The notes below the pieces were generated by a model. The model saw nothing but the letters and a program-made list of their open reading frames with translations. It was not told where the DNA came from and did no database searches. The translations under genes were made by a program, and so were the position numbers. 64,000 nt of DNA from Apilactobacillus apinorum (GTDB taxonomy: Bacteria; Bacillota; Bacilli; Lactobacillales; Lactobacillaceae), in contig NZ_KQ440395.1 of assembly GCF_001281175.1 (NCBI RefSeq), forward strand, positions 207,593 through 271,592, written 5' to 3'. The stretch's first letter is position 1; each line of letters begins with the position of its first letter. This document shows, one piece after another, positions 1 through 64,000 of the stretch.

Positions 1-928
1 AGAAGCAGAAGTCGACGTTGTATCAGATGGTGAAACTGTCGTAATTCCTGGGATCCTAGAACACATTGAAAGGGCCGGAATTCACTCTGGAGACTCAATG
101 GGCGTGTATCCACCACAAATTATGTCGGATAAAGTCCAAAAACAAATTGAAACTGCCGCAATCGAACTAGCAAAAACACTTAACACCAAAGGGTTAATGA
201 ACGTCCAATTCGTGATTCAAAACGAAACCGCGTACGTGATCGAAGTTAACCCAAGAGCTTCTCGAACCGTTCCATTCATGTCGAAGGTGGCCCACGTTCC
301 AATGGCCGACTTAGCAACCCGCATCATGGTCGGTGAAAAACTAGCCGACTTGGGATACACATCTGGTGTAGTTTATACAGCCAGTCGCATTAGCGTTAAA
401 TCACCAGTCTTTAGTTTCTCCAAGCTTCCACATGTCGATAACACATTGGGACCTGAAATGAAGTCTACCGGTGAAGCGATGGGATCAGATACTAGCTACG
501 CTAAAGCACTTTACAAGTCATTCATCGCATCTGGTATCAGCATTCCAACTTCTGGCAATGTCTTATTCACGGTATGCGATGAAGACAAACAAGAAGCACT
601 AGCTTTAGCAAAACGTTTCAGAAGATTAGGGTTCCAAATCAAAGCGACCCAAAAGACTCATCAATTCTTCAATGATAATGGGCTTGCGAACACCTTAATC
701 AACAAGTTTTCAGATAATCAAGACGACAATCCGGTTTCAGAACTATACAAGCAACACTTGAAATTAGTTGTGAACACGATTGACTCGACTGAAACCACAT
801 TTGATGATGAAGCTAAGATTCGTGCCGCTGCAATTGAAAACGCGGTGCCACTATTTACCGCCTTGGATACGGTCGCTTCATTATTAACCGTACTAGAAGA
901 TCAAACACTAACTGTAAACCCACTTTAG
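1..928 (+). CDS. carB: Carbamoyl-phosphate synthase large subunit, C-terminal part (5' end outside window)
   Basis: This is the C-terminal portion of the large subunit, which makes carbamoyl phosphate from glutamine-derived ammonia, bicarbonate and ATP for pyrimidine (and arginine) synthesis. The reading frame is already open at base 2, and the first visible residues (ISDG-like VSDGE, HIERAGIHSGDS, VYPPQ) are typical of the second ATP-grasp half. EVNPRASRTVPF follows, which lies in the metal/ATP-binding region. The last ~120 residues form the MGS-like allosteric domain, recognisable from the SGNVLFTV start, although its sequence is rather diverged. The stop is 9 bases before pyrD, and the pyrD ribosome binding site overlaps the carB stop, so the two are co-transcribed. 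The true start lies upstream of the window. Whether this copy belongs to a pyrimidine-specific or arginine-specific enzyme is decided by the adjacent pyrD in favour of pyrimidines. Confidence 0.95.
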   Translation, partial: EAEVDVVSDGETVVIPGILEHIERAGIHSGDSMGVYPPQIMSDKVQKQIETAAIELAKTLNTKGLMNVQFVIQNETAYVIEVNPRASRTVPFMSKVAHVPMADLATRIMVGEKLADLGYTSGVVYTASRISVKSPVFSFSKLPHVDNTLGPEMKSTGEAMGSDTSYAKALYKSFIASGISIPTSGNVLFTVCDEDKQEALALAKRFRRLGFQIKATQKTHQFFNDNGLANTLINKFSDNQDDNPVSELYKQHLKLVVNTIDSTETTFDDEAKIRAAAIENAVPLFTALDTVASLLTVLEDQTLTVNPL

Positions 929-937
929 GAGGACACC

Positions 938-1882
938 ATGTCAGTAGACTTATCAGCACAAATCGCCAATATGAAAGTGAACAACCTATTTTTAAATGCT
1001 TCTGGAATCCATTGTCAAACCGAAAAGGAATTAGATGACTTAATGCACGAACCAGTTTCTGGTGCGATGGTCACCAAGAGTATGACGCCACAAAGTCGTT
1101 TCGGAAATCCATTACCTAGATACTATCGCTTAGCGAACGGATCCATTAATTCAATGGGACTACCCAACGAAGGCTTTGATTACTACATGGATTATCTAAA
1201 AAATCATGAACAAATCAAACCGGTGATTGTGTCAGTTGCCGGCCGTTCCAAAGAAGAAGATTTGGAAATGTTGCACACCTTACAAGATGACGATAGCTAC
1301 CAAGGCTTGACCGAATTAAATTTATCTTGTCCGAACGTGATTGGTGAACCTCAAATGGCATATGATTTCCCAGCTGCGAATGACTTATTAAAAGAAGTTT
1401 TCAGTTTTTACAAGAAACCACTAGGCATTAAGTTGCCACCATACTTCGATTTAGTCCACTTTGACCAAATTGCTGAAGTGTTAAACCAATATCCATTGAG
1501 CCATGTGAATACCATCAATTCGATTGGAAATGGATTATGGATTGACGTTAACTCTGAAACAGTTGTCCTAAAACCAAAAGGTGGTTTTGGTGGAGTCGGT
1601 GGTTCAATGGTCCTACCAACCGCATTGGCGAACGTGCGCGGCTTACGTCAACGTTTGAATCCATCCATTAAGATTATCGGAACTGGTGGGGTCACTAACG
1701 GAAGGGATGCATTTGCTCACATCTTGTGTGGTGCTGAAATGGTCTCCATTGGAACACAGTTATACGAAGAAGGCTTGGGGACCTTTGAACGAGTTACGCG
1801 TGAATTCACCGATATTATGGAAGCAAAAGGCTACCAATCATTAGCCGACTTCCGTGGTAAATTAAAAGTGATTGAAGATTAA
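938..1882 (+). CDS. pyrD: Dihydroorotate dehydrogenase, class 1A (fumarate-type)
   Basis: This 314-residue cytosolic flavoenzyme oxidises dihydroorotate to orotate, the fourth step of UMP synthesis. The length and the NLSCPN segment (catalytic Cys at about residue 131) match class 1A enzymes of lactic acid bacteria, which use fumarate and act as homodimers without a PyrK subunit. No pyrK is seen nearby. Other family marks are NSMGLPN near residue 72 and the FMN phosphate-binding GTGGV near residue 250. The ATG is preceded by an AGGAGG site that overlaps the carB stop. The gene is followed directly by a strong terminator and closes the operon. Class 1B is the alternative, but the Cys context and lack of pyrK argue against it. 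Confidence 0.95.
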   Translation: MSVDLSAQIANMKVNNLFLNASGIHCQTEKELDDLMHEPVSGAMVTKSMTPQSRFGNPLPRYYRLANGSINSMGLPNEGFDYYMDYLKNHEQIKPVIVSVAGRSKEEDLEMLHTLQDDDSYQGLTELNLSCPNVIGEPQMAYDFPAANDLLKEVFSFYKKPLGIKLPPYFDLVHFDQIAEVLNQYPLSHVNTINSIGNGLWIDVNSETVVLKPKGGFGGVGGSMVLPTALANVRGLRQRLNPSIKIIGTGGVTNGRDAFAHILCGAEMVSIGTQLYEEGLGTFERVTREFTDIMEAKGYQSLADFRGKLKVIED

Positions 1883-1885
1883 CCT

Positions 1886-1917
1886 AAAAAGACGTGTTGT
1901 TAACACGTCTTTTTTTA
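1886..1917 (+). terminator. Rho-independent terminator of the carB-pyrD operon
   Basis: AAAGACGTGTT and AACACGTCTTT form a perfect hairpin just after the pyrD stop, followed by a run of T. Confidence 0.9.
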
Positions 1918-2010
1918 TTGTTTAAGATTTAGTAAGGATTATAGTTGCCACCGTGCAGAATAACCATTTTGTGATAGGATAAAAAGAAAAAGACAAGCGG
2001 GGCAAAGACA

Positions 2011-2673
2011 ATGAAGAAAAAATTGTATACAGCAACTTGGGTGACCTTGCTGGTGGTCGGGGTATTCTTAATCTCGCTACCATGGTTAGAAAATAGCGCG
2101 ATTAAATATTTAACTAATAGTGAAATGAACGGTCGCATTGCGGCGACCGCTAAGGATAAGAACGCTAACTTTGATTTTAAAAAAATTGAAAGTGTTTCTG
2201 CATCTTCAATTTCCAAGGCAATTCTAAACGGTAAAAAGCAACAAATGATTGGTAAAATCGCCATTCCTTCCGTCAAAATTAGTCTACCCTTGTACTATGG
2301 ATTGAATAATCAAGAACTTTTATCCGGTGCTGGAACAATGAAAGCTGATCAAAAATTGGGTGAAGGTAACTTCGCGGTTGCTGGTCATCATATGAGTAAT
2401 GGTAAAATCTTGTTTGGACCATTGCATAAGGTCAAAAAGAACACTGCAGTCTACTTTACAGACGGGAAAAATCGTTATACTTATCGAGTTTCATTTGTTA
2501 AAACTATTAGTCAATATGATGTTCACTATGTAACGGATACTTATAAGTCGCCAGTAGTAACTTTAATTACATGTTCCAGTGGAACATTGAACGAACCAAA
2601 TCGTACTTTAGTGGTGGCAAAATTAGCTTCAGTGCAAAAATTAAGTAATCAAAACGCAAAGGTATTTAATTAA
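2011..2673 (+). CDS. srtA: Sortase (class A-like), wall-anchoring transpeptidase
   Basis: This membrane-tethered cysteine transpeptidase cuts LPXTG sorting signals between Thr and Gly and joins the protein to cell-wall precursors. It is 220 aa, with one N-terminal membrane segment at about residues 7-24 (N-in, extracellular C-terminal domain), as in class A sortases. The catalytic set is visible: His126 in AGHH, Cys188 in TLITCSS, and Arg198 in PNRTLVV. It sits upstream of two LPQTG proteins (3358-5277 and 5428-7104), its likely substrates. Start codon choice is supported by the hydrophobic N-terminus beginning immediately (MKKKLYTATW); the ribosome binding site is weak (AGCGGGG). It is monocistronic with its own terminator. 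The gene symbol rests on class A features; this may be the housekeeping enzyme or a locus-specific one. Confidence 0.92.
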   Translation: MKKKLYTATWVTLLVVGVFLISLPWLENSAIKYLTNSEMNGRIAATAKDKNANFDFKKIESVSASSISKAILNGKKQQMIGKIAIPSVKISLPLYYGLNNQELLSGAGTMKADQKLGEGNFAVAGHHMSNGKILFGPLHKVKKNTAVYFTDGKNRYTYRVSFVKTISQYDVHYVTDTYKSPVVTLITCSSGTLNEPNRTLVVAKLASVQKLSNQNAKVFN

Positions 2674-2677
2674 AACG

Positions 2678-2706
2678 AAAAGACAGCTAAGAGCTGTCTT
2701 TTTTAT
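2678..2706 (+). terminator. Terminator after the sortase gene
   Basis: AAAAGACAGCT and AGCTGTCTTTT form a hairpin with a short loop, followed by a T-rich tail, immediately after the stop codon. Confidence 0.85.
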
Positions 2707-2730
2707 TTTATAATGTAGTAATTAGTTAAT

Positions 2731-2785
2731 TATAATGATATTATGTATTTAATTTTATGTGTTAGGAATGACTATTGTCATTCCT
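2731..2785 (+). promoter_or_regulatory. Putative -10 box and 9-bp perfect hairpin upstream of the small SLAP-like gene
   Basis: A TATAAT at 2731-2736 could be the -10 of the 2838 gene; its -35 is poor. About 28 bases downstream, AGGAATGAC (2764-2772) and GTCATTCCT (2777-2785) form a perfect 9-bp inverted repeat around a TATT loop. No T-tract follows, so it is unlikely to be a terminator. Its place between the putative -10 and the start codon suits an operator or a leader-RNA hairpin. Function is inference. Confidence 0.4.
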
Positions 2786-2837
2786 TCGATAAAGTAATAA
2801 ATTATATCTCAATGAAAATAAATAAGGAGGGATATTA

Positions 2838-3185
2838 GTGAACAATAAAAAAATCATCACAGCAATTGCAGCATTTAGTTTTATTTCTTTAGCTGGAATT
2901 ACTTCATTTAATCGAATTTCACCGTTGGTTAAGGCAGCTAGTCATAGTAAAATTAACCATCGTCGCTTTAAAAAACAAGGAAAACATGTATATATTGTTC
3001 AGGTATCTAATAGCAATGCTTATGCATATTGCACTCCTAGTACAAAAAATAAACGAGGGCGTATCTACGTTTCTAAACATACCCGTTTACACGTTTATAA
3101 CACGGTAAAGAAGAATAATAAGACTTTTTATGAAATTAAAAGTCACCGCTATATTCAATCAACAAACGTCAATGTATTAGAATAA
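2838..3185 (+). CDS. Small secreted protein with a single SLAP-like wall-binding domain
   Basis: This encodes a 115-aa protein starting with GTG at 2838, chosen because an AAGGAGGG site lies 7-8 bases upstream. It has a signal peptide at about residues 1-33 (charged start, hydrophobic core IITAIAAFSFISLAGI, cut near VKAAS). The mature part is very basic (many His, Lys, Arg). It ends in the pattern FYEIKSHRYIQSTNV, which resembles the surface-layer SLAP domain of lactobacilli (a tyrosine-rich strand, then 'yI.a.nv'). The same type of ending, doubled and longer, closes the giant proteins at 15000 and 31701. Probable role: a secreted wall-binding protein held by charge to wall polymers. There is no enzyme domain, and the single Cys at about residue 65 is unusual for a secreted protein in these bacteria. 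The domain assignment is by eye. Confidence 0.75.
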   Translation: MNNKKIITAIAAFSFISLAGITSFNRISPLVKAASHSKINHRRFKKQGKHVYIVQVSNSNAYAYCTPSTKNKRGRIYVSKHTRLHVYNTVKKNNKTFYEIKSHRYIQSTNVNVLE

Positions 3186-3193
3186 ATAATCAA

Positions 3194-3224
3194 AAAAAGA
3201 CAGCCTAGAAAGCTGTCTTTTTGA
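3194..3224 (+). terminator. Terminator after the small SLAP-like gene
   Basis: AAAAGACAGC and GCTGTCTTTTT pair in a hairpin, followed by T residues. The stem resembles those after the sortase and the first LPQTG gene (GACAGC core). Confidence 0.85.
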
Positions 3225-3240
3225 GTATTTGTATACTATC

Positions 3241-3280
3241 AATTAAGACATCTTTACCTTGTGTAAGTTTTTGTTAAAGC
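3241..3280 (+). promoter_or_regulatory. Upstream element shared with the second LPQTG gene
   Basis: A 31-base stretch beginning AATTAAGA, continuing CTTTAC and ending TGTAAGTTTT matches the one at 5324-5354 at 27 of 31 positions. It lies about 117 bases before the 3358 start. The TGTAAG...TTGTTAA part looks like a direct-repeat site of an OmpR-family response regulator, but this is inference. A shared TTCCCTATT also follows in both upstream regions. Confidence 0.45.
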
Positions 3281-3357
3281 TTGTCGAGACTGGTTTTAAA
3301 ATGATTTTTTCTGCTGTATCATTTCCCTATTGAATAAACAAATTGGGGTGAAACGAT

Positions 3358-5277
3358 ATGAAAAAAGATTTAATTAAGACTAACGAAAAAAAGAAACTTA
3401 GAAAAGTTAAGAAAAATTGGATCGTGGTTGCAGCGGCAACATTTGCCGTTCTTGGAACAGGTGCATTATTACAAAGTAAATCAGTTAATGCATTTGCTGA
3501 CACTACTACTGTGGCTCAATCATCAGCAGAAACCAGTACACCTTCTGTAACTTCAGCTGCTTCAGATACTGCAATTCAAAGTAGTGCTGCGTCATCTATT
3601 GCTGGAAGCACACAAAGTAGTCAATCTTCATCAAGTGCAACTGCTAGTTCAGCTGCTAGTGCTACTAGTGAAAGTAACAGCACTGCATCAAATGCTACTA
3701 ATGTGGAACAATTAAAGTGGGGAACCGCTAATGCAACTTATGACAAAGATACAAAGACTTTAATTGTTAATAGTGGAGACAACAACACAGTTGGGGTGCT
3801 TCCGCAAGACGGTACTTCTGGTGACATTAATTTTAAATCTGAAGTTGAAAAATTAGTAATTGCTAAGCCGGTCAAATTATCAGCTAATGCGCAATGGGTT
3901 TTTGGTAACTTCACTAATTTAAAGGATATTGAAGGCCTATCTAATGTGGACGCTTCTGATGCTGTCTACATGGATGGATTATTCTCACAAGACAAATATT
4001 TAACAAGCATTGATATTTCAAATTGGAATACTTCAAAAGTTGTTTCAATGAATAGTATGTTTGATGGAACTAAGTCTGTTCAAACAATTAACTTAACAGG
4101 AATTGATACTAGTAAAGTGCAAAGTATGTATGCAATGTTTGCTCATAACTACTCACTAACTAATGTAATTGGTATCAATAACCTAAACTACAGTAGTGTT
4201 ACTGATATGAAATATTGGTTTGCTGAAGATAGATCACTAACTAAGTTAGATTTATCTGGAGTTTATGCTCCTAATGTTACTGATATTGATTTTATGTTTT
4301 TAAATACTATTAGTTTAACTTCACTAAATATGTCGAAGTTCAGTACTCAAAATGTAACTAGTGGGAAAGCTTTTTGGTTTATAACAGAAGATCCTGAATT
4401 TAATTTTACTAACCGTAATAATCCTAGCGCTATGGTAAGTCGTTTGGTTTCGTTTATTGTGGGACCTAACTTTGATACTTACAAAATTTTATTTCAAAGC
4501 TTCGGTGGTAACCGTAAGTCAGTTAAAATTGGTAGTGATGGACTGTTAAATCAGGTCGACTCTAATGAATATAGTTTGGATTTGGATAATAATACAACCT
4601 ATTATCCTGATTCAATAAAGCAAGAAGCTACTTTGCTATGGCGCGGTAAGTTAATTAAATTTATTGATGTTGGTACCGGTCAACAAGTTGGTACAACATT
4701 AGTTGCTCAAGGACTAGTGGGTCAACCAACCCAAGTTCCTTTGCCTGACGGATATCAATTAATTGATGAAAACGGGAATATTGTTAATTTTGAACAAAGT
4801 GATAGTTTAGATACGACCCAAGTAATTAGGGTGGGAAGACCAATAAGATTTACTATTAATTTGGTAGATTCAGATAACAACGTTGTTGCTACTAGAACTG
4901 TTGATGGAACGCTTGGACAATCATTTGATGCTAGTTCGTTATTACCTAGTGGCTATCACTTCACTTATGGTAGCACCGTTACGCCAAGTGAAAATGGACA
5001 AACTATTAATATCTCTGTGGATCAAGATACATTGATTGATAACCATCAAAATAATAATGGAAAGCCTGATAAAGAAAAACCAATTATTGACAACCATAAA
5101 AATAATTCTGGAAAATCAACTAAGCATTCTAGTCAAAATAATAGTACTCAATATAAAGATGCTGATAAGTTACCACAAACAGGTAGCCAATCAACTTTAG
5201 TTGCACAATTGTTAGGTTTACTACTAATAGTTCTTTCGTTAGGATTAGTTTCATTACGTAAATTTAATTACAAATAA
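3358..5277 (+). CDS. LPXTG-anchored BspA-type leucine-rich repeat surface protein with MucBP-like domains
   Basis: This 639-aa cell-wall protein begins with a long signal peptide (residues 1-47) with a charged NEKKKLRKVKKNW segment, then a hydrophobic core and a cut near AFA/DT. A Ser/Ala/Thr-rich stalk covers about 50-118. Residues ~150-335 carry BspA/DUF285 repeats, seen as ISNWNTSKV..M..MF and similar lines (TSKVQSMYAMF, SSVTDMKYWF). Residues ~420-560 hold two beta domains like MucBP/Mub-B2 (KFIDVGTGQQVG and INLVDSDNNVVA openings), a type linked to mucin or glycan binding. A wall-spanning linker repeats ID(N)HxNNxGK. The end is a standard sorting signal: LPQTG at 605-609, a hydrophobic segment, and RKFNYK. 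GGGGTG lies 7 bases before the ATG. The sortase at 2011 is the probable anchor enzyme. Ligand unknown; adhesion is inferred. Confidence 0.9.
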   Translation: MKKDLIKTNEKKKLRKVKKNWIVVAAATFAVLGTGALLQSKSVNAFADTTTVAQSSAETSTPSVTSAASDTAIQSSAASSIAGSTQSSQSSSSATASSAASATSESNSTASNATNVEQLKWGTANATYDKDTKTLIVNSGDNNTVGVLPQDGTSGDINFKSEVEKLVIAKPVKLSANAQWVFGNFTNLKDIEGLSNVDASDAVYMDGLFSQDKYLTSIDISNWNTSKVVSMNSMFDGTKSVQTINLTGIDTSKVQSMYAMFAHNYSLTNVIGINNLNYSSVTDMKYWFAEDRSLTKLDLSGVYAPNVTDIDFMFLNTISLTSLNMSKFSTQNVTSGKAFWFITEDPEFNFTNRNNPSAMVSRLVSFIVGPNFDTYKILFQSFGGNRKSVKIGSDGLLNQVDSNEYSLDLDNNTTYYPDSIKQEATLLWRGKLIKFIDVGTGQQVGTTLVAQGLVGQPTQVPLPDGYQLIDENGNIVNFEQSDSLDTTQVIRVGRPIRFTINLVDSDNNVVATRTVDGTLGQSFDASSLLPSGYHFTYGSTVTPSENGQTINISVDQDTLIDNHQNNNGKPDKEKPIIDNHKNNSGKSTKHSSQNNSTQYKDADKLPQTGSQSTLVAQLLGLLLIVLSLGLVSLRKFNYK

Positions 5278-5280
5278 TTA

Positions 5281-5308
5281 GAAGACAGCCGAACGGCTGT
5301 CTTTTTTG
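5281..5308 (+). terminator. Terminator after the first LPQTG gene
   Basis: AAGACAGCC and GGCTGTCTT pair around GAAC, followed by a T run. Confidence 0.88.
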
Positions 5309-5323
5309 CAGTTTGGTGTCAAA

Positions 5324-5369
5324 AATTAAGAAACCTTTACTTTTTGTAAGTTTTGTTTAATTCCCTATT
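5324..5369 (+). promoter_or_regulatory. Upstream element shared with the first LPQTG gene
   Basis: This is the second copy of the element described at 3241 (27 of 31 bases identical over 5324-5354), with TTCCCTATT ending at 5369. It lies about 100 bases before the start at 5428. Conservation beyond the coding region between the two paralogs points to a common regulator or to recent duplication including the promoter. Confidence 0.45.
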
Positions 5370-5427
5370 TTAAGTATTTATTTTAGGATAATATGTTCTT
5401 GTTGAGATATATAAGAGGTGAATGAAC

Positions 5428-7104
5428 ATGAACCAAGATTTCAAAAAGACAAATGAAAAAAAGACATTAAGAAAAGTAAAGAAAAACTGGGTTGTAATGG
5501 CGGTGGCGACCTTTGTGCTAACTGGGGGTGCATCAGTACTTGGTACTCACTTTGTCACAGCGGAAGCTAGTGATACTACTCAAACGACTACAACAAATTC
5601 TTCAGATATTTCAGAAGTTCAAGCTACTGGCCAATGGGGGACTGTTAACTTCACTTTCACTAAAGATGGAACTCTAACTTTGAATGGGAATGGGATATTA
5701 TCCATGAATTTCCCATCCAATGTGAGCAAAGATGCAGTTACTAAAATAGTGTTTAATAACACTGTTAAATTACCTAGGGATTCAACTAGATTGTTGGGTG
5801 ATTTTCATAACTTAAAGGAATTCGTCGGCTTAGATAAAGTCGATGCATCTGATTTGGAAATAGCTGGTGGCCTATTTGTAGAAGACCACAGTATTGAATC
5901 GATTGACATCAGTTCATGGAATACTTCTAAGTTAACTTATGCTTTGGAAATGTTTGCTGGTGATCACATGATTAAAACAATTAATTTAACAGGAATAGAC
6001 ACTAGTAATGTTACTAACATGCAAGAAATGTTTGCTCACAGTTACAACTTAACTAACATCATTGGGTTAAATGGTTTGGATGTTTCTAATGTGACAAATT
6101 TTGATTACTTTGTCGCATGGGATGTTTCGCTACCAAGCATAGACATTTCTAACTTTAAGACGGTTAATAATCCAAGTTTGTCCTATATGTTTTATGCAAC
6201 CCCTAATCTTCAAAGTATTAATATTGTAGGTTTTTCCAACTCTGGATCTGATAATACTAGAAGTTTTGATTTACAACCTAATGGCAAAGATGAAGGATAT
6301 CCAACTAATATTGATGATGGGAAGCGTCAATTAACTAGCATTTTAATTGGACCTAACATGGACTTATCTAAAATGGGATTCCAAAGTTCAGTTAGTGATA
6401 TGAACTACTACAAATTAGTAAATGGACAAGCGGTATTAAACGATTCCAATAGGCCAGCATCATCTAATTGGGTAGCGTCAGTTATCAAGGTAGTAGACCG
6501 TGATCATCCGGATCAAGTGTTTTCAACATTACTATTCCAAGGAGTTCCTGGAAGCAGTGTTAATGTAAATATACCTTCTGGATATGGTCTTGATAAAAGC
6601 AGTACACAAACTATTACTTTGGGTAACCAAGCTATTCAAGATGCTGAAGTTAAGGTTTATAAACCAGGGACAGAACCAGATTCTAACAGTTCCTCCAACA
6701 GTTCAGAGGAATCTAGCAGTGCACAAAGTAGTGCTTCATCAAGCCAAAGTAGCTCTGCATCATCTAGCATTACAAGTTCATCAGAAAGCGCTACCTCATC
6801 AATTACTACAAGCGGTAGTTCAGCATCGTCAAACGAAAGCAGTGCACAAAGTAGTGCTTCATCATCTGATGGCGCAATTGATGATCACAACAATAACACT
6901 GGAAAACCAACTACAGATACTAATAAGCACCACCAATCAGGTCATACGACTAACTCAACCGCTAATGTCAACATCAACCACCAAGACGAATTACCACAAA
7001 CTGGTCAACGTTCAACTAAAGCAGCCGAAATCTTCGGATTAATTTTAATCGTTTTATCATTAGGATTAGTGGCAATTCATCGTCATGACCACCATAAGAG
7101 ATAA
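5428..7104 (+). CDS. LPXTG-anchored BspA-type surface protein, paralog of the preceding gene
   Basis: This 558-aa wall protein is a shorter relative of the 3358 product. The start at 5428 is preferred over an in-frame ATG at 5422, because AGAGGTG ends 7 bases before 5428 and only one base before 5422. The signal peptide (about 1-47) has NEKKTLRKVKKNWVV and a cut near AEA/SD. BspA/DUF285 repeats occupy about 115-265 (ISSWNTSKL, TSNVTNMQEMF). One MucBP-like beta domain (VIKVVDRDHPDQVF) follows near 350-415, against two in the paralog. A Ser-rich stalk with repeated SSSAQSSASS lies at about 420-475. The linker IDDHNNNTGKP matches the paralog. LPQTG is at 522-526, followed by a hydrophobic segment and a basic His-rich tail. 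Predicted substrate of the upstream sortase. Adhesive role is inferred from domain types. Confidence 0.9.
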   Translation: MNQDFKKTNEKKTLRKVKKNWVVMAVATFVLTGGASVLGTHFVTAEASDTTQTTTTNSSDISEVQATGQWGTVNFTFTKDGTLTLNGNGILSMNFPSNVSKDAVTKIVFNNTVKLPRDSTRLLGDFHNLKEFVGLDKVDASDLEIAGGLFVEDHSIESIDISSWNTSKLTYALEMFAGDHMIKTINLTGIDTSNVTNMQEMFAHSYNLTNIIGLNGLDVSNVTNFDYFVAWDVSLPSIDISNFKTVNNPSLSYMFYATPNLQSINIVGFSNSGSDNTRSFDLQPNGKDEGYPTNIDDGKRQLTSILIGPNMDLSKMGFQSSVSDMNYYKLVNGQAVLNDSNRPASSNWVASVIKVVDRDHPDQVFSTLLFQGVPGSSVNVNIPSGYGLDKSSTQTITLGNQAIQDAEVKVYKPGTEPDSNSSSNSSEESSSAQSSASSSQSSSASSSITSSSESATSSITTSGSSASSNESSAQSSASSSDGAIDDHNNNTGKPTTDTNKHHQSGHTTNSTANVNINHQDELPQTGQRSTKAAEIFGLILIVLSLGLVAIHRHDHHKR

Positions 7105-7106
7105 AC

Positions 7107-7141
7107 AAAAAAGCCTAACTTAATAGAGTTAGGCTTTTTCT
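7107..7141. terminator. Bidirectional terminator between the LPQTG gene and guaC
   Basis: AAAAAGCCTAACT and AGTTAGGCTTTTT pair perfectly with a short loop. A-tract and T-tract on both sides let it serve the plus-strand gene ending at 7104 and guaC ending at 7148 on the minus strand. Confidence 0.9.
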
Positions 7142-7147
7142 TATATA

Positions 7148-8113
7148 TTAAGATTCATCAATGCTATCTAATAGAACGTAGTTAACTTTGCGAAGTGACA
7201 TCAGGTCTTTTCCACCAGCGTAAGAAATAGATGATTGTAAATCTTCCTTCATTTCTAGTAAGGTTTCAGCAATGTTTCCCTTGAATGGGATTAATAATTG
7301 ACGACCTTCAACGTTATGGTGTTCACCTTTTTGCTTAGCAGAAGCTGACCCCCAGTATTGTTTGAACTTCTTACCGTTCTTTTCAACGATTTCACCAGGT
7401 GATTCGACGTGACCAGCGAATACTGAACCAATCATCATCATGGTAGCACCAAAACGAATTGACTTAGCTAAATCACCGTTAGTACGGATACCACCGTCAG
7501 CAATCATGGGCTTAGTAGCAGCTTTTGAACACCATTTAAGTGCTGAAAGTTGCCAACCACCAGTACCAAAACCAGTCTTGTACTTAGTGATACATGCCTT
7601 ACCAGGTCCGATTCCAATCTTAGTTGCATCGGCACCAGCGTTTTCGATTTCACGAACCGCATCAGGGGTACCTAAGTTGCCAACAATTAGGAAAGTTTCT
7701 GGAATCACTTTCTTGATGTGTTTGATCATTTGAATTACGAATTCTGAATGACCATGCGCAACGTCGATAGTTGTGTATTCAGGAATTTCGTTAGCTTCCT
7801 TTAATTCGTTAATGAAGTCATATTCGCTATCTTTGATACCAACACTAATTGAAGCGAATAAACCTTTTTTGTGCATGCTCTTAACGAAGTCTAAACGTTG
7901 TTCTGGTTGGAATCTGTGCATTACGTAGAAGTAGTCATGTTCAGCCATCCAAGTAGCTAGATTTTCGTCCATTACGGTTTCCATGTTAGCAGGCACGATG
8001 GGTAATTGGAATTTACGAGGACCAAATTGAACTGAAGTATCAGCTTCACTACGGCTTTTAATAATACATTTCTCAGGCAATAATTGGACATTATGGTAAT
8101 CAAAAGTTTTCAT
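7148..8113 (-). CDS. guaC: GMP reductase
   Basis: This 321-residue cytosolic enzyme reduces GMP to IMP with NADPH, returning guanine nucleotides to the IMP branch point. It has the IMPDH/GMPR barrel with the catalytic loop GPGKACITK (Cys at about 174), IADGGIR near 205, and [10 protein letters not shown] near 41. There is no CBS pair, and the length matches Firmicute-type GMP reductase rather than IMP dehydrogenase (about 490 aa). It follows purA by 18 bases on the same strand, with an A/G-rich site (AGTGAGGTTATAAT) before its ATG. The pair therefore forms a two-gene operon that balances adenine and guanine nucleotides. It ends at the bidirectional terminator at 7107-7141. Control is probably by the PurR-type boxes upstream of purA. 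Confidence 0.94.
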
Positions 8114-8131
8114 TATTATAACCTCACTTTA

Positions 8132-9517
<1,386 letters not shown>

Positions 9518-9539
9518 CTATTTTAATAAATGAGAAAAT

Positions 9540-9573
9540 ATCGTTCGGAAAAAGAATAAAAAGCGAACGATTA
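9540..9573. promoter_or_regulatory. Paired PurR-type boxes (operator) between purA and purB
   Basis: TCGTTCG (9541-9547) and CGAACGA (9564-9570) face each other with exactly 16 bases between the TTCG and CGAA cores. Each fits the Bacillus PurBox pattern (AWWWCCGAACWWT) with one or two mismatches. Two inverted boxes 16-17 bases apart is the known arrangement bound by PurR dimers. The site lies between the divergent purA-guaC and purB transcription units and could control both. Confidence 0.75.
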
Positions 9574-9589
9574 AATTAATAATTTTGTT

Positions 9590-9595
9590 TATAAT
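9590..9595 (+). promoter_or_regulatory. -10 box of purB
   Basis: A perfect TATAAT sits 17-20 bases after the right-hand Pur box. The expected -35 position (about 9567-9572) overlaps that box and is weak, which fits regulation at this site by PurR. Confidence 0.55.
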
Positions 9596-9657
9596 AGTGA
9601 AAATGCGAATTATGTATGTTAAGATAGAATCATGATATACCGAAAGGATGGATTGTG

Positions 9658-10953
9658 ATGATTGATCGTTATACCAGACCAGAGATGGGAAATGTGTGGT
9701 CTAAATATAATCAATACGCCTCATGGCTAGCTGTGGAGGTCGCTGTTGATGAAGCTTGGGCCAAGTTAGGAGAAATCCCAGCTGAGGATTTGGCTAAGAT
9801 CCAAAAGAACGCTACCTTTGATGAAAAAGAAATTGAAGAAATCGAAAAGACTACTCACCATGATGTCGTTGCCTTTACTCGTGACGTCTCAAGATACTTG
9901 GGTGATGAAAGTAAATGGATTCATTTTGGAATGACCAGTACAGATATCGTTGATACTGCGCAAGGTTACCGTTTAAAACAAGCCAACGCGATTATCAGAA
10001 AAGATATTGAAGAATTAATTGAAACCATTGGTAACAAGGCTCTTAAGTACAAAGATACTGTTATCATGGGAAGAACCCACGGGGTTCAAGCAGAACCTAC
10101 TACATTTGGTTTGAAGTTACTTCGCTGGTACGAAGAAATGAAACGTAATCTAGAACGCTTTGACATTGCTTCTAAAGATGTTGAAGCTGGTAAGATTTCT
10201 GGTGCCGTTGGTACTTTCGCTAACGTTGATCCATTCGTAGAACAATACGTTTGTGAAAAGTTAGGCATTCGTGCGCAATCAGTAGCCAGCCAAGTACTAC
10301 CACGTGATTTACATGCTAATTACATCACGTGTTTAGGCGTAATTGCTACTAGTTTAGAAGAATTCGCGACTGAAATTCGTGGTTTACAACGTTCTGAAAT
10401 TCATGAAGTTGAAGAACATTTTGCGAAGGGCCAAAAGGGATCATCAGCAATGCCACACAAACGTAACCCAATCGGTTCAGAAAACATTTGTGGTCTAGCT
10501 CGTGTAATGCGTGGCCACGTGGTTACCGCAATGGAAAACGTTGCATTGTGGCACGAACGAGACATTTCTCATTCATCTGCTGAACGTGTAATTCTACCAA
10601 ATTCAACTATCTTAATTGATTACATGTTACATCGCTTTAACAACATTGTTCGAGACTTAGACGTCTTTGAAGAAAGAATGCTAAGCAACTTGAACCTAAC
10701 TAATGGTTTAATTTACTCACAACGTGTTATGTTAAAACTAGTTGAAGCAGGGATGACTAGAGAAGCAGCTTATGATTTAGTCCAACCTTTAACTGCGATT
10801 GCATGGGATGAAAACAAACAATTCAAACCATTGGTAGAAGGCAATGCCACTATCACTCAAAAATTAACTCAATCAGACATCGATGATGCCTTTGATTATC
10901 ACTATCACATCCGCCACGTCGACGAAATTTTCAAACGCTGTGGTTTAAACTAA
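9658..10953 (+). CDS. purB: Adenylosuccinate lyase
   Basis: This tetrameric enzyme removes fumarate from adenylosuccinate (giving AMP) and from SAICAR. It is 431 aa from the ATG at 9658, chosen over the adjacent GTG at 9655 because family members begin MIDRYTRPEM and AAAGGA lies about 9 bases upstream. Catalytic features are visible: the HHD near His68, GRTHG with His141, and the fumarase-superfamily signature SSAMPHKRNP at about 262-271. It is transcribed alone, divergently from purA, under the shared PurR-type boxes, and is closed by a strong terminator. There is nothing unusual in length or residues. Confidence 0.96.
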   Translation: MIDRYTRPEMGNVWSKYNQYASWLAVEVAVDEAWAKLGEIPAEDLAKIQKNATFDEKEIEEIEKTTHHDVVAFTRDVSRYLGDESKWIHFGMTSTDIVDTAQGYRLKQANAIIRKDIEELIETIGNKALKYKDTVIMGRTHGVQAEPTTFGLKLLRWYEEMKRNLERFDIASKDVEAGKISGAVGTFANVDPFVEQYVCEKLGIRAQSVASQVLPRDLHANYITCLGVIATSLEEFATEIRGLQRSEIHEVEEHFAKGQKGSSAMPHKRNPIGSENICGLARVMRGHVVTAMENVALWHERDISHSSAERVILPNSTILIDYMLHRFNNIVRDLDVFEERMLSNLNLTNGLIYSQRVMLKLVEAGMTREAAYDLVQPLTAIAWDENKQFKPLVEGNATITQKLTQSDIDDAFDYHYHIRHVDEIFKRCGLN

Positions 10954-10955
10954 TT

Positions 10956-10992
10956 AAAAAAGCCTGGTTTCTATGGAAACCGGGCTTTTTTA
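10956..10992 (+). terminator. Terminator after purB
   Basis: AAAAAAGCCTGGTTTC and GAAACCGGGCTTTTTT pair (one G-T) around a TATG loop, followed by T residues. Confidence 0.9.
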
Positions 10993-11041
10993 GCTTTAAT
11001 ATTTATTAGAAATCAGTTAGAATATTACCAAGGTGGTATAT

Positions 11042-11593
11042 ATGAAGAAAAATTTTACGTTTATGACTAAGCAAGGCTGGATGTTTGCAGTTCCATTTTT
11101 CTTATTTTCAGTCTATTACACAATGAGTAAAGCTCATTTCGCACATTGGAAATCCATTCGTGTGATGTTTCATCTAATTGATTTTCCGCACGTTATTAGT
11201 GCAATTGGTTATGCAGCCGTTGTGTTCGCATTCTACCTATTATGTGCACTAATTCCATCACGCCGTATTATTGCGTTGCCTTCAATCATTACAATTATGT
11301 TGGCAGCACAACAACTAACGCTAGCTTACTTCACATTCCCAATTGGCGATGTGATTGGCGGATTGGTATTGTTGATTGCAACTGTCGTGATTGCTGGAAT
11401 GGCATTGATTTACGCCAAAATCGCGCTTACAGTGATTGATGGTATCGGTGCTTCTAGTAAAGGTAATTATTTAACCGCATGGTTGCGCGAAATTAAATTA
11501 GCGGTGGTTGCTAACTGGAAATTTTTAGTAATCGACGTCTTAATTTATGTCGTAATCAATGCATCAATCGTGATGACACTTACTTTTAAATAA
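11042..11593 (+). CDS. Small multi-pass membrane protein of unknown function
   Basis: This encodes a 183-aa protein I do not recognise. The start is set at ATG 11042 because AAGGTGG ends 5-6 bases upstream; an in-frame GTG at 11033 lies inside that site. About five hydrophobic segments can be seen, roughly residues 12-27, 52-70, 76-95, 98-126 and 157-178. A polar loop GIGASSKGNYLTAWLREIKLAV precedes the last one. There is no signal peptidase site and no clear catalytic motif. The gene is monocistronic between terminators, next to purB, with no functional link evident. It could be a small integral membrane protein of the kind annotated as DUF in lactobacilli. Confidence 0.7.
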   Translation: MKKNFTFMTKQGWMFAVPFFLFSVYYTMSKAHFAHWKSIRVMFHLIDFPHVISAIGYAAVVFAFYLLCALIPSRRIIALPSIITIMLAAQQLTLAYFTFPIGDVIGGLVLLIATVVIAGMALIYAKIALTVIDGIGASSKGNYLTAWLREIKLAVVANWKFLVIDVLIYVVINASIVMTLTFK

Positions 11594-11620
11594 AAGTCGA
11601 CTTAATGGTCGGCTTTTTTA
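11594..11620 (+). terminator. Terminator after the membrane protein gene
   Basis: AAAAGTCGAC pairs with GTCGGCTTTTT (one G-T pair) around a short loop, with a T tail. Confidence 0.75.
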
Positions 11621-11685
11621 TTTTGACAAAAAGCAGCACATTTTTGCGTAAATATTAATATCACGGTTTAAAAGGGGAGATATTA

Positions 11686-12909
11686 ATGAAATTCAAAGCA
11701 AGAATGATGCTGGGAATTATTTTATTGGCGTTAGGTGTGAATAGCGGGATATCGCTTGTTCATGCTGATACCACGACTAATGCTGACAAGTTACCAAGCT
11801 TATTATCCAAATTATCGTTGGATTACGAACAAGAATTGGATAATCAAATTCAGGCACATACTAATAATACGATTGCTGAAGGAGAAAAGTTCGTCCAGAT
11901 GGTGCCTGCTAACGACAGTTTTGTCGGTGATGATCAAATTGCGGATTGGCAAAAGTATTGTACGAAATTAGGTTTATCAATTAACGACTATCAAGGTTTG
12001 TTACGTCAAGAAAACGAATTACGCGAGTCAATTAAAAAAGACTTCAAAGCAGCTAAAGATACTGATGACGTTATCACTAGCTATCGTGATATCGATAACG
12101 TTATTAGTTCAGTGTTGGACTATGTTCATAATAAGAAGCTATTATTGCATCAATTGAGCAAACAACTAGTAAAAGTTGATGTTAACCAACATATTGATGG
12201 ATTATCTGATATGGGTGAAGCGATGTTATCTAAACAGGCAAAAGACGCTTTTAAAAGCCATGATGAAAGCTTTGCAGGAACAACATTATCATCACGTCAC
12301 CAATATCAATTAGCAACGTTATTAGATACGATGAAGCCGGTGACACCAGAACCACAGCAAGATACTGATAAAACAGAACCAGATACTAATCATTCATCTG
12401 ATAATCATATCGATAACAAGACCACAGATAGTAATAATCAACCAAGTGTTCCTGTGGACGACAAATCAAAAGTTGTGCCTTCCAAAGATGATAACCATCC
12501 AGTAATTCCACAACCAGTGAATGATGAATTAACCAAACAGATCGCACAACAACAATCTCAAATTAATGCGTTAGAAGCAACAATCACTGGCCTAAATAAA
12601 CAAATGAATGCATTCAAAGAAATAATTAAAAAGATTCAAAATGATGGTTTCGGCCCAATTATCTATGATCAAACTGGGTTGATTTCAAAATCAGAAAGAG
12701 CTGCTTTAGATCAATTGATGGATGTTATTAGACAAAATACAGCTTGGGATGATACACAAAAAGTTCAACCTAAGTGCAAACATCAAACGGTGAAACAACG
12801 TTTGAGAAAAGTTAACCATCAATTAAAACAAAAACATTTAAGTCATCGAAAACGAGTTAAATTATTAAAATTAAGACGTCAATTATTAAAACGATTGCGT
12901 CATAAATAA
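11686..12909 (+). CDS. Secreted protein with helical domain, acidic linker, coiled coil and strongly basic C-terminal tail
   Basis: This 407-aa protein has a standard signal peptide (MKFKARMMLG, hydrophobic core, cut near VHA/DT at about residue 27). Residues ~30-215 look alpha-helical and contain no motif I recognise. Residues ~220-280 are a Pro/Asp/Asn/Ser-rich, acidic, probably extended linker. Residues ~285-325 (ELTKQIAQQQSQINALEATI) have heptad spacing and suggest a coiled coil. The last ~45 residues are extremely rich in Lys, Arg and His (ending LRRQLLKRLRHK), a composition that could bind teichoic acid or other polyanions. GGGGAG lies 7-8 bases before the ATG. The gene stands alone with its own terminator, on the same strand as the giant genes downstream. 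It lacks LPXTG and SLAP-type repeats. Function unknown; surface retention by charge is inference. Confidence 0.8.
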   Translation: MKFKARMMLGIILLALGVNSGISLVHADTTTNADKLPSLLSKLSLDYEQELDNQIQAHTNNTIAEGEKFVQMVPANDSFVGDDQIADWQKYCTKLGLSINDYQGLLRQENELRESIKKDFKAAKDTDDVITSYRDIDNVISSVLDYVHNKKLLLHQLSKQLVKVDVNQHIDGLSDMGEAMLSKQAKDAFKSHDESFAGTTLSSRHQYQLATLLDTMKPVTPEPQQDTDKTEPDTNHSSDNHIDNKTTDSNNQPSVPVDDKSKVVPSKDDNHPVIPQPVNDELTKQIAQQQSQINALEATITGLNKQMNAFKEIIKKIQNDGFGPIIYDQTGLISKSERAALDQLMDVIRQNTAWDDTQKVQPKCKHQTVKQRLRKVNHQLKQKHLSHRKRVKLLKLRRQLLKRLRHK

Positions 12910-12946
12910 AAAGAGTTTCCAATGAAAATTGGAAACTCTTTTTTTA
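12907..12946. terminator. Bidirectional terminator between converging genes
   Basis: AAAAAGAGTTTCCAAT and ATTGGAAACTCTTTTT form a long perfect stem between the stop at 12909 (plus strand) and the stop at 12949 (minus strand), with A/T tracts on both sides. Confidence 0.92.
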
Positions 12947-12948
12947 TC

Positions 12949-13887
12949 TTAATCAAAGTGAGTATGAAGAAAATCTTTAACGTGTTTTTTGTATGCCACT
13001 GGGTTAGTCCAGAAGCTTTCTTCATGGCCAGCGCCAGGAACAATCCATAATTGTTTTGGCCCTTTTGATGCGGCGTAGTTTTCGTATGACATGTATGTTG
13101 GCACGTAGATGTCACTATCACCATGAATAAATAGCGTTGGCAATTTGTTCTTCTTTAGTGCTTCAGTACAAGAAGCATTGTGAAGACGGTAACCGACTTT
13201 GTACCAGTTAATTGCACTAACTAGTGGTTCGATTGGGTAAGGTGGTAAGTGGAACATATCTTTTAGTAGATAGTTAAACTCATCACCGACGTTAGTGTAA
13301 CCACAATCAGCGATGATGGCTTTGACTTGCTTAGGTAGTTTTTCACCACTTAGCATTGTCACAATACCAGCACCCATACTAATTCCAAACATTAAAATTT
13401 TGGCATCTTCACCGACTTTTTCTAGGACTAATTGAATCCAACGAAGGTAGTCGATACGATCTTTCCAACCGTAGCTGACGTACTTACCGTCGCTATCTCC
13501 GTGGGCACGATCGTCAGGTGCTAAAACGTTAAAGCCTAGTTCATGATACATCTTGATGAAGTTGGCCATTGTTTCACGGTTACAACCAACACCATGTGCC
13601 ATGATTATGGTCTTGTTAGTAGGTGTTTTTGCTGGGACGTAAGATGCAATCATCTTTTCACCAGTGTCAACTTCGTTTAATACCCATTCTTCTTTAGGAA
13701 TGGCATGGAACCAGTCAACATAACGGTAGTAAGCATAAGCAAATCGCATTTGGCTGGCTTGTGGTGTTGGTTCGTCATCTTTGCGACTCATTCCTAATTT
13801 AAATAGGTAGTTACTGAATAGGAAGGCAGTCGTACTGACTGCAGTCGACATGATTCCTAATGCTACAGCGGTTTTTTTGAATCCCAT
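12949..13887 (-). CDS. Membrane-anchored alpha/beta hydrolase (serine hydrolase)
   Basis: This 312-aa member of the alpha/beta hydrolase fold belongs to the 'hydrolase/acyl-peptidase-like' group common in lactobacilli. One N-terminal hydrophobic segment (about 6-28) suggests a membrane anchor with the enzyme outside or at the membrane. The catalytic triad can be placed: Ser170 in GISMGAG, Asp259 in HGDSDIYVP, and His288 in GAGH. An oxyanion-type AHGVG lies near 97-101. The substrate is unknown (an ester, amide or lipid). It follows the phosphatase gene at 13908 by 20 bases on the same strand, with GGAGGG before the ATG, so the two are probably one operon. It ends at the bidirectional terminator at 12907-12946. 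Confidence 0.88.
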   Translation of the reverse strand: MGFKKTAVALGIMSTAVSTTAFLFSNYLFKLGMSRKDDEPTPQASQMRFAYAYYRYVDWFHAIPKEEWVLNEVDTGEKMIASYVPAKTPTNKTIIMAHGVGCNRETMANFIKMYHELGFNVLAPDDRAHGDSDGKYVSYGWKDRIDYLRWIQLVLEKVGEDAKILMFGISMGAGIVTMLSGEKLPKQVKAIIADCGYTNVGDEFNYLLKDMFHLPPYPIEPLVSAINWYKVGYRLHNASCTEALKKNKLPTLFIHGDSDIYVPTYMSYENYAASKGPKQLWIVPGAGHEESFWTNPVAYKKHVKDFLHTHFD

Positions 13888-13907
13888 AAAAATCCCTCCA
13901 ATACGGT

Positions 13908-14690
13908 TTAATCGGTTAGATAGATGGATTTTAATTTATCAATATCAGCATCGGTTAAACCAATGAATTCATGTAAAAAGTTGTTGATGTTGCCATATTT
14001 TTCATTGATTGTTTCCATCGCAGCATCAAAATAGGATTCGTCGACGGTGTATAAATCATGAAGGTTTTGTTCTAAAGCTTCGGTCATACCGTATTTACTG
14101 TATTGGTCGACCTTTAAACGAATGTATGGCACCATTTGTTCTTTTGAAATTAAGTAATCTTGTTTGATGGTATCAATATCGATACCTAATGCGAATAAGA
14201 AGAAAGCGGCAGATAAACCGGTGCGGTCTTTTCCTTGAGCACAGTGGAATAATACAACGCCATCGCCATCATTTTGTAGTAAAACTTTAAAAAGATTTTG
14301 GAAGGCGGCTTGGGCTTCGGGGCTAGTAACCATTGATTGGTAAGAACGAATCATGTTGGCTTTGCCACGAGAAGCGTCAAACATATATTGTTCAGCGTAT
14401 TGACGCTCTGTCTTGTCGTGACCACTGTTGAAAACTGGGTTCTTAATTAATTCCGCATTATTAGGAAGTTTGTCAGAAGCTTTAGCGCGTTCTGCGTCAG
14501 AACGTAAGTCGACGTCATATTTGACACCGTAAGTTTCTAAAAAGTTTAAATCTGATTTAGATAGATCGGCTAATTCACCGGAACGTAAGACCTTGTTCCA
14601 TTTAACTTGTCTACCATCAGCGGTTTGATAACCACCTAATTCACGGAAGTTATAACCATTTTCAATATTTAATAAGCGTTGGTTGGTCAT
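13908..14690 (-). CDS. Protein-tyrosine phosphatase-like protein (Tyr_phosphatase3 family)
   Basis: This 260-aa cytosolic phosphatase of the cysteine-dependent type has the active-site loop HCAQGKDRTG (nucleophile Cys150, Arg156). The N-terminal NFRELGG and VLRSGEL are typical of the family that includes secreted and cytosolic lipid- or tyrosine-phosphatases of Gram-positive bacteria (e.g. LipA/IphP-like). No signal peptide is seen here. AAAGGAGGG lies 7-8 bases before the ATG. It is first of a two-gene unit with the alpha/beta hydrolase, and divergent from the giant surface-protein array. Substrate (phosphotyrosine, phosphoinositide or another phosphoester) cannot be told from sequence. Confidence 0.87.
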   Translation of the reverse strand: MTNQRLLNIENGYNFRELGGYQTADGRQVKWNKVLRSGELADLSKSDLNFLETYGVKYDVDLRSDAERAKASDKLPNNAELIKNPVFNSGHDKTERQYAEQYMFDASRGKANMIRSYQSMVTSPEAQAAFQNLFKVLLQNDGDGVVLFHCAQGKDRTGLSAAFFLFALGIDIDTIKQDYLISKEQMVPYIRLKVDQYSKYGMTEALEQNLHDLYTVDESYFDAAMETINEKYGNINNFLHEFIGLTDADIDKLKSIYLTD

Positions 14691-14999
14691 GTTGTTTTCC
14701 CTCCTTTGGACATCGAAATGTGTTTATTACATTGTAAAAGAAAAACAACGGATATAAAAGTAATAGTTATCTTTTTTTACAAAAAAGATAATGATTTTTT
14801 TTAAGTCTGATGCCATATTACATTCATATTAAAAACATATGATAATTGTTAAGAAAGAGTAAAAATGATTATATTTTGTGTTAGAAAATGATAATATTGA
14901 TTATGTATAAAATTGCGTTAACTGTAGCTAAAAATTAATACGCAGTGATTTTCTAGTAATCGATTTTTAATAAAAAAGTTCAAAGAAAGGACGACGATT
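14691..14999. promoter_or_regulatory. 309-bp AT-rich divergent intergenic region upstream of the first giant gene
   Basis: No coding region is seen. It contains an 11-bp perfect inverted repeat (TTATCTTTTTT at 14767-14777 with AAAAAAGATAA at 14781-14791, 3-base loop). It also holds a candidate promoter for the giant gene (TTGTTA 14846-14851, 18 bases, TATATT 14870-14875), a TTAAGAAA overlapping that -35, and ATTGCGTTA at 14912-14920. The last is repeated at 31675-31683 before the second giant gene. AGAAAGG precedes the ATG at 15000. Confidence 0.5.
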
Positions 15000-17900
15000 A
15001 TGCAATACAATAAGAAACGATTTAACAAAGTAAATGACAAAAAAGTCATGAAAAAAGTTAAAAAGCAATGGGTAGTAGTGTCACTATCCACTCTAGCCAC
15101 ATTAGGTGGAGTAACTTACACCATGACTTTCAGTCAAGATGCACACGCTGATAACGCTTCTACAAACACGACTACTAACCAACAATCTGTATCTAATCCA
15201 TCTAGTGGTACTGTTACCAGTGGAGCTGTTCAAACTACAGCTGCTGCAGCTGCAAGTACTACTAGTGTAACTAATACAAATAATATTAATGCTTCTTATG
15301 CCAATCAAAGCGCCGGAAGTGTGGCTGTTACTGCAGCGACTCCCGGAAATCAATCGTTGTCATCACAAGCCCAATCTGCATACAACACAGGACTTGTGGA
15401 TTTATCACAAACTAAATATAGTTCGTCAGGGGCATCAATAGCTGCTAATCCTGCATCTTCTTTAATATCATCTTCTCAAGCTTCAGATGTAGCAAGTGCT
15501 GCTTCAGATGCCATTAAATATAATGGTGCGATTAATCAAGCCGCATCTGACGCTTTTGCCGGAAATGGTAACAACGTTGCAACTGTCGCTTCAGATGCCC
15601 AAAACTACTACAATGCTGCCTATTATGGTGCCAGTAATGCTAAGAGTTTATACAATAACTATGTAAATGGTTATGGTACAGGAACTCAAGATTACACAGC
15701 TTTCTCACAAAACACTAATACACCAGGATCATCAGCTTCCGGTGCAACTTCATCTGCCCAAGCAGCTACATCAGCTCATTCAGCTGCCTTAAGTTACGAA
15801 AGTAGTTTGAATTCTAAATTCAATGGTAAATCTAATGTAACTGTGCATTTAGGTGCTGCAGAAAATGGCCAAATTAATATTCCTACCAATACTGATAGCA
15901 ATATTACCAGTCAAAATACCTATACTGCTGGATCTGAGCTATATAATGCTTACCAATTCGGGGTTAACTATGCCTTAGCTCATCAAGGAACAGAAGATGC
16001 TAAAGCTGGTAAGTGGTCAGGTATTAGTACTCAACAAGGCTTAGTCTACGATGCATCTCGTCAGTTGAGTTTTCCGGGTGATAACTATCATCCATTAATC
16101 CAATCTACTAATCCATATGATCAAGCTTACATTGGTGCACAACAAGCCATGAATGATCAATGGGGAACTAACGATACTATTCAAAAATATGGATATGTAC
16201 TACAAAACGAAAATACAAACGCTAACTACCTTAATGGTAGTGCATATTATCAAATGGCATACGATAATGTTGCCCGTGAAATGAACGATAATAACACGGC
16301 CTTTGTTCATAATGCATGGCAATTCCAACGTGCCTTAGCAGGTAATTATCACTCTGATTGGAGTTTTGCTTCATTTGTTAATGGTAATAATTCCGGTTAT
16401 TCTGCATATAATGATGCGATGGGATTAGGAATCAATGATGAAGGTAAAGGATATAGTAATGTTCGATTAGTTAACGATATCGATTTCCAAGGAGATCCAT
16501 ATGTAGAACATTGGCCAACAATCCAGCATTTAAAAAACTTAACCGTTGATGCGCAAAATCACCAAGTTGATTTCCATGGGGTATTGGATCAATTCGTTGC
16601 TGATGCTGGGGTCAACCCAGTTCTTAATATCAAGAACTTCCAAATGGCATACTCATACAACTATTATGGTTTCTTAAAGATTAACCAACCAGGTACGGTT
16701 ATTTACGATAACGTTAACTACATGGGGGCTCAAATGCTTTCTGACTGGCCTGCCGGGGGTAACGATATTCGTTTTAAGGGAAATATTAATGAAATTAACG
16801 TTTCTACTTATCAAACTTCATTAAATAATGGGATTCATCCAACCGAAGGTAATGGTAACCAAGAAAATATGGAAGTCCAAAACTTACTACTATATCCTGG
16901 CTCTAAATACTTCGGTTCAGTTGCCAGAGATTACGGTAACAACGTTATTAAGCTTTCAGGTAGTTTAACTATGAATGAAGGATCTCAAATGACATTGATA
17001 CCCCGTGGTAACGGTGGATACTATGCTCGTTTGGGTTCAAACTATGGAATCGTGGTTACTAATGGTGCTAACTTAAACATCAATAAAGGTGCCACTTTAC
17101 AAATTATTCCAGATGCATGGAACGGTAGTACATTATATGCTAACGGTCTATACACATACGGAAATGTTAACATCAACGGTGGGATTTTAGATATTGAAAC
17201 AGCAGCGCCAAGTTATAACTCTGATGCCACAATGTTTGTTGATTCCACTGGTCAAGTTAATATTTCTAATGGTGGTTTAGTAATGGTTAAATCCCAAGGG
17301 TTAGGTAGTTCTACCACTGGAACTTCTTATGGGTTGCTATATAACAATAACGGACAAGTTAATGTTAATAACTTAGGGAACCTATATATTAGTGGTGATG
17401 GTACAGGCTTAATTAACTTGTTGGCCGGTCCATTGAACATTACTAATCCAGGCCAAAATAATATTACACTAGATTTAACTCAAAATACTAATACCAGCAG
17501 TCGTATTTCTAACGGTAAAATAGACGCATATACTTCATTGGTTACTTACGGGGTAGGAGTGCAAGGCTCTAATGGTTTGATTGCTGGTCAATCAAATACA
17601 GGATCATCTAAAATTCTATACAGTTTCCATTTATATAATAAGAATGGAAACTATACCAATAGTTTTGTTGATGCTTCTGGTAATAAGGGATCATTTACTC
17701 AATCAGGAAATCCTAACTTTGTTCAAATCGCAACGGTTCCTGCAGTTTATTTCGTAGGTCCTATGACTCCAGTTTTAAATTCTGATGGAACATATACATT
17801 AACTGGTTATGCACAAGTCAGTGATCGTAAATCAACTGATACGGACCCAATTTATGCGCAAATTGGTTATGGTACTCAAAATAGTTATCCAACTTTAACA

Positions 17901-20900
17901 ACTGTAGGTAATAATATTTTTAATACTGTAACGGTGGATAAGAATAATTACACTCAAGCAATTCAAGTTCCTGCTAACTATAATTATGAACTAATCAAGT
18001 ACAGCATTAATATGCCAAGTAATTACAACCCAACGAAGACACCATACGTTGGATTGCTTCTTCGTTATGGAGTTGATGGGGTTGATACGGTTGCTCAAGT
18101 TCAAACTAAGCAATTTACTTCTTCACAACACAGTTATGATCTTTCTTCTGATGGAAAATCATTAGTTGATCAAAGTCAACAAGTTATCGATACTGGTAGT
18201 TACTCAAGTATCGGTGATGGTCGTGACGATGCTTTATACTACTTATCTAATGGTAATCAAGCAGATCAACAACGTTACATTGATAGATACAAAATTGATG
18301 ACGATTACACCAATGGTTACAACAGTGTAATGGCTGGTTACAATGCTTTTGCACAAGGTGCACCAGATCCAAATAATAATCCAGGTGCCATTCAAGTTGG
18401 AAGCGTTGCTGAAAACATTGCTAAAGACAACAATTCTATCACTGACCCACAAGGTTACATTGATGGATACAATCGTGCCAAAGCTGATGCCAAAGGAACA
18501 TTGTCAGGACTTAATGACTTCATTAACGGTCAACAACAATCATCAACTAATTCGTATGTAAACCCTGATCCAAGTTCAACTGCTACATCAAAACCAACTG
18601 CACAATATACTGATAACTACAACAACGCTTATTACAATGCTGTGCAAGGTTATCAAGATAGTAAGGTGACAACTGTTGAAGCAAATCCTAATAACGTTGC
18701 TTATGATCAAGGATTCCATGCTGCTGATAACTTTAAGCAAGGAATTCAAGATGCTGCTAACGGAAAAGTATCAAATGACTCATTAAACAATAATGCAGCT
18801 TATGCAATCGGGGTTAACGCGTTTAATGCCGCTAAAAAAGATGTTACAACTGGTTCAACTACTAATACCAACGGTCAATTGATTTTGACTGATGCATATA
18901 ATTTGGCATATCAACAAATTAAGTCACAATACGATAATGGTGCTAACTCATTCTTGAATTCAGATTCAAATGATACCTCATCATTACCATCACAATATAA
19001 AGATGTTTCAGCTCAAGGATACCAAGATGCTATTGATGGATATAATGGTGTTAATGATGGTCACCAAAGTCTATCTGGATATAAACTAGGTCAATCCATT
19101 AAATCTGGGGAACAAGCGCTTGTTAACGGTGGAACTAATAATCCATCTAGTGCATCTAACCAAGCTGGATACACTAAGGGTTACCAAGATGCGTTAAATG
19201 GATTCCAAGATGCAATTAAATACAACGTTGCGAATGGATCTAATATGAGCACAGACACTCTAAGTGGTAAAACACAAGCATATAAGGATGCAGTTGTAGC
19301 TGCTCAAAGCGCCACTCAAGCGATTCAAGATGCTAAAAACGATATTGATAATAACCACGCATCAGATATTTCTTCTCAACCTAAGGCATACCAAGACGCA
19401 TATAATGCGTATAGGGATGCTTATTCAGCTGTGGCCAAAACAGGAACAGCTACTAACTTAGATGGCAAGAGTGATATCTATAAGATAATTTACAATTCTG
19501 AATATAATGATATTAATGCTAAGTATCAGAATGGACTTAATGATTTTATTCAAAATAAAGGTTCACAAAGCAATAATGACGTATATAGTTCATCATATAA
19601 TGATGCGCAACAAGCATTTAATGATTTTAAAGCTAAATACGTTGATGGCAATAATCCATCATCAGTAAATCCAAGTAATCCAAGCAATCAATCGCAAGCG
19701 TACTTAAAGGCATTCCAATACGCTAAGGATGCACAAACCGGTGCATATGAAGCTACTCAACAATATGGTAACTTTAATCGACCAACACAAAGTAATAATC
19801 CAGCTTATATGGATGGATTTAACGCAGTTCGTGATGCATATGCTGACGCATCAGTTACTAACCCAACTCGTAATTTAACTAATACCAGTGTTTCTTATCA
19901 ATCTCAATATCAAAATGCACTAACTAAAGCACAAAATGCATATAAGAATTCAGTGAACGATTTCTTGAATGGAAAAGCTGCCGATAGTAAAGATGTATTA
20001 TGGCAACAAGCTCAACAAGATGCTTCATTGGGATATCAAGCAGCTTTATCTGGTAAGACTAGTGAAGAATTAAATTCTGTGCAAAAAAATAATATTGGAT
20101 TTATGCAAGCGTTCCAAGCAGCACAAGACGCCCAAGCTGGATATCAAGCAGCCATTTCACAACAATCTAATAATGGTGTTAATAAAGATTTTGAAGATCA
20201 ACAACCTAAAGATAATAACGGTAATATTATCGATTCAGCTAAATATGAAGCTTATTTGGGTGCCCAAGCAGGACTACAAGGGACTTCAGTTGATATAAGT
20301 AAGAAACCAATTGCATACCAACAAGCATATCAACAAGCTTATGCAATTAGTCAATCAGACGCCGAACAAGGGGTTAAAGACTATTTGCAAGGAAATAAAA
20401 ATGATGATAAGTATAAAAATAATGCTAATTATAAGAGTGGATATGATAAGGCTAAACAAGGATACGGTAATTTTATCTGGGATAAAGGATGGAATTCTTC
20501 CACAAGTATCAGTGCTTTAAAATCTTCAAGTACCGATAATTTAGTTAATTTAGGTTATGAAGGAGCACGTGGAACATATTCATACTTAAATGGTAACCCT
20601 CTAAGAAATTCTGCGTTATCAGATGGTAATCAACAAATCGATGCTTATTCTATTGGATATTTACAAGCTCAAAAAGGGGCATCAGATGCTCTTGCTAATT
20701 TGAGTAATTTAGATACTAATTCTAATGCATCAACTAATACTAGTGATTCATATCAAGCGGGATACAATAACGTTACTAAAAGTGTTCTTGCAGGTTATAA
20801 AAAGGCTTTGCAAAATCAAAACAGCACTGAGTATAGTTCGGTTACTGCCAATAGTACTAACTACGTTGAAGCTCAAGCATATAACGCTGCAGTGGCTGGT

Positions 20901-23900
20901 TTAAATGCTGCTAAAATGGGTACAGAAGACCCTGCGATTATGAACGTAACGGATCCTTCACAAATTACTCCATACATTGCTGTATATCAAAAGGCTGCCA
21001 GAGCTTATGATGCACAAGCTGCGAATGGTCAAAACGATTTCATTAATAACGTTAAATCCAATTCTACTTATTACGTTACTTCATCTACTAACGATGCAAT
21101 GAAAAATGCATATACTAATGCTTATAATGCAGCGTTAGCTGGTTTTAATGATCATGTTACTGATGACCAATCTGGTGCGGCTAATAAGAGTCACCAACCG
21201 ACTGATTCAACTTTAGCAGCTTATAACGCTGGATATGATGGTTACAATCAAGCTAAGCAAGGAGCAGCGGATGCCCGTGCTAATTTAGCAACTGCAACTA
21301 TCACGACTGCTAGTGGCAAATCTCAACTATATGTAGATGGATATAACGCTGAAGTTCAAGCAATTAATGATGCTCAAAGAGGTAAAGATAGTACAGTAAC
21401 TGATTGGTTTAGCAAGAAGTACAACGGGACCTTAAACTCAAATTATAATAATCAAGACCAAGCATTTAAGAGTCTATATTCACCATTACTAAGCAATGTA
21501 AATGCTGCTTATAATCAAGGAGTAAGTGACTACTTAAACACTAATGGTCACGATGCAACTTATACTTCTAATAATTCAGATAAGGTCTATCAACAAGGTT
21601 TCCAAGACGCTAAAGATGGTGTTAATGCAAATACTCAGGATTCAAATAGATATAATAATAGTGTGGGATACCAACAAGGTTTTGATTATCAAAAAAATAT
21701 TAACGCTGGATTTAATCTAACCCAGTCCAGTATAGGTAAGACGGATCCTAATGTAACCATTAACGATGCAATTCAAGGGGCGGCTGCCGGATACACTGAC
21801 AGTCAAAACGGTGGCTCAGGTACAATAAATCCGAATAAGTCATTGGCATATAATGTCGCTTATGAAAGAGCATTTGCAGATGGTCAATCTAAATTTATTG
21901 CAGGAGCTACGCTATTCTTAAGTGGTAAGGATAAGAGTAATGGATTAAATGGATATCCAGGACAAGCTACTTCAAATGGATATAGTAATGCTAGAAGTGG
22001 TTACTTTACAGCTGCAGAAAATCAGACACCAACGGATGCACAAAAAGCTAACCCAACATTTATGATGGGTTATAACGCTGCCATCGTTGCAATGGCAGCC
22101 AATAAAGGTTTGACCAAAGATCAAGCACTATCACAGATTACTAAAGTTACCGGTGATAATACTGATTATGGTCAATTCTATGATCAATCACAAAATGGAT
22201 ATGTATATGGAACCAATAATTCAAGTGTTAGCTCATACCAAGCTCCGGCATATCTAACGGGTTATTATGCTGCTCGTGGTGTTCAAGACTTTACTAGTGG
22301 CAATTCGCAACAAACTCAAAGTGGAACTACTAATTTAGACGACGCAGCAGCAGCACAAAATGCTTATAGCTATGGATACACGCAGGCTCAATCAGGTTTT
22401 AACGCTGCTACCAATGGTCAAAATAATACTACTGGTCAAAGTAGCGCCTACGCTTCCGGGGTAAGTGCCTTTACGAATGCATCTAATTCAGATGTTCAAT
22501 CAGCGATTGCATTAGCCAAACAAACATTTGCAAATAATCCTAGTCTAAACGTTAACAATGACACTCAAAATACTATTAGAGCTGCACTTAAAAACGGTCA
22601 GTCTGGTTACGCAAATAACCCAAATAAACCATTTTCTACGATTGCTCAAATTGCATACTTGAATACTTATATTCAAGCAAGTAATGACTATGCTAAAGGA
22701 ATTAATGAGTTTTTGAATGGTAATGATAACGATGCAAGCGTTCCTAGTGGTGCTTCAGATATTGAAACGAATGGTTTTAATGCTGCAAAAGCAGCTTATA
22801 ATAACGCTTTAATAACTGGAAATACTAATAATTTAGGAACTATTCTTCATTTGCCAGCTAAGGACACAACTACGCCTGCTAATAATATTGCTTATACAAC
22901 GGGTAATAATGCAGCAACTCAAGTCATCCAAGCTTTTAATGATTTAAGATCTAAGGGAACCTTGATTCCACAAAGTAGTGGAGATTCAAATTACCAAACT
23001 GCTGCTACGGCAATGCTTCAAGCTCAAAATGATTTGATTGCTGGAATTCCTGAACAAGATAATTCCAATAAGAATAGCTTAGTATATTCAAATGCATATA
23101 AATTAGTATATGAATACTCACAAAATGAATACCAAAATGGTGTTAACTCGGTTATTAATAATACACAATTGGATAATGATACATTTGCTATTCAAGGTGC
23201 CAGTCGCGCCAAGAGTGGTTTTAATGATGCTCTTTCTGGATTAAATCCTATAAGCAATAACGATCAATATAAGCAAGGTTATGATGCCGCAATGGCAATT
23301 AAACAAGCTTATATGGATACGATGAACAATCCTAACAATACTACCAACTATACTGGTGATAATTCTGGTAATCAAAATGACACTAAGAATGCTGTTATTC
23401 AAGCGTTAAAAGATTTCAAACAAAATCCTAACGTAGCGATAAGTAATACCAATAATAGTAATGGATCGACTGCTTCTACTGGAAATGTCGGAAATAATAC
23501 CAACACAGGTAATACTTCCGATGCAGCAAAAATTAATGGTACAGGAATTAGTAATATTGTTTACAATACCGCTTGGAATTCGATCCAAGGTGCAGCTATG
23601 AACGGTATGAATAACTACTTATTCAACCAACACATGCTAGGAAATCTAACTAGTGATCAAGCTAACATAATTGGCAAGACTACTGACCCTGATAATGCAA
23701 CATCCTTCACAGAAGCTGAGAGTCAAGGATTTGTTCAAGGATATCAATCAGCACAAAGTGGATTTAATGATGCTGTTAATGGAAATAGTAGTACCAGTGC
23801 TGCGGTGAAATCATCTAACTTCTACATCAATGGTTATACTGAAGGTAGTCAAATTAGATCAGCGGTATTAGCAGCAACTGTTGATGGTCCACAAGGAATT

Positions 23901-26900
23901 AATAATCCTAAGGTAATTGAACAAGCATACCAAGAAGCATATCAAGCTGCTTTAGATGCTCAAAATAATCTAAAGAATGGAAATAATGACCCAATCGCTG
24001 ATACTTCTGTGCACGATACTGTCTACATGACAGCATATAATCAAGCTTTAGCTAACAATAAATCAGCTTATAAGAATGGTGCACTTGCATTTGCGCAAAA
24101 CACACCATTAACTGTTGGTAATAACGGTGTTCGTTCTGATCAACTAGATATTACTTCAAACGGTTACAACAAGGCGCTTGAAGGATATAACTTCTTCAAA
24201 GCTGGTAATGATGAAGGTGCTGAATCAGCAGGTCAAAAGACTAATATCGCCTTCCAAACTGGTGTTAACATGTGGAAGAGTGAGCAAAATGGTTACCAAG
24301 CCGCACTTGCTAATGCTAATAACAGTGCTGAAAGTAGCAAAGCTAACTTTAGCGATAAGAGTAACATGGACACCTATGTAAACACTGTCGCTGAAGGTCA
24401 AGCCTACAATGGTGCTGTTAAAGCGATGAATGATTACTTATCTAATGGAGTTGCTAACAATCCAAATAGTAACAATCCGTTCTTCAAGGATGCATACTAC
24501 CAAGCTGCGACAGAAGTAGCTGGAAAAGTTACTCAAGGTGCACAAAACTTCCTATCTGGTAATGATCAAAGTGATCCAAATGCTGCTCCATCAGGAACTG
24601 ATACACGTGGAATGGATCAAAAGGCGCTATCTAAAGGATTTACAGATTCTCAAAACGGATTTAATGATGCAGCAACACAAAACTATACTGCTACGCAGTT
24701 AAGTCAAAAGAGCGCATCATATCAAGCTGGATACAACGCTAGAAAGAGCGCATTAGCTGGATACAATAACCAAACTCCTGCACCAAAAGATCCAACTCAA
24801 TTGGCTATCTATCAAGATGCTCAAGCAGCTGCTACTAAGGCCCGTGCTGATATTGTGGCTAATACAGTATCTGCAGATAGTGATCGTTCAGGTAAAGACC
24901 GTGTCTACAACTTGATTTACGATCAAATCGTGAATGACTACAAAGCTGGAATGCAACAATTTAAGGATGGTCAAACAACTGCTAATGGTAATAGTGATGT
25001 TCAATCTGGTTTTGCGGATGAACAAAACGGATACAATGCAGGAAAGACAGCCCAAATTAATGCATCTGCTGGTACTGATGTAAAACCAGCACAAAACCAA
25101 CTAGGGTACACTGATGGTTTCGCGCTAGGAAAAGCATCTGTTGTGGCAACCAATCTAGCACAAAGTCGAGATCAAGATGTTAATTATCAATCAACTGATG
25201 ATGCTTTAGGTAAGGATGCTTACTTAGGTGCTCAAGCAGGATTCGATGCTGCATATAGTCATAACGGTCAAGCAACCGCAGCAACTCCTAAGCCAAGCGA
25301 TTACAGTGGTACTGCATACAAGGCTTACCAAGATGCATACAATCAAGCTTATCAAGAAGCAATTAACTTGATTCCAACTGGTTCAACTGCATTCTTGAAC
25401 TATAACAGGGATGACGAACAAGGATTACCATCTAATTACCACACATCCAATGGTTTGTACAAAGCCGCTATTAAGAAGGGTTATGATGACGCCAAGGCTG
25501 GTTATGAAGATGGTTTATCAGGTTCTAATAAGATTAATAACCCGTCTGACCAATACAATGCTGGATACCAACAAGGTCAAAACGTTAAGAATGAAATGGC
25601 TTACTCCAGAAATAATGCCAATGCTAAAAGTGATGCTAATGCAACATCTAGCGACGCTCAAAGTGCCTTTGCTGGAGCATTAGCTGGATTTACTGATGGA
25701 CAAGTTGATCCTAATCATGAGGTAGATGCATCTCAATCTGGTACTTACCAAAAGGCATATCTATTAGCTCGTGATGAAGCTGCTAGTCAATATGCAAATG
25801 GGATGAATAAGTTCGTTGATGGATTGAATAATAACAATGGACCAGATAACAACAACTTCGATAACATCGCATACAACCGTGGATTTAACGAAACTTCTCA
25901 GGGTTATACAGATGGATTAAACCATCCAAACCAACCACAATCTAATAGCATTGGTTACCTACGAGGTAATGAGTTGGGTTCTGCTGTTGGTGAAGGATAT
26001 GCTAGTGCCAAAGCTGGGGATGAAACTTACACAGGACCAACAGCTGGTTCAGGTGAGTTCACAGCCCAAACTGCTTATGATGCTGCTAAGGCTGGTTTCA
26101 CAGACGCCAAAGAACGTCGTTCAGCAGCTGATAACAGTGCTCAAAATGTTGGTTATCAAAATGCTTACAAACTTGCATTTGACCAATACACTGCAGGACT
26201 TCAAAAGGGAGCTGCTGATTTTGCTGCTGGAATTGTGGACAATCCAACAGACTCGAAAGATTTATTAGATCAATCTGTTCCAGCTGGATACGAATTAGCT
26301 AAATCTGGTTATGATACTGGATTTAATGGACAAGCTGCGACTGATTCAAGTGATCCAATTTATATGAATGGATATAACGTTGGTAAGGGTGCTGGTCATT
26401 TCATATTAGACAAGTCAGGATATGACTCTACTAATCCGGATCAGTCCAATGGTTATAATCAAGCTCTTGCTGGATTTAACTATGCAGCGGATCATGATTC
26501 ATCATCAAGTCAACTAACCGATCAACAAAAACATCAAATATCTTTTATGGCTGGATTTAATGCCTATGTGGCATATCAAAAGGGACTTCAAGATGGTTCT
26601 CAACAAAATGCAACCAAGAAAGATTCAGATGATCATGATTATGGAATGGCATATGACGCCGCTCAATCAGCTCGTCAAAACTTCATGCATCCAGACCGTG
26701 TTGATAACAGTGCTCAAGCACCAATTTATCAAGCTATTTACAACCGTCAAACTGATGCGTTTATGAAGCAATACCAAAGTGGGGTTAATGATTACCTTCA
26801 AGGTGGTCAAAGTCAAGGTACTGACTTCCACTCACAAGGTTACACTGACGCAACTAACGGATTTAACGATGGATTCGCTGCTAATGGTCAAAACCAAAAT

Positions 26901-29900
26901 GCTGATAATGTTGGTTACAGTGAATCATACAATGCTGGACAACAAGCATATCAAGCATACAAACAAGCTGAACAAGATAGTAGTCAAAAACCAGCTGATA
27001 ACGCTTCTCTGTCTACTAAGCAAGCATATCAAGCAACAGTAGATGCAATGAACGCAGCTCGTTATGCTAATCCATCAACCACTGCTCCATCTTCTGCATC
27101 TCCTGCATATCAAAAAACATATGCATTAGCAGTTCAAGATGCTATAACAGCTGTTAATAATGGATTGAATGCATTGACTAATGCACCAAGTGTTCCAACT
27201 AATTCTGGTAGTAGTCTTGATAAATTAACTTATCAAGCATATTCAGATGCTAAGAATGGATTCACAACTGGTTTAAGTAACCAACCATTTGACCAAAGTC
27301 AAAGTAACAACATCGCATACGTGCATGGTTACAACTTAGGTCAAGGTGCTAGTCAATTCTTGAATGGCACTCCTAAGTCTGATAGTCAATTAGGTGACGA
27401 TGAAGTGAGTCAAGGATACAAGGACGCTCGCGATGGTTACAATGCTGCTAAGGCTGGAACTACAGTTGATCAATTAACTAACGTTCAAAGAAATGATCCT
27501 GTCTTTATGGCTGGATACAATGCACGTGTAGCTTCAGATAACGCTGCTAATGCAACTTATACAGAAGGTACACCTGATGTAAGTGCTGCAGGTGGTCAAG
27601 ATGGACATGATGCGGTTGTCCAAGCAATGACAGATGCTCGTAACGGTAAGAAACAAGATGTTTCAAGCCATACTCAAGCATATCAAGATCAATACAATGC
27701 ATACTTTGACAAGATTTATGGTAACTACGATCCTAAGGCAGACATTTCTAAACCAGAAGACGCTGATAAATTTACTGGTGATTACTTCAATGCAATTAAA
27801 CAATATCTAGCTGACAACACTGCTTCATTACCACATAACATGGCTACAGATGCCGGTTTAGCTGATGCTCAAAAAGGGTTCATCAATGGTTTAACCAACT
27901 CACCTGAAAGTCTTCCATATGCCGGATACCAACCAGCATATGACCAAGGTAATAAGTTAAGTATTGGATTTAAGGCTGCCTTAAACGATGTTGTAAATGG
28001 TAATCCACATAACCAAGATCAAAACGTTAATGACGCTTATCTAGGTGCGGTTGCCGGATACCAAGCAGCCCAAGTTCCAGGAGCGAGTCCAGTGGATAAT
28101 GATTCCACTCATTCATTACCATATCGTGCTTCTTATCAAGCTGCTTATGATTTATCATTAGCGCAAATTAATAAGGGAACTAACGACTTTATTAGTGGTG
28201 TAGGTAAATCAGCTCCAGAGGATTCTAATGCAATGGTTCAATCCAGTTACAACTTTGGTTTCAATCATGCGCAAAATGGTTACACAAATGCCATTTCTGA
28301 TACTCCAAATGCAAATGCTGAAAATAACACACCATTTACTTCTGGATACCAAGCAGCTAATGATGCAATTCAAGGTCGTAACGATGCTAACAAAGCAACA
28401 CCGGGCGCAAACCAAAGTGCAACTAATACTGGAACTGCTGGTTATCAAGTGGGATACAATGTAACAGTTGCTGCTAGATCAGACGCTCGTCAAAACCACG
28501 CTAGTGACGTTTCAAATCAACCATTAATTTATCAAGATGTATACAACCATGAATACACTAAGGATAATGCAGCATACATGCAAGGTTACAATGACTTTGT
28601 TAATAACACTGCTGAAACTAAGGATGGTCAATTCCGTCAACTAGGTTATGATGACACATCTGCCGGATACTCTGATAAGTTGAAGGGGATTACCAGCAAC
28701 AATAATAGCTATGGATACCAACAAGGGGTTCAAATGGCTGCTAACTTCCAAGCTGCTTACCAAGCTGCTGTTAAGAATCCAAATCCTGATGATAAGGATC
28801 GTTTCCAAACTAACGACCCACAAGCACAACAAAGTTACAACGCTGCATTAGCTGGATTTAAGGCGGCAACTAGTGAACAACCAATGGATAGCAATTTAGC
28901 TAATAATTCATCTGAATATCAACGTGCATACAAGACAGCTTACAATGAAGCTAAGGCTCAAGTAGCTGCTGGTAGTCAACAATTCCTAAATGGATTGGCT
29001 AACAATTCATCTAAGGGAACTGATGCTGATTCAGTTGCATTCACAACTGGTTACAACAACACATCAAACGGATTTAATGATGGATTTAACGGTAACAGCC
29101 AACAATTACCAAACAGTGCCACATACATGACTGGTTACAATATTGGTAAAGGGGCTGCAGACTTTGTTAACAATGGCGTAAGTCAATCTAGCGATAGTAA
29201 CTATCAATATGGATTTGACCGTGCGCAAGCTGGTTTCAATAACCGTGCTAGCGGAACCACTAAAGCTCAATTAACACAAGCCCAATTAAATGATCCAGTC
29301 TACATGAGTGGATTTAACATTGCCGATGAAATTCAACAAGGAATTAATGATGCGGTAAATAACCCTACTCAATCTAATACCTACAATTCAGACAATCCAC
29401 ATGATCGTGCATACCGTGCCTCAATTGATGCATTGAATGACTTTAAGAATTCAACTACGAGGGATGTTTCTCAACTTCCAGTCGCATACCGTACCGCATA
29501 TCAACAAGTACTAGCTCAAATTAAGCAAAACGCAGCTAATGGTTCAAATGACTACTTGAACGGTAAGGATAATGCTAGAAGTCAAAGTCAAAACATCTAT
29601 GACCAAGCTTACACAACTGGTTACAACCAATCACAAGCTGGTTTTAACGAAGTAGTTCAAAACCATACTAGCGAAAGTAGCTTAACAGCTGCTCAACGTA
29701 ATGATTCATCATTCATGACAGGTTTCCATTACGCAACAGGTGCCAACGCTTTTGAAGGTAATCAATATCCACAAAGTCAAAACGCCGATTACAGTAATGG
29801 TTACCAAGATGCATCTAACGGTTTTGATGCTGGAATGAGCGGAATCTCGGCTGACAAATTGACAGCAGCACAACGTCAAGACCAAGCATTTATGATAGGT

Positions 29901-31493
29901 TTCAATAAAGCTGCTGAAAGTTTGAAAGGTTACCAATTAGCCCAAGCTTCATTTGGTAGCGATGAAAACGACAGTGCTCATCAATCTCAAAGCGATGAAG
30001 ATGTGGCATACCGTGCTGCTAAAGCTGGTTTTGCGGCTGCTCAAAATGGAGTTAGTCTAGATGGCTATCAAAATGTTTCAGTCATGTACGACAAGGCCTA
30101 CAAGCGTGCTTACGCAGAATGGCAAGCTCAATCACAAGCGGGTGCAGGTCAAGCCATCAGCGGTCAAAAGTCTGCAGATGATAAACTAAATCCAGTGGAT
30201 AAGGCAGCTTACGATGCTGGATTTAAGACAGCTCCAATTGCGATGAAGGATGCTATTGCAATCCAGGCTAAACAACCTCAAGACAAGTTAATCGGTCCAA
30301 ACGGATTAGATCACTTAATCTACAACGCCATTTTAGATGGATACAAGAAGGGTTACCAAGATGGATTTGCTAACCAAACTAAGAATGCCAATAGTAAAGA
30401 TGGTGCTTTCCAAGCTGCATATGCTAAGGGATACAGTGATGGTTATGCTGTTTCACCTGCGGCATCCGCAAATAACGTTAATAACAATAGTCAAGTCGTT
30501 ACTGACTTTACTAATGGTGTTAACAACAAGCCTAAAGATAATCCACAATTAGCCGCTCAATACGCAGCTAACTATGCTCAAATTAGTCAAGGATTTAAGT
30601 TGGGGGTAGCTAATGAAGAAGTTAATACAAACGGCTTAAATAGTTACTACCTTGCTCAAGGTTACCAATTGGCTAAGGAAGTTAAGCGTGCAATTAGGGA
30701 TGCGAAGGCTAACAAGTCAACTAGTCCACTTTCACAAGCTAATGCTAAACGTGAAACAGCTGCGTACGTTGCTGGATACAATGCATACAAGGCAGGAATT
30801 AAGGCTGAAAGAGCTAATATCCACCGTAGTAAGGCTAAGCCAATTAACTACAAGAAGATGGGTGAACTTTACGAATATGCATTCAAGCAAGGTTACGCAG
30901 ATGAAAGAAAACGTCAATTAGAAGACGGAAGTAAGGCTGGTCGTGTGCGTGGTAACAAGCACATGAGTATTCCAAATATGAACAAGAAGAATGCCGACTA
31001 CGTTCGTTCATATGAAAAAGCATACAAACAATCACTTCAAAAACGTCTTCCACGTTATATATATAACGTCAAAGGTGTATACACTCATAAGCAAGCTAAG
31101 TTTACTAAGGGTAATCGAGTGGTTTACTATGCTAAGAAACCAAGATATGCTGCGCATGTCTTTAAGGTTGCGGGAATTGCTTATTACAAGAATGGTGTAC
31201 CAAGATATCGAGTTGTTGGCGGCGGTATCTTAACTGCTAGTCCTAATGCAACTAGAAATGCATACTATACTATTCATAACAAGAGTATTAAGTACAAGGT
31301 AATCAGACCAACTGGTGTTTGGTTACATGATGACAAGAAATTTGATATCGCAAACCGTATTAAACATTATGGCCAAAATCGTGTCATTAAGGTTAAGAAG
31401 GTTGTTAAGTACCGTGGTATCACACGTCTATACATCAATGAAAATCAATATATTACAAGTAATAAGACTTTTGTTAAAGTTACTAATAAGTAA
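15000..31493 (+). CDS. Giant secreted repeat protein 1 (5497 aa): beta-helix adhesin head, helical repeats, SLAP/DUF5776-like tail
   Basis: One uninterrupted 16.5-kb gene. Signal peptide at residues 1-50 with charged NDKKVMKKVKKQW before the hydrophobic core, cut near AHA/DN. Residues ~50-480 are a Ser/Thr/Ala/Asn-rich linker plus a small conserved domain (AQNYYNAAY, GTGTQDY). Residues ~489-880 look like a right-handed beta-helix of the pectate-lyase-like adhesive type (VRLVNDIDF, NHQVDFHG, GNGNQEN, LNINKGATLQIIP). Residues ~915-1037 form another beta domain starting YFVGPMTP. Residues ~1080-5220 hold about 25 copies of a Tyr/Gly/Ala repeat near 140 aa, marked by G.NDFLNG and AYQ.AY. The last 146 residues (from RYIYNVKGVYTH) are basic and resemble doubled SLAP/DUF5776 domains, with no LPXTG. 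I noticed no Cys. It probably forms a long wall-bound fibre or adhesin; ligand and function are unknown. Confidence 0.92.
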   Translation: MQYNKKRFNKVNDKKVMKKVKKQWVVVSLSTLATLGGVTYTMTFSQDAHADNASTNTTTNQQSVSNPSSGTVTSGAVQTTAAAAASTTSVTNTNNINASYANQSAGSVAVTAATPGNQSLSSQAQSAYNTGLVDLSQTKYSSSGASIAANPASSLISSSQASDVASAASDAIKYNGAINQAASDAFAGNGNNVATVASDAQNYYNAAYYGASNAKSLYNNYVNGYGTGTQDYTAFSQNTNTPGSSASGATSSAQAATSAHSAALSYESSLNSKFNGKSNVTVHLGAAENGQINIPTNTDSNITSQNTYTAGSELYNAYQFGVNYALAHQGTEDAKAGKWSGISTQQGLVYDASRQLSFPGDNYHPLIQSTNPYDQAYIGAQQAMNDQWGTNDTIQKYGYVLQNENTNANYLNGSAYYQMAYDNVAREMNDNNTAFVHNAWQFQRALAGNYHSDWSFASFVNGNNSGYSAYNDAMGLGINDEGKGYSNVRLVNDIDFQGDPYVEHWPTIQHLKNLTVDAQNHQVDFHGVLDQFVADAGVNPVLNIKNFQMAYSYNYYGFLKINQPGTVIYDNVNYMGAQMLSDWPAGGNDIRFKGNINEINVSTYQTSLNNGIHPTEGNGNQENMEVQNLLLYPGSKYFGSVARDYGNNVIKLSGSLTMNEGSQMTLIPRGNGGYYARLGSNYGIVVTNGANLNINKGATLQIIPDAWNGSTLYANGLYTYGNVNINGGILDIETAAPSYNSDATMFVDSTGQVNISNGGLVMVKSQGLGSSTTGTSYGLLYNNNGQVNVNNLGNLYISGDGTGLINLLAGPLNITNPGQNNITLDLTQNTNTSSRISNGKIDAYTSLVTYGVGVQGSNGLIAGQSNTGSSKILYSFHLYNKNGNYTNSFVDASGNKGSFTQSGNPNFVQIATVPAVYFVGPMTPVLNSDGTYTLTGYAQVSDRKSTDTDPIYAQIGYGTQNSYPTLTTVGNNIFNTVTVDKNNYTQAIQVPANYNYELIKYSINMPSNYNPTKTPYVGLLLRYGVDGVDTVAQVQTKQFTSSQHSYDLSSDGKSLVDQSQQVIDTGSYSSIGDGRDDALYYLSNGNQADQQRYIDRYKIDDDYTNGYNSVMAGYNAFAQGAPDPNNNPGAIQVGSVAENIAKDNNSITDPQGYIDGYNRAKADAKGTLSGLNDFINGQQQSSTNSYVNPDPSSTATSKPTAQYTDNYNNAYYNAVQGYQDSKVTTVEANPNNVAYDQGFHAADNFKQGIQDAANGKVSNDSLNNNAAYAIGVNAFNAAKKDVTTGSTTNTNGQLILTDAYNLAYQQIKSQYDNGANSFLNSDSNDTSSLPSQYKDVSAQGYQDAIDGYNGVNDGHQSLSGYKLGQSIKSGEQALVNGGTNNPSSASNQAGYTKGYQDALNGFQDAIKYNVANGSNMSTDTLSGKTQAYKDAVVAAQSATQAIQDAKNDIDNNHASDISSQPKAYQDAYNAYRDAYSAVAKTGTATNLDGKSDIYKIIYNSEYNDINAKYQNGLNDFIQNKGSQSNNDVYSSSYNDAQQAFNDFKAKYVDGNNPSSVNPSNPSNQSQAYLKAFQYAKDAQTGAYEATQQYGNFNRPTQSNNPAYMDGFNAVRDAYADASVTNPTRNLTNTSVSYQSQYQNALTKAQNAYKNSVNDFLNGKAADSKDVLWQQAQQDASLGYQAALSGKTSEELNSVQKNNIGFMQAFQAAQDAQAGYQAAISQQSNNGVNKDFEDQQPKDNNGNIIDSAKYEAYLGAQAGLQGTSVDISKKPIAYQQAYQQAYAISQSDAEQGVKDYLQGNKNDDKYKNNANYKSGYDKAKQGYGNFIWDKGWNSSTSISALKSSSTDNLVNLGYEGARGTYSYLNGNPLRNSALSDGNQQIDAYSIGYLQAQKGASDALANLSNLDTNSNASTNTSDSYQAGYNNVTKSVLAGYKKALQNQNSTEYSSVTANSTNYVEAQAYNAAVAGLNAAKMGTEDPAIMNVTDPSQITPYIAVYQKAARAYDAQAANGQNDFINNVKSNSTYYVTSSTNDAMKNAYTNAYNAALAGFNDHVTDDQSGAANKSHQPTDSTLAAYNAGYDGYNQAKQGAADARANLATATITTASGKSQLYVDGYNAEVQAINDAQRGKDSTVTDWFSKKYNGTLNSNYNNQDQAFKSLYSPLLSNVNAAYNQGVSDYLNTNGHDATYTSNNSDKVYQQGFQDAKDGVNANTQDSNRYNNSVGYQQGFDYQKNINAGFNLTQSSIGKTDPNVTINDAIQGAAAGYTDSQNGGSGTINPNKSLAYNVAYERAFADGQSKFIAGATLFLSGKDKSNGLNGYPGQATSNGYSNARSGYFTAAENQTPTDAQKANPTFMMGYNAAIVAMAANKGLTKDQALSQITKVTGDNTDYGQFYDQSQNGYVYGTNNSSVSSYQAPAYLTGYYAARGVQDFTSGNSQQTQSGTTNLDDAAAAQNAYSYGYTQAQSGFNAATNGQNNTTGQSSAYASGVSAFTNASNSDVQSAIALAKQTFANNPSLNVNNDTQNTIRAALKNGQSGYANNPNKPFSTIAQIAYLNTYIQASNDYAKGINEFLNGNDNDASVPSGASDIETNGFNAAKAAYNNALITGNTNNLGTILHLPAKDTTTPANNIAYTTGNNAATQVIQAFNDLRSKGTLIPQSSGDSNYQTAATAMLQAQNDLIAGIPEQDNSNKNSLVYSNAYKLVYEYSQNEYQNGVNSVINNTQLDNDTFAIQGASRAKSGFNDALSGLNPISNNDQYKQGYDAAMAIKQAYMDTMNNPNNTTNYTGDNSGNQNDTKNAVIQALKDFKQNPNVAISNTNNSNGSTASTGNVGNNTNTGNTSDAAKINGTGISNIVYNTAWNSIQGAAMNGMNNYLFNQHMLGNLTSDQANIIGKTTDPDNATSFTEAESQGFVQGYQSAQSGFNDAVNGNSSTSAAVKSSNFYINGYTEGSQIRSAVLAATVDGPQGINNPKVIEQAYQEAYQAALDAQNNLKNGNNDPIADTSVHDTVYMTAYNQALANNKSAYKNGALAFAQNTPLTVGNNGVRSDQLDITSNGYNKALEGYNFFKAGNDEGAESAGQKTNIAFQTGVNMWKSEQNGYQAALANANNSAESSKANFSDKSNMDTYVNTVAEGQAYNGAVKAMNDYLSNGVANNPNSNNPFFKDAYYQAATEVAGKVTQGAQNFLSGNDQSDPNAAPSGTDTRGMDQKALSKGFTDSQNGFNDAATQNYTATQLSQKSASYQAGYNARKSALAGYNNQTPAPKDPTQLAIYQDAQAAATKARADIVANTVSADSDRSGKDRVYNLIYDQIVNDYKAGMQQFKDGQTTANGNSDVQSGFADEQNGYNAGKTAQINASAGTDVKPAQNQLGYTDGFALGKASVVATNLAQSRDQDVNYQSTDDALGKDAYLGAQAGFDAAYSHNGQATAATPKPSDYSGTAYKAYQDAYNQAYQEAINLIPTGSTAFLNYNRDDEQGLPSNYHTSNGLYKAAIKKGYDDAKAGYEDGLSGSNKINNPSDQYNAGYQQGQNVKNEMAYSRNNANAKSDANATSSDAQSAFAGALAGFTDGQVDPNHEVDASQSGTYQKAYLLARDEAASQYANGMNKFVDGLNNNNGPDNNNFDNIAYNRGFNETSQGYTDGLNHPNQPQSNSIGYLRGNELGSAVGEGYASAKAGDETYTGPTAGSGEFTAQTAYDAAKAGFTDAKERRSAADNSAQNVGYQNAYKLAFDQYTAGLQKGAADFAAGIVDNPTDSKDLLDQSVPAGYELAKSGYDTGFNGQAATDSSDPIYMNGYNVGKGAGHFILDKSGYDSTNPDQSNGYNQALAGFNYAADHDSSSSQLTDQQKHQISFMAGFNAYVAYQKGLQDGSQQNATKKDSDDHDYGMAYDAAQSARQNFMHPDRVDNSAQAPIYQAIYNRQTDAFMKQYQSGVNDYLQGGQSQGTDFHSQGYTDATNGFNDGFAANGQNQNADNVGYSESYNAGQQAYQAYKQAEQDSSQKPADNASLSTKQAYQATVDAMNAARYANPSTTAPSSASPAYQKTYALAVQDAITAVNNGLNALTNAPSVPTNSGSSLDKLTYQAYSDAKNGFTTGLSNQPFDQSQSNNIAYVHGYNLGQGASQFLNGTPKSDSQLGDDEVSQGYKDARDGYNAAKAGTTVDQLTNVQRNDPVFMAGYNARVASDNAANATYTEGTPDVSAAGGQDGHDAVVQAMTDARNGKKQDVSSHTQAYQDQYNAYFDKIYGNYDPKADISKPEDADKFTGDYFNAIKQYLADNTASLPHNMATDAGLADAQKGFINGLTNSPESLPYAGYQPAYDQGNKLSIGFKAALNDVVNGNPHNQDQNVNDAYLGAVAGYQAAQVPGASPVDNDSTHSLPYRASYQAAYDLSLAQINKGTNDFISGVGKSAPEDSNAMVQSSYNFGFNHAQNGYTNAISDTPNANAENNTPFTSGYQAANDAIQGRNDANKATPGANQSATNTGTAGYQVGYNVTVAARSDARQNHASDVSNQPLIYQDVYNHEYTKDNAAYMQGYNDFVNNTAETKDGQFRQLGYDDTSAGYSDKLKGITSNNNSYGYQQGVQMAANFQAAYQAAVKNPNPDDKDRFQTNDPQAQQSYNAALAGFKAATSEQPMDSNLANNSSEYQRAYKTAYNEAKAQVAAGSQQFLNGLANNSSKGTDADSVAFTTGYNNTSNGFNDGFNGNSQQLPNSATYMTGYNIGKGAADFVNNGVSQSSDSNYQYGFDRAQAGFNNRASGTTKAQLTQAQLNDPVYMSGFNIADEIQQGINDAVNNPTQSNTYNSDNPHDRAYRASIDALNDFKNSTTRDVSQLPVAYRTAYQQVLAQIKQNAANGSNDYLNGKDNARSQSQNIYDQAYTTGYNQSQAGFNEVVQNHTSESSLTAAQRNDSSFMTGFHYATGANAFEGNQYPQSQNADYSNGYQDASNGFDAGMSGISADKLTAAQRQDQAFMIGFNKAAESLKGYQLAQASFGSDENDSAHQSQSDEDVAYRAAKAGFAAAQNGVSLDGYQNVSVMYDKAYKRAYAEWQAQSQAGAGQAISGQKSADDKLNPVDKAAYDAGFKTAPIAMKDAIAIQAKQPQDKLIGPNGLDHLIYNAILDGYKKGYQDGFANQTKNANSKDGAFQAAYAKGYSDGYAVSPAASANNVNNNSQVVTDFTNGVNNKPKDNPQLAAQYAANYAQISQGFKLGVANEEVNTNGLNSYYLAQGYQLAKEVKRAIRDAKANKSTSPLSQANAKRETAAYVAGYNAYKAGIKAERANIHRSKAKPINYKKMGELYEYAFKQGYADERKRQLEDGSKAGRVRGNKHMSIPNMNKKNADYVRSYEKAYKQSLQKRLPRYIYNVKGVYTHKQAKFTKGNRVVYYAKKPRYAAHVFKVAGIAYYKNGVPRYRVVGGGILTASPNATRNAYYTIHNKSIKYKVIRPTGVWLHDDKKFDIANRIKHYGQNRVIKVKKVVKYRGITRLYINENQYITSNKTFVKVTNK
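18250..30650 (+). repeat. Protein-coding repeat array of giant 1 (~140-aa unit, three ~45-aa modules)
   Basis: Successive markers GLNDFIQNKG, SVNDFLNGKA and GVKDYLQGNK (about 19.5-20.4 kb) are 139 and 140 codons apart. Within each unit, phrases of the type GY.DA..GY..A..G alternate with AYQ.AY..AY..A, giving three helical-looking modules. Later units vary in module number. DNA identity between units is low to moderate, so this is an old, diversified array. Confidence 0.85.
24657..30200 (+). repeat. Higher-order repeat in giant 1, period about 2.76-2.82 kb
   Basis: Three independent landmarks recur. GFNDAATQNYTATQL at 24657 matches GYNAAKAGTTVDQL at 27435 (926 codons). DAYLGAQAGF at 25215 matches DAYLGAVAGY at 28032 (939 codons). 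GFNYAADHDSSSSQL at 26472 matches GFNNRASGTTKAQL at 29232 (920 codons). This indicates duplication of a block of six or more modules. Confidence 0.6.
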
Positions 31494-31499
31494 TTAATC

Positions 31500-31538
31500 A
31501 AAAAAGGTCGTATCTAATTTAAGATACGACCTTTTTTT
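31500..31538 (+). terminator. Terminator after giant gene 1
   Basis: AAAAAGGTCGTATCT and AGATACGACCTTTTTTT pair perfectly with a 6-base loop, ending the first giant unit. Confidence 0.92.
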
Positions 31539-31542
31539 AATT

Positions 31543-31683
31543 TTAAAAAATCTTTACGAAGTTTAATAAAAGATAAAGGAAAAATAAAATTTCTGAATTT
31601 GAGTCTAAATTATTCAAATTAGTGAGAAATAGTGGTATGCTAACAAAGACTATAAATAGATTATAAATGAAAATATTGCGTTA
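31543..31683 (+). promoter_or_regulatory. Control region of giant gene 2
   Basis: TTAAAAAATCTTTAC (31543-31557) matches the element upstream of the first LPQTG gene (TTAAGACATCTTTAC) at 13 of 15 bases. ATTGCGTTA at 31675-31683 repeats a motif found before giant 1, and AT-rich TATAAAT sequences precede it at 31651 and 31662. No single promoter is convincing by eye. Confidence 0.35.
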
Positions 31684-31700
31684 GATTAGGGGATGAGATA

Positions 31701-34700
31701 TTGCAATATAATAAGAAACAATTTAATAAAGTAAATGACAAGAAGGTCATGAAAAAGGTTAAAAAGCAATGGATCGTCGTATCTGTTTCTACTTTAGCCC
31801 TATTAGGTGCGTCTGCATACACTGTGACAAATAATCACGTGAGTGCTAAGGCGGATACAACATCTGGAACAACAACCAATTCAGGATCTGGTTCAGGTTC
31901 ATCTGGAGCTGCTAAGTCTTCTGGAACCTCTACAACTAATTCAGCTGCGGGTTCTTCTAACGGGACAAGTGTGTCTAATCCAGCTCCATCCCAAACTCCA
32001 ATCACTACTCAATACGCTGGATCAATTACCTCATACAATAATAATGATGATACAGCTACATACGCTAACCAAATCAAGCAAGGTTACACTGATGCTTACA
32101 ACAAAAAAGGTAACCAATCAAGTGGAATAAGTGGTGCTGGTGCCAATTATTACAATGCTGCTTATGATGGTGCTCAAGCTGCTATTAATGCTTATAATTC
32201 AGCAACTAAAAACATGGGTGCAGGAACACAAGACTATAACTACTATGGTAATACTGTTACTAGACAAGATGGATACCAAGATGATAATGCAAATGCACAA
32301 ACTGGTACTCAAGGATCAAGTGGACAAGGAAACAACAGTCAAAGTTCAAACGCGGGGTCTAACTCTGGTTCAAACAATAGTGCAAGTAATGGTAGCACAA
32401 CCTCTAGTGCAACTAAAAACCCTACTGACGGTACACCACTAAGTCCAAATTCATATAATGACCCTAATCAAGGTGGAGCAGATAATCCAAAAGATGCTTC
32501 TAATTCAGTTTCTAATTATGAAACAACTATGGATGGTAAATTAAATAATGCCAATAATACATCCGTAAAAGCATCAAATGCTACCCAAGCCATTAGTGTG
32601 CCAACTGCATCAACTGCTTCAATTAATACAGAACAAAATAAATTTAGCGGAGCACAAGGTCTTTCAAAAGCATACTCACAAGCCGTTACTTATGTTTTAA
32701 CTCAACAAGGGATGGCCGATGCTGAATCAGGTAAATGGCAAGGAGTTTATGTAGGATCAAATGGTCAAACTCAAGATTATTACCTAAATTCTAACCAAAG
32801 CAATACTACTAGTGCATATGACCAAGCATACCGTGGTGCTAGAGATGCCATGAATGCTTTCTTCACTAACAATAGCTACAACGGAAATACTTCAGTCGCT
32901 CAAATTAACACAGGAATCACCGCCTATATTCAAGGATATAATGATGTTGTCAACCAAGCTGCTAATGGAATTGTATACGTGCAAAATGGTAATCAATATT
33001 CATCGATTATGACCGGATCTACAAATCCTAACGTTGTTGGTGGTAACATTGCTTCAGGAATTAACGTTGTTCGTATTGCCAATGATATAGACCTAACAGG
33101 TGCTACTAACGGTGAAAACGATGGAACTGTTAACACTAATTTCGCAACTTTCACAGTTGATGGTCAAAACCATATGGTTGATTTTCATGGGAACAACTAT
33201 ACAGTTAACCGTCCAGGTTCAGGAAGTCTAGATATTTATCTACAAAATTTCCAAACTATGTATGGCTCTAACTTCTTCGGAACGTTCCGTGCAGAACCAG
33301 GAGCAGCGTTCCACTTTAGCAATTTAAACTACGTTGGACCACAACTACTAAGTTCATATAGTAATGATACCTACTTTAGTGGGAATGTTAATGTGGTTGT
33401 TCCTATCCATGGTATTACCTATACTTCACCATTCCAATCAGGAGTAACAATCGAGGGTAATGGTAATCAAGAAAACCTTGAAGTTAATAACTTTATTCTT
33501 CAACCTAATTCTCACTACTTTGGTAACACTTCACCAGCTTTAGGTGGAACTAACGTTGTGGTAACAGGTAACTTCACATTAGGTGAAAACGCTAAAATGA
33601 CCTTAATTACACGTGGAGGTAATGGTGGAGCTGCAACTATCGCCGATGGTTCTACTTGGGGTGTTTGGCTAAAAAATGCAGGGGCTTCTTTGAACATTAA
33701 TAAGAATGCAACCTTAAATATCATTCCACAGTTATATAACAATCAAAAGAACTTGTTTGGTGGTGCCGTTTACTCAGGTGCTCAGGTAAGTATTAACATT
33801 AATGGTGGGACATTAAATTACGAAGGATATAATGGGATTTCAGGATTCTATAACCAACCAGTTGATTTACAAGGTTCAAGCCAAACTCAAATCAACGTTA
33901 TTAATGGTGGGGTTATGCAGATCTTAATGGATTCAATTCCTGATACCACAGCATGGAATAGTTATAACGGTCATGAATCAGTTTATGATGGATTAATTAA
34001 TAACGTTGGTCTTGGAAACTTTAATGTTGGTGCTCGTGGTAACTTGAAAGTAGGAGTAACCAACTCAGATAGTACTTATAACGTGCCATATTACGGACCA
34101 ATTAATATTAACTCGGTTGGTTCAAATCACGTTATCTTTTTAAAGTCTAATGCAGTTCAACAATTCCAAACTACTACTGGGACATCTGGAACTGGTAAAG
34201 CAGGGAATATTAATGCATTTACAGTGGGTGTTAAACAAGCGGATGGTTCAATTCAATATCTATATAATTTTAATTTACTATCAGGTTCAACTAATTATAC
34301 AGGTGTTGATTTTAACGGTAATAATGTTAATGGAACCATTAACGGAAACGTCTTAGATATTTCTGATATTCCAGCCGTACAATTTGTTGGTCCTTTAAGT
34401 AAAATTAAAAATAGTGATGGAAGTACTACTGTTCAAGCGTATGCCAAGATCTCTAACTATTCACAATTTACCAAAGCCTTTCCAACTACAACTCCTACTA
34501 TTTATGTTGGTGTCGCTACCAGTCCATCTGCTGGAACATATAATCAAATGACCCAAGTGCAAGGTCAAAAACTAACTGATACTTTCTCAAAGGCTGATCC
34601 TAATCAATATACTACTTCAGTAAGTGCAGCTAATTATGATGGTGGAATTATTCCAATTAGTTATAATATTCCATCAGGAACAGATACTACTAATGTTGGT

Positions 34701-37700
34701 ATGAGGCTTCAATTCTTCATTAATTCAGTTAATACTACATTAGGACCAAACGCTTACACTTCAACTGTTGAAGGTTATCAAGCTGGAGCCAATGGTAAAG
34801 TTGTTGAAACATCAAATGGTGATATGCAAATTGCCAACGGTCAACTAAGTAACATTAGTGCAGGTAGTAATGATGCCTTAGCTGATATGGTAAACGGTAA
34901 TAGTGCAGCTAAGAATGCTGAAAGTTTCGGTATTCAAACTAACGCGGATTACTCTGCTGCATACAACAGTGTCCAAGCTGGTTATCAAGCGTTCTTAAGC
35001 AACCCTAATGCTGACTACACTAAGTTAGCGGCATATATTAATGCATCAAATCCAACTGCATTTGTACAAGGATTTAAGCAAGCTGCATACCAAGCTGGTC
35101 AAAAGGATGCTCAATTTAACAAAAATAATGTAAGCAATATCAGTTACCCTGGCGCTCAAGCTCTTTATACAGAAGCACAAACTCAATACAGCCAAGCATA
35201 TACTGATGCTCTTCAAAGTGCCGGTCAAAATCAACAACAAATTATGTCTCAATATAATTTGCCTACAAAAAATAGTAATGGAACTGCTGCAACAGCTGTA
35301 ACACAAGCCATTTCCGATGCCTATGGTGTTGCCAAGTTCATTCAAGATGAACAAGCAGGTACTATTTCAACGACAACAAATCCAACCTCTGCATATAACT
35401 CATTAACAAGTAGTCAACAAATTGCTTACAATGATGCATATGCTGGTTACCAAAACGCTTTAAGTGTTGGATTCACAGATAATAATACAGATACAAATGC
35501 TGATAAGGCGGAATCAGCCGGTTTTGATTACGCACAATCATTAATTAATGGTGGGATTAGTCCAGCAAATCCACAATCTACTGCTAGTCATATGAATCAA
35601 TTAGCATACGCACAAACTGGTTATTCTGTTGCTCAAGCTGCCGTTTCTAAAGCCAAATCTAACGGTGCAAGTAGTTCAGATGCATCAAATATGAACTTAG
35701 GTAATTCTGCATCTGTTTCTTCTGATGGAAACAGCCAAGATATTACTGCATATCAATACATTAAGATGGGGGCATATACTGCCTTACAAAACAAGTCAGA
35801 TGCTGGTCTTAACACAATGGAAAAGGTGGGTTATTCATTAGTTGCTTCTTCTCAAGCATATACAAATGGGATTAACTCATTTGATACTGCTTTAGCAAAT
35901 GGTACTAATAACAGCCAAACAGCACCACAAACAGACAATCCAATTTCAACTTCATCAGTGGGTCAACCACAATATCAACAAGGTTACACTGATGCTAAAA
36001 ATGCGTATACTCAAGCTATTAGTGATGCTGTAGCAACTGCTAGAGCTGCCGGATCAAATGCTGCTAACTTGCCAGATACAGTGTCAGCTCCAAGTTCAAT
36101 TCCAGCTGGAGCTCAACAAACATATGTTAATGCATATAAAGCAGCTATTGACGGTTATAAGGACGGAAACACTGCACAAGCCAATGATCAAGGTCCTCAT
36201 TACAACAATATTAGCTCAACTAATGTAAGTAAAAAATCTTATGATAATGCATATCAAACCGCACGTGCAGATGCGGGTGCTAATGACTATGTAACTAAGA
36301 AGAGTGAAGCTGCTAGTGATACTCCATACGTAGCAGGATATTCAGCAGCATCTGCTGGACATTCTGATGGTTATTCAGCTGCTTCATCAGCCGCTCAAAC
36401 TAACCAAACGGTCCCATCAGCTCCTGCAAATAAGCCAGCACAATATGTGCAAGGATATCAAAGTGGTATTACTGATGAACAAGCAGAAGCCAGTGCTAAG
36501 ATTGGTGCTAGTCAATACTTATCTAATGCATCAGCTCCAACTACTGATAGCACTAAGCCTTCAGCTTATAACCAAAGCATTACTGATGGATTTAATGCTG
36601 CTGAAGCTGGATTTAAAGATGCAATGAATCAAGCGGGTAATAAATCAACTAGTTATACTGGAAATAGTCAAACTAGTTACTTAAGTGGATACAATGCATA
36701 TAACGCATCTACTTGGAATAATGATGCTGCTTCAATGACCAGAGTGAACGTAGATTCAACTCCAAGCGTAACTAGTGTCACTAATGATGTTTTCAACGCA
36801 ACATTAGCTAAGATTCAAGGTACAAACTACACACCTGCACAAAGTGCTAATGGTAAGTTATACCAAGATATTAGTGGAACTTTAGGTGCTGCTGCTCAAA
36901 CTAGTTACAATAACGGACTTAGCCAAGTTAGTGCTAATTCAAATGCACAATCAACAGATCCATTTGCTAAAGCTGCCATTGATGACTTCAATAATGGTTA
37001 TAACAATGAAACTGGTAACACTAATTCAACAGCTTATGCAGCTGGTCAAGCTTTGTTAAACAGTGAAAATAGTGCTAATACTCAGGCAAATACTGACGCA
37101 ACTCAATCATTAAGTGACCCTAACGCACAAGCTGCATTAAATGCGATTAAGGACGCTTATTCAGATGTGGCTAAATCTGGTGCAAATCCAGCAGCAAAAC
37201 GTGATTTGAGTAATCAAAACCGTGCTTACCAAGATGCCTATAACAAAGCTTTTGATACTGCAAATGCTCAAAAATCAGCTAACCAAACCACTGCAGTTTC
37301 TGCAATTGCAAGTGGTCAACAAAACACACCATTTAGTACTAATAGTGCAAGTGATTTAGCTTGGAATAGTGCATATAACGACATTAAGACTGGATATCAA
37401 GCTGCTAAGAACAGTAGTAATCCAACTAATCCTAATCCAAACAATGCAAACGTTACCTTTGGTTTTAATACAGCCAACGCATATACAGCTAGTTATCAAG
37501 CCGCACAAGCACTAACTACTTTGCCTGCAGACCATATGACTACAGCATCAGGACAAGTTCAAGATGTTGATGCATATAATGGTGCTGTTGACGCATTGAA
37601 CCAGGTATACACTAACGGAACTACCACTGGTCAAGAACCAGCACACTTAACTGCAGATGCCAACCATTCTGCAGATTATGTTAAGGCATATAATGATGCA

Positions 37701-40700
37701 ATGGATGCGGCATATGCAGCTAGTCAAAAAGGTCAAACCGATATGACTGCTGGAACCAATTCTAATACAGATTCTCTAACCGGAAACTCAAGTACTGCAG
37801 CTAATAAGATAATTTATCAAAATGCTTATAAACAAGCTGCAATTGGTTTTGGTTCAGGACTAAATAGCGGAAGTTTCCCATCAAATGCTGACCGTCAAAA
37901 AGGTTACAACGCCGCTACAGGTTATGGTCAACAAAATGGGGCATCATTATCTCAAGGATACAAAGATGCTGTTAACGACTTTATGAATAATAAGGGTCAA
38001 AGTGTTTCTAGCCATGCTACTGAAGCTGGATACGCAGACGCATTAGCTGCCCTAAATGCGGCTAATGCGACACCTACGCAATCAGACCCAAGTACATCAG
38101 CAATTTCTAAGTATGCATATAGTCAACAATTAGCTGCTAAGAATGCGCTTGTTGATGCATCAAATAATAACAATGCTAATCAAACAGCTCCATCAAATGT
38201 TGATCAAGACGTCTACAATGAAGCTTACCAAGCTGTTAAAGATGGATACAATGATGGTATTGAACAAACAACTCCTACTGCTAGTGATCATAAAAATCAA
38301 AATGATTCAGCACTACCATACACAGCCAGTTACCAACAAGGTTTAACAGCTGGTCGTATTCTAAAGGGTGCTCAAGATTATGTTGCTGGTAAAGCTAATG
38401 CAACTGTTCAATCAACCGATACTGCATATAATCAAGGGGTGCTAGAAGCACAAGCTGGTTATACAGATGGTAAGAACAACAACAATGCACAGGCTACAGC
38501 AAATAGCTATTCAACAAATGACGCTGCTTATAAGCTCGGCCAACAAGCAGGAGCAAACTCTAAAGATGGTGTTTCTCAAGCTAATACAACATCTAGCAAT
38601 GATAATGGACTATCGGGAGATTCTCTAAACGCCTACTATGGTGTTAAAGACGCTTATAACGCAATTAAGAATCCTGACAGTTCACTTCCATCAAGTGGCA
38701 AGAATGTTGACACTAATAGTCAAGCCTACAAAGATGCATATCAAAACGCCCAAAATGCTGCTAAACAAGCAGAACAAAATGGTGTCTCAGCATTCGCTAG
38801 TCAATCAGGAGAACCAACTACTGATGGTACAATTGCTCAAGATGCACAAAAAGACGGATATGATCAAGCACAAGCTGGTTATGATGCTGAAAAAGCAGCG
38901 TTAGTAAATAATGCAAGTGCTGATTTAACAAGTAGTAGTAAGAACTCCAGTTACAATGCCGGGGTTCAACTAGCTAAGGATTCTGCAACTGGTCAATCAG
39001 ATGCATATAGTGGAGCTACTCCATCAAATGCTGCTCAAGCAGCTGCTAAGCAAGCTGTTCTAGATGCATATGCAAACGTAACTAATGGAACACCAGATGC
39101 AACTCCAACACCTAGTGATAATACCAACAAGCAAGTCTACAATGATGCATATTCTGCAGCGAAGACTAAAGCAGTTCAATCAGCAAATAACGGTGCCGAT
39201 AGCTATCTAAATGGTGGCCAAAAATCTGGTCAATCTGACCTAGATCACAAGTTATCTGACGCAGAGTTTGATAAAGCGCAAAGTGGATTTAATGCCGGAC
39301 TATCAGCAGCTCAAGGTGCTTCATCAGGTTCAACTGATTTGGGCTACAACAAGGGATTTGCTGCTGGTCAACAAGTTGCAAAAGCAATTAGTGACAGTCA
39401 AGCCAAAAACACTACAAGCTCTTCTGATTCAAACTACAATAATGCTGTCAGTGGATATCAAGATGCTTTAAATGGTAAGACTCCACAACAAACACCTGCT
39501 ACTCCAGCATATACAACTGCATATAATCAAGCTCAAACTGATTTACAATCAGCATACCAAGATGGTGTAAACCAAGCTCTTAAAGGACTTCCTGCACAAT
39601 CTTCTTATGATCCAAACAAGAAGGCAACAAACGTAAATGGTTTATCTAATTCTGCAGTTTCAACAAAAGCTAATGCTGGATTTAATGACGTTGCTAATGG
39701 ATTTAACAATGAAATTAACAACCAATTAAATAATTCACAAACACCTATTGCTAACCCTAATGATGCAAATAACCAAGGTACGCAATTAGCTAAACAGGTT
39801 GAACAAGCAATCTCAGATGCAGTTAATAACGGTTCAAACGCAAGTTTTGCTGCTAACTCAAGTATTCAAACAGAAATTCAAAAGGGACTAGATGATGCTA
39901 ATGCATCAGATGCTTCATCGACAGCACCTAATGGATTAAGTCCGATTGCTCAATTGGCTTATAAAGAAGAATACAACAAGAAGACTGCTCAAGAACAAGC
40001 TGATATTCAAACAGCTAAGAGCCACGTCTTAAGTGGAAATACTAGCGGAGATAATGGTAACGTTCAAACATATGACGGTGACATTCAACAGGCCATTAGT
40101 GATGCTAAGAGTTACCAAGATAACACCTCAAACAAGACTGGTGCTGATCAAGATGCATACAAAGTCGGATTACAAATTGGTCAAAACGGCTTAGCTAAGG
40201 GTGCTCAATCATATGTTACTGGTGGTACTCAAAATACTGATGGAAGTGTTGAAGGACAGCTTGAATCACAAGGTTATACCGACGCTTCTAGCGGATTTGC
40301 AGCAGGTTTAACCAAACCAGCTGGAACTTCGAGTGATAAGCCATCAAACACTAGTTACACAACAGGATTTAATGCTGCTCAAGCTGTTAAAACTGCTGAA
40401 GCTAATATTGAAAATAATACTAATAATCCTTCAACAGACGCTAACAGCGCAAATCAAGCAACTCAAGGTTATAAGGATGCAGCAGCAGCGTTTGCATCCA
40501 ATGCAAATACTTCTGCAACTGAAACAACATCAAGTAATCCTGCATATAAGCAAGCTTACAGCGATGCTATTAATCATTTGCAAGGTAAGTACAGTGATGG
40601 AGCAGGCCAATTTACAAGTGGTAAGGCTACGCCAGATACTTCTTCAGCAAATAGCTCATATGATAAGAATGCGATTACCCAAGGATTCAATGCTGCTCAA

Positions 40701-43700
40701 ACTGGATTTAATGCAGGTATGAATAATACTCATGACTATGATTCTGACAGTAATGCAACCAGTGCTCAAAAGACTGGTTATGATTTAGCTCAAAATGTGC
40801 TAGCAAGTATTAATAGTGCTAAAAACACTGATACTCCAACTACTACTGGTGACAATAATTTAGATCAAGCTATTAAGGAAGCTAGAAGCAATGTTATAGC
40901 TCATCCAGTTAGTTCTACTGACACATCATATCCTTCTGATATCCAAAACAATGTTTTAGCTCAGCAAGTATATAAAGCAGCAGTAGATCAATTTAAGCAA
41001 GAATATCAAGCAGGGGTGACTGCTGCGACATCAACCAATGCTGACGGTTCAGCAGTACAACCGGACCATACCAACACCTTTGTCACTAATGGTGTTAATG
41101 ATGCTAATACTGCAATGACTGAAGGATTTAATGCGAAGACTAACACAACAGAATTAACCGCTGCCTACCAAGCTGGTGTGGATGCCAAAAGTGGTGTTAC
41201 TGAAGCTAATAATGGCCAATCGGTTAATGCTAATGAAAGTGCTGCGACTCAACTAGGTAATTCAACAGCTGCTACGGCAATTAGTAACGAAAGTCACAAT
41301 CCAAAGATAACTCCAGATAACTCTGGTAAGTCAACACTTTACCAACTAGCATATTCTGCTGGTCAACAACAAAGTGATACTTTAACTACTCAAGGTACAA
41401 ACGGATTTATCAATGGTCAAAATAGACCATCTGGTTCAGATGCAGCGAGTCAATTATCCCAAAAAGCATATGATGATGCATTGAACGGATACAATGCCGC
41501 TAAGAATGGCAATACAAGTACTGCTAACCAATCAGATGCTTATGCAAAAGGGGTTAAAGCATATCAAGATGCCCAAAATGGTATTGCTTATGCACAACAA
41601 CACTTTAATGATTCAAGTAATGGAATCCCTAGCGGACAAGATGTTACTCAAGCTGAAACTTTAGCTGCTCAAGCGGTGATGGATGCATATAAAGGTAATA
41701 ACCCAAGCAATGCTGGTAATCCGATTTATGCGGATGCTTATAATGCTGAGATTCAAAAGAAGAATAGTCTAGCTACTGAAGGTGCAAAAGCTGGTGCGAA
41801 TGCAAATTCTGACACTCCAAGTTCATACCCAGAAGGTGTTACTACACCGATTGATAAAGCATCTTATGCAAAGGGATACAGAGATGCATATGATGGTTAT
41901 CAAACAGCATTACAAGATATTACAGTTCCTGTACCTACTGTAAATAGTGGTGTTAACCAACAAGATGCTCAAAATGGTGCTGTTCAGGCATTCAAGGATG
42001 TTTTAGCTGGTGGAAATCCAGCTTCATTACAAGCTCCTACTAATGCCTCAGATGCATTCAAGGCAGCTTATGCTAAGGCTCTATCTGACGCTCAAGGTTA
42101 CTTAAGTCAAGGTGAAAATGATGCTAAGACTGGTACAGCACCAACTGCTACAGGTAATGGTGCTGAAGCACAATTAATTAATTATGCCTACAACAACGTT
42201 ACAAACGGTTACAAGTCACAACGTGATAATGACTTTAACAATGCCAATAATGATACAAGAAATCCAAATAGCTACTTCCAAGAAGGAGTTACTATTGCTA
42301 AGGACCTAAAAGCTAAGGTTGACAGCTTTAAATCTAACCCAACAACGGATGGTTCATTAGCTGCTAAGGCATATCAAGATGGTATTAGTGGTACAACTAC
42401 TAACAAACCAAATGCTGGATCTGACAATTATTTGGAAAACAATGACTTATACAATCAAATTCATGATGCAGCTCAAAAGAATGCAGCGACAGGTGCGAAC
42501 GCATTTGTAAATGGTTTACAAAGAGATAATAGCAGTGCAACAGCTGATGATAAAGCACAACAAGCTGGTTATGACGATGCATCACGAGGCTTTACAGCCG
42601 GATTAGCTCAACCAGCTGGATCAACCAGTGATAATGACAATCCTCAACAAAGCCCAAGCTACAAGCAAGGACAAGATGCAGCGATTGCCGTTATAGACGC
42701 TGAAGATAATATTGAAAATGCTCATAACAATGTTCCATCAGATACCGCAAGTTTCGCAATGGCGAAATCAGGATACCAAGATGCATACAATGCTATTAAC
42801 AACTCAAGTGATCCAAAGAATGTTTCTGCAACTCCAACTGGTGCAAATGCTAACAATCCTGCATACAAGCAAGCATACCAAGATGCGATTGCTCATTTGA
42901 AAGCTCAATATCAAGCTGGAATTGATCAATTTAACAATGGTAATGCGCAAGCAAATACTAGTGGTATTAACGGTCAATACTACCAAGCATTGATTCAAAA
43001 AGGATTTAACGCTGCTCAATCAGCATTAACAAACGGATTGAGTTCTTCAACTGCTTCAACATCTGATACAGCTGTTCAATCAACTCTTGTAAATGGTAAG
43101 ATCTATGCTAGTGCTATTAGTGCAGACGCAACTAATGATACTAATCCAAGTACTGGTGATACAGGTGTTGATGCTACTATTAAAGCTGCTAAGAGTGCTG
43201 TTCTAAGTAATCCAGCAGTTGCTGATAATCAATACCCAACTAGCAATCCAAATGTTTCCGGTAACGCTAAGCTACAAGCAATCTACAAGGCCAGTGTTGA
43301 TGCTTTCGAAGCTCAATACAACAGTGGTGTAAATGCTGTAGTTAGTGGAGACGGTAACGGACACTCAGGTACTACGCCAAGTGGAACATTAGCTAGTCAT
43401 GGTACTTCAGACGCTACAGAATCAATTAAGGCAGGATTTAGTGGTGCAACTAATCCACATGCAAATCTTTCTGCAGCATATACTGCTGGACAAGATGCCC
43501 AATCAGGAATGCAATCAGGACAAAGTGGTACCGATGACAGTAGTAGTTCTGATTCTGCTGCTAAGAAATCAGGTAATCAAGCTGCTAGAGATGCTACTTC
43601 AGATATAACTAGTGGTCAATCCAGAAACAACTCTAATGCCCTATTAACTTACCAATTAGCATATGACCAAGCTAAGAAAGCCGCTGGAAATAGCGCCAAC

Positions 43701-46343
43701 GATGGAGCATTAGCATTATTCAACAACAATGCTAATAATGATCCAAGTGTTGCTAATGGATTGATGAAACAAAATCCAACTACTGCTAGCGATAGGTCAT
43801 TCAACAAGGGATTAACTGATGCAAAAACAGCATTAACCGATGCACAAAAGAATGATCCTAGTTTGGATGGTCAATACGATCAAAATACAGTTGCTGGAAA
43901 AGTTTACTTCGCTACTAAGGCTGCATACAGTGCTGTTGACCCAGCTACAGCAAACAATCCACAATATACCGATAAGATTCATATGACTGATCCACTAGTC
44001 AGTGCTGCATACAACAATGCTTTATCTTTCGCTAAGAAACAAGCATTACAAGCGGCAACTGATGGTGCTAACAGTAATGATCAATCCGCATCTCTAAATG
44101 GCAATCCTTACGCTAAGAAGGTTTATCAAGATGCTTACAATGCTGCCAACTCAGCATATACCGATTCTCTAAACAACCAAAATGCTAACAATTACTCTGG
44201 CAATACTGCTGCTGCAGCCACATATGATGCTGTGCAAGACGCAATTGCTGATTATGTAAATAACAAGCCATCTCAATCAAATTCAGCTAAATTTACTGAT
44301 GATGCTTCAACCGCTTACCAAAAGGCATATCAAAAGGCAATGCAAAATGAAATTGCTGATGCTATTAGATACGGTCAAGCACAATATGAAGCAGGTAAAT
44401 CACTTGATGAAATTGCTCAATATGGTCAAAACGACAGTAAGTCAGCATTAGGTCAAGTTGCCAAGGTTGCAGCGCAAAGAGAACAAGCTGGTCATGATGA
44501 TGCATTAAACGGTGGTTCTCACTCTGATATTAGTAATGATCCATCATACCAAGCTGGTATTCAATTAGTTCAACACGAAAAAGCTGGTGAACAAAAGGCA
44601 TTAAATAATGTTAATGTTCAACCTGATGCTAGTGCTACTCAAGCAGAAAAAGATGGATTTAAGGGTACTGTTGATGGTTACAACCAAGCAGCAACTGATG
44701 GTAGTTTAACCAAGGATACAATTGATGATTACATCAAAAATAATTTGGCTGACAAATCAATCGCTTACAGAGATGCCTTTAAGAAGTCATACCTAGATGG
44801 TTTAGGCTCTGCTAAGGCTGGTGCAGATGCAGCAACTAATAATGGTCAAGATTCTACTAACGGTCAAAACGGGGCTGCACAAAAAGCTCAACATACTGGT
44901 TTCGTTGATGCTAACAATGCATTTATTGATACTCTTCACGGAGTAAACAATACTCAAGACCCTAACTCACTATCTTCACAAGAAGGTGCCGCAAAGGCTA
45001 ACCAATTCTTAAAGGCAATCCAAGATGCAGTAAATGATAAAGGTGATAAGAGCAATACAGATGCAAATTACCAACTAGGTCTAAATACTGCCCAACTTGC
45101 TATTAAGAATGCTTTAGCTGACGCTAAGGCTGGTAAGAAGCTTCCTGCTGATGATAATGATATTCAAGTTCCTGATGGATGTGACCCAACCACATATAGA
45201 GATGTTTACAAAGCTATCTTTAATGGTTACACTAATGGATTTAGTGTTAAGGGAGACAAGACTAATAATCAAAATGCTGATTATGACATTGCGTTCCATT
45301 ACGGATACAAGAAGGGTACTGGTGATATTCCAGCACCACAAAGTGATAGCACTGCTCCAACTGATTTCTTAAACAATACTAAGAAACCAGCTAAGTCATT
45401 TGCTAGCTCATTTGAAGCTCAAGAATATAACCAACAATATCAAGAAGCTAAAGATGGATTCGCTGATGGTATTTCAGGTAAGAACAAGTCCGGTTACACT
45501 GATTACTACTCAGATGGATACAAGGCAGGTCAAGAAGCTCTTACTGGTATGAAACTAGCTAAGGCTAAGGTATACAAATCACACTCTCAAATGCTAAAGG
45601 AAGATGGAAAAGCATTTGCTAATGGTTATGATGGTTACCTTCGTGGATTAGCTGCTGCCAAGAGAAGTCTTAAGGAAAACAAGAAGTTATCTAAGAAAGA
45701 CTTGGTTGGTAAGGATCGTGTCTTTGTATACACATTCAAGGAAGGTCTAAAAGCAGAAACTAAGATTCAAAAAGAAAGTGGAGCTAAGGCTGGAATTAAG
45801 AATGCTAACAAGCGACACTCAATTCCTTCAAACATTTACGATAATCGTTCTGCTGCATATGCTAAGAGCTACATTAAGGCATACAAGCTAGAAATGAAAC
45901 GTAGAATGCCTAAGTACATCTACAATGTTAAGACTATCTTCACTCATAGTCGTGTGAAGTTCAGTAACCAAACTAGAATTAAGAAATACGCATACACTAA
46001 GCGTTATAATTCAACTGTCTTCAAGGTTACTGGAATTGCTTATTACAAGAACGGTGTTCCAAGATACCGTCTAAGCAATGGTGATGTTGTTACTGCTGGT
46101 GATCATGTCGAAAATGCATATTACCAACACAACTTTAAACAATATAAGGTTATTAAACCAACCGGAGTATTGATTCATACTGCGAAGAAATACACTAAGA
46201 CTAACGTAATTAGAAGACTAAAACGTGGTGAAACATTTAAGATTCAAAAGGTTGTTAAATATCATGGTTTGACTCGTCTATACGTTGGTAAGGGTGAATA
46301 CATTACCTCAAACAAGACTTATGTACAAAAAATAGACAGATAG
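31701..46343 (+). CDS. Giant secreted repeat protein 2 (4880 aa), paralog of giant 1, TTG start
   Basis: One open 14.6-kb frame beginning with TTG. That start is supported by the same N-terminus as its paralogs (QYNKKQFNKVNDKK) and by GGGGATGA upstream. Signal peptide at 1-51 (KKVKKQWIVV core, cut near AKA/DT), followed by a Gly/Ser/Asn-rich linker. The beta-helix head is at ~456-860 (VRIANDIDL, NHMVDFHG, GNGNQENLEV, LNINKNATLNIIP). The second beta domain is at ~892-1027 (QFVGPLSK). Helical repeats with unit ~140 aa run from ~1050 to ~4570 (for example GANAFVNGLQ to GIDQFNNGNA, 142 codons). The final 143 residues (KYIYNVKTIFTH onward) are basic and SLAP/DUF5776-like. I noticed one Cys only (about residue 4494, PDGCDP). 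Surface fibre or adhesin held by charge is inferred; no enzyme motif seen. Confidence 0.92.
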   Translation: MQYNKKQFNKVNDKKVMKKVKKQWIVVSVSTLALLGASAYTVTNNHVSAKADTTSGTTTNSGSGSGSSGAAKSSGTSTTNSAAGSSNGTSVSNPAPSQTPITTQYAGSITSYNNNDDTATYANQIKQGYTDAYNKKGNQSSGISGAGANYYNAAYDGAQAAINAYNSATKNMGAGTQDYNYYGNTVTRQDGYQDDNANAQTGTQGSSGQGNNSQSSNAGSNSGSNNSASNGSTTSSATKNPTDGTPLSPNSYNDPNQGGADNPKDASNSVSNYETTMDGKLNNANNTSVKASNATQAISVPTASTASINTEQNKFSGAQGLSKAYSQAVTYVLTQQGMADAESGKWQGVYVGSNGQTQDYYLNSNQSNTTSAYDQAYRGARDAMNAFFTNNSYNGNTSVAQINTGITAYIQGYNDVVNQAANGIVYVQNGNQYSSIMTGSTNPNVVGGNIASGINVVRIANDIDLTGATNGENDGTVNTNFATFTVDGQNHMVDFHGNNYTVNRPGSGSLDIYLQNFQTMYGSNFFGTFRAEPGAAFHFSNLNYVGPQLLSSYSNDTYFSGNVNVVVPIHGITYTSPFQSGVTIEGNGNQENLEVNNFILQPNSHYFGNTSPALGGTNVVVTGNFTLGENAKMTLITRGGNGGAATIADGSTWGVWLKNAGASLNINKNATLNIIPQLYNNQKNLFGGAVYSGAQVSININGGTLNYEGYNGISGFYNQPVDLQGSSQTQINVINGGVMQILMDSIPDTTAWNSYNGHESVYDGLINNVGLGNFNVGARGNLKVGVTNSDSTYNVPYYGPININSVGSNHVIFLKSNAVQQFQTTTGTSGTGKAGNINAFTVGVKQADGSIQYLYNFNLLSGSTNYTGVDFNGNNVNGTINGNVLDISDIPAVQFVGPLSKIKNSDGSTTVQAYAKISNYSQFTKAFPTTTPTIYVGVATSPSAGTYNQMTQVQGQKLTDTFSKADPNQYTTSVSAANYDGGIIPISYNIPSGTDTTNVGMRLQFFINSVNTTLGPNAYTSTVEGYQAGANGKVVETSNGDMQIANGQLSNISAGSNDALADMVNGNSAAKNAESFGIQTNADYSAAYNSVQAGYQAFLSNPNADYTKLAAYINASNPTAFVQGFKQAAYQAGQKDAQFNKNNVSNISYPGAQALYTEAQTQYSQAYTDALQSAGQNQQQIMSQYNLPTKNSNGTAATAVTQAISDAYGVAKFIQDEQAGTISTTTNPTSAYNSLTSSQQIAYNDAYAGYQNALSVGFTDNNTDTNADKAESAGFDYAQSLINGGISPANPQSTASHMNQLAYAQTGYSVAQAAVSKAKSNGASSSDASNMNLGNSASVSSDGNSQDITAYQYIKMGAYTALQNKSDAGLNTMEKVGYSLVASSQAYTNGINSFDTALANGTNNSQTAPQTDNPISTSSVGQPQYQQGYTDAKNAYTQAISDAVATARAAGSNAANLPDTVSAPSSIPAGAQQTYVNAYKAAIDGYKDGNTAQANDQGPHYNNISSTNVSKKSYDNAYQTARADAGANDYVTKKSEAASDTPYVAGYSAASAGHSDGYSAASSAAQTNQTVPSAPANKPAQYVQGYQSGITDEQAEASAKIGASQYLSNASAPTTDSTKPSAYNQSITDGFNAAEAGFKDAMNQAGNKSTSYTGNSQTSYLSGYNAYNASTWNNDAASMTRVNVDSTPSVTSVTNDVFNATLAKIQGTNYTPAQSANGKLYQDISGTLGAAAQTSYNNGLSQVSANSNAQSTDPFAKAAIDDFNNGYNNETGNTNSTAYAAGQALLNSENSANTQANTDATQSLSDPNAQAALNAIKDAYSDVAKSGANPAAKRDLSNQNRAYQDAYNKAFDTANAQKSANQTTAVSAIASGQQNTPFSTNSASDLAWNSAYNDIKTGYQAAKNSSNPTNPNPNNANVTFGFNTANAYTASYQAAQALTTLPADHMTTASGQVQDVDAYNGAVDALNQVYTNGTTTGQEPAHLTADANHSADYVKAYNDAMDAAYAASQKGQTDMTAGTNSNTDSLTGNSSTAANKIIYQNAYKQAAIGFGSGLNSGSFPSNADRQKGYNAATGYGQQNGASLSQGYKDAVNDFMNNKGQSVSSHATEAGYADALAALNAANATPTQSDPSTSAISKYAYSQQLAAKNALVDASNNNNANQTAPSNVDQDVYNEAYQAVKDGYNDGIEQTTPTASDHKNQNDSALPYTASYQQGLTAGRILKGAQDYVAGKANATVQSTDTAYNQGVLEAQAGYTDGKNNNNAQATANSYSTNDAAYKLGQQAGANSKDGVSQANTTSSNDNGLSGDSLNAYYGVKDAYNAIKNPDSSLPSSGKNVDTNSQAYKDAYQNAQNAAKQAEQNGVSAFASQSGEPTTDGTIAQDAQKDGYDQAQAGYDAEKAALVNNASADLTSSSKNSSYNAGVQLAKDSATGQSDAYSGATPSNAAQAAAKQAVLDAYANVTNGTPDATPTPSDNTNKQVYNDAYSAAKTKAVQSANNGADSYLNGGQKSGQSDLDHKLSDAEFDKAQSGFNAGLSAAQGASSGSTDLGYNKGFAAGQQVAKAISDSQAKNTTSSSDSNYNNAVSGYQDALNGKTPQQTPATPAYTTAYNQAQTDLQSAYQDGVNQALKGLPAQSSYDPNKKATNVNGLSNSAVSTKANAGFNDVANGFNNEINNQLNNSQTPIANPNDANNQGTQLAKQVEQAISDAVNNGSNASFAANSSIQTEIQKGLDDANASDASSTAPNGLSPIAQLAYKEEYNKKTAQEQADIQTAKSHVLSGNTSGDNGNVQTYDGDIQQAISDAKSYQDNTSNKTGADQDAYKVGLQIGQNGLAKGAQSYVTGGTQNTDGSVEGQLESQGYTDASSGFAAGLTKPAGTSSDKPSNTSYTTGFNAAQAVKTAEANIENNTNNPSTDANSANQATQGYKDAAAAFASNANTSATETTSSNPAYKQAYSDAINHLQGKYSDGAGQFTSGKATPDTSSANSSYDKNAITQGFNAAQTGFNAGMNNTHDYDSDSNATSAQKTGYDLAQNVLASINSAKNTDTPTTTGDNNLDQAIKEARSNVIAHPVSSTDTSYPSDIQNNVLAQQVYKAAVDQFKQEYQAGVTAATSTNADGSAVQPDHTNTFVTNGVNDANTAMTEGFNAKTNTTELTAAYQAGVDAKSGVTEANNGQSVNANESAATQLGNSTAATAISNESHNPKITPDNSGKSTLYQLAYSAGQQQSDTLTTQGTNGFINGQNRPSGSDAASQLSQKAYDDALNGYNAAKNGNTSTANQSDAYAKGVKAYQDAQNGIAYAQQHFNDSSNGIPSGQDVTQAETLAAQAVMDAYKGNNPSNAGNPIYADAYNAEIQKKNSLATEGAKAGANANSDTPSSYPEGVTTPIDKASYAKGYRDAYDGYQTALQDITVPVPTVNSGVNQQDAQNGAVQAFKDVLAGGNPASLQAPTNASDAFKAAYAKALSDAQGYLSQGENDAKTGTAPTATGNGAEAQLINYAYNNVTNGYKSQRDNDFNNANNDTRNPNSYFQEGVTIAKDLKAKVDSFKSNPTTDGSLAAKAYQDGISGTTTNKPNAGSDNYLENNDLYNQIHDAAQKNAATGANAFVNGLQRDNSSATADDKAQQAGYDDASRGFTAGLAQPAGSTSDNDNPQQSPSYKQGQDAAIAVIDAEDNIENAHNNVPSDTASFAMAKSGYQDAYNAINNSSDPKNVSATPTGANANNPAYKQAYQDAIAHLKAQYQAGIDQFNNGNAQANTSGINGQYYQALIQKGFNAAQSALTNGLSSSTASTSDTAVQSTLVNGKIYASAISADATNDTNPSTGDTGVDATIKAAKSAVLSNPAVADNQYPTSNPNVSGNAKLQAIYKASVDAFEAQYNSGVNAVVSGDGNGHSGTTPSGTLASHGTSDATESIKAGFSGATNPHANLSAAYTAGQDAQSGMQSGQSGTDDSSSSDSAAKKSGNQAARDATSDITSGQSRNNSNALLTYQLAYDQAKKAAGNSANDGALALFNNNANNDPSVANGLMKQNPTTASDRSFNKGLTDAKTALTDAQKNDPSLDGQYDQNTVAGKVYFATKAAYSAVDPATANNPQYTDKIHMTDPLVSAAYNNALSFAKKQALQAATDGANSNDQSASLNGNPYAKKVYQDAYNAANSAYTDSLNNQNANNYSGNTAAAATYDAVQDAIADYVNNKPSQSNSAKFTDDASTAYQKAYQKAMQNEIADAIRYGQAQYEAGKSLDEIAQYGQNDSKSALGQVAKVAAQREQAGHDDALNGGSHSDISNDPSYQAGIQLVQHEKAGEQKALNNVNVQPDASATQAEKDGFKGTVDGYNQAATDGSLTKDTIDDYIKNNLADKSIAYRDAFKKSYLDGLGSAKAGADAATNNGQDSTNGQNGAAQKAQHTGFVDANNAFIDTLHGVNNTQDPNSLSSQEGAAKANQFLKAIQDAVNDKGDKSNTDANYQLGLNTAQLAIKNALADAKAGKKLPADDNDIQVPDGCDPTTYRDVYKAIFNGYTNGFSVKGDKTNNQNADYDIAFHYGYKKGTGDIPAPQSDSTAPTDFLNNTKKPAKSFASSFEAQEYNQQYQEAKDGFADGISGKNKSGYTDYYSDGYKAGQEALTGMKLAKAKVYKSHSQMLKEDGKAFANGYDGYLRGLAAAKRSLKENKKLSKKDLVGKDRVFVYTFKEGLKAETKIQKESGAKAGIKNANKRHSIPSNIYDNRSAAYAKSYIKAYKLEMKRRMPKYIYNVKTIFTHSRVKFSNQTRIKKYAYTKRYNSTVFKVTGIAYYKNGVPRYRLSNGDVVTAGDHVENAYYQHNFKQYKVIKPTGVLIHTAKKYTKTNVIRRLKRGETFKIQKVVKYHGLTRLYVGKGEYITSNKTYVQKIDR
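34860..45400 (+). repeat. Protein-coding repeat array of giant 2
   Basis: About 22-24 units of the same Tyr/Gly/Ala type as giant 1, recognisable by markers such as GAQDYVAGKA, NGADSYLNGG, GAQSYVTGGT, GTNGFINGQN and GANAFVNGLQ. Average spacing is near 140-145 codons. Asn, Ser and Thr fill the loops between the predicted helices. Confidence 0.85.
40200..44820 (+). repeat. Higher-order repeat in giant 2, period about 2.29-2.33 kb
   Basis: Block starts GAQSYVTGG (40200), GANAFVNGL (42492) and GADAATNNG (44820) are 764 and 776 codons apart. Inside, ANIENNTNN (about 40401) matches DNIENAHNN (about 42705) at 768 codons, and YQAGVTAATS (41013) matches YNSGVNAVVS (43326) at 771 codons. Two full blocks and the start of a third are present before the C-terminal anchor. 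Confidence 0.75.
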
Positions 46344-46351
46344 TATAACGC

Positions 46352-46388
46352 AAAAAAGCTACTAGATTTAATCTAGTAGCTTTTTTTG
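46352..46388 (+). terminator. Terminator after giant gene 2
   Basis: AAAAAAGCTACTAGAT and ATCTAGTAGCTTTTTT form a perfect stem around TTA, followed by T residues. Confidence 0.92.
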
Positions 46389-46412
46389 TGCTTAAAAAAT
46401 ATATTTTTTGTA

Positions 46413-46557
46413 TTGAAATGTTAAGAAAAACTTAAGGAATGTAAATATTAGTCTTTTTTTATGCACAAAGCGTTAAAATAGTGTTAAATTAAGAATATAA
46501 AACTGGGTTAATAGACCCAAAAAAATACGTCGTTTTTGCCGGAAGGAGCGATGATCT
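46413..46557 (+). promoter_or_regulatory. Control and leader region of giant gene 3
   Basis: TGTTAAGAAA at 46419-46428 repeats the sequence before giant 1 (14847-14856). A second TTAAG follows at 46432. GCGTTAAAA near 46469 resembles the ATTGCGTTA motif before giants 1 and 2. GGAAGGAG at 46541-46548 lies 9 bases before the true ATG (46558). An ATG at 46551 in another frame opens a 5-codon mini-frame that ends at 46568, overlapping the true start. Confidence 0.35.
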
Positions 46558-49500
46558 ATGCAATATAATAAAAAGAAATTCACTAAAACAAATGATAAAA
46601 AAATAATGAAAAAAGTCAAAAAACAATGGGTAGTTGTTTCGGTGGCTTCATTATCAATGGTTGGTGCTGTTGCATATGGCACTGGATCAGTTAAGGCTCG
46701 TGCTGATAGTAACGAGGTAACTGCTCAATCATTGTCACCTACCGAACAAGAGGTAGCTGATAATACTAACAGTTCAAATACAAGTAGTAATCAACAAACT
46801 GCTAATCAACAAAATAACAGCCAACAAAGTAGTTCTGATAACGATGGTGGTTTATCTAGTCGTATGGGGAGTGCTTCTTCAAGTGTGGCTGCTTATAATA
46901 ATACAGATCAATCACAAACTTATGCAGCTGCCATCAACCAAGGTGCTTCTGATGCTTATAATAAAAAGGGAAATAACGCGGCTAACTTAAGTGGCCAAGC
47001 CCAAAATTACTACCAAGCTAGTTATGATGGGGCTACTAGCGCCTTAAATGCATATAACAGTGCGACTCAAGGTCAAGGTGCTGGTACACAAGATTACACA
47101 TTCTATGGAAATACACCAGCTAAAGTGTCCGGATATACTGGTGATAAATCTAATGGAGCTACTGGTAGTACTGGTGGTGTCGGTGGAAGTAGCATTGTTT
47201 CTAGTGGTGGTGGTTCAATTCCAACCACAGGATCAACCGGTTCAGACCTATCAGGTACTCCACAAGGGTACGGAACTCTAAGTAGTTCTGGCCAAGGTGG
47301 TGCTGATGACCCTCAATCAGCACTGAATTCAGCCCAAAATTACCAAAACATCAAGGTTAATAAATTAAACAGTGCTAATAATTATAGTGTTCAAACAAAT
47401 GGAAGTGCAATCGGTGTACCAACCACTAATTCACAAGCCATTTTAAATGACCGTAAGAAATATGATCCATATGCAGGGTTACAAAATGCATTTAATCAAG
47501 GGGTAAACTATGCCCTCGCACAACAAGGTATGTCAGATGCTGAATCTGGTAAGTGGCAAGGTGTCGATTCATCAGGAAGCGGTAATACACAAGACTTTTA
47601 CTACAATCAAAGTGTAAACAATAATATCGACTTGCATCAATCATCTAATCCATATGATCAAGCTTATATTGGGGCCAAAGATGCTATTGCTGCTCAATTC
47701 GATAATTTCAATAACTATCAAGGGAAAGTTTCCGCAATTAGTTCTTCAACATATGGAACAGTATACCTAAATGCTTATAACGATGTTGCCAACCAAACAA
47801 ATAATGGAACAGCATTTGTCGCAAACGGTAATCAATTCTTTGCAGTTGCTATGGGTAACACTAATTTTTCTGGTGGTGGTACCATTCCTAATAACATCAC
47901 TACAATTAAGTTAGTCAGTGATATTAACCTAAATGGGGTTTCTAATGGTGAAACAAAAGGTACTTATAATGGTAATGGAAGTCTAACTTTCGATGGTCAA
48001 AACCATATGATTGATATGCATGGACTAAGCTACAACATTAATAATGTTAGCCAACTAAAAATTCAAAATTTCCAAACCATCTATGATGCTAATTTTTACG
48101 GTCCATTTATCAATGCTCAAAACGGAGCTTCAATCCGTTATCGTAATATTAACTATGTGGGCCCTCAATTATTATCATCCACCAATAATGATGCTTATTT
48201 CTCAGGTAATGTTAATGTTATTATTCCACAATCAAGTGACTACTATTTCTCACCTTTTAATGGAGGGACAGGTATTTACATTGAAGGTGGTGGAAATCAA
48301 GAAAATCTTGAAGTTAATAACTTCATTCTAGAACCATATAGTAATTATTTTGGATCGATTGGTAATTCTGGTGGTAGTAATATTAATGCTCAAGGAAATG
48401 TTACCCTTGGCCAAGGTTCTAACATGACCGTTATGCCGGCTAATGGTGGACAGTCATCATTTAATGGTGGTAATTATGGTGTTTACTTATCACAACCAGG
48501 TGCTCAGTTAAACGTAAATAAAGACGCGACTTTAAATGTTATTCCAGTTAAATTCACGCAAGCATACTATGGTGCCGGAATTGCAACTAGTTCAAGTTCT
48601 GCAATTAATGTTAATGGAGGTACCATTAACGTTGAAGTTACTGGTCAATCTGGAACTTATAATCAACCCATTAACTTACAGGGTAGTACTAAATTCAATA
48701 TATTGAATGGTGGTTTAGTTCAATTAAAAGTATCTAACCAAAACGCAGTTAATCCGTATTTTGGTTTCTTGACTCAAATAAATGGTTCTAATCTAAACAT
48801 TGGTAACCGTGGTAATTTGGTTGTCCAAATTGTTGATAATACAGGGACATCAGGATCAGTGCCTGTCTATGGACAAGCACTTGTTGCTAATAATGTTGGT
48901 AGCAGTAAGATTGTTTTAACCAAGAATGATGCTACCAGACAGTTTGATAATTATAGGATTACAGCTTATACAGTTGCGGTTAACGGAACATCATATTATT
49001 ACTTTAACCTTCCAGGTGGCTCTAGAAACTTTACAGCTGTTGATAGTAACGGTAATAAAGTATCAGGAACAATTACTGGAAATACTTTAGAAATTGACCC
49101 AATTCCTTCAATCACGTTTGCGGGTCCTATTACGCGTACCCAAAATGCTGATGGAACATCAACTATTAACGCTTATGCAAGAGTAACTAAATATTCTGCA
49201 TCTAATGGACCAGTTTATGTCGGTGTTTATACCGGTAACGGAACTAATATTTCCAAGATGCAATTAATCAACGGTCAATCTGGTAATAATACTATTTTCA
49301 ATAGTACTCAAACTGTTGATCCTAACTCTTATACTACTTCACAAACAATTAACTCTAATTACCAAGACGGTCAAATTATCCCAATTTCATTTAATTTACC
49401 AGCTAATGCTTCTACTGGATTTGGTATGCGATTAACATACGGATTAAGTACGGTTGATATGACCAGCGACGGCAATAGCTATACTGGTACTGTCGAAGGA

Positions 49501-52500
49501 TATAGTGGTGGTAATGGACGAATTAGTCTTGATAATAACGGTACTTTTACTACTGATTCAGGAAGTGTTGGTACAGTTAACCAAGGGATCATTGATGGAA
49601 TTACCGATTCTATTAATGGTAATAACAACGCTAAATCTAAACAAACATTTACTATTCAAACTAGTCCTGATTACTTAAGTGGATATCAAGGAGCGCAATT
49701 GGGATATTCTGCATTTGATAAAACACAGCCTGATCAAGACTACACTCAACTAGCTAGTTACAATAATTCAGATAACCCTGGCGCATTTATTAGAGGTTAT
49801 CAAGAAGCTGCATATCAAGCAGGATTGGCTGATGCTAAATATAGCCGTAATAATGGAGCACAAAACTCTAGTTACCAAGAAGCACAAACAGAATACACTG
49901 CTGCATACCAAGCTTCTTTCAATGCATTAGGTCAAACAGCGCAAAATATTATTAATAATAATAACTTAGTCACATCCAATCTCGATGGAATGTCTGCTTC
50001 AGCAACTTATGCTGGAATTACAGATGGTCAAGGGGTAGCGGCTTTCTTTGCTGACGAAAAAAATGGTAGCAACATTACAGTTGGTAGCTTTAATGGAAAC
50101 AATTGGTCAACAATTCAAAGTGATCCAAACCAAGTAGCTGCATATAACGCCGCTGCAGTTGGTTTTAACAATGCTATTAACTTATCGGATCCATCAGGAA
50201 GCAATCCAGATAGTAGTGCTAGTCGTGCAGAACAAGAGGCCTTCTTATACGGGAAGTCTCTAGTTAATGGTGCTCTTTCACAAACACTACCTACACAAAC
50301 TAGCTCTGCTATTCCAAACTTAGCAGCAGGTCAACTAGGTTGGCAAGCTGAACAAGCTGGATATCAAGCGGTTCAACAAGCTGCTAAGCAAGCAATTAGT
50401 AACAAGCAAAATATTAGTAGTATTCCGGAAGCAAGTTACACAGATCCAAGTCAATTGGGAAGTGATAATTTCTCTGGAGATATCACAATTTACAAACAAG
50501 CTAAATATGGTGCATACCAAGCATTAAAGAAGAATTCTCAAGCAGGTTTGAACCAAATCCAATTAGCTGGATATATGAATACTATTATTCCATTAGCTAC
50601 TCAACAAGGGATTTCTGATTTCCAAAATGGAACTACAACTGCTAGTTTAGGTAGTTTATGGGATCAATACTACAATCAATCATTTAATAATGCTCAATCT
50701 GCATTTAACCAGGGTGTGCAAGATGGATTAGCTGCCGTTCAAGCTAATAATCAAACCAGCAATGTAGGTAATGCTACTACCGCAACAGCTAGTGGTGAAT
50801 CTTCATCATATCTAATTGGATATCAAGGTGCCGTTGATGGTTATAAAGCTGGGTTAACTGGTACTACACCAGCTGCATCAGGAACTACTAATGCATATCA
50901 AAAAGCTTATCAAAGTGGTATGAATCCAGCTCGTCGAGTTGCGGGGGCTAATGACTATGTAAAAACTGGCAAAGCTCAATCAAGTGATCAATACTACATG
51001 AATGGATATAGCACTGCACAACAAGCACAAAATGACGGGTACAGTGCCTACAACAGTATTACTAACCCTAACCCAACTACTAACAGCAGTGATGCTGCCT
51101 ATGTGATTGGATTCAATTATGGGGTTCAAAATTCTAAGGATGCCCAAGGATTTATAGATGGTGCAAATGCATTTGCTAATAATGCATTAAACTCTGGAAC
51201 CACTAATGGTTCTGCAAAATATCAATCTAACTATCAAGCAGGTTTTAATGCAGCTTATAACGGGGTATCTAATGGATTTAGAGGGGTTAGACCACAAAGT
51301 TTAGATACAACCACTAGAGATATTAATGGTGCCACAGCCATCGGTTATAACGCATTCTTCGGATCCAATGGTGTATTGGCTGCAATGAGAGCTCAGGATT
51401 TCAGTGCGCAAAATATAAGTGTTAGTTCTAATTATTCGACACCATTCAATGTGGCTATTGATGTCTTTAATATGCAAAAATCATCATTACAAAAGACTAC
51501 TTACACTACTGTTTATAATCAAAACGCTCCATTAGCATCGTTGGTTAACTTCTTTGTAACTAACTCTATCGTTCCACTTTATAGTCAAGGTATTAATGCA
51601 TACTTAACCGGTGGAGCAAAACCTACTAGACCTTTTGCTATAGCTGGTTATAGCGATGCCCAAGCGGGATTCAACCAAACAACTGGAGTACCAAATACAT
51701 CATCAGGTTATCAAGCCGGTTTGAAACAACGTAATGACATGCAAAACGGGATTGCAGCTGCAATGAGCGATGCTACAACATCTAATCAACAAGCAGTTGC
51801 TGCAAACGCAAGCAAGCAATCTGCTGATTACATCGCTGCATATCAAGCTACCATTGCTGGTTATAACGATGGTACTTTAGGTACAAATACAGATTTAACT
51901 AATAAATCAAAAGTGTACAAACTTGCTTACCAATCAGCATTAACTGCTGGTAAATCACAAGCGGTTCAAGCTCAAAAAGACTTTGTATACGGTACAGTTA
52001 AGGATGCATCTGAAAATGATAAAGGTGCTGATAAGTTAAGTTATCAAGCAGCTCAACAATCTATATTTAGTGGGCTATCAGATGGTTTGAATTCTACTAA
52101 TCAAAATACCAATTCCCAATATGCATTTGGTCAAAGTATTGCTAATCAAATTAATACTAAATCACCTCAAGTTGATTCTACTAAAGATCCACATATTACT
52201 AATAGCACCAGCAATGATTTGACCACCTATGTTAACAATGATATTCAGAATGCATTGGTAGATTCCCACGACGATGTCTTTGAAGGTAATGGACAATCTA
52301 AGGAAAGAACAGATGGTCAAGGAACTATTTACCAAATTTTATATACTCAATTGTATAATTCTCTTGAAGATTCATATAAACAAGGGGTTAACGATTTTAA
52401 AAACCAAGTCACATATACTGGAAGCTTCACCTACAATAACACTCCAGAATATAGCCTAGGTTATTTAAATGCGGCTAAAGGATTTGAAATTGGATTAACA

Positions 52501-55500
52501 GGTGACAGCAGTCAAACTAAAACAGCTGATTTTAGTACTTACTACAACACCCAAGGTCCAGCATATCAAACTGGATATCAACTCGGTCAAAAGTACGCAT
52601 CTGAATACAGTACAGCTGTTAGTAAACAAGCAACATCTACAGATGACGTCATTAACGCTGTTAATGACGTATTAGGTAGTATTAAGACATCTGGAACTGC
52701 AGTGGATCCAGCAACCTCTAAGACCGCATTATACAAACAAGTTTATTATGTTGCTGCTCAAAATATGATGAAGTCATATATAAATGGATCCAGTCAATTC
52801 ATTAATGGTGGTAGCAAAGTAGATTCTAATAATGCTAACAATATGTATGGGGATGCTTTCTCCACAGGTTGGCAAGATGCTAAGGATGGACTATTACATG
52901 CATTTAGTAAGGCTAATACGGCACCTAACGGAACTGCCCAAGCTAATGGATACACCTACGGACAAAGTATCTACGCTGGTGCAATGTCAACTAGTCAACC
53001 TGCGGATACAACTTCGATTGCATATAAGGGTTACGTGGCCGCTCAAGCTGCTTTAACTCAAGCCAAGAGTGATTATGAATCTCAAAAGACAGTTGACATC
53101 AATAATTTATCAATTCCATCAGGAATAGATAATGGTCAACAAGAAGCTTACAAAGCGTTCTATATTGGTGCTTACTATGCTTACAGTAAGAATGACAGTG
53201 ACACACTACCATCCGATATGAACAATGATTTGAGTCAACGCGCTAGACAAGTGGCCAAGACCTCTGATCAAGCTTTCAATGGGTCACAAGCATTCCTTCA
53301 CAATCAGGCAGATCCAAAAAACAATGCACAATTTACGACCGGATATAACTTAGCTAAAGATGGCTATGAAGACGGTCTTATTAATGGTGCCGCTAACAAG
53401 GATCAATTAACTAATGGTAAATCAGTCTACTATACTAGTGGTTATAACGCTGGAATCAATTACCACGATAGTTATGTAAAAGCGGCCAATAGTCAACCAA
53501 CAGATAACACCCAAACCTACGCTGGAGCAAGTGCTGCCTTTAGCGCTTATATGAGTGCAACTACTGATGCTCAAAAAAATGCCTTAACTGATAAGTTGCT
53601 AGGTGGATCAGATAGTGGTGAATACGTCAATGCATACAATACAGCCTTGAGACAATCTCGTGATTCTACAACTCAAGGGGCTAATGACTTTATCAATGGT
53701 CAAGGCCGCGCAACACTACCATTTAGCAACACTCAGATTATTTACAATCAAGCATTTGCAGCAGCACAAAAAGGGTTCCAAGAAGGTCTAACTAATAGTG
53801 CTGCTACCAGCAATAATGCAAGTGAAACTGCTGGGATCAACGCCGCTAAGAACTACTCTGCAGGATATACTCAAGCCCTTTCAGATTCAGCTAGTGGAAC
53901 TAGTAATCCAAATGCTCATCCAGAATTGGTAGGATACAAGGATACTATTCAAGCACTCCAAGATGCGCAAAATAATCAAGTAAATCCTAATAATACATCT
54001 CCAATCTATGCAATCGTCACTGCGCAAAAACTAGGGATGAATGATGCATTAGCTAAATTGAGTAATTCAACAGCTAACGCAGCTACTTTAGGTGATAATG
54101 ATCCAGTAACTAATTCAGAATCACTTAGTGATGTTTCATACAAGACTGGCTACAACGCAGTAATCGAAGGATATCTAGATGGTGTTTCAATTACCGCAGG
54201 TAGTTCAGATCGCTACTATGCTTCACCAAATAACTCTAACCCAGCATATCAATATGGTTATTCCCAAGGTAATGTTATTGGTAGAAAAGAAATTGGGGCA
54301 ACTGATTTCTTAGCAGGTAAAACTAATGGTGCTACTAGTGATACTAACTACACTACTGGTTACAATGACGCTAATACCGGATATGATGACGGGATTGCAA
54401 ACAATGCGAAGTCATTGACTTCTAAGGAATACAATCGTGGATATGCTGCCGGACAAACTGCGCGTGCAGATTACCAAGCTGCTGAAGGTAAAGCTAACCC
54501 AAGTGCCAGTGATTCAACTTCAGACACTTACAAAGGGGTTGCTGACGCCATTGCAGCTGCTAAACAAACGGGTAAGGTAACACCAATTACAGTTGATGCT
54601 AACCATAGCGCCGCTTATGTTATGGCTTACAATAAGGCTGGAAACGATGCCACTACTGCTAGTCAAGCAGGACTAGCTGCTTTTAATAGTGGTCAAGTGG
54701 CTAACCCAAGTAGCCAAGCAACAGTTGCTAACCAAGCGGTTTACAACCAAGCTTACAACGATGCTACTAATGGATTTAAGCAAGGATTGAATCCAAATAA
54801 CACGACAGAACCAACTGCAACGAATGTTAAAGTTGGATTTGATAAAGCTAAAGCGGTTGCTCAGGGTTACCAACAAGCAATGAATGATTACTTGGCTGGT
54901 AAGACTGATCCAACTGCTAATAATCAACCGGGTTATGCCGATACTATGAACGCATTATTAGATGCTCAATCCAACAATAGAAATGCAACTAACAATACAC
55001 CGCTATATGCAGTTGTATACTCACAAGCCGCTGGTGCTAATGATGGTTTAGCAGCTGTGAAGAACAATCTAAGTACAGCCAATACCACTACTGTACCAAG
55101 TGATCGTCAATCAACTGTTAATGCCAACGCATATCAATCAGGATATCAAGGTGCTATTGACGGTTATAAAGATGGTGCAGCAAGCACTCAAGGAACCACA
55201 ACCAACAAGGATACCACCCAAACTGGTAATCAAATTTATCAAAACACTTATACCCAAGGGAATAGCGCCGGTCGTCAACAAGCAGGTGCCAACGATTACA
55301 CCAAGGGAACTGTTGATAACGCAGTGAAAGCTTCAGATAACAACTATGCTACTGGGGTCGATTCAGCTGCTAGTGGTTTTTCAGATGGTAAACAAGCTGG
55401 TCAAACTACAAACAGTCCAACTCCAACAAGTACTGATAAACCATATGTAACTGGTTTTAACCAAGGGGTAGCAACAGCTTCAGGGTCTAAAGAAGCGGTT

Positions 55501-58500
55501 CAACCTGGTTCAACTGATGAATCTGGTTTAACTGGGGATGCTAAGAACGCCTACTACGGTACTAAAGATGGTTATTTAGCTGGTGCTAACGCCGGATCAA
55601 TTATGTCATCACTACCTTCAAACAACAAGGGTGCAGATTTACAATCCAACTCATACACTAGTGCATACCAAGATGCATATAACGATGGGGTAGCTAAGGC
55701 TAACTTAGGAGCGCAAAATGCATACACTGGTACTAAGGTTGCGGACTACGCTAACTGGAATCCACAACAACAAATGGCTTATGACCAAGGAGTAGCCAAT
55801 GCTAATAGTGGATACAATCAAGCTGCTAACAACATCAATGCTACTAGTGCCACTTCATCTACTAATAATGCGCAAAATGCATTTAATGGTGCTAAATTAG
55901 GTTTCGCGGATGGAACTAATGGAACTACTACCGATGTTTCTAGCCAACCACTTGATTATCAAGTTGCATATGCCAAAGCTAAACAAGCAGCAGCTACTGC
56001 TACATCCCAAGGGGTAGCAAGCTTTTCAGCAAATGCTGGTGATACTACCCATGGTGACACAGATGCTGCTGGTAACGCTCAAAGTCATGGTTACCAAGCT
56101 GCTAATAGTGGGTACACTGCTGCTAAGAATAATACCGTTGATGCACATAATACGGATCCATCATATTTAGCAGGGGTTCAACTAGCTCATGATGTTCAAC
56201 AAGGTGTCAAAGATGCTACTAACAACCCGGCTATCAGTAACTATCAAAGTGGTGATGCAGCGCAACAAGCTGCTTATGCCGCAACCGTTGCTGGATACAA
56301 TGATGGTGTTAACGGTACTACTAACGGTGCCACACCAACTGGCAATAATGTTAGTCAATCCAAAGCTTATCTAGATGCATATGCTGCAGCTAAGCAAAAT
56401 GGTATCAACCAAGCTGCTAATGGTGCTCAAGCATACATTAACAACACAGCTATCAATAATGGTACTGATGCTAATAGCGTTGCTCAACAAGCTGGTTTTA
56501 ATAAGGCACAAACAGGATTTGCTGACGGACTAGCTGGTAATGACAATAGTCAAAACCCAAGCTATCAAGTTGGATACAATGCTGCTCAATCAGCTAAGAC
56601 TGGTTTATCAGATATTGAAAACGGCAACAATAACGGTCAAAGTACTGCTGCTAACTCAACTGCATACAGTGCAGCTCGTACAGCATACCAAGACGCATTC
56701 ACTGCAATGCAAAAGAATCCAGATGACACTAGTCAAACTAGCACCAATAATACTCCAGCTTATCAATATGCATACAATCAAGCTAAACAAGATTTGAATG
56801 CTCAATATGAAGCTGGTAAGCAACAATTTGTAAGTCAATACATTAATGGTCAAAATGCCGTTAATACAAATAGTGCTAAGAGTTCACAATCACAATCAAT
56901 GATGACTCAAGGGTTCCAAGACGCTTTAGGTGCATTTAACGAAGCAATGCGTGGTGCAACTAAATCTTCTAAGAATACTACTGGTGCTCAAGCTGGTTTT
57001 GCAGAAGGTCAATTAGCTAACAAGGCAGTTCAACAAGTTACAAACGGCCAAACTACTCCTGACAGTAATTCTGATGTTTATTACCAAAAGGCATTTGCAG
57101 CAGCTCAAGATGCGCTTAGTGCCTTTAGTAAGAACCCAGATACAGCCGTTTCAGCACCAAGTACGAATACTAATGCTAATAATCCAGTTTACTCAGTAGC
57201 ATACACTGCCGCTATTTACCAAATGAAGTCTAATTACAATAGTGGGGTTCAACAATACCTATCAGGTAAGACTCTTCCAAGTAATGCAACAGCTTCATTT
57301 ACTACTGGATATAACGATTCATTAAATGGATTCCAAAGCGTGCTAAATGGATCAGGTACTCCTGATGCTAATGCTTATGGATATATTACTTCTGGTGCCA
57401 ACCAAGGTAAGCTGGCAGGTCAAAGCGCATTAGCCGGATACAATGCAGGAATGATTGGCAATACTGCAACTACTACTGATCCAGTGCAAAATCAAGCTAA
57501 CTTAGGAACTGTTGCTGGATACAAGGATGCTTTATCAAGTAGTAAACGAAGTGATTCTCAATTAGCAACCATGTCACTAGCTTATCGTGAAGCTTACAAT
57601 AAGGCATACAATGACGTTAAGACTGCTGCAGACACTGGTGCTACAAACTTTGTGAATGGTAAACAAGTCGATAAGACTAACCCTGAATATGACAGAATTA
57701 TACAAGGATACAACTTTGCCCAAAGTGGATTTAACTATGCGCAAAGTAATCCAAACGTCACTGCTAGTCAATTGACTGCAGATCAACAAAATAATCCTTC
57801 ATTCATGCGTGGTTTCTACTCGTATGTAAATGCTATGCAAGGATTCCGTGACGCTCAAAACGCAACTAGCACCACCACTCCATATAACCCAACATACCGC
57901 GAACAACAACGTGGTTACAACGGTGCTATGGATGGTTACAGTGCCGGTGCAAACGGTAATGTTATAAACAATAATACCGGTGTCACACCAGCATATAACG
58001 CTGCATACGCATTGGCTTATCAAGATGCGAAAGCCAAGGCTTCTTTAGGTGCGGCCGATGCTAATGGAAATACACCAGCTCAAAATGTATCAAACTACAA
58101 TGCTCGTCAATTAGAGGCTTACCATGCTGGACAAACTAATGCTAATAATGCTTATGTTCAAGCTAAAGCCAATGTTACTATATCTAATCCGTTTGTTACT
58201 GGAACAGATGCATCAGATACTTTTAATGGTGCACGAGCCGGATTCATCGCTGGATTCACTGGTAATGGATCAATCCCATCCGGTAGCAATGCCGTATATA
58301 CATCTGCATATAACAAGGCGCTAGCAGAAGCTCAATCTAATGTCTCTGTCGGAATTAGTGACTTTGCCAAAAATATTGATGATAGTGCTAAAGCTAATGC
58401 GGTTGATGCTACTAACCAAGCTATTTACAATGGATATAATCAAGCAAGTGATGGTTACACATCAAAATTAAACGGAAACGTTGATAGCGCAAATAATAAC

Positions 58501-61500
58501 TCAGCTTATCTAGCAGGGGTTAATATGGCGCAAGATGAACAAAATGGTTTGAATGACGCAATTGCTACTCCTACTAAGACACCATCTGGTAGTGCATCAT
58601 ATGTAACAGCATTTAATGCAACTCTCGCTGGATATGCAGATGGTAAGAACGGAACTACTGCTCACCAAACACCAACTGGTAATGATGTGAACCAATCTCG
58701 TGTATACCAAGACGCATATGCTGAAGCTGTATCTAATGCACAAGAAAATGTTACATCTGGAGCAACTGCATTTACTGGTAATACTGGTCAAGCAGAAACA
58801 GGTAATGATGAAAATTCACAAGCTAAAGCTTTTGGTTACCAACAAGCTAAAGCGGGACATGATGACTTCGTCGCCGGTAAGACTACCGCTCAATCTAGTG
58901 TTCCATCATACGTAGTCGGATTTAACGCTGCTAAGTCAGCTCAAGCTGGTTTAACTGATGCGCAAAATGGTACAAATAGTGGTCAAGCAAGTGCATTAGA
59001 TGCGGTTGCTTATGGGGATGCTCAAACAGCATACAACGATGCCTTTACAGCATTGAAGAATAACCCAGATGATACTAATATCACACCATCTGCATCTAAA
59101 TCAGTGGCATACAATGATTCATACGCTGCTGCCAAGACTTACTTGAGAGGTCAATATCTTGCTGGTCATCAACAATTTGTTGCTGAATACGCCAACGGTG
59201 CTACCCAAGCTGATCTAACCAACGTTACTTCAACTCAATCACAAACATTGTTCGCAAACGGATTTAGTGATGCAGTTGCGGGATATAATGAAGCAATTAC
59301 AGCTAATAATATTAACGCAACTGCTAATTCATCTGATAATTCAGGTAAACAAGCCGGGTTCGCTGAAGGACTACAAGTCATTAAGGGTGCTAACCAAGTC
59401 GCAGCAGGACAATCAACTGATGCTAACAACAGTGATTTAATTTATCAAAAAGCGGTTGAAGCAGCTCAAACTGCTAAGACTGACTTTAAGTCTAATCCAG
59501 ATGTTTCAGATAACGTTACATCTACTGATAGTAACTTCTCAAGCGCACCATATGTAAATGCGTTTAAGTTAACTATCGATCAAATGAGAACCAACTATCA
59601 AAATGGTTATCAACAATACCTATCCAACCAAGCTGTAACAACTAACACTACCGATGAATACAAGGCAGGGGTTAGCGATGCAACTAATGGATATAAAGAT
59701 GCGATGAGTGGACAACCATCAGCAGGTCAGACTTCTGGTTATGCAGCTGGATACAACCAAGGTAGACAAGCATATGCTGGATACATGCACGCTTTAAACA
59801 ATGAAAGCAACACTAATAGTGCAGGTGCCCATCAAGATAATGCTTATGCTGGTGCCCAAGCCGGAATTTCTGATGCAACAACTGCTAATGGTCAAATCAA
59901 GACTGATAGCCAATTAAGCGGTCAGTCATTCGACTACATTCAATCTTACAAACAAGCTGTTTCAGCAGCTCAAAATTCACGATCAAACGGAGCAACTGCT
60001 TACTTGACTGGTAGTGCAAGACCAACTGGGAACACAGCCATTATCACTTCTCAACAAAACGGTTATGATGATGCTCAAGCTGGTTATCAAGCTGCTACAA
60101 GTGGTTCCACCAAGGACATCCTTACAGCTGAACAACAATCTAATAAGGAATTCATGGCTGGTTTTAATTCTTATCAAGACAGTATGTCAGGTTTCAATGC
60201 TTACCAATCAGGTAACCAATTAGGTTCCGATGCTACAGCAAGTCAACAAGATGCCTATGCTGGTGCCCAAGCTGGATACCAAGCTGGAGCTAACTATCAA
60301 AGTGTTAACTTAGCTGGTAAATCACCAGCTTACGTAACTGCATTTAACAAGGCAGTCGAAGACGCTAAGAAGTACGCTTCACAAGGTGCTGCTGAACAAT
60401 TAGGTGCTACTCCAGTCAGTGAAGATGGATGGACTACACCTCAAAAAGCAGCTTACGCAGCTGGTAAGCAAAATGCCCAAAATGGATACGATCAAATCAA
60501 ATCAAACGTTAGTGCAACTAACAATAATACCAACCCATCAGATGCTTATGATGCATTTGCGGGTGCTCAAGCTGGTTTCAATGACGGAACTAGTGGTGGA
60601 ACAACCGTTGATTTAACTGGTAAATCACCTGTCTTTGTTGCTGCCTACAAGAAGGCTCAAGCAGAAGCTGAAGATGCCGTTAAGAAGGGACAAGCGCTAT
60701 TCCAAAGCTCTGGTGTTAACACCACTATTTCTGGTAAAGATGCATTGAGTGTCGCAACTAACAATGCCTTTACTCAAATGAAAGCTGGATTCGATTACTA
60801 CAATGCTCATAAGCAAGATGACAGTAGTAACCAAAATCAGTCATATCAAGCCGGAATTGAAATGGCGAAGGAAGTCGCCCAAGGAATCGCGGACGCGCAA
60901 AGTAATGCGAATAATCCTAACTATACCGGTTCAGCTTCTCAAGTCGCTGCCTACAAAGCGGCAGTTGCTGGATATTCTGCATCAGTTAATGGATACAGTG
61001 ATGGTTCACACAACGTGAATACAAACAGTACCCCATCTGATAAGACCCAAGCAACAGCTTACAACTACGTCTATGCACTATCATGGACTAGTGGTCAAAG
61101 CGATGCATTGCTTGGTGCTCAAGATTATGAAGCAGGTAAGACTAATAATTATGACCAAGGGGTATCAGGACGTGCTAAGTCTGTCGGTTTTGAAGATGCT
61201 AAGCGCGGTCATGATGATGTTATTAACAAACAACCAGCTAGTGGTAATCTTACTGATTCATACAAACTAGGTCGCGATACCACGAAGGCCGCTCAAAGTG
61301 CATTAGTGGATGCGGTTAATGGTGTTAATAATGCCTCAACTAGTCAATTTCAGAGTGCTTATAACGATGTGCAAACTGCATATCATGATGCTGCACAAGC
61401 AATCTTGGCTAACCCAGACCATCCAGCATCAATGGCTAGTGGTAAATCAGTGCCATATCAAGATGCATATCAATCAGCAATTGATTTATTGACCAAGCAA

Positions 61501-64000
61501 TACCAAAACGGTCGTGATCAATTTGCTAGTCAATATGCAACTGGTAATGGTGCGGATACTAATTCTGTTGCATCTGGTGATGCTAGAAGCGTTCTTCAAT
61601 TGGGTTACAACGATGCATTAGCTGGATACCAAGAAGCAATTACTGCTAATAGCACTGCGGCACAACCTAATAGTAGTGATAACCAAGCTAAACAGGATGG
61701 TTTCGACCAAGGTATTATTGCCCTTCAAGCAGCCCAAAACGTGGCTAATGGTGAAGTTCAACAATCACAAACGGGTCCAATGTATACAGAAGCATTCGCA
61801 GCTGCTACCCAAGCTGCGGCTGCTATGCATGCTAACCCACAATCTTCTGACACAGTTGACAATAGTAATCAAGTTTACAAAGATGCATACAAGTATGCTA
61901 TTCATGCAATCCAAACCCATTACAACCAAGGTGCTCAAGACTTTTTGGCTAACCTAAGTCAACCAAGTGGGACTACTCAAGCTGATATTGATGGTTACAA
62001 CAATGCGAAGACGGCTTATACTCAAGCAGTTCGTGGAGATTCAACTACTACTTTGAGCGATCCACAAAGTCAAAATGCATTTAACGTTGGTAAAGAAGTT
62101 GTTACCGGAGTTAGATTAGCTATTAACAAGGGAACTTTAGATAGTACTGCGAGTGCAGCTGAAACAGATGCATTCAATGCAACTTCACAAGCCTACCAAG
62201 ATGCTAACAGTAATACTAAGAGTATGATTGACCACCCAAGTTTGGCATACACCACTGCATACAACTATGCTTTGAGAAGAGCTAATAATGAACGTAATGC
62301 AGGTGCCCAAAGTTATGTTGATAATAATAATTATCAAGCTACTGACAAGACTTTAACCGCTGAAGCTCAAAACAATGGAGCTCAAGCTGCTAAAGCTGGT
62401 ATTCAAGATCAAAAAGATAATACAGGTACCAATGCAAATACTGATACAGCATACCTAATTGGTTATAACTCTGTTTCAGGAGCAACTGATGGTGCCAATG
62501 ATGCTAAACAAGGTAAGACTCAACAAACAGACTTTACTGGTAAGTCTCAAGTTTACATTGAGGGTTACAATGCTGGATTTACTGGAACACAAGACGGATA
62601 CGCTGCTGGTCAAAATGATAGTCCAGTTTCCAGTTTTGATGGCAAGTCTCAAGCATACAAAGATACCTACAACAACGCATACAATGATGCAAAGACTTAT
62701 GCAAATGCAGGTGCCGTTGATCAAATGAACGGATCCCAAACTCCATCCATTACAATCACTGCCGGTAATACTCTAGAACAAACTGCATATAATACAGGTA
62801 AGGCTAACGCTAATGATGCTTACCAATACGCTCACGATAATGTTAATAACACTAATAAGTACACTTCCGGTACAGACAGTTATGACACATTCAATGGTGC
62901 GCGTGATGGATTTACTGCTGGAAAACTCGGTCAATCCAGTGTGACTCCACAAGGTAGTACACTATATCAATCTGCTTACAATAAGGCTAGACAAGTTGCA
63001 GCTCAATCAACTATCAATGGGATCATCGCATTCCAAGCATCTAGCTTGAATCAAGATGCAACTATTTACACCCAAGCTTTAAATAAGCAAGATGTTGAAA
63101 GTGATGCCTTTGTTAACGCTTATCAAAAGACTAAGGCTGGATTCAATGCCCAAATGGCAAGTTCTACCGACTTATCATTATCAGATACTTCCGAGTCTTC
63201 ATACAATGCTGGAATTATAATGGCTAAAGACCTTCAACTAGGAACTTTAGATGCATCTAACAATCCAAGTCGTTCTAACTACCCTGGAACTGCTACTCAG
63301 ATTGCCGCATACTATGGAACTCGTGACGGATACAATGATGGTAGTCATTTCAATACAACAACTACAATGTACACTTCATTGGCTGTTCAAACTTATGCTT
63401 ACCAATATGCATATCAAAAGGCTAAGGCATTAGGAGCAACTAATGCTTTAACTGGAGCTAACACCTACATTCAAGCTGATGCGCAAAATACAGGTGTCTC
63501 TGCTGATGCACTAGCTCAACAAAGTGGTTATGCCGATGCTAAGGCAGGACATGATGCCTTTAATTCAGGATCTACTCAACCAACCACTAGCACTGAATCG
63601 GCTGCATATATTGTTGGATACAATGCTGCAAAAGATGCCCAAACAGGTGCAACTAACTTTAATGCTTTAACTAGTGATAAGGTTTCAAGTACTGTTACTG
63701 ACACCACCGTCAATGCTTCACATAACCAACTTGATGGTTTCAATGGTGCAAGGGATGGTTACCTAGCAGGAATTACAAGACAAACAGCATTGATTTTTGA
63801 TACTAGTTCTGGTCAGTCTAGAGCATATCAAGAACAATACAATGCAGCTTACAGTACTGCTAGATCAACCGCACAAAGTGGTGCTACTGCATGGTTAAGT
63901 TCATCATCAGTTGATCAAACTAATTGGACTCAAGCGCAAAAGAATGCTTTTGCATACGGGCAAACAATTGCCCAAACAGCTTACAACGATGCATTAAATA
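46558..64000 (+). CDS. Giant secreted repeat protein 3, 5' part (at least 5814 aa; 3' end outside window)
   Basis: Starts MQYNKKKFTKTNDKK at ATG 46558 and stays open to the last base, so at least 17.4 kb is coding. Signal peptide at 1-49 (KKVKKQWVVV core, cut near ARA/DS), then a Gln/Asn/Ser linker and the conserved AQNYYQASYDGA/GAGTQDY domain. The beta-helix head is at ~450-830 (IKLVSDINL, NHMIDMHG, GGNQENLEV, LNVNKDATLNVIP). The second beta domain is at ~851-981 (TFAGPITR). From ~1000 on, helical Tyr/Gly/Ala repeats continue to the edge, with about 35 units seen by eye. By analogy with giants 1 and 2, a basic SLAP/DUF5776-like tail is expected beyond the window. It is already longer than both paralogs. 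Function as surface fibre or adhesin is inferred. Confidence 0.9.
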   Translation, partial: MQYNKKKFTKTNDKKIMKKVKKQWVVVSVASLSMVGAVAYGTGSVKARADSNEVTAQSLSPTEQEVADNTNSSNTSSNQQTANQQNNSQQSSSDNDGGLSSRMGSASSSVAAYNNTDQSQTYAAAINQGASDAYNKKGNNAANLSGQAQNYYQASYDGATSALNAYNSATQGQGAGTQDYTFYGNTPAKVSGYTGDKSNGATGSTGGVGGSSIVSSGGGSIPTTGSTGSDLSGTPQGYGTLSSSGQGGADDPQSALNSAQNYQNIKVNKLNSANNYSVQTNGSAIGVPTTNSQAILNDRKKYDPYAGLQNAFNQGVNYALAQQGMSDAESGKWQGVDSSGSGNTQDFYYNQSVNNNIDLHQSSNPYDQAYIGAKDAIAAQFDNFNNYQGKVSAISSSTYGTVYLNAYNDVANQTNNGTAFVANGNQFFAVAMGNTNFSGGGTIPNNITTIKLVSDINLNGVSNGETKGTYNGNGSLTFDGQNHMIDMHGLSYNINNVSQLKIQNFQTIYDANFYGPFINAQNGASIRYRNINYVGPQLLSSTNNDAYFSGNVNVIIPQSSDYYFSPFNGGTGIYIEGGGNQENLEVNNFILEPYSNYFGSIGNSGGSNINAQGNVTLGQGSNMTVMPANGGQSSFNGGNYGVYLSQPGAQLNVNKDATLNVIPVKFTQAYYGAGIATSSSSAINVNGGTINVEVTGQSGTYNQPINLQGSTKFNILNGGLVQLKVSNQNAVNPYFGFLTQINGSNLNIGNRGNLVVQIVDNTGTSGSVPVYGQALVANNVGSSKIVLTKNDATRQFDNYRITAYTVAVNGTSYYYFNLPGGSRNFTAVDSNGNKVSGTITGNTLEIDPIPSITFAGPITRTQNADGTSTINAYARVTKYSASNGPVYVGVYTGNGTNISKMQLINGQSGNNTIFNSTQTVDPNSYTTSQTINSNYQDGQIIPISFNLPANASTGFGMRLTYGLSTVDMTSDGNSYTGTVEGYSGGNGRISLDNNGTFTTDSGSVGTVNQGIIDGITDSINGNNNAKSKQTFTIQTSPDYLSGYQGAQLGYSAFDKTQPDQDYTQLASYNNSDNPGAFIRGYQEAAYQAGLADAKYSRNNGAQNSSYQEAQTEYTAAYQASFNALGQTAQNIINNNNLVTSNLDGMSASATYAGITDGQGVAAFFADEKNGSNITVGSFNGNNWSTIQSDPNQVAAYNAAAVGFNNAINLSDPSGSNPDSSASRAEQEAFLYGKSLVNGALSQTLPTQTSSAIPNLAAGQLGWQAEQAGYQAVQQAAKQAISNKQNISSIPEASYTDPSQLGSDNFSGDITIYKQAKYGAYQALKKNSQAGLNQIQLAGYMNTIIPLATQQGISDFQNGTTTASLGSLWDQYYNQSFNNAQSAFNQGVQDGLAAVQANNQTSNVGNATTATASGESSSYLIGYQGAVDGYKAGLTGTTPAASGTTNAYQKAYQSGMNPARRVAGANDYVKTGKAQSSDQYYMNGYSTAQQAQNDGYSAYNSITNPNPTTNSSDAAYVIGFNYGVQNSKDAQGFIDGANAFANNALNSGTTNGSAKYQSNYQAGFNAAYNGVSNGFRGVRPQSLDTTTRDINGATAIGYNAFFGSNGVLAAMRAQDFSAQNISVSSNYSTPFNVAIDVFNMQKSSLQKTTYTTVYNQNAPLASLVNFFVTNSIVPLYSQGINAYLTGGAKPTRPFAIAGYSDAQAGFNQTTGVPNTSSGYQAGLKQRNDMQNGIAAAMSDATTSNQQAVAANASKQSADYIAAYQATIAGYNDGTLGTNTDLTNKSKVYKLAYQSALTAGKSQAVQAQKDFVYGTVKDASENDKGADKLSYQAAQQSIFSGLSDGLNSTNQNTNSQYAFGQSIANQINTKSPQVDSTKDPHITNSTSNDLTTYVNNDIQNALVDSHDDVFEGNGQSKERTDGQGTIYQILYTQLYNSLEDSYKQGVNDFKNQVTYTGSFTYNNTPEYSLGYLNAAKGFEIGLTGDSSQTKTADFSTYYNTQGPAYQTGYQLGQKYASEYSTAVSKQATSTDDVINAVNDVLGSIKTSGTAVDPATSKTALYKQVYYVAAQNMMKSYINGSSQFINGGSKVDSNNANNMYGDAFSTGWQDAKDGLLHAFSKANTAPNGTAQANGYTYGQSIYAGAMSTSQPADTTSIAYKGYVAAQAALTQAKSDYESQKTVDINNLSIPSGIDNGQQEAYKAFYIGAYYAYSKNDSDTLPSDMNNDLSQRARQVAKTSDQAFNGSQAFLHNQADPKNNAQFTTGYNLAKDGYEDGLINGAANKDQLTNGKSVYYTSGYNAGINYHDSYVKAANSQPTDNTQTYAGASAAFSAYMSATTDAQKNALTDKLLGGSDSGEYVNAYNTALRQSRDSTTQGANDFINGQGRATLPFSNTQIIYNQAFAAAQKGFQEGLTNSAATSNNASETAGINAAKNYSAGYTQALSDSASGTSNPNAHPELVGYKDTIQALQDAQNNQVNPNNTSPIYAIVTAQKLGMNDALAKLSNSTANAATLGDNDPVTNSESLSDVSYKTGYNAVIEGYLDGVSITAGSSDRYYASPNNSNPAYQYGYSQGNVIGRKEIGATDFLAGKTNGATSDTNYTTGYNDANTGYDDGIANNAKSLTSKEYNRGYAAGQTARADYQAAEGKANPSASDSTSDTYKGVADAIAAAKQTGKVTPITVDANHSAAYVMAYNKAGNDATTASQAGLAAFNSGQVANPSSQATVANQAVYNQAYNDATNGFKQGLNPNNTTEPTATNVKVGFDKAKAVAQGYQQAMNDYLAGKTDPTANNQPGYADTMNALLDAQSNNRNATNNTPLYAVVYSQAAGANDGLAAVKNNLSTANTTTVPSDRQSTVNANAYQSGYQGAIDGYKDGAASTQGTTTNKDTTQTGNQIYQNTYTQGNSAGRQQAGANDYTKGTVDNAVKASDNNYATGVDSAASGFSDGKQAGQTTNSPTPTSTDKPYVTGFNQGVATASGSKEAVQPGSTDESGLTGDAKNAYYGTKDGYLAGANAGSIMSSLPSNNKGADLQSNSYTSAYQDAYNDGVAKANLGAQNAYTGTKVADYANWNPQQQMAYDQGVANANSGYNQAANNINATSATSSTNNAQNAFNGAKLGFADGTNGTTTDVSSQPLDYQVAYAKAKQAAATATSQGVASFSANAGDTTHGDTDAAGNAQSHGYQAANSGYTAAKNNTVDAHNTDPSYLAGVQLAHDVQQGVKDATNNPAISNYQSGDAAQQAAYAATVAGYNDGVNGTTNGATPTGNNVSQSKAYLDAYAAAKQNGINQAANGAQAYINNTAINNGTDANSVAQQAGFNKAQTGFADGLAGNDNSQNPSYQVGYNAAQSAKTGLSDIENGNNNGQSTAANSTAYSAARTAYQDAFTAMQKNPDDTSQTSTNNTPAYQYAYNQAKQDLNAQYEAGKQQFVSQYINGQNAVNTNSAKSSQSQSMMTQGFQDALGAFNEAMRGATKSSKNTTGAQAGFAEGQLANKAVQQVTNGQTTPDSNSDVYYQKAFAAAQDALSAFSKNPDTAVSAPSTNTNANNPVYSVAYTAAIYQMKSNYNSGVQQYLSGKTLPSNATASFTTGYNDSLNGFQSVLNGSGTPDANAYGYITSGANQGKLAGQSALAGYNAGMIGNTATTTDPVQNQANLGTVAGYKDALSSSKRSDSQLATMSLAYREAYNKAYNDVKTAADTGATNFVNGKQVDKTNPEYDRIIQGYNFAQSGFNYAQSNPNVTASQLTADQQNNPSFMRGFYSYVNAMQGFRDAQNATSTTTPYNPTYREQQRGYNGAMDGYSAGANGNVINNNTGVTPAYNAAYALAYQDAKAKASLGAADANGNTPAQNVSNYNARQLEAYHAGQTNANNAYVQAKANVTISNPFVTGTDASDTFNGARAGFIAGFTGNGSIPSGSNAVYTSAYNKALAEAQSNVSVGISDFAKNIDDSAKANAVDATNQAIYNGYNQASDGYTSKLNGNVDSANNNSAYLAGVNMAQDEQNGLNDAIATPTKTPSGSASYVTAFNATLAGYADGKNGTTAHQTPTGNDVNQSRVYQDAYAEAVSNAQENVTSGATAFTGNTGQAETGNDENSQAKAFGYQQAKAGHDDFVAGKTTAQSSVPSYVVGFNAAKSAQAGLTDAQNGTNSGQASALDAVAYGDAQTAYNDAFTALKNNPDDTNITPSASKSVAYNDSYAAAKTYLRGQYLAGHQQFVAEYANGATQADLTNVTSTQSQTLFANGFSDAVAGYNEAITANNINATANSSDNSGKQAGFAEGLQVIKGANQVAAGQSTDANNSDLIYQKAVEAAQTAKTDFKSNPDVSDNVTSTDSNFSSAPYVNAFKLTIDQMRTNYQNGYQQYLSNQAVTTNTTDEYKAGVSDATNGYKDAMSGQPSAGQTSGYAAGYNQGRQAYAGYMHALNNESNTNSAGAHQDNAYAGAQAGISDATTANGQIKTDSQLSGQSFDYIQSYKQAVSAAQNSRSNGATAYLTGSARPTGNTAIITSQQNGYDDAQAGYQAATSGSTKDILTAEQQSNKEFMAGFNSYQDSMSGFNAYQSGNQLGSDATASQQDAYAGAQAGYQAGANYQSVNLAGKSPAYVTAFNKAVEDAKKYASQGAAEQLGATPVSEDGWTTPQKAAYAAGKQNAQNGYDQIKSNVSATNNNTNPSDAYDAFAGAQAGFNDGTSGGTTVDLTGKSPVFVAAYKKAQAEAEDAVKKGQALFQSSGVNTTISGKDALSVATNNAFTQMKAGFDYYNAHKQDDSSNQNQSYQAGIEMAKEVAQGIADAQSNANNPNYTGSASQVAAYKAAVAGYSASVNGYSDGSHNVNTNSTPSDKTQATAYNYVYALSWTSGQSDALLGAQDYEAGKTNNYDQGVSGRAKSVGFEDAKRGHDDVINKQPASGNLTDSYKLGRDTTKAAQSALVDAVNGVNNASTSQFQSAYNDVQTAYHDAAQAILANPDHPASMASGKSVPYQDAYQSAIDLLTKQYQNGRDQFASQYATGNGADTNSVASGDARSVLQLGYNDALAGYQEAITANSTAAQPNSSDNQAKQDGFDQGIIALQAAQNVANGEVQQSQTGPMYTEAFAAATQAAAAMHANPQSSDTVDNSNQVYKDAYKYAIHAIQTHYNQGAQDFLANLSQPSGTTQADIDGYNNAKTAYTQAVRGDSTTTLSDPQSQNAFNVGKEVVTGVRLAINKGTLDSTASAAETDAFNATSQAYQDANSNTKSMIDHPSLAYTTAYNYALRRANNERNAGAQSYVDNNNYQATDKTLTAEAQNNGAQAAKAGIQDQKDNTGTNANTDTAYLIGYNSVSGATDGANDAKQGKTQQTDFTGKSQVYIEGYNAGFTGTQDGYAAGQNDSPVSSFDGKSQAYKDTYNNAYNDAKTYANAGAVDQMNGSQTPSITITAGNTLEQTAYNTGKANANDAYQYAHDNVNNTNKYTSGTDSYDTFNGARDGFTAGKLGQSSVTPQGSTLYQSAYNKARQVAAQSTINGIIAFQASSLNQDATIYTQALNKQDVESDAFVNAYQKTKAGFNAQMASSTDLSLSDTSESSYNAGIIMAKDLQLGTLDASNNPSRSNYPGTATQIAAYYGTRDGYNDGSHFNTTTTMYTSLAVQTYAYQYAYQKAKALGATNALTGANTYIQADAQNTGVSADALAQQSGYADAKAGHDAFNSGSTQPTTSTESAAYIVGYNAAKDAQTGATNFNALTSDKVSSTVTDTTVNASHNQLDGFNGARDGYLAGITRQTALIFDTSSGQSRAYQEQYNAAYSTARSTAQSGATAWLSSSSVDQTNWTQAQKNAFAYGQTIAQTAYNDALN
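49560..64000 (+). repeat. Protein-coding repeat array of giant 3
   Basis: Helical-looking units with markers such as GISDFQNGTT, GANDFINGQG, GATDFLAGKT, GVQQYLSGKT, GATNFVNGKQ and GATAYLTGSA recur throughout. The array is still running at the window edge. Unit loops are rich in Asn, Thr and Ser. Confidence 0.85.
55876..64000 (+). repeat. Higher-order repeat in giant 3, period about 2.34 kb (778-784 codons)
   Basis: Landmark 1 (NAFNGAKLGF, DTFNGARAGF, DAFAGAQAGF, DTFNGARDGF) lies at 55876, 58216, 60550 and 62884: 780, 778 and 778 codons. Landmark 2 (GFADG or GHDD/GHDA) lies at 56518, 58858, 61210 and 63550: 780, 784 and 780 codons. Landmark 3 (KNPDDT, NNPDDT, ANPDHP) lies at 56716, 59062 and 61411: 782 and 783 codons. 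At least three full blocks are present. Confidence 0.85.

Follow-up and report, generated by a model that had tools for sequence, protein, structure and literature searches.

Five giant surface-protein genes of Apilactobacillus apinorum and a neighboring glycosyltransferase pair as candidate modifier of the serine-rich fifth

We analyzed 64,000 nucleotides of the genome of Apilactobacillus apinorum, a bee-associated lactic acid bacterium (G000:C1:207593-271592; hereafter, the window); positions beyond 64000 are given in the same frame. A sequence-only reading of the window had described three same-strand frames of 5497, 4880 and at least 5814 codons, and all three are present at the coordinates below. 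That reading took the cluster to consist of three genes; ORF reading past the window extends it to five consecutive giant genes on one strand, with giant 3 ending at 71439 and two further giants following it.

15000..31493, + strand: giant 1 gene, open frame of 5497 aa, ATG start
31500..31537, + strand: intrinsic terminator after giant 1, -21.2 kcal/mol, z -7.8, also in the consensus scan
31701..46343, + strand: giant 2 gene, open frame of 4880 aa, TTG start
46349..46390, + strand: intrinsic terminator after giant 2, -22 kcal/mol, z -6.9, absent from the consensus scan
46558..64000 in the window (true end 71439), + strand: giant 3 gene, open frame of 8293 aa, 5814 codons in the window
71721-89249, + strand: giant 4 gene, open frame of 5842 aa, beyond the window
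89439-99125, + strand: giant 5 gene, open frame of 3228 aa, beyond the window

The cluster totals 84,126 bases (84.1 kb), or 5.76% of the 1,460,240-base genome (9 contigs), so the share of 'over 1%' proposed from the window was set too low. Translation of the whole frames shows no internal stop in any of the five, and frames of this length cannot be due to chance. By eye, a start 15 codons downstream of 89439 looks likelier for giant 5. TTG starts recur in giants 2 (at 31701 here), 4, and 5 in several genomes (G003, G007, G015) and might tune translation. Downstream of every giant gene there is a strong stem-loop with a T run; for stretches picked by eye, folding energies range from -20.9 to -26.8 kcal/mol and z scores from -5.7 to -9.0 (the consensus terminator scan covered 31300-46700). 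This is consistent with the terminators ascribed earlier to the two completed genes, and each giant is therefore probably its own transcription unit.

The cluster is of the published Giant1-5 type of Apilactobacillus kunkeei and its relatives (PMC4494060, PMC12863079), a likeness that had been recognized from the window. Going by length, giant 1 may tentatively be equated with the 'Giant0' type of PMC12863079. In composition, all five proteins hold 0 or 1 cysteines and 7 to 16 tryptophans. Alanine makes up 13.0-18.7% of giants 1, 2, 3, and 5 and 6.9% of giant 4. Serine is at 7.9-10.1% in giants 1-4 and reaches 18.5% in giant 5, which has a Ser/Ala-rich stalk with 21-25% serine over residues 751-3000.

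Giants 1-3 share the domain order already proposed for them: a charged signal, a linker, a beta-solenoid head, a second beta domain, a helical array, and a basic tail. Structure models were made for the giant 1 head and for a piece of the giant 3 array.

15000..15149, + strand: giant 1 N-terminal signal with a KKVMKKVKKQW motif, KxYKxGKxW-like; cleavage site by eye
16272..17432, + strand: giant 1 predicted beta-solenoid head, covering the 5ny0-aligned residues 425-811
18387..30449, + strand: giant 1 repeat array (approximate limits), with Y..G motifs and with autocorrelation at lags 4 and 7
31263..31475, + strand: giant 1 C-terminal DUF5776 (PF19087, 45.2 bits, cut-off 27)
32715..35063, + strand: giant 2 head and second beta domain, aligned to the homologous giant 1 head (33% identity, E 1e-71)
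34698..45380, + strand: giant 2 repeat array (approximate limits), with autocorrelation at lags 4 and 7
45906..46325, + strand: giant 2 C-terminal DUF5776, two copies (PF19087, 30.3 and 52.2 bits, cut-off 27)
47551..49815, + strand: giant 3 head and second beta domain, aligned to the homologous giant 1 head (33% identity, E 2e-69)
49555..64000, + strand: giant 3 repeat array, start approximate, running past the window, autocorrelation at lags 4 and 7
54358..56217, + strand: modeled segment of the giant 3 array, residues 2601-3220, predicted all-helical with 22 helices

Structure prediction, named by the sequence-only reading as a check on the head and the repeats, yields a beta-solenoid for the giant 1 head and an all-helical piece for the giant 3 array. 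The head model (802 residues, 23 sequences) has a mean pLDDT of 77.8. Foldseek returns four PDB matches with E ≤0.001, all to serine-rich repeat proteins (SRRPs) of Limosilactobacillus reuteri, the best being 5nxk (7.5e-5). The top match of a second structural comparison is 5ny0 (Z 26.1, rmsd 3.2, 306 residues aligned), followed by 5nxk (Z 23.5) and pertactin (Z 19.8). A sequence-level search of the giant heads against solved structures returned no meaningful match, and sequence searches with the giant 1 head as query matched neither the head of giant 4 nor giant 5. The SRRP-type beta-solenoid fold is shown, at the level of prediction, by the model for giant 1 and by homology for giants 2 and 3. 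The array segment (620 residues, 10 aligned sequences) was modeled with a pLDDT of 84.2 and a pTM of 0.73. Its search for a solved relative gave a best E of 0.5 against the PDB with Foldseek and a best Z of 6.2 over 79 residues in the second comparison; we rejected assignment to a known fold on these weak matches, which do not in themselves establish a new one. At the C-terminus, all five giants match DUF5776 above the profile cut-off, and the last 350 residues carry net charges of +46, +43, +47, +64, and +19 in giants 1 to 5. The genome holds 17 DUF5776 matches on contigs C1 and C2, among them proteins encoded near 710 kb of C2 (~2128 and ~741 codons).

The giant 1 signal falls under the curated cut-offs (TIGR03715, E 0.05; PF19258, 17.3 bits vs 23.6), as do the signals of giants 2 and 3, and a pattern search finds no strict KxYKxGKxW in the giants. 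An aggregation-substance model that matches the giants' N-termini (E 9e-4 to 6e-5, 17-21 of 1500 bits) was set aside, as it covers only the signal and linker. Each of the 16 genus genomes encodes a single SecA, whose score (912-922 bits) falls short of the 930-bit SecA2 cut-off. In a test set of 13 genomes, a second SecA lies above the cut-off in four, at 968-1009 bits; the cut-off is imperfect, since one test genome (G365) has two SecAs that both fall under it. With one SecA in all 16 genus genomes, accessory Sec export of the giants was rejected. Sortase anchoring was rejected as well: a pattern search found no LPXTG within 80 residues of the C-terminus in any of the giants. A sortase gene is present upstream of the giants at 2011-2673 (PF04203, E 2.4e-25), together with two genes for LPXTG surface proteins at 3358-5277 and 5422-7104, which have DUF285 repeats and a signal motif resembling that of the giants; the product of the second passes the PF19258 KxYKxGKxW cut-off (24.1 vs 23.6 bits). 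Two papers disagree as to the presence of transmembrane segments in any of the giants (PMC10496945 vs PMC12863079).

About 50 bp past giant 5, on the opposite strand and tail to tail with it, lie two genes beyond the window that we call GTA (502 aa) and GTB (549 aa). A 2026 paper labels genes downstream of the giants 'glycosyl hydrolases (tarM and gtfA)' (PMC12863079). Both products match Pfam Glycos_transf_1, which places them in the GT4 family, and both have the EX7E motif, kept in 57/57 relatives of GTB and 44/56 of GTA. Their best families in profile searches are SdgA/SdgB (E 1e-61 to 5e-57; GTB searched without its first 49 residues). The scores against those models, 208.6 and 204.9 bits, are far under the equivalence cut-off of 800, so we regard the two enzymes as related to SdgA/SdgB and do not class them as members. 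GTA is 65-67% and GTB 82-85% identical to the counterparts in seven A. kunkeei-like genomes, where a 467-aa neighbor is 93-96% identical. Relatives of GTA among the matches listed occur in A. kunkeei, A. quenuiae, and A. timberlakei, the closest (88%) being from the metagenome-assembled genome Apilactobacillus sp. MRS2-bin.2. Farther out, locus L009 encodes a 341-aa DUF5776 protein (268-1293) and a 695-aa levansucrase-like protein (1443-3530; GH68, E 1.1e-88).

The pair is found in 14 of the 16 genus genomes, 16 pairs in total. A giant adjoins 14 of these 16 pairs and a giant with at least 15% serine adjoins 11; the genomes in which no pair has such a serine-rich giant beside it are G009, G012, and G014. 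The G009 pair lies between a 3884-aa giant (8.9% Ser) and a partial 797-aa frame (15.6% Ser), G012 has one pair beside a partial giant (1762 aa, 11.0% Ser) and another without a giant, and the G014 pair adjoins none. The second pair of G002 adjoins a 1367-aa giant with 11.3% serine. Giants also occur where the pair does not: G006 has four and no full-length GTA match, and G001 has four and a single distant GTA relative (26-29%). In the stretches read, the giants of these two genomes contain at most 11.1% serine, and beta-solenoid giants evidently manage without the pair. Of the 14 genomes with the pair, 9 have a match to the N-terminal region of giant 5, and the two genomes without the pair have none; given the five exceptions, one of them (G010) 86% complete, the pair does not track giant 5 strictly. 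Two arrangements were noted. The second pair in G002 (L049, G002:C1:138001-152000) is 1 Mb away from the main cluster and converges with an additional giant 5-like serine-rich gene, the N-terminal part of which contains an in-frame TAA. In G008 (L057/L058, G008:C36:45984-63743), a 5919-aa giant with 19.4% serine and 20.4% alanine lies directly 3' of a same-strand GTB-GTA pair; its signal, RMYKSGKKW, is near-canonical and it matches DUF5776, a form between SRRPs and giant 5.

Outside the genus, we examined the first 40 loci among the matches listed (37 genomes; the stronger matches), and both genes are present at all 40. A Ser/Ala-rich giant adjoins the pair at 12 and is missing at 28, one side falling beyond the stretch at five of the 40. 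Among frames of at least 400 aa at these listed matches, 12/38 pair neighbors are Ser/Ala-rich against 6/80 frames elsewhere (Fisher P = 0.0017); over all frames the counts are 12/75 vs 6/255 (P = 5e-5), a less fair test because giants are long. The composition threshold was chosen after two loci had been seen (L079 and L080, on contigs of G101 and G188), and without these the counts among the listed matches are 10/35 vs 5/77 (Fisher P = 0.005). The P values overstate the support, since the 12 positive genomes, from five genera, are not independent. Of the 12 Ser/Ala-rich giants, four have a strict KxYKxGKxW signal, six a near form by eye, and two neither.

These counts bear on a reading in which GTA and GTB O-glycosylate secreted proteins at large, like their L. 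plantarum counterparts, with no special link to giant 5. The L. plantarum pair modifies many proteins (PMC5796085), and the 28 of 40 listed outside-genus pairs without an adjoining Ser/Ala-rich frame mean that the pair could serve such a general role here; against this, 14 of 16 pairs in the genus adjoin a giant, a pattern partly explained by shared descent. We consider a purely general system unlikely, while giving it somewhat more weight than the other alternatives.

A less probable account, which we think has a small share of the likelihood, is that GTA and GTB are wall-teichoic-acid glycosyltransferases of the TarM kind that merely lie beside the giants, the giants being unglycosylated adhesins. 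The tarM label given to one gene in the 2026 paper (PMC12863079) speaks for it, as do matches to TarM structures (GTA 5.6e-25, GTB 7.9e-18). The group of the structure 7ec1, which we take to be SdgB, is nevertheless matched more strongly and is the best among solved structures (3.5e-40 for GTA and 4.4e-43 for GTB, the latter without its first 49 residues); a streptococcal Gtf1 structure gives 5.8e-13 and 5e-28. The teichoic-acid polymerase family PF04464 occurs in all 16 genus genomes, so an acceptor may exist and our attempt to weaken the teichoic-acid account on this point failed. On the other side, the polymerase genes of A. apinorum are on another contig, C2, the polymerase is present without the pair in G006, and in other genera Ser/Ala-rich giants adjoin the pair above the level of chance neighbors among the matches listed.

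Orthologues of giant 1 (50% identity) have 5527 aa in G007 and 5491 aa in G002, and those of giant 2 have 4866, 4579, and 4601 aa. The 8293 aa of giant 3 compare with 8294, 8349, and 8363 aa in orthologues 54-85% identical to it, with 0.4-3.6% of residues unaligned, and open frames of 8265-8366 codons are found in 8 of the 16 genus genomes, the value for G011 possibly being cut by the contig end. Giant3 was also the longest giant, present in all strains, in the 2015 study (PMC4494060). The lengths of Giant4 (5641-5842 aa) and Giant5 (2941-3228 aa; 50-52% identical to the orthologues compared) vary more. We infer that rod length matters. The dN/dS between giant orthologues is 0.10-0.21 in six comparisons, one of which (Giant3) includes A. 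apinorum; dS is high, so the values are rough. At the DNA level, two tiny arrays are all the repeats in 49 kb, the giant repeats having diverged; on this and the orthologue comparison, recent DNA-level repeat expansion was rejected.

Constancy of the rod arrays in length at 54-85% identity is also what would be expected if the giants served chiefly as a coat for protection or spacing, or as a biofilm matrix, with heads serving self-association and not specific adhesion. The giants' occurrence loose in the supernatant, described in PMC10496945 and PMC12863079, fits this as well. The head fold, however, is that of a known adhesin binding region; a shared fold proves no function, and we hold a mere coat or matrix to be rather improbable. 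That the frames result from misassembly or gene decay is scarcely credible: repetitive genes of such length are easily misassembled and the extra giant 5-like gene of G002 has an in-frame stop, whereas here the repeats have diverged in DNA, collinear orthologues have open frames in separate assemblies, and dN/dS is low.

The neighborhood of the cluster differs in its degree of conservation. Three conserved proteins encoded near it (312, 432, and 467 aa) share 92-96% identity with their counterparts in G003, G007, and G015, where these exist, and others are less alike in the same genomes (260 aa, 78-79%; 186 aa, 42-53%; 535 aa, 44% in G007). A. apinorum is on this showing closely related to these genomes and probably a separate species. 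Within the giants, residues 1-7000 of Giant3 are 70-82% identical to G007 and 44-68% to G003, and residues 1-4500 of Giant4 are 73-92% and 43-61% identical, respectively; the final parts fall to 49-58%. Giant5, GTA, and other neighbors place G007 nearer G003. From the alignment of G000:C1:254150-296841 with G007:C1:39880-81999, this looks like between-species recombination across Giant3-Giant4.

The reading that we prefer, and consider reasonably probable as a whole, combines wall-bound rod giants forming an adhesive coat with a giant 5 that is O-glycosylated by GTA/GTB, all exported by the ordinary Sec pathway. The five genes would be transcribed singly and their products secreted to the surface; the signals and the one SecA point to export N-terminus first through the single housekeeping Sec pathway. 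Giants 1-3 would be long helical rods bearing an SRRP-type beta-solenoid head, and for giants 1-4 together the best reading is one of rods attached to the wall and equipped with binding heads. The basic DUF5776 tail, whose domain and charge are evident, would exit last and may cling to the wall non-covalently, so that the giants together could form an adhesive coat. The earlier proposal of very long adhesins or a fibrous coat is in this respect partly borne out: it is the best-supported reading, given the likeness of the predicted head to the SRRP binding region and the published proteomics. Its view that the function is unsettled was also right, in that no binding or knockout experiment was found in the available portions of the literature on the giants.

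The Ser/Ala stalk of giant 5 may be O-glycosylated in the cytoplasm by the adjacent GTA/GTB before Sec export, as in L. plantarum Acm2. There, two glycosyltransferase enzymes add single HexNAc residues to an Ala-Ser-Thr region inside the cell (PMC5796085). Counting against the proposal, the same source notes that accessory-Sec adhesins, once glycosylated, are barred from housekeeping export; the teichoic-acid polymerase genes and the 28 listed pairs without a Ser/Ala-rich neighbor also weigh against it. What suggests the modification is the adjacency of the genes, the homology of the enzymes, and a partial co-occurrence. The pair is beside a Ser/Ala-rich giant in at least five other Lactobacillaceae genera, and 8 of the 12 such genomes have one SecA, the other four having SecA2. 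More tentatively, and as something we would not put at even chances, the coat may have two parts, sugar-free helical and beta rods of near-fixed length (giants 1-4) and a glycoprotein (giant 5), representing a recurring SecA2-free route to serine-rich adhesins. The giants themselves are already in print; what our analysis adds is to suggest the pair as candidate modifier of giant 5, and we found no earlier proposal that giants are glycosylated in the titles and abstracts of the open-licence papers that our searches listed. If true, this would correct the 'glycosyl hydrolases' label in the 2026 paper (PMC12863079) and would hint at serine-rich glycoprotein adhesins made without accessory Sec. 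The pair would offer a direct route to function for part of a genomic investment of ~6%.

Among known systems, the closest is the Giant1-5 cluster of A. kunkeei. As described in PMC4494060 and PMC12863079, it has five consecutive giant genes that occupy 6% of a 1.5-Mb genome and encode proteins featuring beta-solenoid heads, rods of helices, and DUF5776 tails of an SH3b-like type; giant 4 of the published kind has a beta-solenoid and an array of beta domains. Proteomics reported in PMC10496945 and PMC12863079 detects these giants both in cell-free material and in lysates of whole cells. The A. apinorum cluster agrees in its five genes, its share of ~6% of the genome, the heads of its first three giants, helical arrays, DUF5776, signal peptide, and downstream glycosyltransferase genes; it differs in species, in its first giant, which has 5497 aa compared with ~7535 aa in A0901, and in sequence (Giant3 54-74% and Giant5 50-52% identical to the orthologues compared). 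The L. reuteri SRRPs (5nxk/5ny0) share the beta-solenoid binding-region fold predicted for the heads of giants 1-3, and giant 5 resembles them in being serine-rich and beside a glycosyltransferase pair. Unlike the SRRPs, the giants have neither SecA2 nor LPXTG, giants 1-4 are not serine-rich, and head and serine-rich stalk are on separate proteins. The GT4 enzyme TarM is a relative of similar length and a weaker match than the 7ec1 group. Paired GT4 enzymes are likewise found in Staphylococcus SdgA/SdgB and, by description, in L. plantarum Gtf1/Gtf2, and both pairs are reported to act on serine-rich parts of surface proteins (PMC8561734, PMC5796085); GTA and GTB differ from SdgA/SdgB in their scores of 205-209 bits against the 800-bit equivalence cut-off.
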